From positions 121,894,709 through 121,958,708 of the forward strand of contig CM039462.1 of the NCBI GenBank assembly GCA_022414725.1: 64,000 bases of DNA, in the 5' to 3' direction. Shown here piece by piece: positions 1 through 64,000 of the stretch; position 1 is the first letter of the stretch; each line of letters starts with the position of its first letter. Source of the DNA: Microglena sp. YARC (lineage: Eukaryota > Chlorophyta > Chlorophyceae > Chlamydomonadales > Chlamydomonadaceae). Both the position numbers and the translations under genes were made by a program. The notes beneath the pieces are model-generated. The model worked only from the letters and a program-made list of their open reading frames with translations, did not search any database and was not told the origin of the DNA.

Positions 1-415
1 GTAGCCATATTGAGATCGGCAAGGGCAAAGTCCCTCATCATACCAGAGTTGCTATCACAGTATTTCACAATGGAGTTCCAGAATTGAATCACTGATTTCT
101 AACAGTAATAATGAATTGGGAATTGAAATGTTTATTTCAAAGCAATGTATTGGGGGACAGATCGCTTCACTCCTAGGGCGCGTCTCATTAATCCAGCATG
201 CCTCATGTGAATATCTGTAGATGCTAATTTGTCTTTGCTGGTAGCACCAATGAGATGTTGAATGAGACCAGTACTCCAGATTTTAGAGCCATACATTCCG
301 GCAGATAGGGCAAAAGTCTGGACCAGCCAAAGCATGGCGTGTGGCCTATCCGTAATAGCATACTCTTCACCAATTTCTGTAACGCGCCCGATCCCGGCCA
401 AAACAAGTTCAAGTT
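1..415 (-). pseudogene. Non-LTR retrotransposon reverse transcriptase fragment (C-terminal part)
   Basis: The minus strand reads an open stretch from about 401 down to 132 containing the motifs QTFALSAGMYGSKIWSTG and RRALGVKRSVPQYIAL. These resemble the region just after the polymerase domain of LINE-type reverse transcriptases in green algae and plants (TFxxPAGMYGxxxW ... LKRxLGVKRxxPxW). The frame is then broken at 132-134. It resumes in another frame (QFWNSIVKYCDSNSGMM, about 93-30) with the expected next block, in which a Trp/Phe-rich segment precedes an N-rich helix. The copy is therefore frameshifted, runs off the window start, and lacks the catalytic domain. Family recognition is from memory of the protein family; the frameshift is seen directly. 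Confidence 0.6.
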
Positions 416-741
416 CAAGTGTCTTCCAATTTGCCTCTCAATGAATTGTTCTGATTGTTTGAGTCTGGGGAAATTCCTCCTAGCCTCCTAGCCTCCTAGC
501 CTATTTGTCTACACCTGGACTGTAACATACATGCTTGCACACCGGTGGGGTCAAAGATTTAACTCCAATAGGCTCACACATTCTTCAAATCCAAATTGCA
601 ATTTGAATTCAAATTCAAACCCCATCCCCTCCACACACTGTCTTGTGACAGGTCATGTGTGCCTCCCGGGGACCCGTGCCACTAGCTCTGATCAAGCGTA
701 TGGGGCTTGTAGACGCCCTTCCTCTCTTGCCGGCTTGGGAC

Positions 742-1010
742 TCCATGTTCACTGTGTTCAGGTGGGCAGTTTTTGGTGTCTTGACGAAGCCATGTTCGAC
801 TGAAGTTGAAGCTGAAGTTGTTTAGCTGGATTATGCTTAAGCAGTCATGTAGTTTGTGGTGCCATGTTCACTGTATTGAGGTGGGCAGTTTATTGTGTCT
901 TGACGTAGCCAGGCTCAACTGAACTTGAAGCTGAAGTTGTTTAGCTGGATTATGCTTGAGCAGTCAAATAGTTTGTGGTGCCATGTTCACTGAAGTCAGG
1001 TGGGAGGAGT
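742..1010. repeat. Tandem repeat, period about 120 bp, 2.2 copies
   Basis: The phrase CCATGTTCACTG starts at 742, 862 and 981 and is followed each time by GGTGGGCAGTTT or a variant. The intervening sequence (TTTAGCTGGATTATGCTT, AGTTTGTGGTG) also repeats. No coding sense was found. The flank 450-740 holds only short CCTAGCCTC repeats. Confidence 0.8.
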
Positions 1011-1164
1011 CGGGGTGATAGCCAGGGTCGTTCAATGGTCCTTCAAAATCTATGTTTCATGAGCCAAAATATGCATTTGCAGTGTAGTGGACCCTCCGAA
1101 CTCTGTGTTTGACACATGAAACATAACATTTTGATGAACCCTGGTACCAGCCAGTTGTTTTGTT

Positions 1165-1265
1165 ACGATGACGTGTTGCATGGTGGCGCATGAGTTTGGC
1201 GCTGCCCCCCACCCCCCCGGGCTCCGCGCTTCGTGCTCCAATATGCAATGGCTACGCAACAATCC
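1165..1265 (-). repeat. Partial copy of dispersed repeat family H
   Basis: The blocks GTTGCATGGTGGCGCATGAG and GGCGCTGCCCCC, then a CCGGGCTCCGCGCT block, match in reverse complement the repeat at 28917-29050 and, less well, 5996-6150. It has diverged, and its ends were not determined. Confidence 0.4.
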
Positions 1266-2229
1266 TTACATCAGGCTTGCGTCATGTATTTCATTTATCC
1301 CCAGCCGCTATTTTGTCCACTCAGCCACTGTGTGCATGCAAAAAACATACACATTTATATTGTGTCCATGCAAACGAACATAAACTGTTTCTATGCAGCA
1401 ACCATGTGCATCTGCACCATGTATGTCATTTATCCCCAACAGCTATTTTGTCCACTCAGCCACTGTGTGCATGCAAAAAACATACACATTTATATTGTGT
1501 CCATGCAAAAGAACATAAACTGTTTCCATGCAGCAACCATGTGCACCTGCACCATGTATGTCATTTATCCCCAACAGCTATTTTGTCCACTCAGTCTCTG
1601 TGTCCATTCAAAACCCATACTCATTTATACTGTGTCCATGCAAAACAACATAAATATTCCCAATGTTTCCATGCAGCAACCACGTGCACCTGCCAGGAAA
1701 AACCACTTTCAGATTTGAAAACAAATCACTGGTACCTGCATCATGCTTGTCATCTATCCTCAGCAGCTATTTTGTCCACTCAGTGACTGTTTCCATGCAG
1801 AAAACATGAACATTTTCACTATTTGCATGCAAACAAAATGCATGTACACTGTGTCCATGCAAGAAGCCTTAACATTTCCACTGTTCCCATGCATGAACCA
1901 CGTGCACCTTCATCATTCATACCTTTTGTACCACACTGCTCTTTTGTCTACTCAGTGATTGCGCCCATGCAAAAACATTAAAAATTCCACTGTGTCCATG
2001 CAAAACCCTCAACATTTCCATGGTGTGCATGCAGGAACCACGTGCACCTGCACAATGTATACCATTTATCCCACGCAGCTATCTTCTCATCAACATTTCC
2101 ATTGTGTCCATGCAGCAACCACGTGCACCTGCACCATGCATGTCATTTATCCTCAGCTGCGATTTTGTCTACTCAGTCTCTGTGTACATGCAACGAACAT
2201 AGACATGTCCACTGTTTGCATGCAAACAA

Positions 2230-2440
2230 GTCCTATGCAGCGTCGCAAGCGACGCAGAAAATTGGCGGAGTGTGCTGGCAACAGGCTGGAGCTGACCGAA
2301 GCTAGTTGGTTATGAGACTATTGGTTGATGTGTCAGGCTTCAAGTTTTCGGCCCGTTGGTCGGTTGGTCGGACGTACAAAAGGACAACGGGGTAACCCTG
2401 GGGGCTCCCGCCCCCCAGAAGGGGGGGGCTCCGCCAAAAA
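2230..2440 (+). mobile_element. Dispersed element R1 (about 210 bp, hairpin near each end)
   Basis: It begins with TCCTATGCAGCGTCGCAAGC. The core GCGTCGC-AA-GCGACGC can form a perfect stem. It ends with a second inverted repeat, GGGGGCTCCCGCCCCC...GGGGGGGCTCC. The same order of blocks (GGAAAATTGG, a GTGTTGGC-type block, GTGTCAGGCTT, GGTAACCCTGGGGG) recurs at 30300, 37767 and 62679, and inverted at 61868-62095. It interrupts the satellite array. No coding capacity, so it is non-autonomous. Its class is not settled. Confidence 0.7.
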
Positions 2441-2658
2441 CATAAACATGTACACTGTCCATGCAGGACCTATAACACTTCCACTGTGCCCAAGCAAGAA
2501 CCCTTAATATTTCCACTGTGTACATGCATGAACCACGTGCACTAGTATCATTCATACCATTTATCCTCAGCAGCTATTTTGTCCACGCAGTGACTGTGTC
2601 CATGCAACAAACATAAACATTTATACTGTTTACGTGCAAAAAACATAAACATGTACAG

Positions 2659-2809
2659 CAGGGTTTGGGCCCCACTGCGTGTTTCGCGCAGTTTCAAACC
2701 CCTGTGGGCGCAGTGCGCAGTTTTTGCGCTTTTTGCATTACAAAGCGCTGACCAATTTGACGTTTGTGCGCTTATAGCGCTGACCAATTTGACAAAATGT
2801 AGTACCCTG
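2659..2809 (+). mobile_element. hAT-type MITE, copy 1 (151 bp)
   Basis: It starts with CAGGGT and ends with TAGTACCCTG. It is a shorter, inverted relative of the element at 3908-4102: the blocks GCGCTGACCAATTTGAC and GCGCTTATAGCGC are shared. Flanks ATGTACAG and CTGTACAC share six of eight bases, consistent with a decayed 8-bp target duplication inside the satellite unit. CAGGG termini with 8-bp duplications are typical of hAT transposons. Confidence 0.7.
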
Positions 2810-2857
2810 CTGTACACTGCCCATGCAGGAACCACGTGCACTTGCACCACACATCAG

Positions 2858-5800
2858 TCGTTCGCTGGGTGCACAATCCCCTCCTGTCAGAGGAGCACCA
2901 CGCATTGGCGGAGGTGGGCCACAAGCTGATTGGCACTGCGCTGTACGAGGATGCAGTACGTGAGGACTCGTTCCCCCAGCAGTACACATTTCGCAACGTG
3001 TTTGCACACCTGGCCCTTGGGGGGTGCTATGAGCTAGTAGAGGACCTAGTCACCAAGCTCAATTTCTTGGGACACATCTTCGCTGCAGGTGGGGACAGGA
3101 TAACTGGGAGAGGCACCTATTTATTTCTGGATGTCGGGTTGGGAGGTTGGGTTGAAGGGCTGCGACCCAACCCCTGTGTTAGGGGGCTGTGACGCAATGC
3201 ACTACAATTGATGGTTTTGTGATTTTGCTGTCTTATTTTGGCCTTGGGGGCTATGAGGTAGCGGAGGACTTGGTCACCAAGCTAAATTTCTTGGGACACA
3301 TCTTCGCTGCAGCTGGGGACAGGATAACGGGGAGAGGCACCTATTTATTTCTGGGTGTTGTGTTGGTTTGAAGGGCTGCGACTGAACCCCTGTGCTGGGC
3401 GGCTGTGACGCAATCCACTACAATTGATGGTTTTGTGATTTTGCTGTCTGTCCATACCTTGGACTGGGGGGTGCTATGGGCTAGTGGAGGACTTTTGGCC
3501 AAGCTCAACTTCTTAAGACACATCTCCGCTGCATGACGGGAACTGATCCTGGGGAGGGGCACCTATATATATTGATGGGTCTTGTGTTGGGGGGCTGTGT
3601 TTGAAGGCTGTGTCTCAACCCACTGCAATCGATGGTATTACAATTGTGTTGTCTTATCTTGGCCTGGGGGGGTGCTATGAGCTGGTGGAGGTCTAGCTTA
3701 CCAATCTCAACTTCTTGGGGCCCATCTACGCTGCATGTAGGGAACTGATCCTAGGGAGGGGCACCTATATATATTGATGGTTCTTGTGTTGGGGGGCTGT
3801 GTTTGAAGGCTGTGTCTCAATCCACTGCAATCGATGGTCATATGATTGTGTTGTCTTATCTTGGCCTTGGGGGGTGCTATAAGCTAGTGGAGGTCTAGGT
3901 TACCAATCAGGGTACTACATTTTGTCAAATTGGTCAGCGCTTATAGCGCACAAACGTCAAATTAGTCAGCGATTTGCAGTGCAAAAAGCGCAAAAACTGT
4001 GCGCTGCGTCCACATGGGGTTGAAAAAACTGCGCAAAACGCGCAGTGGGGCTCAAAAAGCGTGCGCAAAATCGCGCTGCCAGACGCGCTTTGTAGTACCC
4101 TGTTACCAATCTCAACTTCTTGGGGCACATCTCCGCTGCATGATGGGAACTGATCCTAGGGAGGGGCACCTATATATATTGATGGGTCTTGTGTTGGGGG
4201 ACTGTGTTGACAGGCTGTAACTCAACCACTACGTTGGGCGGCTGTGACGCAATCCGCTACACTTGATGGTATTCTGATTGTATTGTCTTTGTGTATCTTG
4301 GCCTGAAGGGTACTATGAGTAGGGAACGGCAAATAATATTAGTGATTGAAAAACTAATATTAACTAATGTTATTATAGTGTCACAATAATATTAGTTTTT
4401 CAAATCAATTCGAATTTCTGGTGAGACGGCTTGTCGACTAATATTATATAATATTATATCATATTATTTATTCACTAATATGATATAACATAGCCGACCC
4501 CTAACTATGAGCTGGTGGAGGTCTTGGTTACCCAGCTCAATTTCTTTAAATGCATTAAACTGTGCTGCAAAAATAGAAAACTCATACCCCCAACTACGTT
4601 TTATGCTTTCAGGTTTCGGAAGGGAGGTCTTCATGGACTTGCTATTGTACTGCCCCAAAGATGGACGCTGCCCCATGGCACGCTGTGCAGTACGATGGCT
4701 TCTTGGTGACCATGTCTTCCTCCACCGTCATCCAAGAGCGACACTCCAACTGGCGCACGACCTGCCCACTAACAGCAGCCTCTCGCAGGCAGTTGCCAAG
4801 GCAAGTTGGTGATTTGGGGCTGGTTTGGGGGGATCATATTCCCAATTCTCACTCCTATCCTTACATCTATCCTCACACCAATCCCACATTCATTTACCAA
4901 GGCAAGTGTGTGGTGTAGGTGGATTATGTTTCCATTCCTCACAGCTATCCTCACACCAATCCCACATGCAGTTGCCAAGGCAAGTGTGTGGTGTAGGTGG
5001 ATTATGTTTCCTAGCCTCACAGCTATCCTCACACCAATCATCATTGTTAGGCTCACGTTGCACTGCTCACTGTGTTTTGTTCGGCCAATGCATTCAAGTG
5101 GCGCATGACCTGCCCGACAACAGCAGCCTCTCACAGGCAGTTGCCAAGGCAAGTTGGTTGTTTGGGGCAAGTTTAGGGGGGGTATATTCCCAATCCTCAC
5201 ACCTACCCTCACACTTATTCTCACACCTGTTCCCATCGGCTCACTCTGATCCTCTAACCAGTCCCCCCGCCCCCCCCCCACCCCCCTCACAGATGATGAT
5301 CAAGCCCACCGCATCCCCCCGCCCCCCCCCACCCCCCTCACAGATGATGATCAAGCCCACCGCATCCCCCCCCGCCCCCCCCACCCCCCTCACAGATGAT
5401 GATCAAGCCCACCGCATCCGCCATGTTCAAGCCTCAGGAGTGGCCCCTCTGCACCATGAAGTTGCTGGGCCACCGAGGGAATGTCCTATCCGTCTCATAC
5501 TCTCCCGACAACCAGATCCTGGCAAGTGCATCTGCTGATGCGGCAATCCTCTGGGATGCCTTGACTGGCAAGAAGCTTGGTACCCTACCAGGCGCCAGCA
5601 ACTTCGTGTGCTTCCCCCCCTGTGGGAACTTAGTTTTGACAGGCTCCAACTCAACGGTCTTCAAGCTGTGGCACGTGCAGACACGCACTTGCTTGCAATC
5701 GCCCAGTGGTCATGCAGGTCTCATTACATGCGCCAGCTTCAGCCCAGCAATAGAGGAGGTCAGAAATGAAATGAGCAATCCAGCAACTCACCCACCTGAA

Positions 5801-8800
5801 ATGAGCGATCAAGCAACCCACCTACCTGAAATGAGCAATCCACCCACCTACCCACACTCACTCACTCACACATCCTCCCACCCACTCTCACCCACCTACC
5901 CACCCGCCCACTTACCCACCCAGATACATACCCACCCACCCACCTACTCACTCAGATACATATGTGCATGCAGTGTCTTTTATTCCATGTTTCTGTAGGC
6001 CAGTTTGAGTAGGTACTTGGGTTACCCAAGCCTTATTTCAGGATTGTTGCACAGCCATTGCATGGCGGAGTGCAAAGTGCGGAGCCCGGGGGTTCCGAGG
6101 GTTCATGCATTGCCTTGCAACAACGGAATGGCAATTCAGTAGTGACGCGTAATTGACACAATTAAAACAGCTTGCACGCTGACATGTGTCTGCCTGTGCT
6201 TGCAGCAATGTTCCATGAAGCTCATCCTTGCCACCGGCTCTGACGATTGCAAGGTCATGCTCTGGGATTGCACACCTATAGCTCGGAGCAATGCAGACAG
6301 CAGCAGCCTAGCAGCCCCTGCTGGTGTTACCCTCCTATATGATTTGGATGCTCACAAGGCAGTTGTGCTGTGTGTGGCTGTGTCCCCAAGCCAGCACCAG
6401 GTGGCATCTGGGTCGATGGACAAGCGGGCATTGCTCTGGCAGCTTGGAAACGGGGGCGAGGCGAAATACGATGAGCTGGTGCATGCGTCCTCTGTGACTG
6501 TGGTTTCATACTCACTAAAGTGAGTTTCATATTTTCGATGAATGTTTGACCTCTATGTATGTGCAGTGACTAGGGGTCGGCTATGTTGTATCATATTAGT
6601 GAATAAATAATATTATATAGGCCAGGTCTCTCAGAATACTTGGGCGCCTACCTGCTTTGTCAAATGTATGTAGCTTTGCCTTATCCTGATCGCACATGGT
6701 ATCTAATTGTTTATATGTAAACATAAATGCCAGTCTTGGGATACCCAAACAGGCTGCAAGGGCTAAGTATGATCGTACTCATTCTGACATTTGATACTAA
6801 ATATGAAGATATGATCATACTCAATACCCACACCCCACACCTAACACCCCACACTCTACGCATCCCACACACACACACACCACACAATGAGGCAAAATTC
6901 CTGATCTCCCTCCCCTCCCCTTTACCCCCCCCCCCCCCCACACACACACACCCCCTACATTCAGTGGCAAGATCCTGGCAACAGGAACAGCGGCAGGTGA
7001 TGTGTTCCTATGGGACCCCCAGACACTCAGCCAGCTGATGTGTATTGCCCCTGCTAAGCCACATGATGTGGCCGTGAAAGCATGTACCTTCATACGGCAA
7101 TCGGAGCTCCTCGTCACTGCACATGGTTCTGTTTTCTCTCAAAGCAGGTAGGAGGATGTAGCCGACTATGCAGCCTGCCATGTAGCTGACAGTGTAGCCT
7201 ATGATGTAGCTCAAGTGTATTGCCCCTGCTAAGCCTTATGATGTGGCCGTGAGAGCTTGTACCTTCTCACCACAAACGGAGCCCCTCATCACTGCCCATG
7301 ATTTCTGTTTTTTCTCAAAGCAGGTAGGTGGATGTAGCTGACAGTGTAGCCTGTAATGTAGCTGATAATGTAGCTGCTAATGGTAACAAGCTCCCACCAC
7401 CACCACCACCACCACAATGAATAGCACAAGTAACAACAACAACAACAACAACAACAACAACTAATCCAAAATACACACGATTGCACAACTTGTTCAAAGT
7501 CACTATCCAAGCAACATACCTATGGAACAAAACAACTTCACTCTCGAAACTCTTTCATAGCTAAACAATAATTGTGTTGCTTATCTGCCCCTCCCCCCCA
7601 ACCCCCCAACACCCCCACACCCCCACACCCCCGGGCTGCAATGCACCCTGCCAGTGCAGCAAGGAAATGGAGGATGTCACGGCAAGACTGTCCGCCTGTT
7701 CATTCACACCTACAATCACACCTAAATTCACACCTAAATTCACACCTACATTCACACCTATATTCACACCTACATTCACACGTATATTCACACCAATCCT
7801 GTCGCACCCATCCACTCCACCACCCTCTCTGCAGCACTCATGTCGCCTGGGACACCAATACCGGTTTTGTGTTCTCTGAGACAGAGCTACTTTGAGGGGA
7901 GGTACATATCCTCACACCCATCCACACACCAACCCTCACACCAAACCTTGAACCGACCATCACACCCATCCACACACCAACCCTCACACCAAACCTTGAA
8001 CCGACCATCACACCCATCCACACACCAACCCTCACACCAAACCTTAAACCGACCATCATACCTTTGCACGCACCAACCCTCACGCCAAACCTTAAACCGC
8101 CAATCACACCTTTCCACGCCCCAACCCTTGCGCCAAACCTTGAACCGACCATCACACCTTTGCACGCACCAACCCTCACACCAAACCTTAAACCAACCAT
8201 CATACCATTGCACGCACCAACCCTCACGCCAAACCTTAAACCGACCATCACACCTTTCCTTGACCAACCCTCACGCCAAACCTTAAACCGACCATCACAC
8301 CTTTGCACGCACCAACCCTCACACCAAACCTTAAACCGACCATCATACCATTGCACGCACCAACCCTCACGCCAAACCTTAAACCGACCATCACACCTTT
8401 GCACGCACCAACCCTCACACCAAACCTTAAACCGACCATCATACCATTGCACGCACTAACCCTCACACCAAACCTTAAACCGACCATCATACCATTGCAC
8501 GCACCAACCCTCACACCAAACCTTAAACCGACCATCACACCTTTGCACGCACCAACCCTCACGCCAAACCTTAAACCGACCATCACACCTTTCCTCGCAC
8601 CAACCCTCGCGCCAAACCTTAAACCGACCATCACACCTTTGCACGCACCAACCCTCACACCAAACCTTAAACCGACCATCATACCATTGCACGCACCAAC
8701 CCTCACGCCAAACCTTAAACCGACCATCACACCTTTCCTCGCACCAACCCTCACACCAAACCTTAAACCGACCATCACACCTTTGCACGCACCAACCCTC

Positions 8801-10716
8801 ACACCAAACCTTAAACCGACCATCATACCATTGCTTGCACCAACCCTCACGCCAAACCTTAAACCGACCATCACACCTTTCCTCGCACCAACCCTCACAC
8901 CAAACCTTACACCGACCATCACACCTTTGCACGCACCAACCCTCTCACCAAACCTTAAACCGACCATCATACCATTGCACGCACCAACCCTCACGCCAAA
9001 CCTTAAACCGACCATCACACCTTTCCTCGCACCAACCCTCACGCCAAACCTTAAACCGACCATCACACCTTTGCACGCACCAACCCTCACACCAAACCTT
9101 AAACCGACCATCATACCATTGCACGCACCAACCCTCACGCCAAACCTTAAACCGACCATCACACCTTTGCACGCACCAACCCTCACACCAAACCTTAAAC
9201 CGACCATCATACCATTGCACGCACCAACCCTCACACCAAACCTTAAACCGACCATCATACCATTGCACGCACCAACCCTCACGCCAAACCTTAAACCGAC
9301 CATCACACCTTTGCACGCACCAACCCTCACGCCAAACCTTAAACCGACCATCACACCTTTCCTCGCACTAACCCTCGCGCCAAACCTTAAACCGACCATC
9401 ACACCTTTCCTCGCACCAACCCTCACACCAAACCTTAAACCGACCATCATACCATTGCACGCACCAACCCTCACGCCAAACCTTAAACCGACCATCACAC
9501 CTTTCCTCGCACCAACCCTCACACCAAACCTTAAACCGACCATCACACCTTTGCACGCACCAACCCTCACACCAAACCTTAAACCGACCATCATACCATT
9601 GCACGCACCAACCCTCACGCCAAACCTTAAACCGACCATCACACCTTTCCTCGCACCAACCCTCACACCAAACCTTAAACCGACCATCACACCTTTGCAC
9701 GCACCAACCCTCTCACCAAACCTTAAACCGACCATCATACCATTGCACGCACCAACCCTCACGCCAAACCTTAAACCGACCATCACACCTTTCCTCGCAC
9801 CAACCCTCACGCCAAACCTTAAACCGACCATCACACCTTTGCACGCACCAACCCTCACACCAAAACTTAAACCGACCATCATACCATTGCTTGCACCAAC
9901 CCTCACGCCAAACCTTAAACCGACCATCACACCTTTCCTCGCACCAACCCTCACACCAAACCTTAAACCGACCATCACACCTTTCCTCGCACCAACCCTC
10001 ACGCCAAACCTTAAACCGACCATCACACCTTTCCTCGCACCAACCCTCACGCCAAACCTTAAACCGACCATCACACCTTTCCTCGCACCAACCCTCGCAC
10101 CAATCCTTGCACCTATTCTCCCACCAATCTTCACCGGCTGAAATCCTTGCACCAATCCTCACAGTTATCCTGTCACTCATCCATCCACTCCACCCCCCTG
10201 CCACCACCCTCTCTGCAGCACTCTAGCCACCTGGGATACCAATACTGGCGCCATGTTATCTGAGACCGAGCTGCATGGTGGTGCAATCAACCAGATTGCA
10301 CAGACCTCTTCTGGTTGCACTTTAGCTGTGGCTTCTACGTACAACGTAGTGCGCGTTGTGGATACAGCCTCTTTGCTCTTCGGGGCTGTGGACTCTCCTG
10401 CCGGGGTATGTGGGTGTTTCGGGTGTATGTGGGGTTGGGTGTGGGGTGTGGGGTTGGTGTGGGGGTATGGGGGTGGGGGTGAAAAACAATGAATAGTAAA
10501 AAAAAACAATGTGGCCAAAACTATAGATTTGTTATTATGGGGGTGGGAGGGAAGGTGTGTTGGGGGGGGGGGGGGGGGGGGCAATGGTTCCATTTCCTTG
10601 TTTTACCCCAGCTCACTGACATGCACCTGTGTATCGCTCAGTTTGCCTTCCTTGCAGGACCTGGGCCCCCCCCTCCACACACACAAACACTCACACACAC
10701 TCCCCCCCCTCACTCT

Positions 10717-10752
<36 letters not shown>

Positions 10753-13700
10753 CCCCTTTCACTCCCCTCCTCACTCCTCCCCTCACTGCCACCCTACCTA
10801 GCAGGACCTGGACAAGTCTTTGAACTGTCTAATCTGCTTTGTGGGCCCCCTGGTTTCTGTGTGTATCGCATGGGGGAAGTTGGATAGAAAGACGGCAAAC
10901 AGCCCAGAGATGGCTGAAAAAACATGTAACATTTCAAATTATAATTATGAACGCAAGGTAAAATTAAAATTCCCCTAGGCTGGATGTATGAAATCGCCCA
11001 GAACGGCGTTGAAGTAATTGTATGTATGTTGTATTGTATTTTATGTATGCTACAGTCCAGGGGTAGGCCAAATAGGCTAAATTGACTTGCCCAACCGTGA
11101 CAGGAAGGGCTAAAAAGAAAAGGCAATGACGAACTGAACCCAAACAATAACTTTACAGATAGGGGCCCTGAGTTTGTGCCACAGTGATAATTAAATTCTG
11201 CAATATAATTGAATCATCACCAGTCAATAATAAAGCTGAAGCACCATGTAGCAATCCAATCCAATCTACCTTGCAGGCAACCTTGAACTACCAAACACCA
11301 TGTAACAATCCAGTCCAATCCAATCCAATATTGCTGGCAACCTTGACCTACCAAACACCATGTAACAATCCAATATAATCCTTCTTTGCAGGCAACCTCG
11401 ACCTATCAAACACCATGTAACAATCCAATCCAATCCAATCTTTCCTCGAAGGCAACCTCGACCTATCAAACACCATGTAACAATCCAATCCAATCTTTCC
11501 TCGCAGGCAACCTCGACCTACCAAACACCATGTAACAATCCAACCCAATCCAATCCAATCCAATCCAATCCAATCCAATCCAATCCAATCCAATCCAATC
11601 CTTCCTTGCAGACAACCTCGACCTATCAAACACCATGTAACAATCCAATCCAATCCAATCCAATCCAATCCAATCCAATCCTTCCTTGCAGACAACCTCG
11701 ACCTATCAAACACCATGTAACAATCCAATCCAATCCAATCCAATCCAATCCACCCTTGCAGGCAACCTTGGCCCGTCCTACCACTCACCGCAATAGCAGC
11801 GGCAACAGCCACATGCAAGCCATCTACCTGTCTCCCAAGGATGACATGGTAATTTGCATGACGAAGGACCGGCGGCTGCAGGTGTGGGATGTCACTGGCA
11901 CGCGAGCAGAGTGCACACACATGCAAGCGACCGTGCTGCCGAGCAACCACCACTGCCACCTCCTCTCTGTCCTCATCGTGTTCTGGTCTGAAAAAGGGTA
12001 AGTGGCAGGGGGGAAGCAGGGGGGAAGCAGGGGGGGCAGGCACTGTTTTTTTCTATGTCGTGTCGCCTTTCCGTCGCTGCATGGTGACACATGGGTCTGG
12101 CTAAAGTAGTCAGAAATGGCCCCCCAAACCCCCGCTTGGTGCAGTCACTGCCAGGTGTGGTATGCCCGCACATGATTGCATATGAGTTATTTGACATACA
12201 TCACATCTTCACTTGCGTCACTTTTTCATAGGAGACAAATTGTAGCTTTTATTTTCAGCTACCAGCAGCAGCTTCTAAGCAGCTCCCCTGACATGCTACC
12301 GACTCAGTATAAAAGTGGGCGAAGGGAGCAGTAGGCGACGGTAGCAATGGGCGATGGGTGGGCGACGGAAGGCCATTTGCTAACGATTTTCCGTAGCTCA
12401 GTGGGCGACGGAAGGCCGATTCTGACTGATTTTGCCAAACCCATGCGTCGCCATGTGACGACGGAATGACGACGCAGTGGCAACGCGTCATCGTAAAAAC
12501 AAATACTGCTACCCAGCCAGACCTGCAGCAACATAGAGCATCTCTAAGCTGTCAGAATCATCTTACCAGTACTGTTGACATTTTGGGGCTTAGGCCAGTG
12601 GCTGGCTCAGGGAGCTGCCTATAAGCTGCTGTTAGTAGCAAAAACTAAAAGCTATGAGCTGCCTATAAGCTGCTGTTAGTAGCCAAAACTAAAAGCTATG
12701 AGCTGCCTATCAGCTGCTGTTTGTAGCCAAAACTACAAGCCATGATATGTATCACTTCTGCATGCATCACTCTCACATACATCCCATTGGAATGAATCCC
12801 TTTGACATGCATCACTTACACCCCAACCATCCAACACCCACACCCAACGCCCAACTAACCGCCCAACACATTGCTGACACCCCAAACACACCACACACAA
12901 CACCGACAACCAACACCCGACAAACCATTATGCACATTGCTGACACCCCAACCACCCAACACACAACACCTAACACACAACACACAACACACAACACACA
13001 ACACACAACACACAACACACAACCCAACACATCGCTGACATCCCAACCATCCCAACCACCCCAGCCACCCCAACCACGTTGCTTGGCACAGTCACCACTT
13101 TGACATACATCACTTTGGTATACGTCACTTTGACACCCCAACCACCCCAACCACCCCAACCACGTTGCTTGGCACAGTCACCACTTTGACATACATCACT
13201 TTGGTATACGTCACTTTGACACCCCAACCACCCCAACCACCCAACCACGTTGCTTGCCACAGTCACTACCAGGTGTGGGATGCTCGCACAGGAGAGCATA
13301 TGAACAAGAAGGATGTGGAGTTTTCTCGAGGTTGGATCAGAGTCCGTAACTCAGGCCTGGGCTGGATGGAGTGCCAGGCTGTCAAGCCCAACTGCTCAAG
13401 TGCGTCACACCATAGCTTGTATTTTCAGCCTCCAGCAGCAGCCTCTATGCAGCTTTCCTGGTTTGCTACCCAGCCAAACCTATATAAACGCAGTTACACA
13501 ACTAAGTTGGGGTTCAGCCGCACAGTAAATATAAACACCATTACTCCATTAGTCGACAATCTAAAGTCTTGCCCGTCTGTCCTTACTCTTGTACACTGGC
13601 AGAAAACAAATGTTACATTTACAATGTTACATTCTTCTTCTTCTTCTTCTTCTTCTTGCCCACCTTATCCCCTTACACCTGCCCACCTTATCCCCTACAG

Positions 13701-15309
13701 GCATCTCCCACTTCGGGAAACACAAGGACCACAGAGGGGATCTGGAGCCATGTGTTGTACAGCCGAAGTACGGCCACCACAAGGTGCTGGTGAAGGGTGC
13801 GACAACAGGCAAAGTGCTTGGAGAGATCTTCAGCATCTTTCCTATCTCTGTGATGGGTTTTTCAGACAGCATGGCTGTCTTAGCCTCGGATGCCGGCAAG
13901 ATACAATTTTTGAACATCACCGCAAACGAGAAGTCCAAGACAGGGGGAGGAGGAGGCATGGCAGGACAAGCTGGTGAATTAGCCAAACTGGCTGAAGCTG
14001 CTGCCGCTGTAACGCTCCAAAAGGCAACTGCAGCAGCGTCAGCTTCCGAAACGGCAGAAGTGTATGAGGAGGAAAGTCAAGCAAGCCTCCTGCGAGATCC
14101 CATTCAGGAAGACAAGCTGTACACGTCCAAGCCGAAGATGAAGTATGAGGTGGGCAGGGGCAGGGGCAGTGAGTCAGACAGGAGGCGCATTATCCTGGGT
14201 GGTGGGGGTGGGTAGGGTGGGTGGTGGGCGGGGGTGGGTAGGACAGGGGCAGGGGCAGTGAGTCAGACAGGAGGTGGGCAGCAACAACATAAGCAGCAGC
14301 CTGCACACATCCTGCAAACATGCACGCACTTTGCAGCCCAAATAATTAATCCATGCACCCCTTCGGATTTGACTGCACATTTTCTGAACCATGTATTTCT
14401 TTCTAAACCATCTTTTACTTTCTAAACCATCTTTTACTTTCTAAACCATCTTATACTTCCTAAACAGTCTATTTATTTCTAAACCATCAATTTCTTTCTT
14501 AACCCTCTATTACTTTCTAAACCATATATTTCTTTATAAACCATATATTTCTTTCTAAACCAAATCATTCTTCCTAAACCATACATTACTTTATAAACCC
14601 TCTATTTCTTTCTAAACCCTGTATTACTTTATACACCATCTTTATACACTTGACGTCAATATCAAGCGCACACCATGAAGACTGACGTCAATCACACACC
14701 GTGTGCATTGAATGAATGCATGCACTATGCAGGGGGGGGGGGGGGGGCTACTAAATCTACCAACATGATTTCCAAAATTACACCCAAATCATGCCCGTCC
14801 GCAGGGGGGGTACAGGGTGTGTGCGCAGATTAAAAAAAAAACGAAGCAATCAAATGTTATATCAAAGTTAGTGAGGTTATCATTGAAGTCGTTTCTCTCC
14901 TCTTCTCACCATGTATCAGTATGTATGTATGTTTGTATGTATGTATAAATGTATGTATGTACGTATGTACGTATGTTGCAGTCCAGGGGTAGGCCAAATA
15001 GGCTAAAGGGACTTGCCTAACTGTGAAAGGAAAGGCTAAAGAGAAAAGGCGTTGATGAACTGAAGCACAAACAATCGTGTTACCGCACTGTATGAGGTGG
15101 GCAACAGCAACATCTTGAGCGGCCTGCCCCTGCGACTGGCGCAACGGAAAACAGCCATGTACAATCGTGAAGAGCACCCCCTGGGCCTAGCATCGGGGAT
15201 GGAGTTTGAGGAGGGGGCGGAGGAGGAGGACACATTGAGGTTTGGAATGCCCGATGTGCATATGGCATCCAAGTTCCGTATGATACGCCATGTTGACTCT
15301 GACAACTAG
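2858..15309 (+). CDS. STAND/NACHT-like protein with WD40 repeats, 5'-truncated, at least 11 exons
   Basis: Exons inferred from frame and splice sites: 2858-3088, 4613-4800, 5396-5758, 6206-6519, 6965-7125, about 7655-7697 (weak), 10219-10405, 11762-11997, 13263-13330, 13701-14149, 15097-15309 (stop TAG). The codon phases join across all of them except around the weak exon. Exons 1-2 (SVVRWVHNPLL, QYTFRNVFAHLALGG, LVTKLNFLGHIFAAG; then RWLLGDHVFLHRHP) resemble the winged-helix and helical region between an NB-ARC/NACHT NTPase and the WD40 propeller in APAF1-like STAND proteins. WD40 blades follow: LLGHRGNVLSVSYSPDN with ASADAAILWDALTGK; LATGSDDCKVMLWD; ASGSMDKRALLWQL; LATGTAAGDVFLWD; DRRLQVWDVTG; QVWDARTGE. 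The C-terminus is Ala-rich then acidic. No ATG or P-loop is visible, so the 5' end is missing or unrecognised. The product is likely a cytoplasmic signalling or scaffold ATPase; that role is inferred from the family only. The second intron uses a GC donor (GCCAAG|GCAAGT). Confidence 0.75.
3908..4102 (-). mobile_element. hAT-type MITE, copy 2 (195 bp) with perfect 8-bp target duplication
   Basis: Termini are CAGGGTACTACA and TGTAGTACCCTG, a perfect 12-bp inverted repeat. Direct flanks TTACCAAT (3900-3907 and 4103-4110) are an exact 8-bp target-site duplication, and the empty-site sequence (GTTACCAATCTCAACTTC) is seen in the neighbouring repeat unit at 3699-3715. The interior is rich in GCGC and GCGCAAAA words and has no open frame. 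The orientation is opposite to the copy at 2659-2809. Confidence 0.9.
4320..4503 (+). mobile_element. AT-rich hAT-type MITE, family G (184 bp)
   Basis: Termini are TAGGGAACGGC and GCCGACCCCTA (imperfect inverted repeats). ACTATGAG flanks both sides (4312-4319, 4504-4511), an exact 8-bp target duplication. The interior is dominated by AATATTAGT words. A second copy in the other orientation is at 63404-63596, and an end fragment is at 6569-6619. Confidence 0.85.
4785..5165 (+). repeat. Tandem copies of the exon 2 end carrying a GC splice donor
   Basis: CAGTTGCCAAGGCAAGT, the end of exon 2 plus its GC donor, is found near 4788, 4896 (as TTTACCAAGGCAAGT), 4970 and 5140. The last copy also keeps the upstream coding text (GCGCATGACCTGCCC). 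Between copies lie ATTCCTCACAGCTATCCTCA-type words. Confidence 0.85.
5285..5400 (+). repeat. Three tandem copies of an exon 3 splice acceptor
   Basis: CCCTCACAGATGATGATCAA, followed by GCCCACCGCATCC, occurs three times about 52 bp apart (near 5286, 5336, 5388), separated by CCCCCGCCCCCC tracts. The last copy continues into the WD40 exon. All three keep CACAG|ATG, so acceptor choice could vary. Confidence 0.9.
5996..6150 (+). repeat. Dispersed repeat family H, copy in a WD40-gene intron
   Basis: The order GTAGGCCAGTTTGAGTAGGT, ACTTGGGTTACCCAAG, GATTTCAGGA-like, CATTGCATGGCGGAGTG, CGGAGCCCGGGGG matches 28917-29050 block for block. It is non-coding. Confidence 0.65.
6569..6619 (-). mobile_element. 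End fragment of MITE family G
   Basis: TAGGGGTCGGCTATGTTGTA, then ATATTAGTGAATAAATAATA, matches the end of the elements at 4320-4503 and 63404-63596. Only about 50 bp remain. Confidence 0.6.
7040..7335 (+). repeat. Partial duplication of WD40-gene exon 5 and following intron start
   Basis: TGTATTGCCCCTGCTAAGCC starts at 7040 and again at 7217. It is followed in both by ATGATGTGGCCGTGA and later TTTTCTCAAAGCAGGTAGG. The second copy has exon-like sequence but no longer keeps the same reading frame. Downstream (7380-7460) are GGT/GTT trinucleotide tracts, read here as ACC and AAC. Confidence 0.75.
7824..7893 (+). repeat. Duplicate of the splice acceptor and start of WD40-gene exon 7
   Basis: CTCTCTGCAG|CACTCATGTC, then CCTGGGACACCAATACCGG, parallels the true exon at 10219 (CTCTCTGCAG|CACTCTAGCC, CCTGGGATACCAATACTGG). 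This copy reaches an in-frame TGA soon after GAGCTACTT, so it would act as a truncated or poison exon if spliced. Confidence 0.75.
7900..10125. repeat. 48-bp minisatellite, about 46 copies, with a 144-bp higher-order pattern
   Basis: The unit is a 48-mer built of CAACCCTCACGCCAAACC, TTAAACCGACCATCACACC and TTTGCACGCAC. Three main variants differ at the end (TTTGCACGC, CATTGCACGC, TTTCCTCGC) and mostly recur in the order B-C-A, giving a 144-bp higher-order repeat. Because 48 is a multiple of 3 and the unit lacks stops in several frames, it creates frames of over 600 codons on both strands (8303-10141 plus, 8248-10155 minus). I consider both spurious. The array lies between the two copies of the exon 7 acceptor. 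Confidence 0.92.
10822..10950 (+). repeat. Dispersed repeat family E
   Basis: TCTAATCTGCTTTGTGGGCC, CTGGTTTCTGTGTGTATCGC, ATGGGGGAAGTTGGA and GACGGCAAACAGCCCAGAG form the same block order as 37465-37590. In reverse they match 16505-16600 and 34530-34640. In the last copy the consensus reads CTCCCTGGTTTCCGTGGGCA. Confidence 0.6.
11050..11187 (+). mobile_element. SINE-like repeat S, long copy
   Basis: TACAGTCCAGGGGTAGGCC, AAATAGGCTAAATTGACTTG, CCAACCGTGACAGGAAGGGC, a TGAACCCAAACAAT block and GGGGCCCTGAGTTTGTGCC occur in order. The same order is seen at 14979, 17508, 19587 and 40302. The 5' side is a GTATGTATGTTGTATTG tract, as in other copies. It is short, non-coding and present many times. 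A tRNA-type promoter was not convincingly seen, so SINE is a working label. Confidence 0.65.
11230..11765 (+). repeat. Eight tandem copies of the splice acceptor before WD40-gene exon 8
   Basis: Each unit has a CCAATCCAATCC tract, then CCTTGCAG or a variant, then GCAACCTCGACCTATCAAAC. The true exon starts GCAACCTTGGCCCGTCCTAC at 11762. Acceptor copies lie near 11270, 11332, 11388, 11448, 11505, 11607 and 11688, plus the real one. Every unit keeps an AG. Confidence 0.88.
12243..12650 (+). mobile_element. Long-TIR MITE family A, interrupted by a second insertion
   Basis: The left end (TTTTATTTTCAGCTACCAGC, AGCAGCTTCTAAGCAGCTCC) and right end (GGCTCAGGGAGCTGCCTATA, AGCTGCTGTTAGTAGC) belong to family A. 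About 210 bp (12298-12510) interrupt it, flanked by TGCTACC on both sides. The insert contains repeated GGGCGACGGAAGGCC words. The right end is then repeated three times to 12740. Confidence 0.6.
12800..13262 (+). repeat. ACACAAC tract and triplicated acceptor before WD40-gene exon 9
   Basis: A CACAACACACAACACA tract (about 12890-13025) is followed by three units of TTGCTTGGCACAGTCACCAC, TTTGACATACATCACTTTGG and AACCACCCCAACC. The final unit reads TTGCCACAG|TCACTACCAG and opens exon 13263. An older degenerate copy is at 12130-12175 (GCAGTCACTGCCAGGTGTGG). Confidence 0.8.
14380..14645. repeat. A/T-rich tandem repeat, unit about 20 bp
   Basis: Degenerate repeats of TTTCTTTCTAAACCATCTAT fill this part of the WD40-gene last intron. 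No other signal was seen. Confidence 0.8.
14979..15090 (+). mobile_element. SINE-like repeat S abutting the last WD40-gene exon
   Basis: GTATGTACGTATGTTGCAGT, then CCAGGGGTAGGCCAAATAGG, continues to AAACAATCGTGTTACCGCAC and stops within a few bases of the acceptor TATGAG|GTGGGC. The repeat therefore supplies the sequence just upstream of the splice acceptor. Confidence 0.65.
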
Positions 15310-16160
15310 CTTTCTTGTATGGTGCAGCATGTGGACTTGGGCAAACACTGGGGGGAATTAGCATGCCGGCTTGAAGCAGCCAAGCCCCTCATGAAGCCGC
15401 ACATTCAAGCCTGACAATGGCTAGGCAAATTAGCAACCCCGCATTATGCGCGTTGTTGAATTTGACAAAAACTGGGGGGATTAGAATGCCTGCTAGAAGC
15501 AGCCAAGTCTCTCATGAAGCAGCATATTCAAGCCTGGTAATGATTTAACACATTAGGAACCTCGCATGATGCGCCTTGCTGACAGAGACAAGCACTGGGG
15601 GAACTAGCTTCCGAATATGATGCAGCCCAAGCCTGCTTGATATGCCATGTCGACTCTAACTAGCACTGGGAAGGCTAGCTCCCTTGTGTGATGCTGGAAT
15701 GTGGACTTGGACAAACACTGGGGTTTTGCAACTCTGCTTGATACGCCATGTCGACTCTGACAAATATTGGGGGAATTAGCGCCAATGTTTGAAGCATTCA
15801 AGTCTCTCACAAAGCATCATATTCAAGTATATCGATGACTTGGCAAATTAGCAACCCCGCATGATACAGGGTGGGACGTGTTGACTCTGACAAACATTTG
15901 GAAAATTAGCATGCCCGGTTGTATGCAGCATCTTCAAGCCTATCTATGACTTGGCAAATTACCACCCCGCATGATGCAGGGTGGGCCGTGTGACTTGGAC
16001 AAGCACTGGGGGTATATGCAAGCCTGCTTGAAACGCCATGTCGACTCTGACAAACACTGGGGGAATTAGCATGCCCGGTTGTAGGCAGCATATTCAAGCC
16101 TAACACTGACTTGGCAAATTAGAACCCCCCACATGTTGCAGCAATGTTGGCTTGGACAGA
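15270..16160 (+). repeat. Degenerate array built from the WD40-gene terminal exon
   Basis: The end of the coding exon (TACGCCATGTTGACTCTGAC, AACTAG) is repeated downstream at about 15570, 15640, 15745, 15872 and 16033 as CGCCATGTCGACTCTGACAA. Each is followed by ACACTGGGGGAATTAGC and AAGCAGCC/TATTCAAGCC blocks. The array makes up the gene's 3' flank or UTR. Confidence 0.8.
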
Positions 16161-16317
16161 CACTGGGGAAATAAGCTCCCCTGTGTATGGTTCTCTGGTT
16201 CTTCAACCTACGAGTGTACTCTGGTTCTTCAATCTAGGAGTGTACTATGGTTCTTCAATCTATCAGATCATCTCAAGGATTTGAATTTGAATTGTACCTG
16301 TCCGCCTGCATGGCTTA

Positions 16318-16420
16318 TCTGTTTGGCTACTAGCAGCAGCTTCTAGGCAGATCCCAGAGCTAGCCTCAGGGCCAAGCCCCAAGATTAAAAGATTAAAAGC
16401 TACTGCTGGTAGCTGAAGAG
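16318..16420 (+). mobile_element. MITE family A, internally deleted copy
   Basis: GGCTACTAGCAGCAGCTTCT, AGGCAGATCCC and then AGCTACTGCTGGTAGCTGAAG are the two ends of family A only about 100 bp apart. Confidence 0.6.
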
Positions 16421-16510
16421 ACAAGTCCTAGGCGGCGGCGCAAGCGACGCAGAAAATTGGCTGGGAGCGTTGGCCATCAAAAGGACAGGTGGCAATGGAA
16501 TGGAGCGGAC
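16420..16510 (+). mobile_element. Element R1, 5' fragment
   Basis: AAGTCCTAGGCGGCGGCGCA, then AGCGACGCAGAAAATTGGC and GACAGGTGGCAATGGAA, match the start of R1. It switches at about 16505 into a reverse copy of repeat family E (16505-16800). Confidence 0.6.
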
Positions 16511-16839
16511 TCTGGGCTGCTCACCATCTGCCAATGCCAAGCTCCCCCATGCGATACCCACGGAAGCCAGGGAGCACACCAACCAGACGAGCCCAAGAAG
16601 CTTAAGACAAGCTCATGAACAACCGTACACTGTTAGTAACAGCTTGTTTAATTGGAAATTACGCAAATGGCATCTCTGATTCACCCTATCGGTTATCGGC
16701 ACTTATCAGCACTTATCCGCATTGATTGAAAAGTTAGCATTCTTACGCCTTGCAGCAGGGTGGGGAGTTCAGGGAACATTCCAGTTCAATTGCTGTGGGG
16801 AAGGCTTCCGCCATTGACACTACATAGGAATGCATTTAT

Positions 16840-17100
16840 TGTCAGGTGTTTGTGCATGTGTGTGTGTGCATGTGTGTGCTTGTTTCTGTGTGTGCATGCG
16901 TGTGTGTGTTATGTTGCGAAGTGTGTGCGTGTGTGTGTGACACTTTCCGGAGTAGGTGCCGCATTATGCACTCTGATGATGATGATTACATTACATGGCA
17001 TGACATTGTCATCAACAGGCCATTGTTGGCCCAAGACAGGCCCGCTCCACAACATCCAGGAGGGGTCTTCCAACTAATCTTTAAAATAAGATAGGCACTG
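16840..17100. repeat. GT-rich microsatellite followed by dispersed repeat family I
   Basis: 16840-16940 is a TGTGTGCATGTGTGTG tract. Then CATTGTCATCAACAGGCCAT, TGTTGGCCCAAGACAGGC and GGAGGGGTCTTCCAA match 49862-49990 (CATTGTCATTGACAGGCCAT, GGGAGGGGTCTTCAAAC). A weaker copy is at 18645-18740. Confidence 0.65.
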
Positions 17101-19330
17101 CGCAGCATGAACTTTGTCTTGTAGAAAGCAAGATTTCAGCGACCAAGCATGATTATCAATACTTATTCCAATTATCCATGTATATAACGCTGCAAATACA
17201 TAATATTTATGTTCTTGGGATATTGATTGCAGTATGACACGATCATTGTCTCATTTTATGTGAGGAGGGGGAGGGAATACAATCATACATCTGGAAGTAT
17301 TTTGTCACTTTGTCCGCGTTTGTCACGCCTTTGGGATGGACTGCTGAGATCCAGCTGCATATATGTATGCATGTATGTATGTATGTATGTTACAACACTA
17401 CCAGGCCTCATTGATATGAGCACCTTAGGTGCATACCTGCTTCGTTCAGTCTGCTTGTTGCACTGCCTGATCTTGCTTGCAACCTGCGACCGAAATATGT
17501 GTATGTTACAGTCCAGGGGTAGGCCAAATAGGTTAAAGGGACTTGCCGAACCGTGACAGGAAGGGCTGAAAAGAGAAGGCATTGATGAACTTAACACCAA
17601 ACAATCTCTTTACATCGCGGACCCTGACTTTGTGCGTTTAGAGCATCGTTACGTGGATTTGTTGAATTATATGATGCTCAAACAACATTACATCCTGTGT
17701 CAAATGTACCATAATGTCGCTAGGAATCTGAATTTGTAAAGCAAAATGAAGCTGAGGGCTTCTGAGCGTTAAACTGATCATTTGATTACACAGGAGACCC
17801 GACGGAATGAATCCGATTATGCTTTGAATAATATTGATGCTGCCGAGCAGCCTTTAAAGCTGGGGATATGTAACCCAGTTCAAGTTGAATGTGCTCCCCG
17901 ATTGCCGTGGGTTATTCTAAGGGTGCCAAACAATTGTAAGACGGTAAGCTACCCAGTATCGACTGATATACCGTGTAAAAACTATCCTCCTCTCTTAGTA
18001 TAAAGGTGTTCAATCTGTTAGCTTGTGCGGGGTAAGTCTCACGATTGGATTGGCAAAAACAATGTGATCACGTTTACATTTTTCCTGGTCATTATTATTT
18101 TGTCACTGCTACAGACGACAAGCAGCCAACTTGATGGCTGGAGCCATGCAACCACGTTCAAGTTCGAGTTTAAATGCAAATGGGAATGTCGGTACATATT
18201 CGTGATTAAGTTCTACACTCAGGAGCGTTGTGCATAAACCTTAACAATGAAACAACTGCCAAGTCCCAAACGCAGGTTTTGGAGGGGCCTTTGGCTTGGA
18301 AACGTAGGTCTTGGCTCATGGATAGTTGTTTTTGACATGGAACGTAGATGTTGGCTCATGGAACGTTGATTTTTGACATGGGACGTAGATGTTGACTCAT
18401 GAAACGTTGATGATTAAGTAGTAGTGAAGTACCCTGAGACAAAACTGTTACGGTGTATTAGAGTTTATTACACTACCCTCGAGTGAAACATGCTTACTCC
18501 GCCGAGCAGAGGCTGGTCGACAATAAAATCAAACTTAACCAGTCACAGACAACAAAAAACATTTTACAATGGCCTAGGAGCTAGGGCGAGGATGTCCACC
18601 CCGGCTTCCTCATGTAATAACATTAACAGTATAATAAGAAGGGTAATGACATTACATTGTCGTGTGTTCACCCGTGCTGGCCCAAGACAAGCCCATATGA
18701 GCCCGTGTACCACAACTTTCAGGGGGGGGTCCAGCTACCTTCAACTCTTATATCTGATACCGAAATAGTGCTACATCTCATCTACTGATATAGTGATAGA
18801 CTCTATAAATTGAAATTGTTTCATCCGAGTAATGTGCCACTCTCATGACGTGAAGTCAAGGACACCACTGCGTAAGCCAGAACTAGCAGTAGTCACCATA
18901 TATAGACTCTAGATAACATACAGGAATGAACTATACAAGTACGGTATACGCATAACGTACGGTAAATGCATTTCATATATATCAAACGTATGTATCTATG
19001 AGTGTTGGGCCGTTGTCTGCTGGTGAGTGGATACTCTATGCCTGAAGACAACACAAACAGGCTTAAAATGTCCAAAAATGAAATTAAAAACATGGATTTG
19101 TATTTATACCACGGGTTCCCATATATTATGCCTCATTGGCTATGTCCTGAAATGTAACCTACTGTACGGGCACGAATGACTGGGAAACTATTTTGGAAAA
19201 GTGCCCATCCCACATGCTTGCTTTCCGGTCTTCAGACTAAGTCGTGCAGCGGTCGAAAATCCTGGCGATGACCAATATTTGGTGCATTTAACATACATAC
19301 ACTGAAGTTATCTGAAGTAGCTGCACTCAC
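17100..19330. other. No gene recognised; repeats only
   Basis: The stretch contains a SINE-like copy (17508-17640), a 50-bp tandem repeat (18295-18410, GACATGGAACGTAGATGTTG type) and short open frames without recognisable similarity. The 3' exons of the minus-strand OPR-like gene may lie here but could not be identified. Confidence 0.5.
17508..17640 (+). mobile_element. SINE-like repeat S
   Basis: TTACAGTCCAGGGGTAGGCC, AAATAGGTTAAAGGGACTTG and CCGTGACAGGAAGGGC, then AACAATCTCTTTACATCGCG and CCCTGACTTTGTGC. Confidence 0.65.
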
Positions 19331-22162
19331 CGTGCACCAAAGTTGACAACCATCCCATCCCATCCATTATCGCGTTCAGGCTCAGGCCCAGAACCCTCCG
19401 CCTGGAGGCTGACAGGCCTCCCCCAATTGGTGGTTGGCCCAGCGCAAGTGAACCTTACACATGAGGCGTAACATATATTTAGTTTATGCACTAAAGGTAT
19501 ACAGATGCCGAGAACATCCGTATCAGGGAACTTCTGAAGGCAGCCAGCCACAGGGCTCCTCGCCCTTGTGCCTGTATGTATGTTGTTTTACAGATCCAGG
19601 GGAGAGCAAATAGGCTAAAGGGACTTGCCCAGCCATGATATAAGGGCTTAAAACGAAAGCGCATGAATGAGCTGATCCCCAAACAATCGTTTTCCCGACT
19701 TGGGTCCTTGTACCTGCTCCTCTTGCACACAAACAAACGGCTGAAACTTGAAAGTCCCGGTGATTACCGATATTGACTGAATACCGTACATACGTGCACT
19801 GAAATGCAAACATACTTACTTGCATGCGTTTCATAAATACACACATGCATTCAAGTTCAAGTACACGCATGCATTCCGTACATACGTGCATTCAAGTTCA
19901 AGTACGCACATGCATTCCGAACATACGTGCACTGAAATTCATACATGCATGCATTTCGTACATACATACATACATACATACATTCAAGTTCAGGTATATG
20001 CATGCAATGAACTACTGAAGTTACACAGATGCCGCGAAAATCCGTTTCAGGGTGCTTTTGAAGGCAGCCAGCCACGGGGCCTCCTCCCCATATGTTGCTC
20101 CCCGCCCTTCTGCCTGCTCCATCTTTCGTACAAAGAGAGCGATCTCTGAAATACTGTATTTGGGCAACTTCTGGGTGAGGGCATCCAGCAAGGCGTCACC
20201 TGGATGAATGCCAAGGAAACCTGCCGGGCAAAAATAGGCAGAAGGTGATTGGTTGCGTGTACCATAGTGTGTGTGGGGTGGGTTGGTCGTTGTTTGTGTG
20301 TGGGTGGGGTGGTCGGTGGGGGTTGTGGGGGGGGGACCGTCCTAAAAAAGAGAAGCTTTTTCTAAAGTGGAGTGACCTGGCGTCACCTGGATGAAGGCAA
20401 AGGAAGCCTGCGGGCAGAAATATACAGAGCTGATTGCTATGTGGTACTGAAGGGGGTAGGCAGGGTGGGGTGGAGGTGGGGGGCGTGAGTCCTAAGAAGA
20501 GAAGCTTTTTCCAAAGTGGAGTTGGGGGGATTTGAACCCAGACTTCAACTTTCTAAAACATGGCCCCATACAGTATGTTGAGCAATTGGTTGATAGCATG
20601 TTATGCATGCGGGCAAACAGGGTGCCTGTTTTGTGTGTGTTTGCCTCGTGTGTGTGTGTTTTGTGTGTGTGTGGATGAAGGCCAAGAAAGCCTGTGGGGA
20701 AACATAGGCAGATGTGATTGTTATGTGGTCCCGTATGTATGTACTTATACAGTCCAGGGGTAGCTAAATAGGCTTGTAGGTGAGGACATCCAGCAAGGTG
20801 TCATCTAGATGGTGGTGTTGGTCTTCGCTGTGTTGGTGTTCGTAGTGCTGCGTTGGTGCTTGTGGGTGTTTGGTGTTAGTGTTGCTGGAGGAAACCTGCC
20901 GGGCAAAAATAGGCAGAGGTGATTGGTACCTGGTACCATAGTGTGTGTGGGTGTGTGTTGGGTGGTTGTGGTGTGGTCGAGGGGGGGCGTTCTAAGGAGA
21001 GAAGCTTTTTCTAAAGTGGAGTGACCTGGCGTCACCTGGATGAAGGCCAAGGAAGCCTACGGGGAACGTTAAAGATTTGGGTCTCAGGAGCAGACATTTA
21101 GGCCAAAACGGGGTCCTCAGGTAGCGATCGGGATAGGTAGCGGGGGGGGGGGGGGGGGGGGGGGGGATTTCTGGGGCAAACATAGGCAGCGGTGATCATT
21201 ATGCGGTGCCAAATGTATGTATGTTTACACTTATGTGGTACCACATGTATGTATTTCTTACAGTCCAGGGGAAGCCAAAAAGCTCAAGGACTTCCCCAAC
21301 CTTAAAACAGGAAAGGCAATTAAAAACAAAAAACTGGAGAACTGAACCCCTCAAAATCGTAAACGACCGGGGCACGGAGTCCGTGCTATATATATGTGGT
21401 ATAGATTATCTTGATTGTATGCAGGTTGTATGTATGTTACAGTACAGAGGTGGCCGGGGAGGTAACCTCTTAGGCTAATGGGACTTGTCCATCCCGGAAA
21501 AATCAATTAATATAAATACGGTAAGCTAGAAGGGCTTCATAAATAGTGTGGAACAGATAATTTCGATTGTATGTATGTATAAGTTGAGGGGTATCCCATG
21601 AAATACACAAACTTTGGAAGGCGATTCGGCGAAAAACTGCACCAGCGACCACACCCGCCTGATTACAATGATGAAGACGGCGTACTTCTTTAGCAGTACG
21701 CAGCGTGCGAGGGGGTGCTTGAGAGCCAACGCGCCCAAAATATTAATCGACGCCCAGTGTACTACCCGTAATACACGTGTATTACCCCTGATACACACCC
21801 AGGACAAACATTAGGCAAACTGCACGAAACAGGGAGCAGGTGGTATCATTCGGCAGCGCAGACGCAGGAGAATGCGAATGTGTTGCGCGAATGCTAAGAA
21901 GGACAAAGCTAAATGATATTTGATTATTCGAGGTTGGGAAAGCCCCTCTAGTCAAATCAACTACCCACCAGACTGGAAAATACATTCGAATGAACAGGTT
22001 GCTTTGTTGTTTTTGCTTTCGTAACCGCTTCTTATTGATTTATTCATATCGTGCTCATTATATGATGCTTCTTGTTCTACAGAGCTTGTATGATATATTT
22101 TGCTTCATAGGGTTTGTTTTATAAGCAGGAGGGAACCATTGAAACAAACCCTGTATGAACCT

Positions 22163-22202
<40 letters not shown>

Positions 22203-22264
22203 CCCCCTCCCCCCCCCCCTCTCTTTCTCCCCCCCTATCTCTCTCTCCTCCCCACTCACCCCCC

Positions 22265-22299
<35 letters not shown>

Positions 22300-25200
22300 C
22301 CCCCCCTATCTCTCTCTCCTCCCCACTCACCCCCCCTATCTCTCTCTCTCTCTCTCTCCCCCCCTCTCTCTCTCTCTGAACCTACCTGCCGCATTGAGCA
22401 CGTTTGCCATGTCAGAGGGTGGAAAGTAGTTGAGCAGCTGAAGCACCCTCACAAAGAATTGCTCCAACCAAACCTGGGTAGGCTTGGCCTGGATGACAGC
22501 CATGGACACAAGCACTATGGAGCAGTGGTTGGGGGAGAAGGAGGGCAAGGCTCGAATAAGGATGGGGAGGAATCTGGCTACTCGGCTTCCTGGAACCCGT
22601 ACTGTTAGCTCAGCACAGATGTACAACAGGTCCACCAGGGGTTGGAACTCCTGGCTGGAGGAAGTGATACTGGTTCCGCCAGCTGTTAGCTGACCTGGCG
22701 GTCCACGCCATGCTGGCGGTAGCTGTCCTTTGATGGACTCACATATCAAGGTATCCATCAAGATGGGTACTTGAGACCTCGCCCACCTCAAGTGACGCTC
22801 CTGCATGCCGAAGGTTTAGCTTTAGCTTTCATCAGGCCAAGATTTACGGTGAAGGAGGAAAAGTTATAGTTTCCAAGCGAGCTTTCAGGTCAAGTTATAG
22901 CTTTCAGGCCAAGATTTGAGGGCGAGCTTTCAGGTCCAAGTTATAGCTTCCAGACCAAGATTTGCCTATATATATAGCATATGTTGTCTAGACGTATGCA
23001 TTGCTTTTATCGTATACATCAAATATATCGTACAGGTGTGTACATCACATACATTGCAATTATCGTATCGTATAAACAAATGATCCAGCACGCTCCACAC
23101 ACGGATCTCTTTTCGTCCTGGCGATGCTGTACAGGAGCTGCACCTTGACAAGAGATGCCGCGTCCAAGCCACCTGCCAATGCTCCATATCCAGTCACGTG
23201 CACACAGCCTGTAGACTCAGTGAAGAGGCTAGGGGATGATCCCTGACTCTCTACATGCAAGCTGTTTCGCAGGTGGGTGATGCAATCATGCACCCAACAT
23301 CTAGGCAAGTCTACCTGTTCAGGGTTCAGGGTTTAAGGTTTATACACACGGATAGCTGGTCGGATGGATGAACGGATGGACGGACAGATCGACAGAGGGT
23401 TGAATATATGGACAAGTGAGCTGTGCTGTACGGTGTTGTGTAGTGCTGCACGCTGTTGTGTTGTGCTGTGCGTTGTTTTGTTTTGCTTTGCTGTGATATT
23501 TTCACTATTAAAGGATAAAGCTTAATCCTGGCCATACACCCGGTCAGGGAACAATCCCTTTTTTCATTACGTGCATGGAAGTGATTGCGTGGATGGTGGT
23601 GATTACGTGCATGGTAGTGATTACGTGGATGGTGGTGATTACGTGCATGGTAGTAATTACATGGATGGTGGTGATTACGTGCATGGTAGTGATTACATGG
23701 ATGGTGGTGATTACATGCATGGTAGTGATTACGTGGATGGTAGTGATTACGTGGATGGTGGTGATTACGTGCATGGTAGTGATTACGTGGATGGTGGTGA
23801 TTACGTGCATGGTAGTGAGAGAGCAGAGCATTGCAAATGCAGGTCCAAGGCAGAACAACCAACCACCGTAACATATATATAGTTGGCAGGTTGCAAGCAA
23901 AATAAGGCAGTGCAGCGAGCAGAATGAGCTGAGCAGGTATGCGCCCAAAGTGTTTGTATCAGTAAGGCCTGCTTGTGCTGCCTGCAGGAGTAGGGGGCAG
24001 ACTAGGGATAGGCAGTATGATATCATATGATATCATGTCATCATACGATATCATATGATGCAATTTGTATGATATCATATGATATCATACTCGCCTTTGG
24101 TCAGCATCATATGATATGCCAGTCCTCTGTACTGACTCTTCAGCAGGCAACACCCTTATGGTGACATACCTACAAACACATGTAGCATGAGCTAGCCTGA
24201 CTGGTTTACAGACACCTGCCTACATGGTGGTGAGAGAGTAAGGCCTGGTTGTGTTATGTAACCCAGTCAGGGTAGTTAATGATACATGTGTCTGCATGCA
24301 TGTTACAGTGGTTGGCTGTTCTACCTTGGCTCTGCGTTTGCAATGCTCTACCCCATCACCTCCATGAAGGCAGGTGGGTGCATGTAATCCAGTCAGGCTA
24401 GTTCATACTACATGTGAGTGTAGGTATGTGACCACAAGGCTGCTGTCTGCTGGTGAGTTGGTACCCTACGCCTGCAGACAACACAAACAGGGTTTACTTA
24501 TACAAGCCACACACACACGTAGCATGGACTACCTACATACACCTTGTGAGTAGCCCCTCCTGATATCACGGTTGGGCAAGTCCCTTTAACATATTTGGCC
24601 TACCCCTGGACTGTAACATACATACATACAAACATACACACATACATACATACATGCATGCATACATACATACATACACACATGCATACACGCATGCATG
24701 CATACATACATACATACATACGTACATACATACATACATACACCTACATGCATGGTGGTGAGGGAGTAGAGCGTTACAAATGCAGGGCAAAGGAAGAACA
24801 ACCAACCACTACCCCACCCCACCCCCACCATAACATACATGCACACACATGTAGTATGAAGTACCCTGATCGGGTTACATACACCTACCTGCATGGTGGT
24901 GAGGGAGTAGAACATGGCTGCCGCAGCGCTAGCATCGAACATCATCATCTTCCTGTAACTGTGCTGGGTGAAGGAGTCAAGCCACCATCGAGGCGGGAGG
25001 TACCTGCGTGGTTAAGTAAAGTTGCGTAAGCAGGAGGAGCGGGAGCGGGAGCAGGGGCAGGAGAAGGAGGAGAAAGAGCAAAAGCAGGAGCAGGAAGAGC
25101 AGGAGGAGCAAAAGGAGGAGGAGCAGGAACACAAGTAGTAGCAGGAGCAGGAGAAGCAAAAGCAGGAGCAGGAAGAGCAAAAGCAAGAGCAGGAAGAGTA

Positions 25201-28200
25201 GGAAGAGCGAAAGCAGTTGGGGCAGGAACAAAATCAGTAGCAGTAGGAGGAGGAGCAAAAGCAGGAGCAGGGGCAGGAGGAGAAAGAGCAAAAGCAGGAG
25301 CAGGAGGAGCCGGAGAAGCAAATGGAGCAGGAGGAGGAGCAAAAGCAGGAGGAGGGGGCAGGAAAAGCAAAAGCAGGAGGAGCAGGAGCAAGAGGAGGAG
25401 CAAGAGCAGGAGCAAGAGAAGCAGGAGAATCAAAAGCAGGAGGAGCAGGAGCAGGAGGAGCAAAAGTAGGAGGAGCAGGAGCAGGAGTAAGAGGAGCAGG
25501 AGAATCAAAAGCAGGAGGAGCAAAAGTAGGAGGATCAGGATCAGGAGCAAGAGGAGCAGGAGAATCAAAAGCAGGAGCAGGAGGAGCAAAAGTAGGAGGA
25601 GCAGGAGCAGGAGGAGCAGGAGGAGGAGCAAAATAGGAGAGGAGCAGGAGCAGGAGCAAGAGGAGCAGGAGAATCAAAAGCAGGAGGAGCAGGAGCAGGA
25701 GCAAGAGGAGGAGCAGGAGCAGGTTGAAGAGCAGGGGCAAGTGTGGCAGCAGCACCTAAGTATTGGCCGTAGGCAATCTGATATTGGCTGGAAGAAGAAT
25801 TCGGCGTACCTCAGATTTGCGAGCAGTGCAATGATGTTTGCGTAGTCAGCAGGAGGCAGGCCCGACAGTTTGCTACGGCTGCATTGGATGTATTGCGTCA
25901 GAAAGGCGACTGAAGGAACATAGCCCATTAGGTACAAGCTTTTCAGCAGGGCCGCTTGCTTTGAAGGCGTCAAGTGGTCTAATCGACTTTGTGCTTGTAC
26001 AGAAATTTCCATGAGGACGGATCCATTGACCTGCGCTTCAAGGATGCATTTACGAGATAAAACTTAATTTGAATTTCCAGTCTTGAAAAGGTGGAGCAGG
26101 ATCTAGTCCGCATCCAAATATATCTATATGAAAATATTCTGCACATATTTCCATGAGGAAGGATTCATTCAGCTAAGCTTAAAGGGTGTGTTTACAATTG
26201 ACAAGATTGCTTTTACAACTTGCAAGAGAGTACATAATTTGTAATGTTAGATTACGTGTACAACTTGCAAGAGGGTACTTAATTTGTTTTGCCAGTCTTC
26301 ATACATTCGGAAGTTAGATCTGGTCTACATTCGGAAATTTTACTGCGTTTACAACTTACAAGAGGGTCTTTAATTTGTAATTTTAGTGAGTTTACAGCTT
26401 ACAAGAGGATATGTAATTTGTATGTTTTAGAAAGTTTACAGCTTAGAATAGCACTTTTACAACTTACAATAGGGTACATGATTTTTACTTCTAGTCTGTG
26501 TACAACTTACAAGATAGCAATTCTACAACTTGCAAGAGGGTACTTAATATGTAATTGTAGTGTGTTTACAACTAAGAATAGAGAACTTCATTTGTTTTGC
26601 CAGTCTTCAAAAATTCAGAAGCAGGATCTAGTCTATAGTATGCAATTCTAGTGTGTTAACAACTAACAAGAGAGTATTTAGTTATAGTTGCCAGTCTTCA
26701 AAAATCGGTGGCAGGATCTACTCCACACTGTGAGGCTCGCGTTGCATTGCTCACCGTGCATTATTCTGTCTATTCAAATGTATGTTACAGTCCAGGGGAT
26801 GACCAATTAGGCAAACGGGACATGCCCAACTCCAGATAATCAATATAATTCTACACTATCAGGAGGGGCTATATATCAGGAGAAAGCATTTGATCTATCC
26901 AACCACGCACCTTGTAACCAAACCTGACAAACGCCTCCAGCACCCACACTACATGTTTGGCTGTCATGCTCCAACTGACCCCTAACACAGCATCCTCGGC
27001 CTCCCTCAGCCACACATGCTTTGGGCGCAGCCCCCCCATGGCTAAGCCCCACAGCAGCTTGGCCAAACAGTCAGAGTTCATGTCAGACAGCTGATTGGTA
27101 CTGAGGTTGAGGATATCTGACAGCGCTTGCGCTTGATTAGGATCCCAGCCTGCGCCCCTGCCTGATGTGGATGCTTGAGGGGTTGTATCACCATCTGTAC
27201 CGCTCGGGTCTGAGGCACACCCTCTGCCTCTGCTCCTCACTGCTGTGCTCGCTGCGTCACCTCTAGCTTCTGTTCCGCTGGTCCCGGCCTCAGCTGTGTT
27301 TGCTATGCTTGATTCAGCCTTACTTGCTGCTACACTTTGTGCATTTTCCTTGCCATCAGACGATTCCTCGTCTATAGTGTATCTTCTGCTGCTCCCCCCC
27401 TTCACCACATTTGCTGCACTTGCCTCAGCCCTGCTTACTGCTACGCCTTCTGCATTTTCCATCTTCCTAGAAGCGCTCGCATCTTCCTGTACTGGGCTCT
27501 TTGCACTTTCAGCACTTCCAGGACCAACCATAGACGTAGTGTCCTCCGGGCCCCCCAATTCACTCCTGCTTTCTGCTGCTATTCTAGGTTCAGAATCTAA
27601 GGTCTCTGCCATGCTTGTTTCAGCATAACGAGGTCCTGCGCTGCGCACGTATGATCTGTCTGCTTCAGCTGTGCTCCCCTTTGAGCTGAGCTGCTCAGCT
27701 GAATATGCACTGCCTGCACTACTTGTACCGCTTCCACTGCCTGGATTGCTTGTACCGCTTTCACTACTTGCACTGCCTTGTCTGCTTGTACCGCTTTCAC
27801 TGCCTTGACTGCCTGCGCTGCTTGTACCGCTTGCACTGGCTGCACTGCCTGGACTGCTTACACTGCCCCCCTCCCTACAATGAATCCCCATTGCAAACGC
27901 CAGTTGTGCGGCCTCGTACTGGTCCAGGTCATGCATATGACCTTCCAGCTGCTGCAGTACAAGCGACAGCACACGCCGCCTGGCGTCGTCCTCTTGACGA
28001 TGCAGAGTTGCCTCCTCTTGTGAAAGGAGACGAGGGTCTGTATCAGGAGACCATACCTGTCGTTCCATGCGAGGGTCCGTTCCAGGAGACCATATCTGTC
28101 GGTCCTTGCGCTTGTTCCATTGCCGCTCCTGGTCCCTCTCCCGTGCCGCCCCTATTTTACACAGCCTGTTTTGTGGGTGGTGGTGGGTGGGTGGGTGGTG

Positions 28201-31200
28201 CGTGTGTGTGTCGGGGGGGGAGGTGGGGTGTGTGTGGGGGGGTGCTCCTGGTCCCTCTCTCGTGCCTGTTTGGGGTGCAGAAGGGCAGCGTTGGCAGCTT
28301 GTCTTTGGGGGGGTTGCTTATTTTGTTTTATAGTCGCTTTTTGTTTTTGTTTGTGTTGTCTCGTGGTTTCTGATGGCTTTGTTGTTTTGTTATTATAGTT
28401 CCAGTTGTTCCAGCTGTTTTGTTTTGCACTAGTTCTTTGTGTTTTGCTTTTGCTTTTTGTTTTTGTTGGTGGTGGAGCAGCTGCTGCTGTGTTCATCGTG
28501 TTGTTGTTATTGTGGTGGTGGTAGTGGTGGTGCTTACACTCTTTCCTGTTACACTTGTTGCTTTCCTCTGTCCGAATGTTGTTTAGGGGTTCGTTTCTTA
28601 GCTCAACCTCCCCACCCCTCAGACAAACTACGTACTAAAATTTGAGAACACCCCCCACCTCCAGGCATATCTGTAGATCTGAAGCAAGGGTACTGAGGTG
28701 GCCTATATGGCATGTATATATAGTAACGTTTACAATTTGAAGGTAATAAAATGATAGAAAATAAAAAGTATAGAAAAATGAAGCCTATGGAGGGGCCACC
28801 CCAGGGGATGACCATATTATAGCTTAAGCTATTAAGTGACTTAAGGTTTCACATATAAATTTAGTTTTTATTATTTGACAGGCCCCTGTGTACCCACCAT
28901 TTTTTTTATAGATTTCTGTAAGCCAGGTTGAGAAGCTACTTGGGCTGCTCAAGTCTGATTTCAGGAGTCTTGCATGACCATCGCATCGCGTAGTGCGTGG
29001 CGGAGCACGGAGCCTGGGGGGTAAGGGGGGCAGCGCCAAACCCATTTGACGCCATGCAAAAACGTTGGAGTTGGAAAACAAAATCTAGTTCCCACCTGGA
29101 ACATATGGCAAAGGTACGCTCACGAGAGAGGCGGTCAGCCTGGCTTGAGATGTTGGAGTACAGAAGTACACAGGACTTTGAGCCCCGGATTTCACTCAGC
29201 AGCGTGTCCCCCCCATCATCAAAGTCATCCCATGCTGGTGCTCGCTGTCTCTTGGCTCCCGCTCTTGATTGTTCTGCTGACATTGGGGAACACAGAGGGG
29301 GACCAAGTTGTTGATGGTGGTGGTGGTGGTGGTGTGTGGTGTGTGTGTGTGGGGGGGGGCAATAAGTATATGCATGAATTTCAGTCAATGTAGTCAGTTC
29401 AGAATAGGCGGACAGACTGAGCCCAGGAAAACAAAATGGGCAGCAAGGGAAATAACAATTGGCAACAACAACAAAACACGAGCACGCGAAACTTTTGACT
29501 GTGCTGTGCTAGGAATGGCCCTATGTAGGTTTGACATTTATTGCTGTGTTGGATCCATGTTGGATTTACATATATTTTAACTTTTGGGGATGTAGATGGA
29601 TGAAGTATTAAGAATGCAGAACTAAATGCAAGGTGACATTAAAATACCCCCCAAAACTGGAAGTAAAACTGTTTCTGTTTTGGGCTACGCTTAGAAGCTT
29701 CTAGGCAGCTCCTTTTCCCTGTCCTTGGGCCAAACCGGAAGCTAGCTAGTGCGTCTGAAAGCTAGCATGACAGGCATTCCAATCACTGATTTTCTTTTCC
29801 GCTTTGAGCAGCAGCTTCTAGGTAGCTCAGCCAACCAGCCAGTAGGCTACACCCAATGATTTCAGAAGTGCTAGAAAATTGAGAATAGCAGCTTTAAGGT
29901 GCGCTAGGTTGCAAACGGTTTGGCTAGGTAGCCAGGAAGGGAAGTTGCCTAGAAGCTGCTGCTCGTAGCTGAAAAGAAAGCCGCTGATTCCAATGAAGGT
30001 GGACCCTGCGAGTTTGACCCATTAGCTGGCTCAGGGAGCTGGATGAAAGCTGCTATGTGTGGCAAAAAATAGAGACGTTGTGGAAGTTTGAACTCGCCCA
30101 GAGCATAATTTTCCTTTTCAGCGACAAGCAGCAGCTTCTAGGCAGCTTCCTGAGCCAGCTACTGAGATAAGTTCCAAGATTTTGACAGTTCTGGACGGCG
30201 GATTCTGTCAGCTTCCAGACACACTAGGATGCATTACCTTTGGCTGATTAGCCGGTCAAGGGAGCTGCCTAGAAGCTGCTGCTTTTATCTGAAAAGAATA
30301 AGTCCTAGGCAGCATCGCAAGCGACATGGAAAATTGGAGGAGAGTGTTGGCTATCGGAGCGACAGGTGGCAACGGAATAGGGCTGACCGAAGCCATTTAG
30401 TTGAGACAGTTGGCTTTGTGTCAGGCTTCGTGTGGTCGGTCGGTCGCACGGACGGACAACCGGGTAACCCTGGGGGATCCTGCCCCCCAAAAGGAGGGGC
30501 TCCTCTAAAAACACTGGCCCAGAGCTGCGATAAGGTAAATAGAATAGCTTTCACAGCAATAGCATAAAAAGTGAACTTGTCAGCCCTGATATTGAATCAT
30601 AAAAATAACAGATTCGTATGGAAAAACAAAAACCTAATAAGAATTTTGTTTTTTATACGTACGAGCGAAATCTGTGAATCACCACTTAATTTGAGAATGC
30701 ATGATGACATGACAGCTACAAGCTATGGGCTCTACCCAGAGGCTGGCTCATGGAGCTGGCTAGAAGCTGCCGTGTGTTGCCTGAAACAGAAACAACAATG
30801 CACATCAACCATCAACGCCCCACACCACTACCAATGCCACCACCACCACAATGGCCATCACGGACACAGCCACTTGCACCAACTTACCCTGAGCATAGAT
30901 GTGGGTCCCCTCGCTACCACTTTCACAAGTTGGTAAAAAAAAAAATGGGAATGAGCCGATGTCTTAACGAAGCACCTTAATGCTCCTAGCATCAGTTGGG
31001 TCGCTACTTGCAGCTTTTTGGCTCCCAAAAGCAACCCCCAAAGGCTCGGACATAGCACCACCAAAACACCAAGGTATGTGATATAGCACTTATGCTACTT
31101 ATAGCACCTAATCAAAACCATACTAAGCATAGCCCTGGTTCCTTTCACTACCACTTTCATCAACTTACCCTGAGCATAGCTCTGGGTCCCCTCAGGGTCA

Positions 31201-31535
31201 AAGTCAGCTGCAAAGACCCCAAGCCTGGATGTGGCGCATGAGACCAACCGGTAACAGCGATGTGACGCGGATTTCAAGGAAGCAGTGGATTGGAACGGGG
31301 ATTGGCTACATCGCTTGATGCGGCCAACACTGTGGCTGCGGGTCGATTCACATGGGCGCAATTGAGTCGCCGGAATGTGGGAATGATTAATAGTTGGGAA
31401 TTTGATGTCGCCAATATGTGGGCGGAGAGCAGGCGAGGTTAAAGCATGGAGACGAGCTTGGTTTCGATGGGCTTTGTGGGGAAACCTGGATGGGCAGCCT
31501 GTGAAGGGTGGTTTCGAGCTCTGAGGAAGCTGCAT
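19331..31535 (-). CDS. OPR-type (octotricopeptide-repeat-like) organelle RNA-binding protein, at least 9 exons
   Basis: Exons (minus): 31169-31535 (ATG at 31535), about 29096-29276, 26911-about 28155, 25810-26030, 24889-25003, about 23060-23314, 22386-22800, 20027-20220, 19331-19401. Phases join from exon 3 to the end except after 23060, where the donor is unclear, and between exons 2 and 3. The first exon is Ser/Arg/His-rich with few acids for most of its length, like an organelle transit peptide. Exon 3 carries a Ser/Ala/Gly-rich spacer. Helical repeats follow: [148 protein letters not shown]. The L-x-x-L-x-x-LGYxPxxxW spacing is the OPR/FAST-like pattern of algal factors that stabilise, splice or translate chloroplast or mitochondrial RNAs. 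The target RNA cannot be told. The 3' end (possibly a RAP domain) is not visible. Confidence 0.7.
19490..19585 (-). pseudogene. Fragment copy of OPR-gene exon 20027-20220
   Basis: The minus strand reads [18 protein letters not shown], a diverged copy of [17 protein letters not shown] at the end of the exon at 20027, including GCATCTGT at the donor. Only the 3' third of the exon is present. It could be an alternative exon, but the lack of its 5' part favours a duplication remnant. Confidence 0.6.
19587..19720 (+). mobile_element. SINE-like repeat S
   Basis: TTACAGATCCAGGGGAGAGC, AAATAGGCTAAAGGGACTTG, then CCAAACAATCGTTTTCCCGA. Confidence 0.6.
19825..20010. repeat. Minisatellite, unit about 42 bp
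   Basis: CATTCAAGTTCAAGTACGCA, then CATGCATTCCGAACATACGT, repeats about four times and grades into a CATACATACATA tract just downstream of the OPR-gene exon donor at 20027. Confidence 0.75.
20270..21070 (-). repeat. Copies of the splice acceptor of OPR-gene exon 20027-20220
   Basis: On the minus strand the acceptor GCAG|GTTTCCTTGGCATTCA, then TCCAGGTGACGCC, is echoed at about 20372-20422, 20671-20705, 20780-20912 and 21029-21065. Two of these (20372, 21029) are joined to AGAAGCTTTTTCTAAAGTGG-type text also seen at 20490. Some copies keep the AG, others do not. Confidence 0.75.
21115..21520 (+). mobile_element. Poly-G run and two SINE-like S copies
   Basis: A run of about 27 G ends near 21167. 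A long S copy follows (21259-21395, TTACAGTCCAGGGGAAGCC ... CGACCGGGGCACGGAGTCCG). A shorter one is at 21437-21510, where TTACAGTACAGAGGTGGCC is followed by CTTAGGCTAATGGGACTTG. Confidence 0.6.
21680..21815 (-). repeat. Dispersed repeat family J
   Basis: GCGTGCGAGGGGGTGCTTGA, CACCCAAAAT-like, ATTAATCGACGCCCAGTGTA and CCTGATACACACCCAGGACA match the inverted stretch at 55480-55600. Both are about 115 bp and both run into CTTCTTTAGCA. No coding sense was confirmed. Confidence 0.55.
22165..22376. repeat. CT microsatellite with C runs
   Basis: A tract of CTCTCTCTCTCTCTCT broken by CCCCCCC and TATCTCTCTC blocks. On the minus strand it lies just after the exon donor at 22386. Confidence 0.95.
22820..22975. 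repeat. Tandem repeat, unit about 50 bp
   Basis: Copies of GCTTTCAGGTCCAAGTTATA, then GCTTCCAGACCAAGATTT, recur three times upstream of the acceptor of OPR-gene exon 22386-22800. Confidence 0.65.
23566..23820 (-). repeat. 36-bp minisatellite (two 18-bp halves)
   Basis: The unit is GTGGATGGTGGTGATTAC plus GTGCATGGTAGTGATTAC. On the minus strand the left edge reads CTCACTACCATGCAC|GTAATC, a relative of the exon end CTCACCACCATGCAG|GTAGGTG at 24889. The array therefore looks grown from a copied splice donor. Its period leaves both strands open; those frames are not genes. Confidence 0.85.
24001..24135. mobile_element. AT-rich MITE family F
   Basis: It starts TAGGGATAGGCAGTATGATA, is built of ATCATATGATATCAT palindromes, and ends CATCATATGATATGCCAGTC. 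Related copies are at 33677, 60000 and 63625. Confidence 0.6.
24215..24915 (-). repeat. Copies of the 3' end and donor of OPR-gene exon 24889-25003, with tetranucleotide tract
   Basis: On the minus strand, CTCTACTCCCTCACCACCAT, then GCATGTAGGTG, repeats at 24745-24775, 24215-24240 and (diverged) 23800-23825. An inverted copy lies at 24302-24375. A CATACATACATACATA tract and a reverse SINE-like S end (24564-24625) lie between them. Confidence 0.7.
25027..25745 (-). repeat. GA-rich minisatellite in an OPR-gene intron
   Basis: About 700 bp of GGAGCAGGAGCAGGAGGAGC / AAAAGCAGGAGG units; the coding (minus) strand is CT-rich. Poly-Leu or Pro/Ala frames on the minus strand are artefacts. The tract sits immediately upstream of the acceptor CACGCAG at 25004 and may act as a huge polypyrimidine tract. 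Confidence 0.9.
28150..28620 (-). other. Intron of the OPR-like gene, low complexity
   Basis: GGTGGTGGGTGG, GTTTTGTTTTG and TGTTGTTATTGTGG tracts. A short copy of the exon start (minus: AAACAG|GCACGAGAGAGGGA) is at about 28240-28265, next to the exon beginning near 28155. No gene seen. Confidence 0.6.
28917..29050 (+). repeat. Dispersed repeat family H
   Basis: GTAAGCCAGGTTGAGAAGCT, ACTTGGGCTGCTCAAG, GTGCGTGGCGGAGCACGGAG and GGGGCAGCGCCAAACCC are the same ordered blocks as 5996-6150. Confidence 0.65.
29672..30072 (-). mobile_element. MITE family B, split by a nested family A insertion
   Basis: The left part (TTTTGGGCTACGCTTAGAAG ... ACAGGCATTCCAAT) and right part (CCAATGAAGG ... AGCTGCTATGTGTGGC) together form a reverse copy of the element at 33915-34100. 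They are separated by a complete family A element at 29790-29980. Confidence 0.75.
29790..29980 (+). mobile_element. MITE family A nested in family B
   Basis: TTTTCTTTTCCGCTTTGAGC, AGCAGCTTCTAGGTAGCTC, then at the far end GTTGCCTAGAAGCTGCTGCT, CGTAGCTGAAAAGAAA. Terminal inverted repeats are about 45 bp. CTGATT occurs at both borders and may be the target duplication. Confidence 0.8.
30107..30299 (+). mobile_element. MITE family A, full-length
   Basis: Left end TTTTCCTTTTCAGCGACAAG, CAGCAGCTTCTAGGCAGC. Centre GACAGTTCTGGACGGCGGAT, TCTGTCAGCTTCCAGAC. Right end GGGAGCTGCCTAGAAGCTGC. No open frame. Confidence 0.8.
30300..30514 (+). mobile_element. Element R1, full-length copy
   Basis: AAGTCCTAGGCAGCATCGCA, AGCGACATGGAAAATTGG, GACAGGTGGCAACGGAA, GTGTCAGGCTTCGTGTGGTC, GGTAACCCTGGGGGATCC, ending AGGAGGGGCTCCTC. 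It directly abuts a family A MITE, as the partial copy at 16420 also does. Confidence 0.75.
30710..31170 (-). repeat. MITE A end, and a copy of the OPR-gene first-exon donor
   Basis: GGCTGGCTCATGGAGCTGGC, TAGAAGCTGCC (30738-30768) is a family A right end. On the minus strand GGGGACCCACATCTATGCTC, AGGGTAAGTTGGTG (30880-30913) duplicates the exon end and donor near 31169. Between them (30970-31080) are fragments shared with the PAQR 3' flank. Confidence 0.6.
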
Positions 31536-32580
31536 CCATCTATGGGAAATCAAACGGGGGATTTGGAAAGGTTACGCTACCATGATGCGTTTATTGGGGA
31601 AGCAGTGGAGGCGGAGGGAGGGTTGCTCATGATTCGTTTTTTTTGAACGTAGAAGTCCAGCTAAGACCGCCACCCAATTCCATCCATGCAGGCCCTGGGC
31701 ACGCCCGGGCACGCCCGGGCAGGGCCACTGCAGGGGCCGGGCCCCTGGGCCGGGCCTGGGGGCCGGGGGGTGGGTTGTTGGTTAGGAAAGGGGATCGGGC
31801 CCTTGTCTGGGCCCTTGTCTCAACCGTCATATCGGAACATACGAAAGTAAGCCACACTTGCGCTTTTGCAAGCGCACTCAAGAATATACGACAGCGTATA
31901 GCACAAAGAAGCCTCGGGAAACTTCAAACCTTGGGTGACTGAATTTTGACCCTGAAAGAGCCCGTCACCATCTGACGCTGATGGCATCATCTGGCATGGG
32001 ATTCAAGCATTGCCTGGAGTAGCGGCCGAGCCTTTCTCACTGAATCCGCCGCAGAGTTGTGCAAGGGGACTCGTAGCCTGAGGCCTGCCTGAGGTGATAA
32101 TTTGTTCATTAATCGGGCCGTGTTCAAGTTTTCGAATTGCCAGCATATTACGCAGACTGCTCGGCTCTCGACTCTACCCTGTGCCTCCTGCCTTGCTTTC
32201 CTACACCTGCAATCGAACGATTGCTTTTGTTTCGAGATTGCTAGGCCAATCTCAGAGCTAGGGCATTCCATTTTCAACTACTTTCTTTACCTGCTCTATT
32301 TGGAGTCTAGAAGGGCTCCTGGATAATGTAACCATCAGCAGCAGCAGCAGCAGTAGCAGCATAATTATCATCATCTTAATCATTTGGAAACCCAGAATCT
32401 TTTTGTCCCCTGCCTATTTCTGTAGTCGTACACAAGCACAGGCCAATCAAGTCCAGGGATAACCCCAAGCCACAACAGCCTGGACTGCTCTCTGTCCGCC
32501 CTTAATTACTTAATCAAGGAGAAGGCCCAAGATCTCATAGCGCTCGCATCTTATCATCGGATCTGGCGCCAGGACTGACA
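31536..32580. promoter_or_regulatory. Intergenic region between divergent genes, with a GC-rich island
   Basis: 31685-31785 is strongly GC-rich and palindromic (GGGCACGCCCGGGCACGCCC, GGGCCGGGCCTGGGGGCCGG), unlike its surroundings. It lies between the OPR-like gene start (31535, minus) and the Cys-rich gene start (32581, plus). A CAG trinucleotide run is at 32338-32355. No TATA box is assigned. A regulatory role is inference. Confidence 0.4.
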
Positions 32581-32886
32581 ATGGAGTGCATGCAAGTCCC
32601 ACATCAATGCTCCCACAAGTGCTCCATCACTCCGTACTTCGGCAACGTGTTCAAGTGTGAGAACAGCGGCCAAATGCATGTGTGTGACGTGAACTGTGAC
32701 CAGAGGCTGTACTGGGATCAGTACACATCCATCTGTCGAGTCTCCAGGAAATCGTTCCCTCCTCTCCCTCCTGCGGGGGGGGAGATGGAGGCGCAAAAGA
32801 GCAGGAAGCGCACAGAAGAGTGTGTTGGGAGTATGGATGATGGGCCTTGTCAGAAGCGACAATTTGCAAGTCCAAACGGGCCATGA
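32581..32886 (+). CDS. Small Cys/His-rich protein, intronless, 101 aa
   Basis: A complete open frame from ATG (context GACAATGG) to TGA. It begins MECMQVPHQCSHKCSI and carries the core VFKCENSGQMHVCDVNCDQ, then a SICRVSRK segment. The spacing C-x2-SG-x2-H-x-C-x3-C followed later by C-x-x-S recalls small uncharacterised eukaryotic proteins with a compact putative zinc-binding knuckle. Thirteen Cys in 101 residues, mostly paired, support a folded metal-binding protein. The C-terminal half is basic, then acidic and disordered. No signal peptide or membrane segment. The Cys order makes chance unlikely, but function is unknown. The gene lies in a compact position without internal repeats. Confidence 0.6.
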   Translation: MECMQVPHQCSHKCSITPYFGNVFKCENSGQMHVCDVNCDQRLYWDQYTSICRVSRKSFPPLPPAGGEMEAQKSRKRTEECVGSMDDGPCQKRQFASPNGP

Positions 32887-33149
32887 TGGGGGATGGTATC
32901 CGTGAGCCAGTTTCTGGTTCTTATTACAGCCTTGTGGGCAAAGCCTTTCGTAGGCTTTCACAGCTAGGATAATTTTGGTTTTACTACCTGGTCGATCAGC
33001 CTGCAGGCTGCTCGCAGTCTGAAAACAGAGTTAACATAGGTGGCATAAACTCTACCTCACCACCATCCCGAGCGCAAAGTGTAATCACATAATCGTAGAG
33101 GTGTGATGTTAGATGTAGGCAAGTAAGGCTAGAAGCTCCGTCGCATTTG

Positions 33150-33330
33150 GCAGGTGCCAATGTGGGTCAAGAAGAAGAAGAAGAATTGGTGAGCGGCTTT
33201 TCAGCCATCTATGGGCTGCTCACCTTCTTATTTGGTCCCCCCAAAATGGGTGAAGAAGAAGAAGAAGAAGAACTGTTACATGATTTTTCGGCCAGCTCTA
33301 GGCTGCTCACCTTCTATTTTGTCCCCCCAA
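33150..33330 (+). repeat. Direct repeat, about 95 bp x 2, with GAA tracts
   Basis: AAGAAGAAGAAGAA, then GCTGCTCACCTTCT and GTCCCCCCAAA, occurs twice. The GGGCTGCTCACC block links it to family E. The open frame across it is Glu-rich by repetition and is not called. Confidence 0.7.
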
Positions 33331-33467
33331 ATTGGGTCAAGAGTCAGGGCAAACTCATGACGGGCATGCAAGTCAGCTTGGACCATGCCTTGGATGTTGG
33401 ATTGATTTATGGCCTATCAGCCTTCAGCTGCTCACTCCCTGTGGGCTGAATAAACAGGGGTACAGGG

Positions 33468-33660
33468 CTTTTCTTTTACGCTTTTTAAACACTTCTTGGC
33501 AGCTCCTTGAGCCAGCCAATGTGCTGCACCCAAATAAGTCAACAGTTCCAGACAGCTGATTGTGTCAGCTTCAAGGTGCATTAGGTTGCATTAGGTTTGA
33601 CCGAATAGCCAGTCAGAGGATTTGCCTAGAAGCTGCTGCATGTGGCTGAAAAGAAAAGCT
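33468..33660 (+). mobile_element. MITE family A
   Basis: GGCTTTTCTTTTACGCTTTT ... CAGACAGCTGATTGTGTCAG ... TTTGCCTAGAAGCTGCTGCA, TGTGGCTGAAAAGAAAAGC. Confidence 0.8.
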
Positions 33661-33676
33661 ATGCATGGGTAGTATC

Positions 33677-33836
33677 TAGGGAACTGCACAATGATCGCAT
33701 ATGATATCATGTCACGATATGGTGCCAGCAGTCTGACTAGGCCTCAGTTACCATTTATATACAATATCATATGATGCAGTTTTTATGATATCATGCCCGC
33801 CTTTGGTCTATATCATGTGATATGCCGGTCCCTTAT
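33677..33836. mobile_element. MITE family F
   Basis: TAGGGAACTGCACAATGATC ... CATATGATGCAGTTTTTATG ... GTGATATGCCGGTCCCTTA. Confidence 0.65.
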
Positions 33837-33914
33837 TATGATGCCCATGAAGAGGACTGTCACTTCGTGGCTTAGTTGGGGTGATCACATGGTCTATGAG
33901 CTCCAGCACTGTTT

Positions 33915-34100
33915 AATTTTTGGACTACGCATGGCAGCTTCCAGCCAGTTCCAACAGCCAGCCCCTGGGTCCAGCCCAAAGCTTTCGGTTGAATTGGAAT
34001 GCCCGTAATGCCACCTTTCAGACGCAATACCTAGGTTTAGCCCAAGGACGGGGGAAAGGAGCTGCCTAGAAGCTGCTACGTGTAGCCCAATAATGAAACA
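33915..34100 (+). mobile_element. MITE family B
   Basis: TTTTTGGACTACGCATGGCA, GCTTCCAGCCAGTTCCA ... TTGGAATGCCCGTAATGCCA ... GGAGCTGCCTAGAAGCTGCT, ACGTGTAGCCCAATAATG. It shares outer ends with family A but differs inside. Other copies: 29672-30072, 48670-48855, a 5' part at 55390-55460. Confidence 0.7.
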
Positions 34101-34193
34101 CTAAGCTCCAGGATGCTCACCGTTTGTGGGTGGGTTAAACATGGGTAGCATCAGGTAGTATGAACACTGATTCGCCTTTCCTGAGTGCATTGG

Positions 34194-34382
34194 ATTACTT
34201 TTCCGCTACGAGCAGCAGCTTCTAGGCACCTCCCCTGACTTGCCAGCCCAACCTGGCGCAAGCTAGTGTACCTTAAAGCAGACACAATCAGCGGTCCAGA
34301 ACTGCACAAATAGTTCGGTGTAGCCCAGTGGCTGGCTCAGGGAGCTGCTTAGAAGCTGCTAAGATAATCCGAAAAGAAAATC
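34194..34382 (-). mobile_element. MITE family A
   Basis: TTACTTTTCCGCTACGAGCA, GCAGCTTCTAGGCACCTCC ... GGCTCAGGGAGCTGCTTAGA, AGCTGCTAAGATAATCCG. The interior runs opposite to the copies at 30107 and 50419. Confidence 0.75.
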
Positions 34383-34529
34383 CCTGCCTGAGTGCCGGGA
34401 GCTATCACAAGGATCAGGAGCCTGAGAAGCTCAATCAACTGAGCATGATTAAGACTGACCCTGAGTGGTTTGATAGAAGTGGTTGAGATGCCATGTGATT
34501 TTGATTTTGAATTGTTGCATGGTTCTTCA

Positions 34530-34790
34530 GCCAACTCTGGGATGCTCACCTTCTGCCAATTCCAAGTCCCCCTGTGCGATGCCCACGGAAACCAGGGAGC
34601 ACACTAAGCGGATTAGATAGTTTAAAGACTTTTCCAGGAGATGCCTCGTGGCACATTTTGAAGTATTGACATAGCCAGGTGAAGAATAGATTACCCTGCT
34701 TTAAAAATTGAACATTCATATGCCTTGCCACAGGGCGTGAGTTTGAAGGAACCTTCCCGTTCGCTTGCTCTAGGGAATGGTTACTGTGAT
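34530..34790 (-). repeat. Dispersed repeat family E, long copy
   Basis: CCAACTCTGGGATGCTCACC, TTCTGCCAATTCCAAGTCC, CGCCCACGGAAACCAGGGAG-like, continuing to GAACATTCATATGCCTTGCC. It parallels 16505-16800, which shows that this family is at least 250 bp long. Confidence 0.6.
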
Positions 34791-34872
34791 GGTTTTTTTA
34801 TTATGTTGGATTTTACAGAACCAACCAACCAGCTTGATCTCGATATAACCCTGCTTCATGTAATTTGGGAAA

Positions 34873-35235
34873 AGTTGTTGAGATGCTTCGTTGCATCCCT
34901 CATATTTTGGAGAATCAGCAAGGACAAGCATTGAATGGATTTCCATGTGTGTTTATGTGACTTCACTGGCATTGTTGAGATGCTTCGTTGCATACCTCAC
35001 ATTTTGGAGAATCAGCAAGGACAAGCATTGAATGGATTTCCATGTGCGTTTATGTGACTTCACTGGCATTGTTGAGATGCTTCGTTGCATACCTCGCATT
35101 TTGGGGCATGAAAATAGACACTCGTATAATGGATTGCCATGCTTAGTGCGACTTCCCTGGCGTTGTTGAGATGCCTCAATCGGCTCATTGCATCCCTCAC
35201 GTTTTGGAGTACTAACGTGGACAGATGTAAAATAC
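34873..35235. repeat. Tandem repeat, 97-99 bp x about 3.7
   Basis: TGTTGAGATGCTTCGTTGCA starts near 34873, 34972 and 35069, with a diverged copy at 35165. TTGAATGGATTTCCATGTG and TGACTTCACTGGCAT repeat with it. Confidence 0.85.
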
Positions 35236-35239
35236 ATAT

Positions 35240-37764
35240 CATTCCTATTCCATGGCTTAATAGTGTGCCGCTTGAAGATGTATCATTACTATTATCCATG
35301 GCTTATTACATTACATTACATTACATTACATTACATGTTAAAGTCTACTTGACACCGCGAGGGTGTATGAGACTCTGTGCTTTAAACAAAAAGAAAAAGC
35401 ACCCACAAAGCAAAAAACCCCATTACATCAGGGGTGTGTCGAGGACAAACAAACCAAACTCCCAACCACCGTTTTGGTGGCGTAGGTATTAAACCCCTTA
35501 GAGCAGGACCCAGATCTCAACCACTTACAGTGGCGGAGGTAAGAAGCTAACAAATGAGAATGTCTAGCCATAGCTATTGTGAATGGCGAGATTATTGTGC
35601 CGCTTGAAGATGTAAACATTGGGAGCTTGATTGCTTGCTTGCCTCGTTGCTGTATTGCTTGTACCCTGTGATTTTGCGGATGGCTGGAAGACCCTCACCC
35701 CGGATGCCGTGGAGGGGGCTGGTCTTGGGTCAACTAAACAACAAAACAACTATGGCCTGTCTATGACAACGTCATGTCATGTAATAAAAAGTGCTACACC
35801 ACACTCCCTCAAATTTATCCTGAAAAAAATTTATCATAGAGCGGGGGTCAAGTCGCAGGGCTGCAGTAGAATTCGAAGTTATAATTAGGTGGCAACTGAT
35901 GTTAAAAAGTCTGATGAAAACGCGAACTTAAGTTATCCAGCTGTTAGTTGGTCTCAAATCCTCCGTCCTATAATTTCAATTCGAGGAGGACCAGTTTACC
36001 ATCGTATTGATGATTAAGCGCTTGTTAAGCCGGACCCTATTATATATGTATAGTATAGTATAATATACATTATAGTATAATATATAGTATATTGCTGGTC
36101 TAACCGCAGGCTACTCAATTTCGATATCTCGATTGTTTATTCTTCTTATTATCTCTCGACACTCCAATCAATAGGGTCTCATAACCCGATCATATTACTG
36201 GTTTAATACAATCCCCTCGCGTACAGTATTCGAGGTTGGGCAAGTTCCTAAAACCAAATTCCCAATTGTGTACTACTATATTGTGCTCAACAATCAGACT
36301 TTACCTAAAGTACGGTAAATCCTCAACCGCATCAGTTATTGCGAGCAGCAGCCTAAACAGGCTGGAGCTGTGTAAGCAAGTTCAAGCCGCATCTGCGCGA
36401 GTAACTGGGTTACTGGGGAGCTAGTATATATTCCGCCCGCAGGCGGTGATATACTTGAACTCCTGAAGGCTGGCAGACCAGGTACCAACCAACCAAACAA
36501 ACAAAAACAGTTAGAAACAGCTTCAAAACATATGGGATTGTTTTGTTCACGTTTAAATTTCCCTGTTTTATTTCTTTGTACTGCAGAAGACGGCGAGCAG
36601 CCAAATTGCCGGCTGAGACTATGAAACCAAGTTGAAGTTGAAGTTAAGGCTTTTAGCATGGAAGTAAGATCAAGCTGGCTGGATGCGAGTGTTTGCAGAG
36701 TACAGGCACAAATATAGGATGGAATTGGGCCCTCATTCAGAGGATGGAAACATCTTGTTACATTTATAAATCAATGTGACACGAAAATTGTCGTTAAATT
36801 ATCTGCATATCACGAGTTGTTGGGGTTCAGTTCACAGTGCCTGTTTCGTTAACCAACTTCCCTGTTTTTAAGGTTGGGTAAGTCCCTTTCGCCCATTGGG
36901 CTACCCCTGGACTGTACAAATACATAAACAAATTCAAACATGCACACATAGACGTAACAAAGAAGTGCTCCTGTGGATGAGACCTTTCTTAGTTATCTGC
37001 TGCCCATGGGGTACTGGATCGCGCAGCAGACAACAGTCTTGTCAACAATGCCAACATGTGTCCTCAGGTTAAATGCACTGGGCAAATGCATCAGGGAAAA
37101 AGAAGGACAACCAACCAAGGACTCGAGGTAACTCACGGTGACAGACTGGGACATACATCCAAGCAGGTATGGTACTCAATGTTAGGCAAGAGGGACTTGG
37201 CCCTCTTGTTTGTGCCTCCTGCCTCCTCTGTAACCAAGTTCAAGTACTCAATGTTAGGCAAGAGGGACTTGGCCAACATCTTACCTAACCTTGGTCTACA
37301 ACACATACACCGTCTATACCTCAGCTCTTCATTTTAATCAATCGTATCAGTGTTGGGTATGGCTAATAGTACAAATAGTATACAAACAAAATGATCAAAG
37401 TAATGCTACTACCTTAGTAAATTTGTAAGGAGTGTGAATATGACTGATGAGTTCCAGTTGAGCATGGGGCTAAGACTGCCTAATTCGCTTAGTATATTCC
37501 CTGCTTCCCGTTGGTATTGCACGGGGGAACTAGGAATTGGAAGACGGCGAGCACCCCAGAGTCGGCTGAAAAAGCATGCAACAATCCAATCCAATAGGGC
37601 TTGGTGGTTGGCCCCATTGCAAGCAAATGGGCTGGCCACCTCAACCTCGCGCCTCGTAATAACTAACAAGGCGTACTATTTATTTATTCAATCCAATACG
37701 GCAACTAAGCCTTCAAATGCAGAGTCGACGGATGAAGTGGCAAGGTCTGAGTTCTTGATCAGGA
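35240..37764. other. Non-genic stretch, no gene recognised
   Basis: It holds an ATTACATTACATTACATT tract (about 35305-35335), an AT-palindromic stretch (36035-36090, TATAGTATAGTATAATAT), decayed SINE-like S ends (36868-36925, reverse), a direct repeat of TACTCAATGTTAGGCAAGAG (37169, 37245) and family E (37465-37590). Short open frames show no recognisable motif. Confidence 0.5.
37596..37690 (+). repeat. Dispersed repeat family K
   Basis: TTGGTGGTTGGCCCCATTGC, AAGCAAATGGGCTGGCC, CAACCTCGCGCCTCGTAATA and GGCGTACTATTTATTTATT. Copies at 48326-48405 and 54935-55018 share all four blocks; a fragment is at 19420-19475. Confidence 0.65.
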
Positions 37765-37766
37765 CA

Positions 37767-37970
37767 AGTCTAGGACGGCGTTGCAAGCGGAAAATCGGCG
37801 GATAGTGATATTGGAACGACAGGTGGCAACGAAATCGAGCGGACCTAAGCCAGTTACGAGACAGTTGGCTGACGTGTCAGGCTTAGTGTGGTCAGCCGGT
37901 CGCACACACAAACAGACAACGGGGTGACCCTGGGGGCTCCCGCCCCCCAGAAGTGGGGGCTCTGCCAAAC
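37767..37970 (+). mobile_element. Element R1
   Basis: AAGTCTAGGACGGCGTTGCA, AGCGGAAAATCGGCGGATAG, GACAGGTGGCAACGAAA, GTGTCAGGCTTAGTGTGGTC, GGTGACCCTGGGGGCTCCCG and GTGGGGGCTCTGCC. Confidence 0.75.
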
Positions 37971-38130
37971 ATGCATCACATGTAGGGCGTATGGCGATGC
38001 TATCACTGATGCTCACACTCATGGCGACTACCTTAAGCCTATTTGGCTATTCATGACATAGCGCAAGCACGTATGCGGTATGTCATGAAGAAATAAGGCC
38101 AGCCAAAGCTGCAAGCATATATGCTGTATC

Positions 38131-38328
38131 ATAGTTTTTCTTTTCCGCTATGACCAGAACTTTCTAGACAACTACCCCGGCTGGCTATCCATCCAAACCT
38201 CACGCAACCTAGTGCACCTGGAAACTGACATCACAAGCTTTCCAGCACTGCTGAAATCTTGGGGCTAAGCCCAGTGGCTAGCTCAAGGAGCTGCCTAGAA
38301 GCTGCTAAGAAAATTCAAAAAGAAAAGT
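38131..38328 (-). mobile_element. MITE family A
   Basis: ATAGTTTTTCTTTTCCGCTA ... GGAGCTGCCTAGAAGCTGCT, AAGAAAATTCAAAAAGAAAAG. The ends are inverted. Confidence 0.7.
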
Positions 38329-38433
38329 CGTGTGCGGTAAGCCATCCAACCTGGCACACGAAATCCGAATTTAAGCCAACCAATCTAAGACGTACACCAA
38401 GACACTAGTCAACTCCAGGCCAAAACTTGTATA

Positions 38434-39440
38434 CAGAATATCCCACTTGCACAGCTGTAGGTAGGAGTCAACCACTCACCTAGCACGCTTGATTAGGATC
38501 CCCACCCACACAGTGGAAGGTGGCACCCAGCGTGTTTGATTAGATTACCCTCCCACACAGCTGTAGGTAGGAGTCATCCACTCACCCAGGGTGTTTGATT
38601 AGGTTCCCAACTCACACAGCTGCATGTAGAACCCAGAGTGCCTGATTAGGTCACCCACCCACACAGCTGCAGGTAGAACCCAGAGTGCCTGATTAGGTAA
38701 CCCACTCACACAGCTGCAGGTAGAACCCAGAGTGCCTGATTAGGTCTCCCACCCACACAGCTGCAGGTAGAACCCAGAGTGCCTGATTAGGTAACCCACC
38801 CACACAGCTGCAGGTAGAACCCAGAGTGCCTGACTAGGTAACCCACCCACACAGCTGCAGGTAGAACCCTGAGTGCCTGATTAGATCACCCACCCACACA
38901 GCTGCAGGTAGAACCCTGAGTGCCTGATTAGATCACCCACCCACCCACACAGCTGCAGGTAGAACCCAGAGTGCCTGATTAGGTAACCCACCCACACAGC
39001 TGCAGGTAGAACCCAGAGTGCCTGATTAGGTAACCCACCCACACAGCTGCAGGTAGAACCCTGAGTGCCTGATTAGATCACCCACCCACCCACACAGCTG
39101 CAGGTAGAACCCAGAGTGCCTGATTAGGTCACCCACTCACACAGCTGCAGGTAGAACCCAGAGTGCCTGATTAGATCACCCACCCACACAGCTGCAGGTA
39201 GAACCCTGAGTGCCTGATTAGGTCACCCACCCACACAGCTGCAGGTAGAACCCTGAGTGCCTGATTAGGTAACCCACCCACACAGCTGCAGGTAGAACCC
39301 AGAGTGCCTGATTAGATCACCCACCCACACAGCTGCAGGTAGAACCCAGAGTGCCTGATTAGATCACCCACTCACACAGCTGCAGGTAGAACCCAGAGTG
39401 CCTGATTAGATCACCCACTCACACAGAAGCAGGTACTACC
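38434..39440. repeat. 47-bp minisatellite, about 20 copies
   Basis: The unit is CCCACACAGCTGCAGGTAGA, then ACCCAGAGTGCCTGATTAGG, TCACCCA. Every unit carries CTGCAGGTAG, a combined acceptor/donor-like word. Edge copies are more diverged than central ones, as expected for an array that expands from within. It lies just downstream of the PAQR gene. Confidence 0.9.
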
Positions 39441-39689
39441 CAGCATATCAAAAAGATGACTGAGTCATGATGTTTTTGCTATCTGTCGCGATCGCTTCCT
39501 GGGGGCCTGTTTTGGTCCAGCTTTCCGCTACCATGAGATTCGAATCATAGCCCCGCACCCCGGTCCCCCCAGGCCAATTACCCAAATTGCTACCTGGAGC
39601 TCAACCTTGACAGACCCCAAATCCCTGGTCGCAACCAGTAGTCCTCCTTTCTAAAACGAAAAAGTGGCGTTCTAGACCAGTGCTTTTAT

Positions 39690-39968
39690 TTTCAGCGAGG
39701 TGCAGCTTCGTGGCAGCTTGCCTGCCTGGCTGTTCACCCTAACATAAAGCAAGCTAGTGCAGCTAGAAGCTGGTATTGTCAGCTATCTAGCACTGCTGAA
39801 ATATTTGCGTGTTATTCACTAGTAGACAGCAATATTGGGGTTGCTTTGGGGGGCAATAAAAGCTGCTAGTAGCACCCCAAAGGCTGCTAGGAGCACCATA
39901 GTGCTACATAAAAGTGCGACGCTGGTTTCTTTTCTTGGAAATTCCCTGGTCTGCCTGTGTGTGATTCA
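39690..39968 (-). other. PAQR gene 3' flank containing MITE and repeat fragments
   Basis: 39690-39800 holds the left half of a family A MITE. 39837-39968 (AGCACCATAGTGCTACATAA and neighbouring text) recurs with the last exon at 63185-63393 and in pieces at 30990-31075 and 59870-59960, so part of this 3' flank is itself dispersed. Confidence 0.5.
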
Positions 39969-42900
39969 CTAGTAGACAGCAGGGCACACACCCTCATCAA
40001 CCAAGGACTCATCACTAGCAAGGTACTCTGACGCGTACTGCTTCAGGTATTCCCACACCTGCGAGGTACGAAACACGCATACGTTAGGGTGGGGTGGGGG
40101 GGTGGGGGGCAATCTGCTGAATGTTATTGTGCTCCACGTGACAGTCTAGAGAGTACAGTGAGACGAAACCACGAAGGTAAGACTCATGCGTATGTGTGTG
40201 TGTGTGGGGGGGCCTCTTGAATGTTGGTGTGAGCTTAGTGAGAGTCTAGAGGGAATGGCGAGACCAAATCTGGAAGGTACGAAACATGAATATGTATGTC
40301 CAGGGGTAGGCCAAATAGGCTGAAGGGGCTTGCCCAACCGTGACAGGAAGGGCTAAATAGAAAGATAATATATAGAACTGAACCCCAAACAATCGTTTTT
40401 ACGACAGGGGCCCTGAGTTTGTGCTACTAACAAAACATGCACATGAGATGAGGATGGGCCAGTAGAGGATTCTTGCTTTTTCTCACCCCATATTATCTCA
40501 TCCCTATTTGGCTACCCCTGGACTTTAAAGCAATTCAGCGGATGATTTTGATTCAGTTTTTTTTGTAGAAGGTCGTAGCTCTAATTGTGCCTGAAATGAC
40601 GAGAATTCTGAGATAATTGTCGCAAATTTTGCTGCAAAAGTCGAGGTAAGATGTACTAGTAGACTGTCAATTCCATATCATTCGCTGAATTGCTTATTTC
40701 ATACATTCGCATTACAAACATGATACATACACTACATACATTCACATTACATACAAACATACATTCACATTACATACATACAAACATACATTCGCATAAA
40801 CTGCAGAACCCTTACCTGATCAATGCTAAGAAGGCTGTGCCCCCGATCCTCCATTTCCTGAATTACTTGGGGGGCCCAGCCCGACATTACCGGTACCGCG
40901 CAGCCCCCGCTTGCATCGCGCCACTCAAGCATGACAGCTACTGAGTTGTAATGTAGGATGCAAGCCGCCACAACAGCAACCTGATCACGCGCAGGGCAAA
41001 CAATGAATTTTGTTTTTTAGAGAGGTGATAGGCTGGGTATTATAGGCATGGCTGTAAGACTGAGTGTCAATGTAGGATGCAAGCTGCCACAAAAGCAACC
41101 TGAACATGAGGAGGGCCAACAGTGGATTTTTTTTTTAACCAGGTGATAGGCTGGCTATTATGAGCATGGCTGTAAGACTGAGTGGTATTGCAGGATGGAG
41201 AAAGCTGAAAAGAAGAACTGTGGAGAGCCCGGCTGTAGAAGATGAGTGCAAGCTGAATGTGACTCAGGCTACAAGACTGAGTGGTAATGCAGGATGCAAG
41301 CTGCCAAAACAGCAACCTGTACTGCATGATGGAGACAGCTGAAAAGAAGAACTGCGAAGAGCCCGGCTGCAGTAGATGAGTGCAAGATGTTTGTGAGTCA
41401 GGCTAGAAGACTGAGTGGTAATGCAGGATGCAAGCTGCCACAACAGCAACCTCTACTGCATGATGGAGACAGCTGAAAACAAGAACTGCGAAGAGCCCGG
41501 CTGCAGTAGATGAGTGCAAGCTGAATGTGAGTCAGGCTAGAAGACTGAGTGGTAATGCAGGATGCAAGCCGCCACAACAGCAACCTGGACATGGGCAGGG
41601 CAAACAATGATTTTCATCTTTTAAATAGGTGATAGGCTGGCTATTATGAGCATAGCTGTAAGACTGAGTGGTAATGGAGGATGCAAGCCGCCACAACAGC
41701 AACCTGGACATGAGGAAGGCCAACAGTGATTTTCGTTTTTAAAATAGGTGATAGGCTGGCTATTATGAGCATAGCTGTAAGACTGAGTGGCAATGGAGGA
41801 TGCAAGCAGCCTCAAAAGCAACCTGGACATGAGGAGGGCCAACAGTGATTTTCGTTTTTTAACTAGGTGATAGGCTGGCTATTATGAGCATAGCTGTAAG
41901 ACTGAGTGGCAATGGAGGATGCAAGCCGCCTCAAAAGCAACCTGGACATGAGCAGGGCCATACATGGTGTTATTATTATATGAGCGAGGCCACACGATTG
42001 AGTGGTGATGCAAGATTGTAGCAGCCACAACGACAACCTGAAAATGAGAACATGGTGTTCTTTAAAAATACGATAATATTAATATGCGAACATGATGTTC
42101 TGTACAAAATATGTTAATATTAATATGAGATCATGGTGTTCTTTACAAAATTGTTAATACTAATATGTGATCATGGTGTCCTTTAAAAATATGATATGAT
42201 ATTCACATGAGAACATGGTGTTCTTTAAAAAGGATGCCAAGGGCCCTGTGGCAAATCAATGCTAGCTCAGACTCACACACAGACAAAGACTCATGCACAT
42301 CTGCATACACATACTCGTAGACAGAATCATACACCGGCTCATACACATAATCAGTCATATAATCATGCACCGACTCATGCACCGACTCATACACCGACTC
42401 ATACACCGAATCATGCACATAATCAGCAATAAAATCATGCACCGACTCATACACCGACTCATACACCGACTCATACACCGACTCAGTAATATAATCATGC
42501 ACCGACTCATACACCGACTCATACACATAATCAGTCATATAATCATGCACCGACTCATGCACCGACCCATACACAGAATCATACACCAACTCATGCACCG
42601 ACCCATACCATTGTAGCAACCCAAAAGACTCACGTGGAATATCTGGTGGCTGTTGAGGATGAGGTCGAACTTGCCAGGTAGCCATCGCTCCGGAATACGT
42701 AGGGCATACACTGCAGCCCCAGTCTGCATTTGAATTTGAATTTGAATCAGACAAAACAAGACAATTCAAAATTGAATTTGACAAACCTCGATTGTTTTAA
42801 TATTGGCATCTGTCCAAACACCAAGTCCCAAAACAGCACGTTCCTTTAGCCTAGTAGGCTACCCCTGGACTGTAACACACATAAATACAGCAAACGGATG

Positions 42901-45900
42901 GGAAGATGGACTGTAAAACTGCTCATCACTTATATACAGTAAGCTCAAGCAAGCAGGCTAGATCCAATCTCTTCACACCACCACCGACAAACAGCAGCAA
43001 CCTACCAAGTACGCTACTCCCATGACAAGATCATACATGAGGGCAACGCGAACGTGGAAGACGTGGCTGTTGATCCACCACTGGTGGGCCACAGGGACGA
43101 TCCCATACAGGCCCAGACCTGCAAACATGGATGCCCTGCAGAGAGGCACCAGAAAAATGAGATTAAAAGCGGTGTGGAGGGTGTATGGTGGGGGTGTTGG
43201 TGGTGTGTGTGTGGAGGGGTGCGGGGTGTTTTTGGTGGTGAGTGGGCTACAGGGACGAACCCATACAGGCCCAGACCTGTTAACATGGATGCCCTGCAGA
43301 GAGGCACCAGAAAAATGAGATGAGAAGCGGCGTGGAGGATGTATAGTGGGGGTGCGTGTTGGTGGTGTGTGTGTGTGGATGGGTGTGGGCTGTTGGTGGT
43401 GTGTGCAATCCCATACAGGCCAAAACATGGTCGCTGGGGCAGGGGTGTGGGGTGTTGGTGTGTATGGAGGGGTGCTGAACTGGGCTCTTGAAAGCATTCC
43501 ATGAGGGAGACAGCAATGCCACAGATACCAAACGTTGAGATCATGACAAGGTACAACATTCAACTTCAAAGTACGCCACGTGAAAAAGCTGTTAGAGCAG
43601 CAGGAGGGCATGACCCAGGCCAGTGTGAACCTTGCCACATATATACCACCACCACCACCACCACCATCATTTCGTACACAGGTATGAAATGTGGCGGCTG
43701 TGTGGGCCACGTGAAAAAGCTGTTAGAGCAGCAGGAGGGACTGACCCAGGCCAGTGTGAACCTTGCCACATATATACCACCACCACCACCACCACCATCA
43801 TTTCGTACACAGGTATGAAATGTGGCGGCTGTGTGGGCCACGTGAAAAAGCTGTTAGAGCAGCAGGAGGGCGTGACCCAGGCCAGTGTGAACCTTGCCAC
43901 ATAGACAGCCCTGGTACATGTTTTGGTACCCAAGGGCAGTGTGGACCGGGGCCAGATGGCCAAGCAGCTTGAGGAGATGGCGGAGAGGATAAGCCAAGCC
44001 GTATCCTCCACTCATGTCCCAAATTGCCCTTCACACCCCACCCCAAGACATGCCCTCCACACTCCAATTGCCCATCCACCAAATTGCCCTCCACACCCCA
44101 CCCCAAGACATGCCCTCCACACTCCAATTGCCCATCCACCAAATTGCCCTCCACACCCCACCCCAAGACATGCCCTCCACACTCCAATTCCCCATCCACC
44201 AAATTGCCCTCCACACCCCACCCCAAGACATGCCCTCCACACTCAAAATTTCCCATCCACCAAATTGCCCTCCACACCCCACCCCACCCCAAGACACGCC
44301 CTCACCTGAAGACACGCCACTTAGGCTCTTGGAAGCATTCCATGAGGGAGACAGCAATGCCACAGGCACCAAACGATGAGATCATGATCAGGTAGAACAT
44401 ACACCAGAAGGGCTCGCACAAGAAGCCATAGTATACAGCGGGGTAGAAGGAAGTGACGACTAGCACGACAATGCCCGCGTAGTCCACTCGCCACACATAT
44501 GTTGCGATATGGGCCTGGACAGGGGCAGTGTGTGGGGGGGAGGGTGAGGGTGGATGGTTGAGGGGGGAGATTTGTGTGTGGATGTGTGTGTGTGTGGGGT
44601 GGGGTGTGTGTTGGTGGTGTTGGTGGTGGGGAGATTTTTGTACGTATGTATGTATGTATGTATGTATGTATGTATGTATGTATGTATGTATGTGTGTGTG
44701 TGTGTGTGTGTGTGGACATACACAAGGTTTTTACACATGAAGCCCTAATCCTCTCGCCACACATCTGTTGCGATATGGGCCTGGACAGGGGCAGTGTGTG
44801 TGGGGGAGGTTGAGGGTGGATGGTTTTGGGGGGGGAGATTTGTGTGTGCATGCGTGTGTGTGGTGTGTGTGTGTGTGTGTGTAGGGGGGGGGGGGGGGGG
44901 GGGAGATTTCGTATGGATGTGTATGTGTAAGTGTGTGTGTGAGCATACACAAGAATGCATGGTACTGGCAATGTGGGTGCATGTGCATGTGCATGTGACT
45001 GTGCATGTGCATCATATCTACTTGGTGTGCTCATAAGCTGTAATATGGGCCTGGACAAGGACTGTGTGCGTGTGTGAGGTTAAATGGCTGTGGGGGGAGA
45101 ATTGTGAGTAGATTTGTGTTTGTGGGTGTTTGTGGGTGAAGTTGTTTGTGTGGATGTCTGGATGAGTGTATGTGCGTGTGACGTGGTGGTGGTGGTGGTC
45201 GTGTGGGTGGGGGTGGTGTGGGGGTATGACATCTACTTTGTCACTTTCTGTGACCACCTTGCAACATCCAAAGAGGTGGCATGCACTACTGAGCAGCAGG
45301 TGACGCACGGCACCGACCAGTGCCATGTGGGTGCATGCACATGTAAATGTGAGTGAATGTGTGTGCGTGCATGTCAATGCATGCTTAATGCGTGTGTGTG
45401 CGTGTCAATGCATGTGCATGTCAATGCATGTTTGTGTGTGTCAATGCATGCTTAATGCGTGTGTGTGCGTGTGTGTGCATGTCAATGCATGTGCATGTCA
45501 ATGCATGCTTAATGCGTGTGTGTGCGTGTGTGTGCATGTCAATGCATGTGCATGTCAATGCATGCTTAATGCGTGTGTGTGCGTGTGTGTGCATGTCAAT
45601 GCATGTGCATGTCAATGCATGCTTAATGCGTGTGTGTGCGTGTCAATGCATGTGCATGTCAATGCATGTTTGTGCGTGTCAATGCATGTGCGTGTCAATG
45701 CATGTTTAATGCGTGTGTGTGCATGTCAATGCATGTGTGTGCATGTCAATGTATGCGTGTGCATGTGTGTGCTCACCTTGCAACAGCCCAGGAGGTGGCA
45801 TGCACTGCTAAGCAGGAGGCAACACATGGCACCGGCCATGAACACGTAGAAGGGCCAGCGCTCTGTAGGCCACTGCAGGCGGCCTGAGGCTGACAGAGCT

Positions 45901-48900
45901 TCATACAAGTGAGTGTGGGTCAGAGCCTCCGTGATGTTGCCCAGCCGGTTGTGCACACCATCTTGTAGAGCGTGCACTCCATCCTGCAGCAGGAGGGGGA
46001 ATATGATGAGGAGGGTGATGGTGATGGTGGTGGTGGTGATGATGGTGTTGGTGGTGATGGTGTTGGTTCTGTTAGGGGGGGGGGGGGGGGGGGGGGGATG
46101 TGATGAGGATGAGGATGAGGATGAGGTATTTGTTTCCCTGTAAATTGCGACCGCTACCTGAGACCTCATTTTGGCCGAAATGAGCGCTACCTGAGACCCG
46201 ATCCGGCAGAATGTGGGGGAATATGATGAGGGTGATGATGGTGATGGTGTTGTTGGGGATGATGGTGTTGGTGGTGCTGATGGTGTTGTTGTTGTTGGTT
46301 TTAATGGCGATGACGTTGTTGTTGGTGATGATGTTGTTGTTGTTGGTGGTGGTGATGATGTTGTTGTTGGTGATGATGTTGTTGGTGATGATGTTGGTGG
46401 TGATGATGTTGTTGGTGGTGATTATGGTGTTGGCGTTGGTGGAGTTGGTGGTGATGATTGTGTTGGTGGTGATGATGGTGTTGGTGTTGGTGATGTTATT
46501 GATGATGATACCCACTAGCTTAAAGCTACCAAGGGACTGTAAACAAACACACAATGCAACACACAGAGCAAACAAAAACTAATGGCAAACAAGCACACAC
46601 AGCAAACAAGCACACACACAAGTCAAACGGGACACACAAGTTGTTAACTGAATTGCATGGACACCATCTTGAAGTGCATGCAAAGCAAACGAGCACACAA
46701 GGCAAGCACACACAAGCACACACACAAGGCAAGCATACACACAAGGCAAACACACACACAAGAAGCCAACAAAAAGAAGCCAAAATAAACACACAAGTTG
46801 TTACCTGAAGGGCATGGACACCATCTTGAAGCGCATGCGAAGCTCCATCTTGGAGAGCGTGGGCTCGGTGCTGAAGTTGGTCTCCTAGGGCATGGACGGT
46901 GTCTTTCACTAGGTGGATGCTGCTCTGAACACCATCCTGCAGAGGTGTGGGTGTGTGTTTGGGGGGGTGAGAAGGGGGGGGGGGGGGGGAGAGCTGTGCT
47001 GAAGTTGGTCCTGAAGGGCATTTGCTCCATGTTGCAGCTGGTCCCCTAGGGCATGGACCGCGTCTTTAACTTGGTGGATGCTGTTCTGCATGCCATCCTG
47101 AAAAGGTGCATGTGTGTTTGGGAGGTGAGGAAAGGTAGGGGGGGAGGGGGGGAGAAGCGCTGTCCTGAAGTTGGTTAGTGCTGTGCTGAAGTTGGTCCTG
47201 AAGGGCATGTGCTCCATGTTGCAGCTGGTCCCCTAGGGCATGGACCGTGTCTTTAACTTGGATGCTGCTGCTCTGCATGCCATCCTGAAAAGGTGCATGT
47301 GTGTTTGGGGGGTGAGGGGAGGCAGGGGGGGGGAGGGAGCGCTGTGCTGAAGTTGGTTAGTGCTGTGCTGAAGTTGGTCCTGAAGGGCATGTGCTCCATG
47401 TTGCAGGTGGTCCCCTATGGCATGGAACGTGTCTTTCACTGAGTGGATGCTGCTCTGCACGCCATCCTGCAAAACAAATCGTGCTGCTCATAGGTTCCCC
47501 TGACTCCGTCAGGCTGCAGGCACATTTTGAGTCTAGTAGGGCTACGGGAAAAATGACATCATCATCATCAGAAGTGCGTTTACGCATGTGTGCTGCATTT
47601 GTGTGGGGTGGGTGGGGTGGGTGAGAGGTGAGGCCCTGTTTGGGATTTAGGGTCTTTTTTTAGCTTCGTTTTTTTGTTTGATTTAATTTTGCTTTGTTTT
47701 GTTTTGCCTTTTTTGCCTTTTTGCCTTTTTGCTCTCATACCATCCCCCTTACCTGGAGCTGGTGGACTCCCTCTTGTAGTGAGCCCTGGAACTTGTGCAG
47801 GCCGCTGCTGACCTCTTTCATACTGTGTGGTATGTGCGGTATCGGCATTTCTGACAGCCTACCTCGGAGCTGATGCACGTTCCCGCGCATTTGCAGCCAC
47901 AGTGTGTTGGTTTGCGGTAGGCCGAAGGCCAGCGGGGTTGGAGGCAATTGCGATATGTAGACGGTCAGGATGAGAAAGAGGAGGAAGCCTGGGGAGAGGG
48001 AATGGGGATGGGAGGAAGAGAGAATGGGAAGAGGGAGTGAGAATGGGCATGGGAGGATGAGAGAATGGGAAGAGGGAATGGGAATGGGATGGGAGGAAGA
48101 GGGAATGGGAAGAGGGAATGGGCATGGGCATGGGAATGGGAGGAAAAGAGAATGGGAAGAGGGAATGGGAATGGGATGGGAGGAAAAGAGAAGGGGAAGA
48201 GGGAATGGGAATGGAATGGGAGGAAGAGAAAATGGGAAGATGGAATGAGAATGGGAATGAGAGGGAGAGAGAATGGGAAGAGGGAATGGGAGGAAGTAAG
48301 AATGGGAAGAAGAATTGAAGATGGTTGGTGGTTGGCCCCAGTGCAAGAAAACAGGCTGGACCCCTCAACCTCACACCTCGTAATAAGGCACACTATTTAT
48401 TCATTTTTTTCTTGATGATGGAGAAGGAGCAAGATGGCCATGTAAGTGACTTGTAAATCCAAATGCCTGTTAAAACAGCATTTGGCATTTCGGCCGCCCA
48501 GTCCCCCTTCCTCTCTCACACAACCCCCTCCCCATCCTCGCCCACACAGCCCCCTCCCCCCCACACACACCACCACACACACCCCCCCCCCCCCCCCCCC
48601 CTACAACCCGATCCCCATCCTCCCCACCCACCCACCAGCCCCACAAGCAGTGATCTCCACTGTTTCTCTTTGGGGCTACGCATAGCAGCTTCCATCCAGC
48701 TTCATTAGCCTGCCACTGGGTCAAGTCCAAGCCTGGCAGCTCCATTGGAATGCCTGTCATGACAGCTTTCAGACACACTACCTAGTGTCCCGTTCTGCCC
48801 AGGGACAAAGAAAGGGAGCTGCCTAGAAGCTGCTACAGGCAGCCCAAAGAAAAACAGTGGTGCTCTCACCAATGAGATGGCTGGCTGGTGGTGGTGGTGG

Positions 48901-50686
48901 TGGTGGTGGTGTGGTGGTGGTGGTGTGGTGGTGGGTGGGGTGCTCTCACCAATGAGATGCGTGGTGGTGGTGGTGCTGCTGTGGTGGTGGGGTGGTGTTG
49001 TGGTGGTGGTGTTGCTGTGGTGGTGGGGTGGGGTTGTGGTGGTGGTGGTGGGTGGGGTGCTCTCACCAATGAGATGGGTGGTGGTGGTGGTGCTGCTGTG
49101 GTGGTGGGGTGGGGTTGTGGTGGTGGTGATGGGTGGGGTGCTCTCACTAATGAGATGGGTGGTGGTGGTGGTGGTGGTGTTGCTGTGGTAGTGGGGTGGG
49201 GTTGTTGTGGTGGTAGTGGGTGGGGTGCTCTCACCGATGAGATGGGTCCACACAGCCCCTGTCTCGTTGTGCCACTTAAACAACGACCACAGGCTCTCCT
49301 TCAAAGCTAGGTTGCTGCGGTAGTATTTCTTGATGAACTCGTTGTCCTGCATGTGGAATTTATTGCACATCAAATTAAAGATTTTGACACAGCATCATTG
49401 GCACCTTGTTAAATTAAAGGTTTCAACACATAATCATTTGCACCTCGTTAAATCTAAATCTTTGTCTGCCTAATTGTCCGAAAGCGTACAACAGTGGTGA
49501 ACATGATAACACCGATGATTGAGCATTAAGAAAAGTGACTGCTGAAAATTGAGAACAATAGTTGTTACAAATTGAGAATGTTGGTTAAACTTGGAGAGCC
49601 ATGCATGCATGCCAGGAATTTTGTTTCCACTATGTATAGCGATCGCCAGTTTTGACCCTGTTTCAGCGAAATTATCGCTATACAATAAACAAAGTTTTAT
49701 GCGTCCATTAAATGGCCCTAAAAAGCTACAAAAGGGTATGGAAAGCACTAAAACGCTGTCCCTGAGGGACCCCTAAACCCATAGAGCTAGGAAAAACCCA
49801 CTTCCAGATTTGAACAAAAAAACTGCTGCATGCATGCAACATGCGCTCCTATCTTAACCTATTACATTACATTACATTGTCATTGACAGGCCATTGTTGG
49901 CCCAAGATAAGCTTACAACCACCGGGAGGGGTCTTCAAACAAACCCTACAAAAAGATAGACAGTATTGCAGCATGCAAGCACTACTTCCATATAAGCACG
50001 CAAGAGAGAATGCAGCAAGCAAGCACTACTTCCATTTCATACACATGTATTGCTTTGTATGTGTGTGATTGACTTCTGTACTTGGAAGTGTGTTGTAGAG
50101 GAGATAACACTTTCCATGGTTACTCACCACGCAGAAGGTGAGCAGCCTGCAGCCTGATAGACCAGGTAACGATAACACCTGGTGGGGCGTGGTATAAAGG
50201 GAGCCCCGTCTTATGACGGAAGGGAACGGGCTGCTACTTTACCTGGACAAAGCTACCATGGCTGTTGATAGCGACCGCGAACACTAAAGCACACCCGTAG
50301 GGATTCGGACTCGGCTGCTTCTTTGTTCAAGGAGCTCAAGCATTGAGCCATTCGTCAAAATGGGGATATAGACCATGTAATCAATCCAATCCAACATGTT
50401 GTATTATAAGCAACAGCCCATAGCTTTCCTTTTCCGCTACGAGCCACAGATTCTAGGTAGCTCCCTGAGCCAGCCACTGGGCTAAGGCCCAAGATTTCAA
50501 CGGTATTCAAAATATGATTTTGTCAGCTTTCAGATGCACTATGTTGCTAGAGGTTCGGCTGGGTAGCTAGCCATGGGATCTGCCTAGAAGCTGCTGCTGG
50601 TAGCGGAAAAGAAAAGCTATGCGACATCCTGGTTCTGGTGCGGCAAATAGGTATATCTGGAATGACTAGATAGATCTAAACATCTA

Positions 50687-50729
<43 letters not shown>

Positions 50730-50732
50730 ATC

Positions 50733-50779
<47 letters not shown>

Positions 50780-51882
50780 ATACCGGACATATGTGCAGTT
50801 ACATCAACTAGACATCAGAAAATCTCTTAATTGTTTCATATAAGCATCCTGCAATGTGATATGGTGCCCTATGCCCTTACCATTAAACTATATTTTCATT
50901 TTTTGAAGGTACCCTATGCCCCTTTTCAAAAACCAGCTTTGCTCATATATATTTATATATATGTATTTATATATATTTATATATATATATTAGATATATA
51001 TTTATATATATAATACATGTATATATATAGATCTGTCTATCTATATCTATCTGGTCTTTGCCTCACCGTAATCCTGATGATACGACATGTGCAAATGCAA
51101 GCTTCATTCTGATGTGTACACATGACAAGCCAAATCCTGCAAGGGATGTACTGCAGTCTGGACATGCTACACACTGTCGCTGATCATAACAAAGCCTCTA
51201 CATATTATTCTGGATAGCTACGTCTACAAGGCTATCCTGCTGAGTGTGGCATACACAAATGGTAGAGTTGGATTCGTGCCCCATGGGTCCCCCACGACAA
51301 AACTCTGGAAGCAGTGATAATGGTGTGCAAGGAAAATGTGACCAGACCCTGTTTCCATGCGCTGCAAGCAGCAAACTTAACAAGTTTGTCCAGCTGAGAG
51401 TGGTACACACACATGGTAGAGTTGGATTCGTGTCCAACGGGTTCCCCCATTAGAAGACTCGGGAAGCAGTGCGTCATGGTGTGAGAGGGAAATGCGACCC
51501 TCGCCCCCCCAGCTTTCTTGGTGAACTAGCTACGCTTCCAAGATTAATAGGCGTTCGTGATTGGAAAAGGGCAGATGATGAACATGGTCGCGGGCATGAA
51601 ACGAAGCCACAAGAAGCTACGACTGCATGAGGCGTGTACCTTCAAATAGTCAGGCAAGTTCTCGTATATCTCCAACTCCTTGGCCAAGCTACTGCCAGGC
51701 GCATCAGGAGGCTTGCGACCTTTCCGAGAGCGCGGAGCAGAGTTCATCGCAGCTGAGCGCGCGGCATTCTTCACGCCAGCGTCTGCTTCAATGCCGGTTA
51801 ACGCGCCAGAACGATTATTGTCTGTGCTCTCTCTAGATCCAGCTGCGTTCGCATCCTGGGACTGGGATCTAGTCACCACCAT
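39969..51882 (-). CDS. PAQR (adiponectin/progestin receptor-like) heptahelical membrane protein, up to 13 exons
   Basis: Exons (minus): 51640-51882 (ATG), 49235-49346, 47753-47988, then repeat exons starting at 47466, 47284, 47097 and 46936 (last ends 46805), 45777-45983, 44306-44514, 43006-43135, 42634-42723, 40816-40980, 39969-40058 (stop TAG). Phases agree at every canonical junction. Hallmarks in order: [11 protein letters not shown] / [30 protein letters not shown]1 [14 protein letters not shown]2 [22 protein letters not shown]3 [22 protein letters not shown]4 [20 protein letters not shown]5 [39 protein letters not shown]7 [11 protein letters not shown], then EWRDASGGC. The metal/ceramidase residues of the family are all present (His in SACH, Asp in DYAG, both His in SHQIFH). 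Family members are integral membrane proteins with receptor or ceramidase-type activity. Unusually, an insert of 180 or more residues of DGV-x3-IH-x-VKD-type amphipathic repeats separates TM1 from TM2. First-exon protein is hydrophilic, Ser/Arg/Ala-rich. Confidence 0.85.
40058..40300. repeat. Duplicated intron sequence beside the last PAQR exon acceptor
   Basis: AGGTACGAAACACGCATACG, then GTGACAGTCTAGAGAGTACA, GTGAGACGAAACCACGAAGG repeats with a period of about 110-120 bp (second and third copies from 40175 and 40275). GGTGGGGGGGTGGG and TGTGTGTGTG tracts lie between. Confidence 0.65.
40302..40430 (+). mobile_element. SINE-like repeat S, full copy
   Basis: TATGTCCAGGGGTAGGCC, AAATAGGCTGAAGGGGCTTG, CCAACCGTGACAGGAAGGGC, AACCCCAAACAATCGTTTTT, GACAGGGGCCCTGAGTTTGT. 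An inverted end fragment lies at 40497-40525. Confidence 0.7.
40531..40692. mobile_element. MITE family D (162 bp)
   Basis: Inverted ends CAATTCAGCGGATGATTTTG and ATATCATTCGCTGAATTG. A second copy at 53508-53716 has the same ends (CAATTCAGCGGATGATTTGG / CCAAATCATCGGCTGAATGG). No open frame. Confidence 0.75.
41050..42050 (-). repeat. Eight tandem copies of the acceptor and 5' part of the PAQR TM7 exon
   Basis: The real exon starts CAG|GTTGCTGTTGTGGCGGCT at 40980. Copies of CAGGTTGCTGTTGTGGCGGC, TTGCATCCTGCATTACCACT occur with caacctg-type anchors (plus strand) at 41096, 41313, 41447, 41581, 41700, 41819, 41938 and about 42035. Spacing is 134 bp twice, then 119 bp three times. The copies encode [16 protein letters not shown], then a stop, compared with [20 protein letters not shown] in the exon. 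Most keep a usable AG. Confidence 0.9.
42049..42230. repeat. AT-rich tandem repeat, unit about 57 bp x 3-4
   Basis: AACATGGTGTTCTTTAAAAA, then TATGATAATATTAATATG-like text, repeats from 42049 to 42230. Confidence 0.75.
42275..42612. repeat. 12-bp minisatellite beside a PAQR exon donor
   Basis: Repeats of ACCGACTCATAC and ATAATCATGCACCGACTC start within 20 bp of the donor of PAQR exon 42634-42723. Long frames on both strands are repeat artefacts. Confidence 0.85.
43230..43575 (-). repeat. Partial duplicate PAQR exons (parts of exons 44306-44514 and 43006-43135)
   Basis: 43490-43560 on the minus strand encodes [20 protein letters not shown], parallel to [20 protein letters not shown] of the true exon. 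43235-43310 encodes [17 protein letters not shown], parallel to [17 protein letters not shown], with its acceptor CTCTGCAG intact. A third short piece is at 43405-43440. Substitutions are conservative, yet neither copy is full-length. Confidence 0.8.
43570..44005 (+). pseudogene. HMA (CxxC metal-binding) domain exon, three tandem copies, antisense inside the PAQR gene
   Basis: The plus strand reads [20 protein letters not shown], then [10 protein letters not shown], the classic heavy-metal-associated fold (GMxCxxC) of copper-transporting P1B-ATPases. The 131-bp unit starts at 43576, 43707 and 43838; the first copy lacks the CxxC part. Only the third copy goes on to [20 protein letters not shown] and [10 protein letters not shown], and there ACA-TAG-ACA shows a stop where the family has Glu. 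Each copy has an acceptor-like CGTACACAG|GTATG. No ATPase body is nearby. It is therefore probably a captured and decayed exon. Confidence 0.75.
44024..44298. repeat. 60-bp minisatellite x 4.5
   Basis: CACACCCCACCCCAAGACAT, GCCCTCCACACTCCAATTGC, CCATCCACCAAATTGCCCTC repeated, ending at the donor of PAQR exon 44306-44514. Its period is a multiple of 3, so several frames stay open. Confidence 0.92.
44520..45060 (-). repeat. Copies of a PAQR exon acceptor among GT and GTAT tracts
   Basis: The acceptor GTCCAG|GCCCATATCGCAAC of exon 44306-44514 recurs at about 44750-44785 (GGCCCATATCGCAACAGATG) and 45030-45055 (GGCCCATATTACAGC). GTATGTATGTATGTAT (44645-44692), TGTGTGTGTG and a G run (44884-44903) fill the rest. 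Confidence 0.75.
45250..45335 (-). repeat. Copy of the 3' end and donor of PAQR exon 45777-45983
   Basis: The minus strand encodes [24 protein letters not shown] compared with [24 protein letters not shown] in the true exon. Confidence 0.75.
45340..45770. repeat. 57-bp minisatellite of GTGT and CATGTCAATG words
   Basis: GTGTGTGTGCGTGTGTGTGC, ATGTCAATGCATGTGC, ATGTCAATGCATGCTTAATGC repeats, with period 57 at 45451 and 45508. It ends at the donor of exon 45777-45983. The Cys/Val-rich frames are artefacts. Confidence 0.9.
45995..46515. repeat. GGTGATGATGTT-type tracts with a 22-G run
   Basis: Two blocks (45995-46075 and 46212-46510) both begin with GGGGGAATATGATGAGG-like text, so the block was duplicated before the trinucleotide-like repeats spread. 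A poly-G run lies at about 46075-46097. Confidence 0.8.
46650..46720 (-). pseudogene. Copy of the end of a PAQR repeat exon with a mutated donor
   Basis: The minus strand reads CATGCACTTCAAGATGGTGT, CCATGCAATTCAG|TTAACAAC. The true exon end at 46805 reads CCATGCCCTTCAG|GTAACAAC. The donor GT has become TT. Confidence 0.65.
46805..47466 (-). repeat. Four tandem repeat exons encoding amphipathic helices (PAQR TM1-TM2 insert)
   Basis: Units start (minus) at 47466, 47284, 47097 and 46936, each after a CAG and with GATGGCGTGCAG or a close variant. They encode [60 protein letters not shown] and [37 protein letters not shown] or a variant follows. Only the last unit has a normal donor (CTTCAG|GTAAC). 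The other three run CTTCAG-C/G-ACAGC into C-rich text without a nearby GT. Confidence 0.8.
48000..48320. repeat. GGGAATGGGAAGAG minisatellite
   Basis: GAATGGGAAGAGGGAATGGG, ATGGGAGGAAGAGA repeats immediately upstream (minus strand) of PAQR exon 47753-47988, making a C/T-rich tract before its acceptor. It is followed by family K at 48326-48405. Confidence 0.9.
48670..48855 (+). mobile_element. MITE family B
   Basis: TTTGGGGCTACGCATAGCAG, CTTCCATCCAGCTTCATTAG ... TTGGAATGCCTGTCATGACA ... GGAGCTGCCTAGAAGCTGCT, ACAGGCAGCCCAAAG. Confidence 0.7.
48866..49240 (-). repeat. Five copies of the PAQR exon 2 donor in a GTGGTG minisatellite
   Basis: On the minus strand CCATCTCATTG|GTGAGAGCAC occurs at about 48866-48886, 48945-48960, 49058-49080, 49140-49160 and at the real exon end 49235. 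Each is joined by CCACCACCACCACC tracts. All copies keep GTGAG, so five consecutive donor sites exist. Confidence 0.9.
49862..49990 (+). repeat. Dispersed repeat family I
   Basis: ATTACATTACATTACATTGT, CATTGACAGGCCATTGTTGG, CCCAAGATAAGC, GGGAGGGGTCTTCAAAC. Matches 16975-17100. Confidence 0.65.
50165..50330 (+). repeat. Dispersed repeat family L (tRNA-like arm), copy 1
   Basis: GTAACGATAACACCTGGTGG, GAACGGGCTGCTACTTTACC, TGGACAAAGCTACCATGGC, GCACACCCGTAGGGATTCGG. It matches 53760-53935 closely. The GGGATTCAATCCCC word in the second copy resembles a tRNA T-arm, so a tRNA-derived SINE is possible. Confidence 0.6.
50419..50621 (+). mobile_element. MITE family A, best-preserved copy
   Basis: Left CATAGCTTTCCTTTTCCGCT, ACGAGCCACAGATTCTAGG. 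Right GCCTAGAAGCTGCTGCTGGT, AGCGGAAAAGAAAAGCTATG. Inverted ends are about 45-50 bp. No coding capacity. Confidence 0.8.
50690..51050. repeat. CTAT microsatellite and TATATATTT tract
   Basis: CTATCTATCTATCTATCTAT (50690-50790) and TATATATATTTATATATAT (50945-51040) lie in the first PAQR intron. 51195-51460 holds an inexact direct repeat (GGTAGAGTTGGATTCGTG at 51262 and 51415). Confidence 0.9.
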
Positions 51883-52493
51883 GCTGCAGGAGAACTAAAC
51901 AACGAGGTATATGTCACGAAAGGAATCAGATTCAGGAGATAGTATCACAGCTGCTAAAATAGCGTGAGAGGTGGCAATTCAGTGGTGGTGCACGCGCGAA
52001 AATTTAAGGTAGATAAATTCGTCGAGCTTTGTCGTCGGACGCATGTATGGCACGGCACTTGTCTGGCAAATTACATTGACTCGGGAATACGTAAACGGCC
52101 GTAATAAGGGGGGGCGCACAGAACCCAACCCGAGGAAGCCCGGGGAAGCCACGCCAGGCAACGCCCCTGGGCAGACCGGGGCAGACTCTCACATGCCGCG
52201 CATCTCCGCTCCTCCAGCCTCCGCTCCAGGCTCCGCTCCTCCAGCCACACCTAAGTGGCTCATCCGAGGACCGGTTCCCCCTTCGCCTGTCGATCTCCCC
52301 AACTCACAAGATCACGAGCAAATTCGTCGGATCTATAGCGACTATTTGGACCCAATTTCCAGGGCAGGCCCTCCCCCCCCCCCCCCCCCCCCCCCCTCCT
52401 CAACTTACCCCTCGCCGCTTATTAAGCGCAGCTTTGCACTCTTACCCTCGTTGGGTTTCCTCGCATCAATTGCATCGACTGGAAGGGAGCAGT
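51883..52493. promoter_or_regulatory. Shared divergent 5' region of the PAQR and eIF2D genes
   Basis: The two start codons face away from each other 611 bp apart. This is one of the few repeat-poor stretches in the second half of the window. It contains a Pro-rich open frame (52043-52513) whose ATG at 52193 lies in another frame from eIF2D, plus a C run at about 52374-52396. The frame may be 5' leader or a small upstream gene; I cannot tell. Confidence 0.4.
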
Positions 52494-55072
52494 ATGTTCA
52501 AAAAGCCGTTTAGCATCAACCTGAACAATAAAGTGAGCGGTGCCGACAGGAAGAAGCTGAGAAGGTTTGTTGGGGTAGGGGCATGTGTGTTCATGTATAC
52601 GAGTGTTAGTGTTAGTGATTGTGTGTGTGTGTTGGTTGGATGTGAGTTGGGGATGTGTGTTGGGAATGTGTGTGGGTGTGGGTGAGGGGTCATAGGGTGT
52701 GTGTGTTGGGGGGCGACTCATGGGTAGGGTGTCGCTGAGAATGGGTCTAGGGATGGAGTGATGTGGGTGGGGTCTCATTGGGGAATTAGTCTGATGGGTG
52801 GTTGTGTGGTGGTTGGTGGGTCTCCTGGGGAGGGTGTGACTAAGAATGAGGTGGTTGGGGTGGTTGATGTGGACGAGGTCTCGTGGAGGGATGGGTCTGA
52901 TGGTAGTGATGGTGGTGTGTATGTGTATGTGTGTGTGGGGGGGGGGGGGAGATGAGTCTCATGGATGACTTGGGGCATGGCTTTTTTCTCCGGCTACGTG
53001 CAGCAGCTTCTAGGCAGCTCCCTGATCCAGCCACTTGGCTACGCCACTGGGCAGATGACTCTGTTAGCTTCCAGATGCGCTAAGTTGCTTCGGGTTTGGC
53101 TGGGTTACAAGCCAGGAAGGCTGCGTAGAAGCTGCTGCTCGTAGCGGAAAAGAAAAACTGTGGTTTGGGGGCAGGGGTGATAGTGATTGGGGGGAGGGTG
53201 TGCGAGGGTGAATTGAGGGTGGTGGTGGTCGGGTGGGGGTGGAGGGGGGTTACATGGGGGGGAATGGGATCGAGTGAAGTTGGGATGGGTCTTATGGGTG
53301 GAGGGGTATGGGGAGGATGTTCTTGTGAGGAGGGGGAATTGTGTGTGTGGGGATCTCAGGAGGAGAGGGGTGGGGTTTGGGTGTGGGGGCCCATGTGGCG
53401 TGCGAGTGTGTGTGTTGGGTGGGGGGGGGGGTGGGGGGCGGGGTCTGTAGTGATGAATGTCTTGTGGGAGAGCAATGTGGGGTTATGGCACTGCTGCAGT
53501 AGGTCTGCAATTCAGCGGATGATTTGGATCTGGATCTCGTAGTTTGTATATCGCACTTCTACGTTTTCAGGCACAATTTCCGACAATTCTCAGAATTCTC
53601 AGAAATTCTCAGAATTGTTGATTCTCAGGCTTAATTGTCAGAATTCTCAATTTCGAGGTGCACTGCGAACTATAAATGTGTTTTGAAAACCCCAATCCAA
53701 ATCATCGGCTGAATGGCTACAAATCCTGGGTAGCATGGTCAAGGAGGAGTGCTCTCCATGTAATGACTACGTAATGATAACGCCTGGTTGGGCGTTGTCG
53801 TGAGGGAGCTCCGTCTTACGGCGGTACGGAACGAGCTGCTACTTTACCTGGACAAAGCTACCATGGCGGTTGACAGCAACCGCAAACACTAAAGCGCACC
53901 TGTAGGGATTCAATCCCCGCACCTTCATAATTTCAACAAGTTCTCCATGTAGTGTATTGTGCATGTATGGGTGTGGCTTTTATTCTTTTCTTTTGTTGTG
54001 GTGGCGCTGGTTGTCGTTGGCAGTGGTAGTGGCAGTGTGGCACTAGTTGTGATTTTGTTTTGCTGTTCATGGATTGTATTGATGTTGGTGGCATTATTGG
54101 TGTTGGTGTTGTGTTTGCAGGTGTTGGTGTTGTGTTGTTGGTGGTGGTGGTGTTAGTGTTAATGTTGTTGCGTTCGTTGTTATTGGTGTCAGTGTTGATG
54201 GTCCTATTGGTGGTGGTGGTGGTGGCGTGTTGTTGTTGGTGGTGGTAGTATTAGTGTTGGTGTTGTTGTGTTATTTGGTATTGGTGTTGGTGATGATAGT
54301 GTTGGTGTTGTGGTGGTGGTGGTAGTATTAGTGTTGGTGGTGTTGTGTTGGTGATGGAGTTGTGTTTTTGTTTTTGTTGGTAGTATTAGTGTTGTTGTTG
54401 TGTTGGTGGTGGTGGTAGTATTAGTGTTGGTGGTGTTGTGTTGGTGGTAGTATTATTGTTGGTGTTGGTGCTGTGTTGGTGGTGTTGGTGTATTGGTGTT
54501 GTGTTGGTGGTGTTATGTTGGTGTTCTGTTGGGTTGGTGTTGTGATGGTGATGTGTTGTTGTTGCATTGGTGTTGAATTGGTGTTGTGTGGGTGTTTTGT
54601 TGTTGGTTTTGTGTTGGTGTTGTGTAGGCGTTTTGTTGGTGGTGGTGTGTTGGTGTTGGTGGTGTGTTGATGTTGTTCATATTTGTGTTGGTGTTGGTGA
54701 ACACATGAGTGTTGTAAGTCATAAGTCCCCACCACTCCCCACCCTGCACCCCTTCAGAGGTTTGGAGAATGCATTCGAGGGCTTGAGCGCTGAGGAGCTT
54801 GATGCGTTGCTCCCGAGTAAAGCCGGTGATCTGGAGGCCCTCAAGCTCCCGGCCCCTAGCCGCACAGTCATATACACGCTGGACAAGGTAGGTGGGCTCT
54901 AGTGAACGGTGTTACACAATTAAGTTGCTGCCCATTGGTGGTTGGCCCCAGTACTTGCAAGCAAACAGGCTGGCCCCCTGAACATCACGCCTTGTAATAT
55001 GGCGTACTATTTCTTTCTTCCTTTCTTTCTTCCTTTCTTTCTTCCTTTCTTTCTTCCTTCCTTTCTTTCTTC

Positions 55073-55129
<57 letters not shown>

Positions 55130-55167
55130 TTCCTTTCTTTGTTTCTTTCTTTCTTTATTCCTTTCTC

Positions 55168-55217
<50 letters not shown>

Positions 55218-55232
55218 TTCCTTCCTTCCTTC

Positions 55233-55267
<35 letters not shown>

Positions 55268-55268
55268 T

Positions 55269-55300
<32 letters not shown>

Positions 55301-57180
55301 GCAGTCCAGCTGCACAACAACGTAAACACCTTAATTCTGAAGCGAAAAACAATTAGATAGCTAGGTGGACTCTCTGGCACTGTGTTGTTCTAGGGCTGCG
55401 CGTGTCAGCTTCCAGCCAGCTCCATTAGCTAGCAACTTGGTCTAAACCAAAGCTTCCCGCCCCTACCCGTGGTTTGGACCCTATTGTTTGTCCTGGGTGT
55501 GTATTACGGGTGATACTCTGCGTGTTGATTAACATTTTGGGTGCATTGACTCACTAACACCCTCTCGCACGGTGTGTGCTAAAGAAGTCTGCCATCTTCA
55601 CCGAAACACTGGACAAGGTAGGTGTGCTTTCTGTATCATCCTTTCAAAACTGTTGTCCAACATTTAATGTCCCATGCTCCTTTTGGAGCGATTTGTTATT
55701 GCGCCCACGTTGTGTGAATGGAAATTGGTGCGAGTGGAGAGTTAAAATCAACTGGGAAAAAGTGGAATGGAAATTGGTGTGAGTGGAAATTACAGCTTCA
55801 TCAGCTTTCTTTGTTCGGGCACGTGATGCATCAGTGCAGCTGTGTCAGCTTTCTTTTTTCCGGGTACATGTAGCAACAATGCAGCTCCGACAGCTGGCTT
55901 TTCAGCCAAACCTGAAGCAACTTAGTTCACCTGGAAGATGACACGATAAGCTCTTTCGCACAGCTGAAATCTGTTATTTGCTTACAACCTCCAACCTCCA
56001 ACCTCTAACCTCTCCAACCTCCAACCATCAACCCCTCATACCCCACCTCCGACCTCTAACCTCCAACCATCAAACTTCTATCTCCCACCTCTAACCTTTA
56101 ACCTCCCACCTCTATCCTCCAACCTCCAACCTCTAACCTCTAACCTTCAACCATCAATCTCCCATCTCCCACCTCTAACCTCTAATCTCTAACCTCTAAC
56201 CATCAAACTCCCATCTCCCATCCTTCACCTCTAACCTCCAACCTCCAACCTCTAACCTCTAATCATCAACCCCCAACCTCTAACCTCTAACCTCCAACCT
56301 CCCACCTGCCGTCTCCCACCTCTAACCTCCAACCATTAACCCCAAAACTCCAACCTCGAACTTCCCATCTCCCACCTCTATCCTACAACCTACAACCTCC
56401 TGCCCCTCCTCCTCTCAACCCTATCCCAGGTTCCCATTATCGTGGACTCCAGTGGGAAAGGCGACTTGTTCCCGACTATCTTTGCACTGTGGCGAGCACC
56501 GAACATGCTCCCCAAGGTCAATGTCAAACATCCCTTTGTGACGCAGTATCTGGTCAATGGTGCTGACCTCATGCTTCCAGGTGGGCAGGGATGGCTGTTC
56601 TGTGTTGTGCCTTGCTGTGCTGTGCTGTGTTGTGTTGTGCTATCATTTGGATGCCTGGCTGAACTGGTCTGAGCTGGGATGGGATGGCTTCTAAAGGTCA
56701 ACGGCGCTGACCTCATGCTTCCAGGTGTGGGGGGATGGCTGTTCTGTACTGTGCTGTGTTGTGCTATTATTTGGATGGCCTGGCTGGACAAAACTGGTCT
56801 GAACTGGGCTGGGCTGGGCTGAACTGGGCTGGGCTGAACTGGCCTGAACTAGGCTGGTCTGAATTGCGCTGGGATGGGCTGAGCTGGGATGGGATGGAGG
56901 ATTTTAGCGAGGGGAATCAGGTTTGTAGAAGAGGAGGGATGCAGGGGCAGGGTGAGTGGGGATGGGGGGTGGGCTGGGTTGGGGTGGTGGGGGGTGTGGG
57001 GGGGGGGGATTTGGGTGGAAGGTGGAAAGCAGAGAGCTGGTTTCTGTCCCTGTCCCTGCTTCCTATCCCTGTTGTGCTGCTGTACCCGTACCTGCACACC
57101 ACACCCCACACCCACACCAGCACCCACACCTGCCGACGCCCACATCTGTACTTCCACCTCAATGTAGGGCACCTATTTGT

Positions 57181-57213
<33 letters not shown>

Positions 57214-58848
57214 TGCACATACACATACATGATAGCTTTTCTTTTTGGCTCCGAGCAAACAGCTTCTAGGCGGCTCCCTTGATTGGCTATTTAGCTGAAT
57301 CTATCACAGCCTTGTGCGCCTTGAAGCTGGCAAGAAGTGCTGAAATAATTTGCTGTAGCACAGTAGCAAGCCTCGAGGAGCTGGTGAAAGCTGTTGCTCT
57401 GAGCCAAAAAGAAAAGCCCTGACATATACCTGACCGTAGCCTGCTTTCCTGATTACAGAGAAAAGCTGTGTCCCAACCCATCCATGATACCCCCCCCCCC
57501 CCCCCTTCACACACACACACAAACAACACACACACACACACACACCACCACCACCACCATCAGACCCAACCCATCCATGGGACCCAACTTCCCCCCACCC
57601 CCCACCCCCCACTCCCCCCACCCCACACTGACCCGAGCCTGCTTTCCTAATGACAGGTGCCGATGTGACAGGTGTAGCTGAAGCTGTAGCTGAATTTCAG
57701 AAGAGAGATATGGTGAGCGTGTGCGTCCCTGGCAACCCAGCCCCCCTTGCTATTGGTGTAGCGGGGATGAGCCTCGCACAAGCTCGGGAGAAGGCTGCGG
57801 CTGGACTGAAGGGCAAGCTGGTGGAGGTGGTCCAAAACTATGGAGACTACTTGTGTGAGTGTGCGATACATGGAGGGGTGAGGGGGGGCCTGCATGGACA
57901 CTGGGTGGGTCAAATGTGAAGGGGGGGCTTAGTAGGATTGTGGGGGAGGGGAAGGGAGGTGCAGGGGGGGGACCTGCCTGAGCATTGGGTATATGAGTTG
58001 TGGGGGTAGGTTTTGGAAAAAGGTGGTCCAAAGCTATTGGACTACTTGTGTGAGTGTGCAATGCATGGAGGGGGGGAGGGGGGCCCTGCGGGGTTACTGG
58101 TTGGGTCAGATGTGAAAGGGGGGCTTGGTAGGATTGTGGGGGAGGGGAAGGGAGGGGTGCAGGGTGGAAGCTGCCTGAGCATTGGGTATATGAGTTGTGG
58201 GGTTAGGTTTTGTAAAAGTTGGTCCAAAGCTATGGAGACTGCTTGTGTGAGTGTGCAATGCATGGAGTGGTGGAGGGAAGGGGGGGGGGCCTACAGGGGC
58301 CCTGGGTGGGTCAGATGTGCTAGTTGGTGGAGGTGGTCCCAAACTATGGAGACTGCTAAAAGCTTAGCCAATGCCCTTACGGGCGTAGCATTGGCTATGC
58401 ATTTTACGGTGTGTAGTGGGCGCATGAAGGGTGAAAGGCAGGGTTGGTATAACTGTAGGGGAGGGGGAGGGAGGGGTGGAGGGTGGAACCTGCCTGGACA
58501 TTGGGTATATGAGTAGTGGGGGCAGTTTTTGTAAAAAGTGGCCCACAAATATGGAAAAGCTTGTGTGAGTTTGCAATGCATGGAGGGGTGGAAGGAGGAG
58601 GGGGGGGCCTGTTTGAAGTATTGGGTGGGTCAGTTGTGGGAGTGGGTTGTATGCAAAGTGGTCGCAAAGCCGTGTGAGGCTGATTGTTGTAAGTTTCGCA
58701 GTGTCCTTAGAGGATGGGAGGGAGGGGAGGGATCCCCCTGTCTGCGTGTTAGGTGGTCAGTTGTGGAGGGTGTATGCAAAGTGGTCCAAAGCTATGGAGA
58801 CTGCTTGTAAATGAGTTTGCAATGCATCCAGGGGTGCAGAGAGGATAT

Positions 58849-58903
<55 letters not shown>

Positions 58904-61847
58904 ACCTTGCGCGAGCTTTGTGTGGATCAGCCTAGGAGGGTGGGGTTGAGCAACTACACGTATTGCATTTTGCTTGCTTGTTGTGTTTTTGCTTTCAGCT
59001 GGAGAAAGGGTTGAAAAAGACCCCCAGGATGTGTTTCAGTGGGCATTTCTTTTGTGTTAACAATGGCTTATTCTTGTTTTTTTACAATGGCTTGTCTTTG
59101 TGTTTTTGCTTCTTGTTAAACAATGGCTTATCTTGTGTTTAACAATGGCCTAACAATCTTGCTTTGTTAACAATGGCTTGTCTTGTGTTAACAATGGCGC
59201 TTGTAATTGGTGTCTTGTGTTAACAATGGTTTCTTGTGTTAACACAATGGGCTTGTCTTAACAATGTTAACCAATGTTAACAAATGGGGCTTTGTTACAA
59301 TTGTTACCAATGCTTTATCTTGTAGTTAACAATAGGGCTTAATCTTATCTTGTGTTTAACAATGGCTTATCTTGTGTTAACATGCTTTTTGTGTTAACAA
59401 TGGCTGTCTTGTGTTAACAATGGCTTATCTTGTGTTAAATGGCTTATCTTGTGTTAATGGCTTATCTTGTTGTTAACAATGGCTTGTCTTGTGTTAACAA
59501 TGGCTTAATCTTGTGTTTAACAATGGCTTATTCTTGTGTTAACAATGGCTTATCTTGTGTTAACAATGGCTTGTCTTGTGTTAACAGGTAACAATCTTAT
59601 CGTTAACAATGCCTTATCTTGTGTTAACTGGCTTATCTTGTGTTAACAATCTTATGGGCTTATCTTATAAAATGCTCGTTGTTAACAATGGCTTATCTTG
59701 TGTGTTAACAATGCTAATTATCTTGGTTAAACCAATGGCTTGTCTTGTGTTAACAATGGGGCTTTATATGGCAATTCTTTCTTGTTCACCACCAACTTGC
59801 TTGTCTATAAACAATGCAATAGTAAGATCATATAATCACCATAATCATAGCAGGGGTTTCTTGAAGGTGCTTTTGGGGGCCTCCAACTCCTCGGCTATTT
59901 TGGGGGGCCCAAAAGCTGCTAGTAGCACAATGGTGCTACGAAAAATACAATGCTTCATGCTTCCTCAGGAAAAACTGTTTATCAGTAGGTACCGTGGCCA
60001 CATCATATGCTGTTGACCAAAGGCAAGGGATGATACAAAATGACTATCTACAAATTGCATCTTATGATATTTAGTTATATAAATGGTAGCTTAAGCCTAG
60101 TCAGGACTGCTGGCATCAAATGATGTCAGTATGATGGAACATGATATCAAATGATATCATTTATTTGCCGTTCCCTATTTATCAATCACCCTGATCTCCC
60201 ATGTACCAATCTGTACAACTTTAACCGCAGGGTCTGATATTGGTGGGAGGGCAGTACCAAAATGTGTGGTTACGTGTACAAATGGAGTTGTACCGCTTGC
60301 GTACTGCCAGCAGATGTACTCCTTGATGGCGACATGATTGCGAGGAGGAGGAAGGAGCGGCCCAGTACAAAGCAGGCTGGTACTGCAGACTCTGCTGGTG
60401 GGAGAGTCGGTACCGAGTTGGTTAGTCAGTTAGGGGCCATGGCTGTGTCCACATCAGCAAGGGGGGCCGCGCCCAACACTGGTGAGGAGGAGGAGGAAGC
60501 TGATGAGAAGTTAGAGACGGCCGTTGACATGGATGAGCTGTTGCAAACGTCACTCCTTCAAGCGCTGCACAGAAGTGTGAAGGAAGACATGCTGCCCCTG
60601 AATAGCAGCCAGCTGTGGAACGGGCCACTGTGCTGCACCTAGCAGACCTTTTGGCAAGCACACTAGGTATGCACAGACTGGGTGTGGAGGAGGGCTGAGC
60701 TAGTTAGGGTTGGGTTGGCGGGGGTTTGTGGCCGGGTGAAGTTGGCAGATTGGTGTGTTCCTGCAGTATTGTGTTTATGTTGCAAATCCAGTGGGAAAGC
60801 CAACACAGGTTGAATGACTTGCCCTCGACATCAGCTAGCTTACTGAACGGCCATGGCTGCACTAATGCTATGACCTTTTGGAGAGCACACTAGGTACGCA
60901 GACTGGGATGTGTGGAGGAGGGCTGAGCTAGTTAGGCTTGGGTTAGGATTGGTGTGGCTGGGTGAAGTTGGCAGATTGGTGTCCTGCAGTATTTTTTTTT
61001 TTTTTTTTGGTGTTTATGTTCAATCCAGGGAACGCCAAACACAGTTGAATGGATTTGCCCTTGATATCAGCTAGCTTTGCGAACGGCCATGTTGCTGTCT
61101 AGCAGGACTGTTTGTTTTCCAACATATTGCGCCCAGTATTTGTGTTCGTTATGTTGCAGTCCAGGGGGAACTACTAAATGAGCTTGCCCTCAAGTTCAAA
61201 ACTACACATACACGAAGGGTTCGTATGAACATAGTCGCAAGCTACCAACAGACCAGGGACTCGTTTGTCGCCATCAAATTGTTTGACATCCATCGCTTGC
61301 CTGAAGTTCAATTGTGAGAAACTGCGCTCTGTTAGCTTGCATACAGTAGCAGCCAACTTTGGAACGGGCATTTGCTGCTTACAGACCTTTTGCAGCACAC
61401 TAGGTACTGCAGACTAGGGTGTTTGCCCTACGTATATTTTTTATGTTAATAATATTAGTCAGAGAGGTGGCCTGGTTGCGGCTAGGCTGGCTGGTGGGAA
61501 TTAGGCTGGGCTGGGCTTGGGTTGGGTTATGGTTGCAGGTCCGGGGGAAAGTGGGTTGGGGAAGTATCAGCGGAGGGGATTAAGAATGTCTCGTGGCTGA
61601 TTGCCTAGCTGACACTGTTTCTCATTGTTCTGCACACTATTTGCGTTCTTGAAAACTAACTTGATAAACATAACATTCCTAGTCATAACTTGCGTTCTGA
61701 ATTTGTTTTGAAAAATCACCCGCAGTGCCAAAATCAGTACTGCGGTTTCTCACACAGAAACCTCTGAGCCAAACTGTCCTTCCCGGTGCGCACAGATGTT
61801 AAGAAGAGCAAGCACAAGAAGATGTCCAAGTGGCTGCAGCGTGAGGT
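52494..61847 (+). CDS. EIF2D: Translation initiation factor eIF2D (ligatin), 3'-incomplete, with frameshifts
   Basis: Exons: 52494-52564 (ATG), 54758-54887, 56430-56580, 57657-57854, 60231-60666 (frame disturbed), 61796-61847. Family hallmarks: start MFKKPFSIN ... GADRKKLRR; LSAEELDALLPSK; YTLDK / VPIIVDSSGKGDLFPTIFAL; VNGADLMLPG; PUA domain QKRDMVSVCVPGNPAPLAIG, then GDYL-W; MDELLQTSLLQALHRSVK; STL / DVKKSKHKKMSKWLQRE. eIF2D delivers tRNA to the 40S P site without GTP and recycles post-termination ribosomes in the cytosol. Phases join at each boundary. In exon 5 the reading frame shifts at least twice (near 60270-60300 and near 60630), so this copy is either decayed or carries consensus indels. 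The C-terminal SUI1 domain is not seen before 64000. Confidence 0.8.
52979..53160 (+). mobile_element. MITE family A
   Basis: GGCTTTTTTCTCCGGCTACG, TGCAGCAGCTTCTAGGCAGC ... GTAGAAGCTGCTGCTCGTAG, CGGAAAAGAAAAAC. Confidence 0.8.
53508..53716. mobile_element. MITE family D (209 bp)
   Basis: CAATTCAGCGGATGATTTGG and CCAAATCATCGGCTGAATGG form about 20-bp inverted ends. The interior has repeated CAGAATTCTCAG words. Confidence 0.75.
53760..53935 (+). repeat. Dispersed repeat family L, copy 2
   Basis: GTAATGATAACGCCTGGTTG, GAACGAGCTGCTACTTTACC, TGGACAAAGCTACCATGGC, GTAGGGATTCAATCCCCGCA. Confidence 0.65.
53950..54710. repeat. GTTGGTGTTGTG array in the first eIF2D intron
   Basis: Degenerate repeats of GTGTTGGTGTTGTGTTGGTG with GTGGTAGTATTAGTG blocks (three copies near 54240, 54325 and 54412). 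Frames on both strands are artefacts. Confidence 0.85.
54935..55325. repeat. Family K repeat running into a CTTT microsatellite of about 300 bp
   Basis: ATTGGTGGTTGGCCCCAGTA ... GGCGTACTATTTCTTTCTTC, then CTTTCTTTCTTTCTTT with CTTC variants to 55305. In all three long family K copies a simple or A/T-rich tract follows TACTATTT, so the tail of the element may seed it. Confidence 0.85.
55390..55990 (+). repeat. Mixed repeats: MITE B start, family J, eIF2D donor copy, MITE A part
   Basis: 55390-55460 is a family B left end. 55480-55600 is family J, inverted relative to 21680. 55604-55626 (CACTGGACAAGGTAGGTGTG) copies the end and donor of eIF2D exon 54758-54887. 55838-55985 is a diverged family A piece. 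Confidence 0.6.
55985..56410. repeat. Degenerate 7-bp array (CCTCTAA / CCTCCAA)
   Basis: About 420 bp of CCTCTAACCTCCAACCTCCAA-like 7-mers directly before the acceptor of eIF2D exon 56430-56580. It is a very long C/T-rich tract on the coding strand. It resembles, but is not, an algal telomere repeat. Confidence 0.85.
56580..56950 (+). repeat. Copy of eIF2D exon 3 end and CTGGGCTGAACTG array
   Basis: AAGGTCAACGGCGCTGACCT, CATGCTTCCAG|GTGTGGGG at 56694-56731 duplicates the exon end (AATGGTGCTGACCTCATGCT, TCCAG|GTGGGC). GGGCTGGGCTGAACTGGGCT repeats follow (56790-56905). Confidence 0.8.
57180..57215. repeat. Poly-C run (about 33)
   Basis: An uninterrupted C tract in an eIF2D intron. Its exact length is uncertain, as for any homopolymer. 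Another C run is near 57490. Confidence 0.9.
57233..57418 (-). mobile_element. MITE family A, diverged
   Basis: ATAGCTTTTCTTTTTGGCTC, CGAGCAAACAGCTTCTAGGC ... GAGCTGGTGAAAGCTGTTGC, TCTGAGCCAAAAAGAAAAGC. Confidence 0.7.
57830..58815 (+). repeat. Five to six tandem copies of the end and donor of eIF2D exon 4
   Basis: GTGGTCCAAAACTATGGAGA, CTACTTGT|GTGAGTGTG is repeated with donors near 57855, 58049, 58248, 58566 and 58810. A copy without its donor is near 58345. Period is about 195-320 bp. GGGGGGACCTGCCTGAGCAT, TGGGTATATGAGTTGTGGGG accompanies several copies. The first three keep GTGAGT. Confidence 0.88.
58848..58902. repeat. Poly-G run (about 53)
   Basis: An unbroken G tract, the longest homopolymer in the window. 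True length is uncertain. Confidence 0.9.
59030..59775. repeat. Degenerate 21-22 bp array (TTAACAATGGCTTATCTTGTG)
   Basis: About 30 imperfect copies with many single-base gains and losses fill most of this eIF2D intron. The indel-rich pattern differs from the cleaner arrays earlier in the window. Confidence 0.85.
60000..60177. mobile_element. MITE family F
   Basis: CATATGCTGTTGACCAAAGG ... TAGTCAGGACTGCTGGCATC ... GATATCATTTATTTGCCGTT, CCCTA. It resembles 63625-63790 and, inverted, 33677-33836. The stretch just before (59870-59960) has the GCTGCTAGTAGCAC fragment shared with the PAQR 3' flank. Confidence 0.6.
60640..61420 (+). repeat. Three copies of the end and donor of eIF2D exon 5
   Basis: GACCTTTTGGCAAGCACACT, AG|GTATGC at 60666 recurs at 60894 (GACCTTTTGGAGAGCACACT, AG|GTACGC) and 61404 (GACCTTTTGCAGCACACTAG|GTACTG). 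CAGACTGGG-type and TGGAGGAGGGCTGAGCTAGT text follows the first two. Diverged SINE-like S pieces lie between. Confidence 0.82.
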
Positions 61848-61867
61848 TTGACTTTTTGCGAGCCCCT

Positions 61868-62095
61868 TTTCAAGGGCGGGAGCCCCCCAGGCGCTCAGGC
61901 GTTACCCATTTGTCTGTCTTGTGCGACCGACCGACCAATCCATCCATCCATCTATCCGGTCTGACCGCCGCTGAAGCGCCTTGACACGTCAGCAACGTCT
62001 CGCTAACTAAAACCGCTTTCCGTTGGCCCACCTGCTCGCTCCGTCAGCGATCACTCTCCACCATTTTTTAGCGGTCGCAGGCGACGCTGCCATAG
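61868..62095 (-). mobile_element. Element R1, inverted copy
   Basis: Read on the minus strand: GCGTCGCCTGCGACCGC, ATGGTGGAGAGTG, TGACGTGTCAAGGC and GGTAACGCCTGAGCGCCTGG, ending near GGGGGCTCCCGCCC. More indels than other copies. It starts 20 bp after the end of eIF2D exon 61796-61847. Confidence 0.65.
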
Positions 62096-62110
62096 AACTT
62101 GTTGACCTGC

Positions 62111-62315
62111 AGCTTTACTTTTCGGCTTTCCTGAGCAGCTTTCTGGCAGCTCTCTGCACGTCAGCGCAGTGTGCTTAGACCCAAATATTTCAGCAGTCCT
62201 GGACAGCTGATTGGCGTCCAGCTTCAAGAGGGCACTAGGCAGCATTAGGGTTTAGCTGGTTAAGCAGCCAGGGTAGGCTGCCTGCGACGCGCTACTCGTA
62301 GCTGAAAGAAAAGCT
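62111..62315 (+). mobile_element. MITE family A
   Basis: AGCTTTACTTTTCGGCTTTC, CTGAGCAGCTTTCTGGC ... AGTCCTGGACAGCTGATTGG ... CGCTACTCGTAGCTGAAAGA, AAAGCTT. Confidence 0.7.
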
Positions 62316-62678
62316 TATGTTATTGTATAGCTGAATATGATGGAGCCTTTGGCGGGCAGGCACTGTGATTAGGCGTAAGCATGCTACAGTCCAGGCGGTA
62401 GCCAAATAGCGCTAAACGACCAACCTCGAGGCAAGTTGTCTGCATTGTGAAGTATGCTTGTTGACTAGCGTGAGCGATGCGTGCCTGTTTGGCAGGGTAG
62501 CAACCTGGGATGTAGATCGAAGGTCGGCAATTTTGATGATGAAAAATATAATGATGATGATTGATGATGATGATATGACATTTTCCTGATTGCCCTACTG
62601 GACTCCAAATGTGCCCGATATTGATGGAGTCAGGGGGGAATTAGAACATCATGAACAGAAAGAAAAGAGAATAAAATA

Positions 62679-62888
62679 GACCTAGGCAGCGTTGCAAGCG
62701 TCGCGGAAAAATTGATTGAGAGAGTGTTGCGACGCGAATCGCACGCAGACTGAAGCAGTTAGTCAAAAGAGAGGGACCGGTGTGCTGACGTGTCAGGCTT
62801 CGTCTCGGTCACACAAAACAAGCAAGACAAACAACGGGAGTGACCCTGGGGGCTCCCGCCCCCCTAAAGGGGGCTCCGCCAAAAAAAC
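62679..62888 (+). mobile_element. Element R1
   Basis: GACCTAGGCAGCGTTGCAAG, CGTCGCGGAAAAATTG, GCTGACGTGTCAGGCTTCGT, GTGACCCTGGGGGCTCCCGC, AAGGGGGCTCCGCC. Confidence 0.75.
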
Positions 62889-63184
62889 CTGCTTGCCAAT
62901 TCTTCTGATGCGTGAAAGTTTTGCTTTCCTTAAGAGACCAGGTAACCAACTTAACTGTGACGCCCTTCTATAGGAGGCGCCTCTGATTCCTTTCCGAAGA
63001 CCCCCTTTTTCAGTTTGTTTGTTTGATTGCAAGCATATATGTGTTTCATTTGTCATACTCCTTCTTCTAGGCGCTACCCTGCTATTGCTTGTATTGAAAG
63101 TGCTACTTTACATACCTGGTGGTTTCGGGGGTCATACGATGGAGCTTCTGGGGTTTGTTTGTATGTGTGGGCAAGACAGCTTTC

Positions 63185-63393
63185 TATAGCACCCACCCAA
63201 AGGCTGCCAGGAGCACCATGGTGCTACATAAAGGCACTGGTTTCTTTCCTTGAACATTTCCTGGTCTGCCTGTATGTGATTGACTAGTACATAGCAGGGC
63301 ACACACCCTCATCCTCAACCCAAGGGACTCTGGTCACTAGCAAGGTACTCCGACGCGTTACTGCCTCCATGTATTCCCACACCTGCTGCTATG
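63185..63393 (-). pseudogene. Decayed copy of the PAQR last exon and 3' flank
   Basis: On the minus strand AGCAGGTGTGGGAATACATG, then GGTGTGTGCCCTGCTATGTA, CTAG parallels 39837-40068, including the acceptor and stop region. The copy starts QVWEYME, then shifts frame through single-base gains. The match extends through AGCAGGGCACACACCCTCAT and AGCACCATGGTGCTACATAA. Confidence 0.75.
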
Positions 63394-63403
63394 TGGGTAT
63401 AAG

Positions 63404-63596
63404 TAGGGGTCGGCTATGTTATCTAATATTAGTGAATAGATAAATTTAAACATAAATATTATATTAATATTAGTCGGACGAGCCGTCTCACCGGAATTCG
63501 AATTTATTTGAAAAAACTAATATTATGTGACACTATAATTTAATAGTTAGTTAATATCAGTTTTTTCAAAACACTAATAGTAGTTGCCGTTCCCTA
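63404..63596 (-). mobile_element. MITE family G (193 bp)
   Basis: TAGGGGTCGGCTATGTTATC ... GAGCCGTCTCACCGGAATTC ... GTAGTTGCCGTTCCCTA is a reverse copy of 4320-4503. Flanks GGTATAAG and GGTATTTA share their first five bases. Confidence 0.8.
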
Positions 63597-63624
63597 GGTA
63601 TTTAAAGTTTAGGGGGACCAGCAT

Positions 63625-63790
63625 TATGATATGATGTTGACCAAAGCAAGTGTGATATCATCGCTATTACTGCATTCAATATGATATTGTACATAAGTGG
63701 AAACTTTAGCCTAATCCAGACTGCCCAGCATCATGTGATAATCATATGGTGTCTTGAAACCATATGAACATTCATATCGCCGTTCCCTTA
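63625..63790. mobile_element. MITE family F
   Basis: CATTATGATATGATGTTGAC ... TAGCCTAATCCAGACTGCCC ... CATTCATATCGCCGTTCCCT. Confidence 0.6.
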
Positions 63791-63924
63791 TATAAGTACC
63801 TTGGAATCAGGAATCTGGAAAATTTCTCAACCTGCCTTTTTGATATTTGCCAAACACTCTAGCAGGCTGCTTTACACCGATGGGACCGTCACCCGACTTG
63901 TGAGATACCTGTCTGTAGGTTGCT

Positions 63925-63985
63925 TACAGTCCCAGGGATATACCAAATAGGCTACAGGGCATTTAGCCCAACCAATGACATTTGA
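63925..63985 (+). mobile_element. SINE-like repeat S, start of a copy cut by the window end
   Basis: GCTTACAGTCCCAGGGATAT, ACCAAATAGGCTACAGGGCA, TTTAGCCCAACCAATGACA. Several single-base gains relative to other copies. Confidence 0.55.
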
Positions 63986-64000
63986 GGTTTGCAATAACGG

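Follow-up and report, generated by a model that had tools for sequence, protein, structure and literature searches.

The stretch of DNA considered here, 64,000 nucleotides of contig CM039462.1 (positions 121,894,709 to 121,958,708) from Microglena sp. YARC (hereafter the window), carries four multi-exon green-alga nuclear genes, which code for a WD40 protein (g1), an unnamed protein (g2), an adiponectin-receptor-like protein (g3), and eIF2D (g4). The genes were modelled manually on the basis of their reading frames and splice sites, and a single open frame runs through nine introns in g1, six in g2, and nine in g3. A homology search with g1 returned matches dominated by other WD40 proteins, while a similarity search with the second half of g2 returned the alga's own protein only. 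Support for the exon ends comes from two EukProt proteins. Protein P0001 includes all 537 residues of the g3 model identically and implies the same 18 of 18 junctions, its N-terminus being 24 residues longer than that of the model, and P0241 matches the g2 model at 10 of 12 junctions. In g4, exons 5 and 6 are uncertain; its intron 5 is kept in the set of 60 window junctions and lies outside the larger set of 102 junctions used later. Exon 6 of this gene (60309-60666), which supplies the donor exon edge at 60666, changes frame with respect to the expected eIF2D frame, and a long G run is found close to it, near ~58850-58905. The frame change may be either a sequencing error or the mark of a damaged gene.

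Copies of exon edges were identified by aligning the outermost 40 exon bases, i.e., exon sequence only, to the adjoining intron and to 60 dinucleotide shuffles of each intron. By this strict test, 22 of the 60 junctions have their exon edge copied in the neighbouring intron, each with a score above all 60 shuffles, and the claim of the initial annotation that introns of all four genes hold copies of exon edges together with their splice sites is borne out (Table 1). Both boundary types are affected, with 10 of 30 donors and 12 of 30 acceptors, and by gene the copied junctions number 7/18 (g1), 4/12 (g2), 8/18 (g3), and 3/12 (g4). The count stays at 22/60 when the two deviating g2 junctions are swapped to those of P0241, and among the 28 junctions confirmed by EukProt proteins 11 are copied. 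Fifteen of the 18 junctions listed at the outset pass the strict test, whereas those at 49235, 54887, and 11762 fail it, their spanning copies holding mostly 9-28 exon bases. Moreover, reading phase places a g1 donor at 7147 and not, as first given, at 7125. Seven junctions beyond that list also pass, namely 15097 and 45983 (both borderline, with a score of 17), 28165, 26030, 46936, 46805, and 44306.

Table 1. Genes of the window and the exon-intron junctions with copied exon edges (window coordinates; g1 to g4 as in the text).
Feature	Position	Strand	Description
g1	2858-15309	+	WD40 protein; 5' end beyond the window
g2	29283-20021	-	Unnamed protein; no Pfam match
g3	51882-39969	-	HlyIII/adiponectin-receptor family protein
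g4	52494-61844	+	eIF2D, N-terminal part; partial gene
g1 intron 1	3029..4180	+	Exon end and donor 3088; copies at 3313, 3535, 3737, 4143; SW 38; 80-92%; GT kept in 1/4
g1 intron 2	4740..5190	+	Exon end and GC donor 4800; copies at 4902, 4980, 5149; AG/GC kept in 3/3
g1 intron 2	5262..5422	+	Acceptor and exon start 5396; 52-bp array, copies at 5292, 5343; 95-100% identical
g1 intron 5	7088..7364	+	Exon end and donor 7147; copy at 7324
g1 intron 5	7800..10272	+	Acceptor and exon start 10219; copy at 7834; between the two, a 48-bp minisatellite of ~46 units (7912-10108)
g1 intron 6	11242..11790	+	Acceptor 11762 array; 8 spanning copies, one of them weak (at 10657), mostly with 9-28 exon bases; strict test failed
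g1 intron 7	12118..13304	+	Acceptor and exon start 13263; copies at 12144, 13091, 13177
g1 intron 9	14143..15103	+	14-base repeat through donor 14149 and acceptor 15097; candidate gained intron; acceptor-side exon edge (15097) copied, SW 17, borderline
g2 intron 6	20199..21070	-	Acceptor and exon start 20220 (20199 in P0241); copies at 20408, 20692, 20896, 21057
g2 intron 4	24219..24945	-	Exon end and donor 24889; copies at 24747, 24219; this intron also holds the exon 4 end and donor once in antisense (inverted), at ~24340-24410 (position read from sequence)
g2 intron 2	25990..26215	-	Acceptor and exon start 26030; copy at 26173
g2 intron 1	28125..28270	-	Exon 2 start 28165 copied; non-spanning; SW 20; end coordinate read from sequence
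g3 intron 8	40940..42060	-	Acceptor and exon start 40980; copies at 41100, 41585, 41704, 41823, 41942, 42038; AG kept in 6/6
g3 intron 6	43083..43335	-	Acceptor and exon start 43135; copy at 43294; 92%
g3 intron 6	43483..44400	-	Part of exon 6 (44324-44400) at 43483-43559; 70/77 identical; SW 20; short of the junction (44306)
g3 intron 5	44479..45090	-	Acceptor and exon start 44514; copies at 44781, 45051
g3 intron 5	45240..45837	-	Exon end and donor 45777; copy at 45257
g3 intron 4	45975..46244	-	Acceptor 45983; weak, low-complexity copy at 46204 with 8 exon bases; SW 17, borderline
g3 intron 4	46640..46845	-	Exon end and donor 46805; copy at 46647, GT now TT
g3 intron 3	46877..47474	-	Acceptor and exon 4 start 46936; copies at 47098, 47285, 47467; AG kept in all
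g3 intron 2	48860..49250	-	Donor 49235; copies at 49147, 49066, 48949, 48869; 11-13 exon bases; strict test failed
g4 intron 2	54876..55630	+	~23 bases across donor 54887; copy at 55618; SW 19, weak; strict test failed
g4 intron 3	56551..56765	+	Exon end and donor 56580; copy at 56725
g4 intron 4	57825..58845	+	Exon end and donor 57854; copies at 58050, 58247, 58565, 58689, 58811; GT kept in 4/5
g4 intron 6	60607..61425	+	Exon end and donor 60666; copies at 60894, 61404

The location of the copies was controlled at a fixed score threshold of 17, one exon shorter than 40 bases being excluded. In the adjoining intron and in the same orientation, 22 of 58 exon edges find a match, against one of 50 in the intron flanking the exon on its opposite side, one of 58 in the antisense of the adjoining intron, and one of 1864 in the other introns of the window; with reversed introns the exon-edge score never rises above 14. 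Chance similarity is therefore ruled out by the shuffles, the reversed introns, and the antisense and wrong-side controls. Because the same-orientation copies are confined to the adjoining intron, they are local tandem duplications across the exon-intron border, the origin that had been proposed for them. The same confinement rules out transposon dispersal or retro-copying of exon pieces as the main cause, and the pattern of introner elements, near-identical copies with splice sites spread over introns of unrelated genes, is likewise not seen with exon-edge probes, which hit other window introns in one of 1864 tests. A few dispersed copies of exon pieces do exist: the terminal exon of g3 together with 3' flanking sequence (39836-40062) recurs at 63149-63386, 23 kb off on the same strand, with 201 of 220 positions identical. 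In addition, a copy of the final stretch of g2's last exon (20014-20094) lies in the 3' flank at 19490-19570, ~0.5 kb away, with 68 of 80 identical.

At 19 of the 22 copied junctions there is a copy that spans the splice site, and at 15097, 28165, and 44306 the copied exon piece is non-spanning. The spanning copies, mostly 75-95% identical, number 1 to 8 per junction; the initial annotation was right that copies are often multiple, but not in its range of two to nine. The tandem units of the window are minisatellite-sized, going from 48 to 202 bp, with examples of 52 bp (5262-5419), 86 bp (13051-13266), 119 bp (41541-41960), 158 bp (43084-43398), and 187 bp (46993-47474). With increasing depth from the 3' end of the exon the match rate falls from 10/29 through 7/29, 4/28, 3/27, and 1/25 to 0/21, and from the 5' end it goes from 12/29 through 6/28 and 1/28 to 0/26, with no matches beyond ~100 bases. 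This fading with depth is the pattern expected from border-crossing duplication with random end points. Regarding intron length, the median is 1144 bp for introns with a junction copy against 806 bp for those without, which is not a significant difference (p = 0.22), and all five introns of 282-447 bp are free of such copies.

Some other features of the window deserve mention in their own right. Exons 4 and 5 of g3 (46805-45983) hold a coding repeat of 21 bases (residues DGVHALQ); it extends through intron 4, which gives the impression that duplication has reached the protein too. Within intron 6 of the same gene, on the opposite strand, a fragment of a heavy-metal-associated (HMA) domain exon that contains stops is found at 43575-43990; it carries 2.5 tandem 131-bp copies, which include an acceptor-like CAG, and it resembles a piece captured from another gene. 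Finally, an element of ~200 bp recurs in both orientations with shared end motifs at ~2236-2440, ~16430-16600, ~30300-30510, ~37770-37970, ~61850-62100, and ~62690-62890, and has the appearance of a short inverted-repeat transposon.

The large number of copied junctions (22/60 in the window and 25/44 at the kinesin loci described below) could suggest that duplication is focused at exon edges, e.g., through AG/GT motifs or through slippage or repair with a preference for borders, a possibility raised by the initial annotation. The same is suggested when the 22/60 exon edges are set against complexity-matched 40-mers from intron interiors, copied at 25-27%, a comparison weighed less because the targets of the intron points are shorter. 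The other measurements speak against an edge focus. Among 102 junctions, i.e., those of 51 introns (the window without g4 intron 5, plus the kinesin introns), the exon edge is copied at 47, the first or last 40 intron bases at 56, and intron bases 100-140 at 62, with complexity unmatched, so that counting junction repeats against intron-interior repeats reveals no excess at the border and exon edges are the least copied. Where the intron edge is copied, the exon edge is copied as well in 41 of 56 cases (0.73), and the corresponding rate at arbitrary intron points is 682 of 934, again 0.73, for complexity-matched probes; with all probes and no such matching, the rate inside introns is 0.82 against 0.73 at borders. 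In the window, the 40-base tiles copied within 1.2 kb amount to 58% in deep intron, 39% across junctions, 27% at exon edges, 11% in exon interiors, and 22% in intergenic DNA, and for complex tiles only, the figures are 38, 33, 27, 8, and 21%, respectively. Duplication is blind to the exon-intron border, exon edges are not special, and a focus on them, which these data do not support, is very unlikely.

By these tiles, introns of the window hold local duplications at roughly double the intergenic frequency, an excess not expected from duplication that is purely position-blind. It could be caused by an effect of transcription or by transposons inserting between genes.

The copies are not peculiar to this region. 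A search for the kinesin motor domain gave 128 exon-level matches, 69 of which were used, and these include 11 pairs, in 7 clusters, in which a single exon has been copied in part at a distance of no more than 1.5 kb. Seventeen kinesin loci on several contigs were read, and 22 introns were modelled at 14 of them by profile continuity and splice consensus, 4 of the 22 after trimming stop-containing hits; the weak models are the second intron of L039 (15 residues off the profile), the second of L026, and the first of L036 (both with low scores). Exon edges are copied at 25 of the 44 junctions and at 12 of the 14 loci. Three loci with 10 junctions (L026, L027, and L030) were chosen partly for their visible copies, and without them the count is 19/34; it becomes 17/30 when L036, which shows match overlap, is also excluded. 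Loci L028, L034, and L035, chosen for their copies, stand outside every count. The controls gave no match in the antisense (0/44) or in the intron at the exon's opposite end (0/16), and 11 of 880 tests against the introns of other kinesin loci matched, likely from paralogy. In one stretch with a chaperonin gene (PF00118), two clean introns gave one copied junction of four, the antisense score of one intron being at the threshold (17); a third intron has a copied donor and a poor acceptor fit, and a fourth pair gave no model.

On a broader scale, 20 stretches of 10 kb taken at even intervals, part of them with gaps, were pooled, and 49% of their 40-mers are copied within 1.2 kb (31% of the complex ones), the same measure giving 44% and 29% for the window. 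Single stretches range from 4% to 100%, i.e., duplication is uneven. In local duplication the window is ordinary for this 568-Mb genome, and the phenomenon is genome-wide as far as sampled. This recurrence also bears on whether the copies are an artefact of assembly or of misplaced exon ends. The frameshift in g4 exon 6 and the long homopolymers near 58.9 kb indicate that local sequence errors may exist. However, the window copies mostly differ by 5-25%, copies are present at 12 of 14 further loci, and the agreement of g3 with P0001 and the copies at EukProt-confirmed junctions speak for the exon ends as placed. We regard an artefact as extremely improbable.

An alternative origin for the copies is the model of Rogers, in which introns arise by duplication of exon segments bearing AG/GT and the copies are remnants of that birth. 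Its signature is present in g1 intron 9, where the motif GTATGAG/GTGGGCA (7 bases before and 7 after) runs through both donor and acceptor, and in the intron of kinesin locus L029, where 13 bases are common to the two sites and the intron's 3' end repeats, in frame, the conserved residues closing the upstream exon. For comparison, 870 mismatched donor-acceptor pairs of the window share runs of at most 9 bases, a length that two further kinesin introns reach. These two introns, 1 of 30 in the window and 1 of 22 at the kinesin loci, are candidates for birth by tandem duplication, and to this extent the initial annotation's appeal to intron gain fits. Of the 52 introns, the remaining 50 share at most 9 bases between donor and acceptor, and the extra exon-edge copies sit inside long introns beside the border, as expected from growth of an existing intron. 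As a general account of these introns the Rogers model is very unlikely; since 50 of the 52 are without the signature, duplication mainly lengthens existing introns and may sometimes create one.

The copied splice sites were considered in the same manner. With weak copies counted in, the splice dinucleotide is intact in 20 of 26 donor and 31 of 37 acceptor copies, against 18.1 and 25.8 expected from the rest of the copy, or 51 of 63 against 43.9 in total. Strong conservation of the copied sites is ruled out by the weakness of this excess. The copies might still be retained for a function, as decoys, splicing enhancers or silencers, or alternative exons, a reading favored by the excess itself and by the 7 of 52 intact decoys that would give an in-frame open extension. 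The excess is, however, small, too little to claim function, and copies within one array are not independent; use of any of the other 45 decoys would cause a frameshift or introduce a stop, and duplications deep in introns are at least as common. Retention for function is for us quite unlikely. Because 45 of the 52 decoys would break the protein, a strong choice of splice site must occur, and from the open frames, protein similarity, and the two EukProt proteins we infer that splicing uses the exon-proximal site.

Overall, it is highly probable that the observed structures derive from frequent tandem duplication that ignores the exon-intron border, with splicing hiding the copies that cross it. 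Short stretches, from tens of bases to ~200 bp, would be duplicated in tandem very often and regardless of gene structure, by slippage, break repair, or unequal exchange. Copies within introns or between genes would accumulate, presumably as neutral changes, and those wholly within exons would mostly break the protein and be lost. A border-crossing copy would be shielded if splicing keeps the site nearest to the exon body, namely the first donor or the last acceptor, and the extra exon fragment with its decoy site would then become intron. Arrays formed in this way would grow, shrink, and decay while the introns lengthen, and a duplicated unit would occasionally supply both ends of a new intron. 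The idea of the initial annotation that selection keeps those duplications that leave a working splice site fits the data. A lineage-wide extension is more tentative, and we place it somewhat below an even chance: border-blind duplication might be the main engine of intron growth genome-wide and a steady source of new introns, leaving buried exon edges and decoys in a large share of introns, with the exon-proximal site reliably picked.

Intron lengthening is rarely visible because intron sequence decays fast. In this alga, whose Chlamydomonas relatives have long introns too, raw duplication events are still readable at nearly half of the tested junctions. Moreover, the 52 intact decoys beside real sites offer a natural experiment on how one of several near-identical sites is selected in splicing, and g1 intron 9 and the L029 intron are places to look for intron birth.

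Intron gain by tandem duplication, from Rogers (1989) to ATP2A1 and potato RdRp, involves segments that bear AG/GT or cross a boundary, the potato duplication lying across intron 1/exon 2 (PMC4974935). These cases yield a new intron, whereas 50 of the 52 introns of the alga are without the signature. In human genes of segmental duplications, internal tandem repeats are found at exon-intron boundaries, and minisatellite expansion alters intron structure; unlike those of the alga, these repeats are recent, vary between paralogues, and often make alternative introns (PMC2812944). Relatives of Chlamydomonas have unusually long introns, with medians of 198-343 bp, which the alga exceeds with 1129 bp in the window and 1030 bp at the kinesin loci; the driving mechanism is left open there, and the accessible portion of that paper holds no tandem-duplication account of it (PMC8226300). 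A literature search found no report of boundary-spanning tandem repeats in green algae.

The closest counterparts are the "mirages" of lancelets, reported in Adh3, the globins BflGb6 and BflGb9, TnC, and PGBD5, which are minisatellite-like repeats spanning an exon-intron boundary (PMC3087553; PMC3902484). They occur at 5' or 3' boundaries with units of 10-160 bp, 81-100% identical in BflGb6 and many with AG/GT; regular splicing is apparently undisturbed, their length is unstable, and a role in intron gain has been proposed for them (PMC3087553; PMC3902484). The novelty that the initial annotation saw in such repeats was therefore overstated, as they had been described in lancelets and humans. 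The alga resembles the lancelets in having minisatellite-sized units with both exon and intron sequence (19 of 22 junctions), at donors and acceptors alike, and in that many copies, not all, keep AG/GT (20/26 donor and 31/37 acceptor copies). The two systems differ in that mirages are known from single animal genes, for which RT-PCR and haplotype data have been obtained and a model of intron gain proposed, while the algal copies are known from the DNA of one assembly. In the alga, on the other hand, they are counted at 47 of 102 junctions in four genes and 14 kinesin loci, and the border, having been tested, plays no special part. For this prevalence we met no counterpart figure in the accessible literature on mirages. 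The structure is of the mirage kind, and what is new is its occurrence in a green-alga lineage and at nearly half of the tested junctions.
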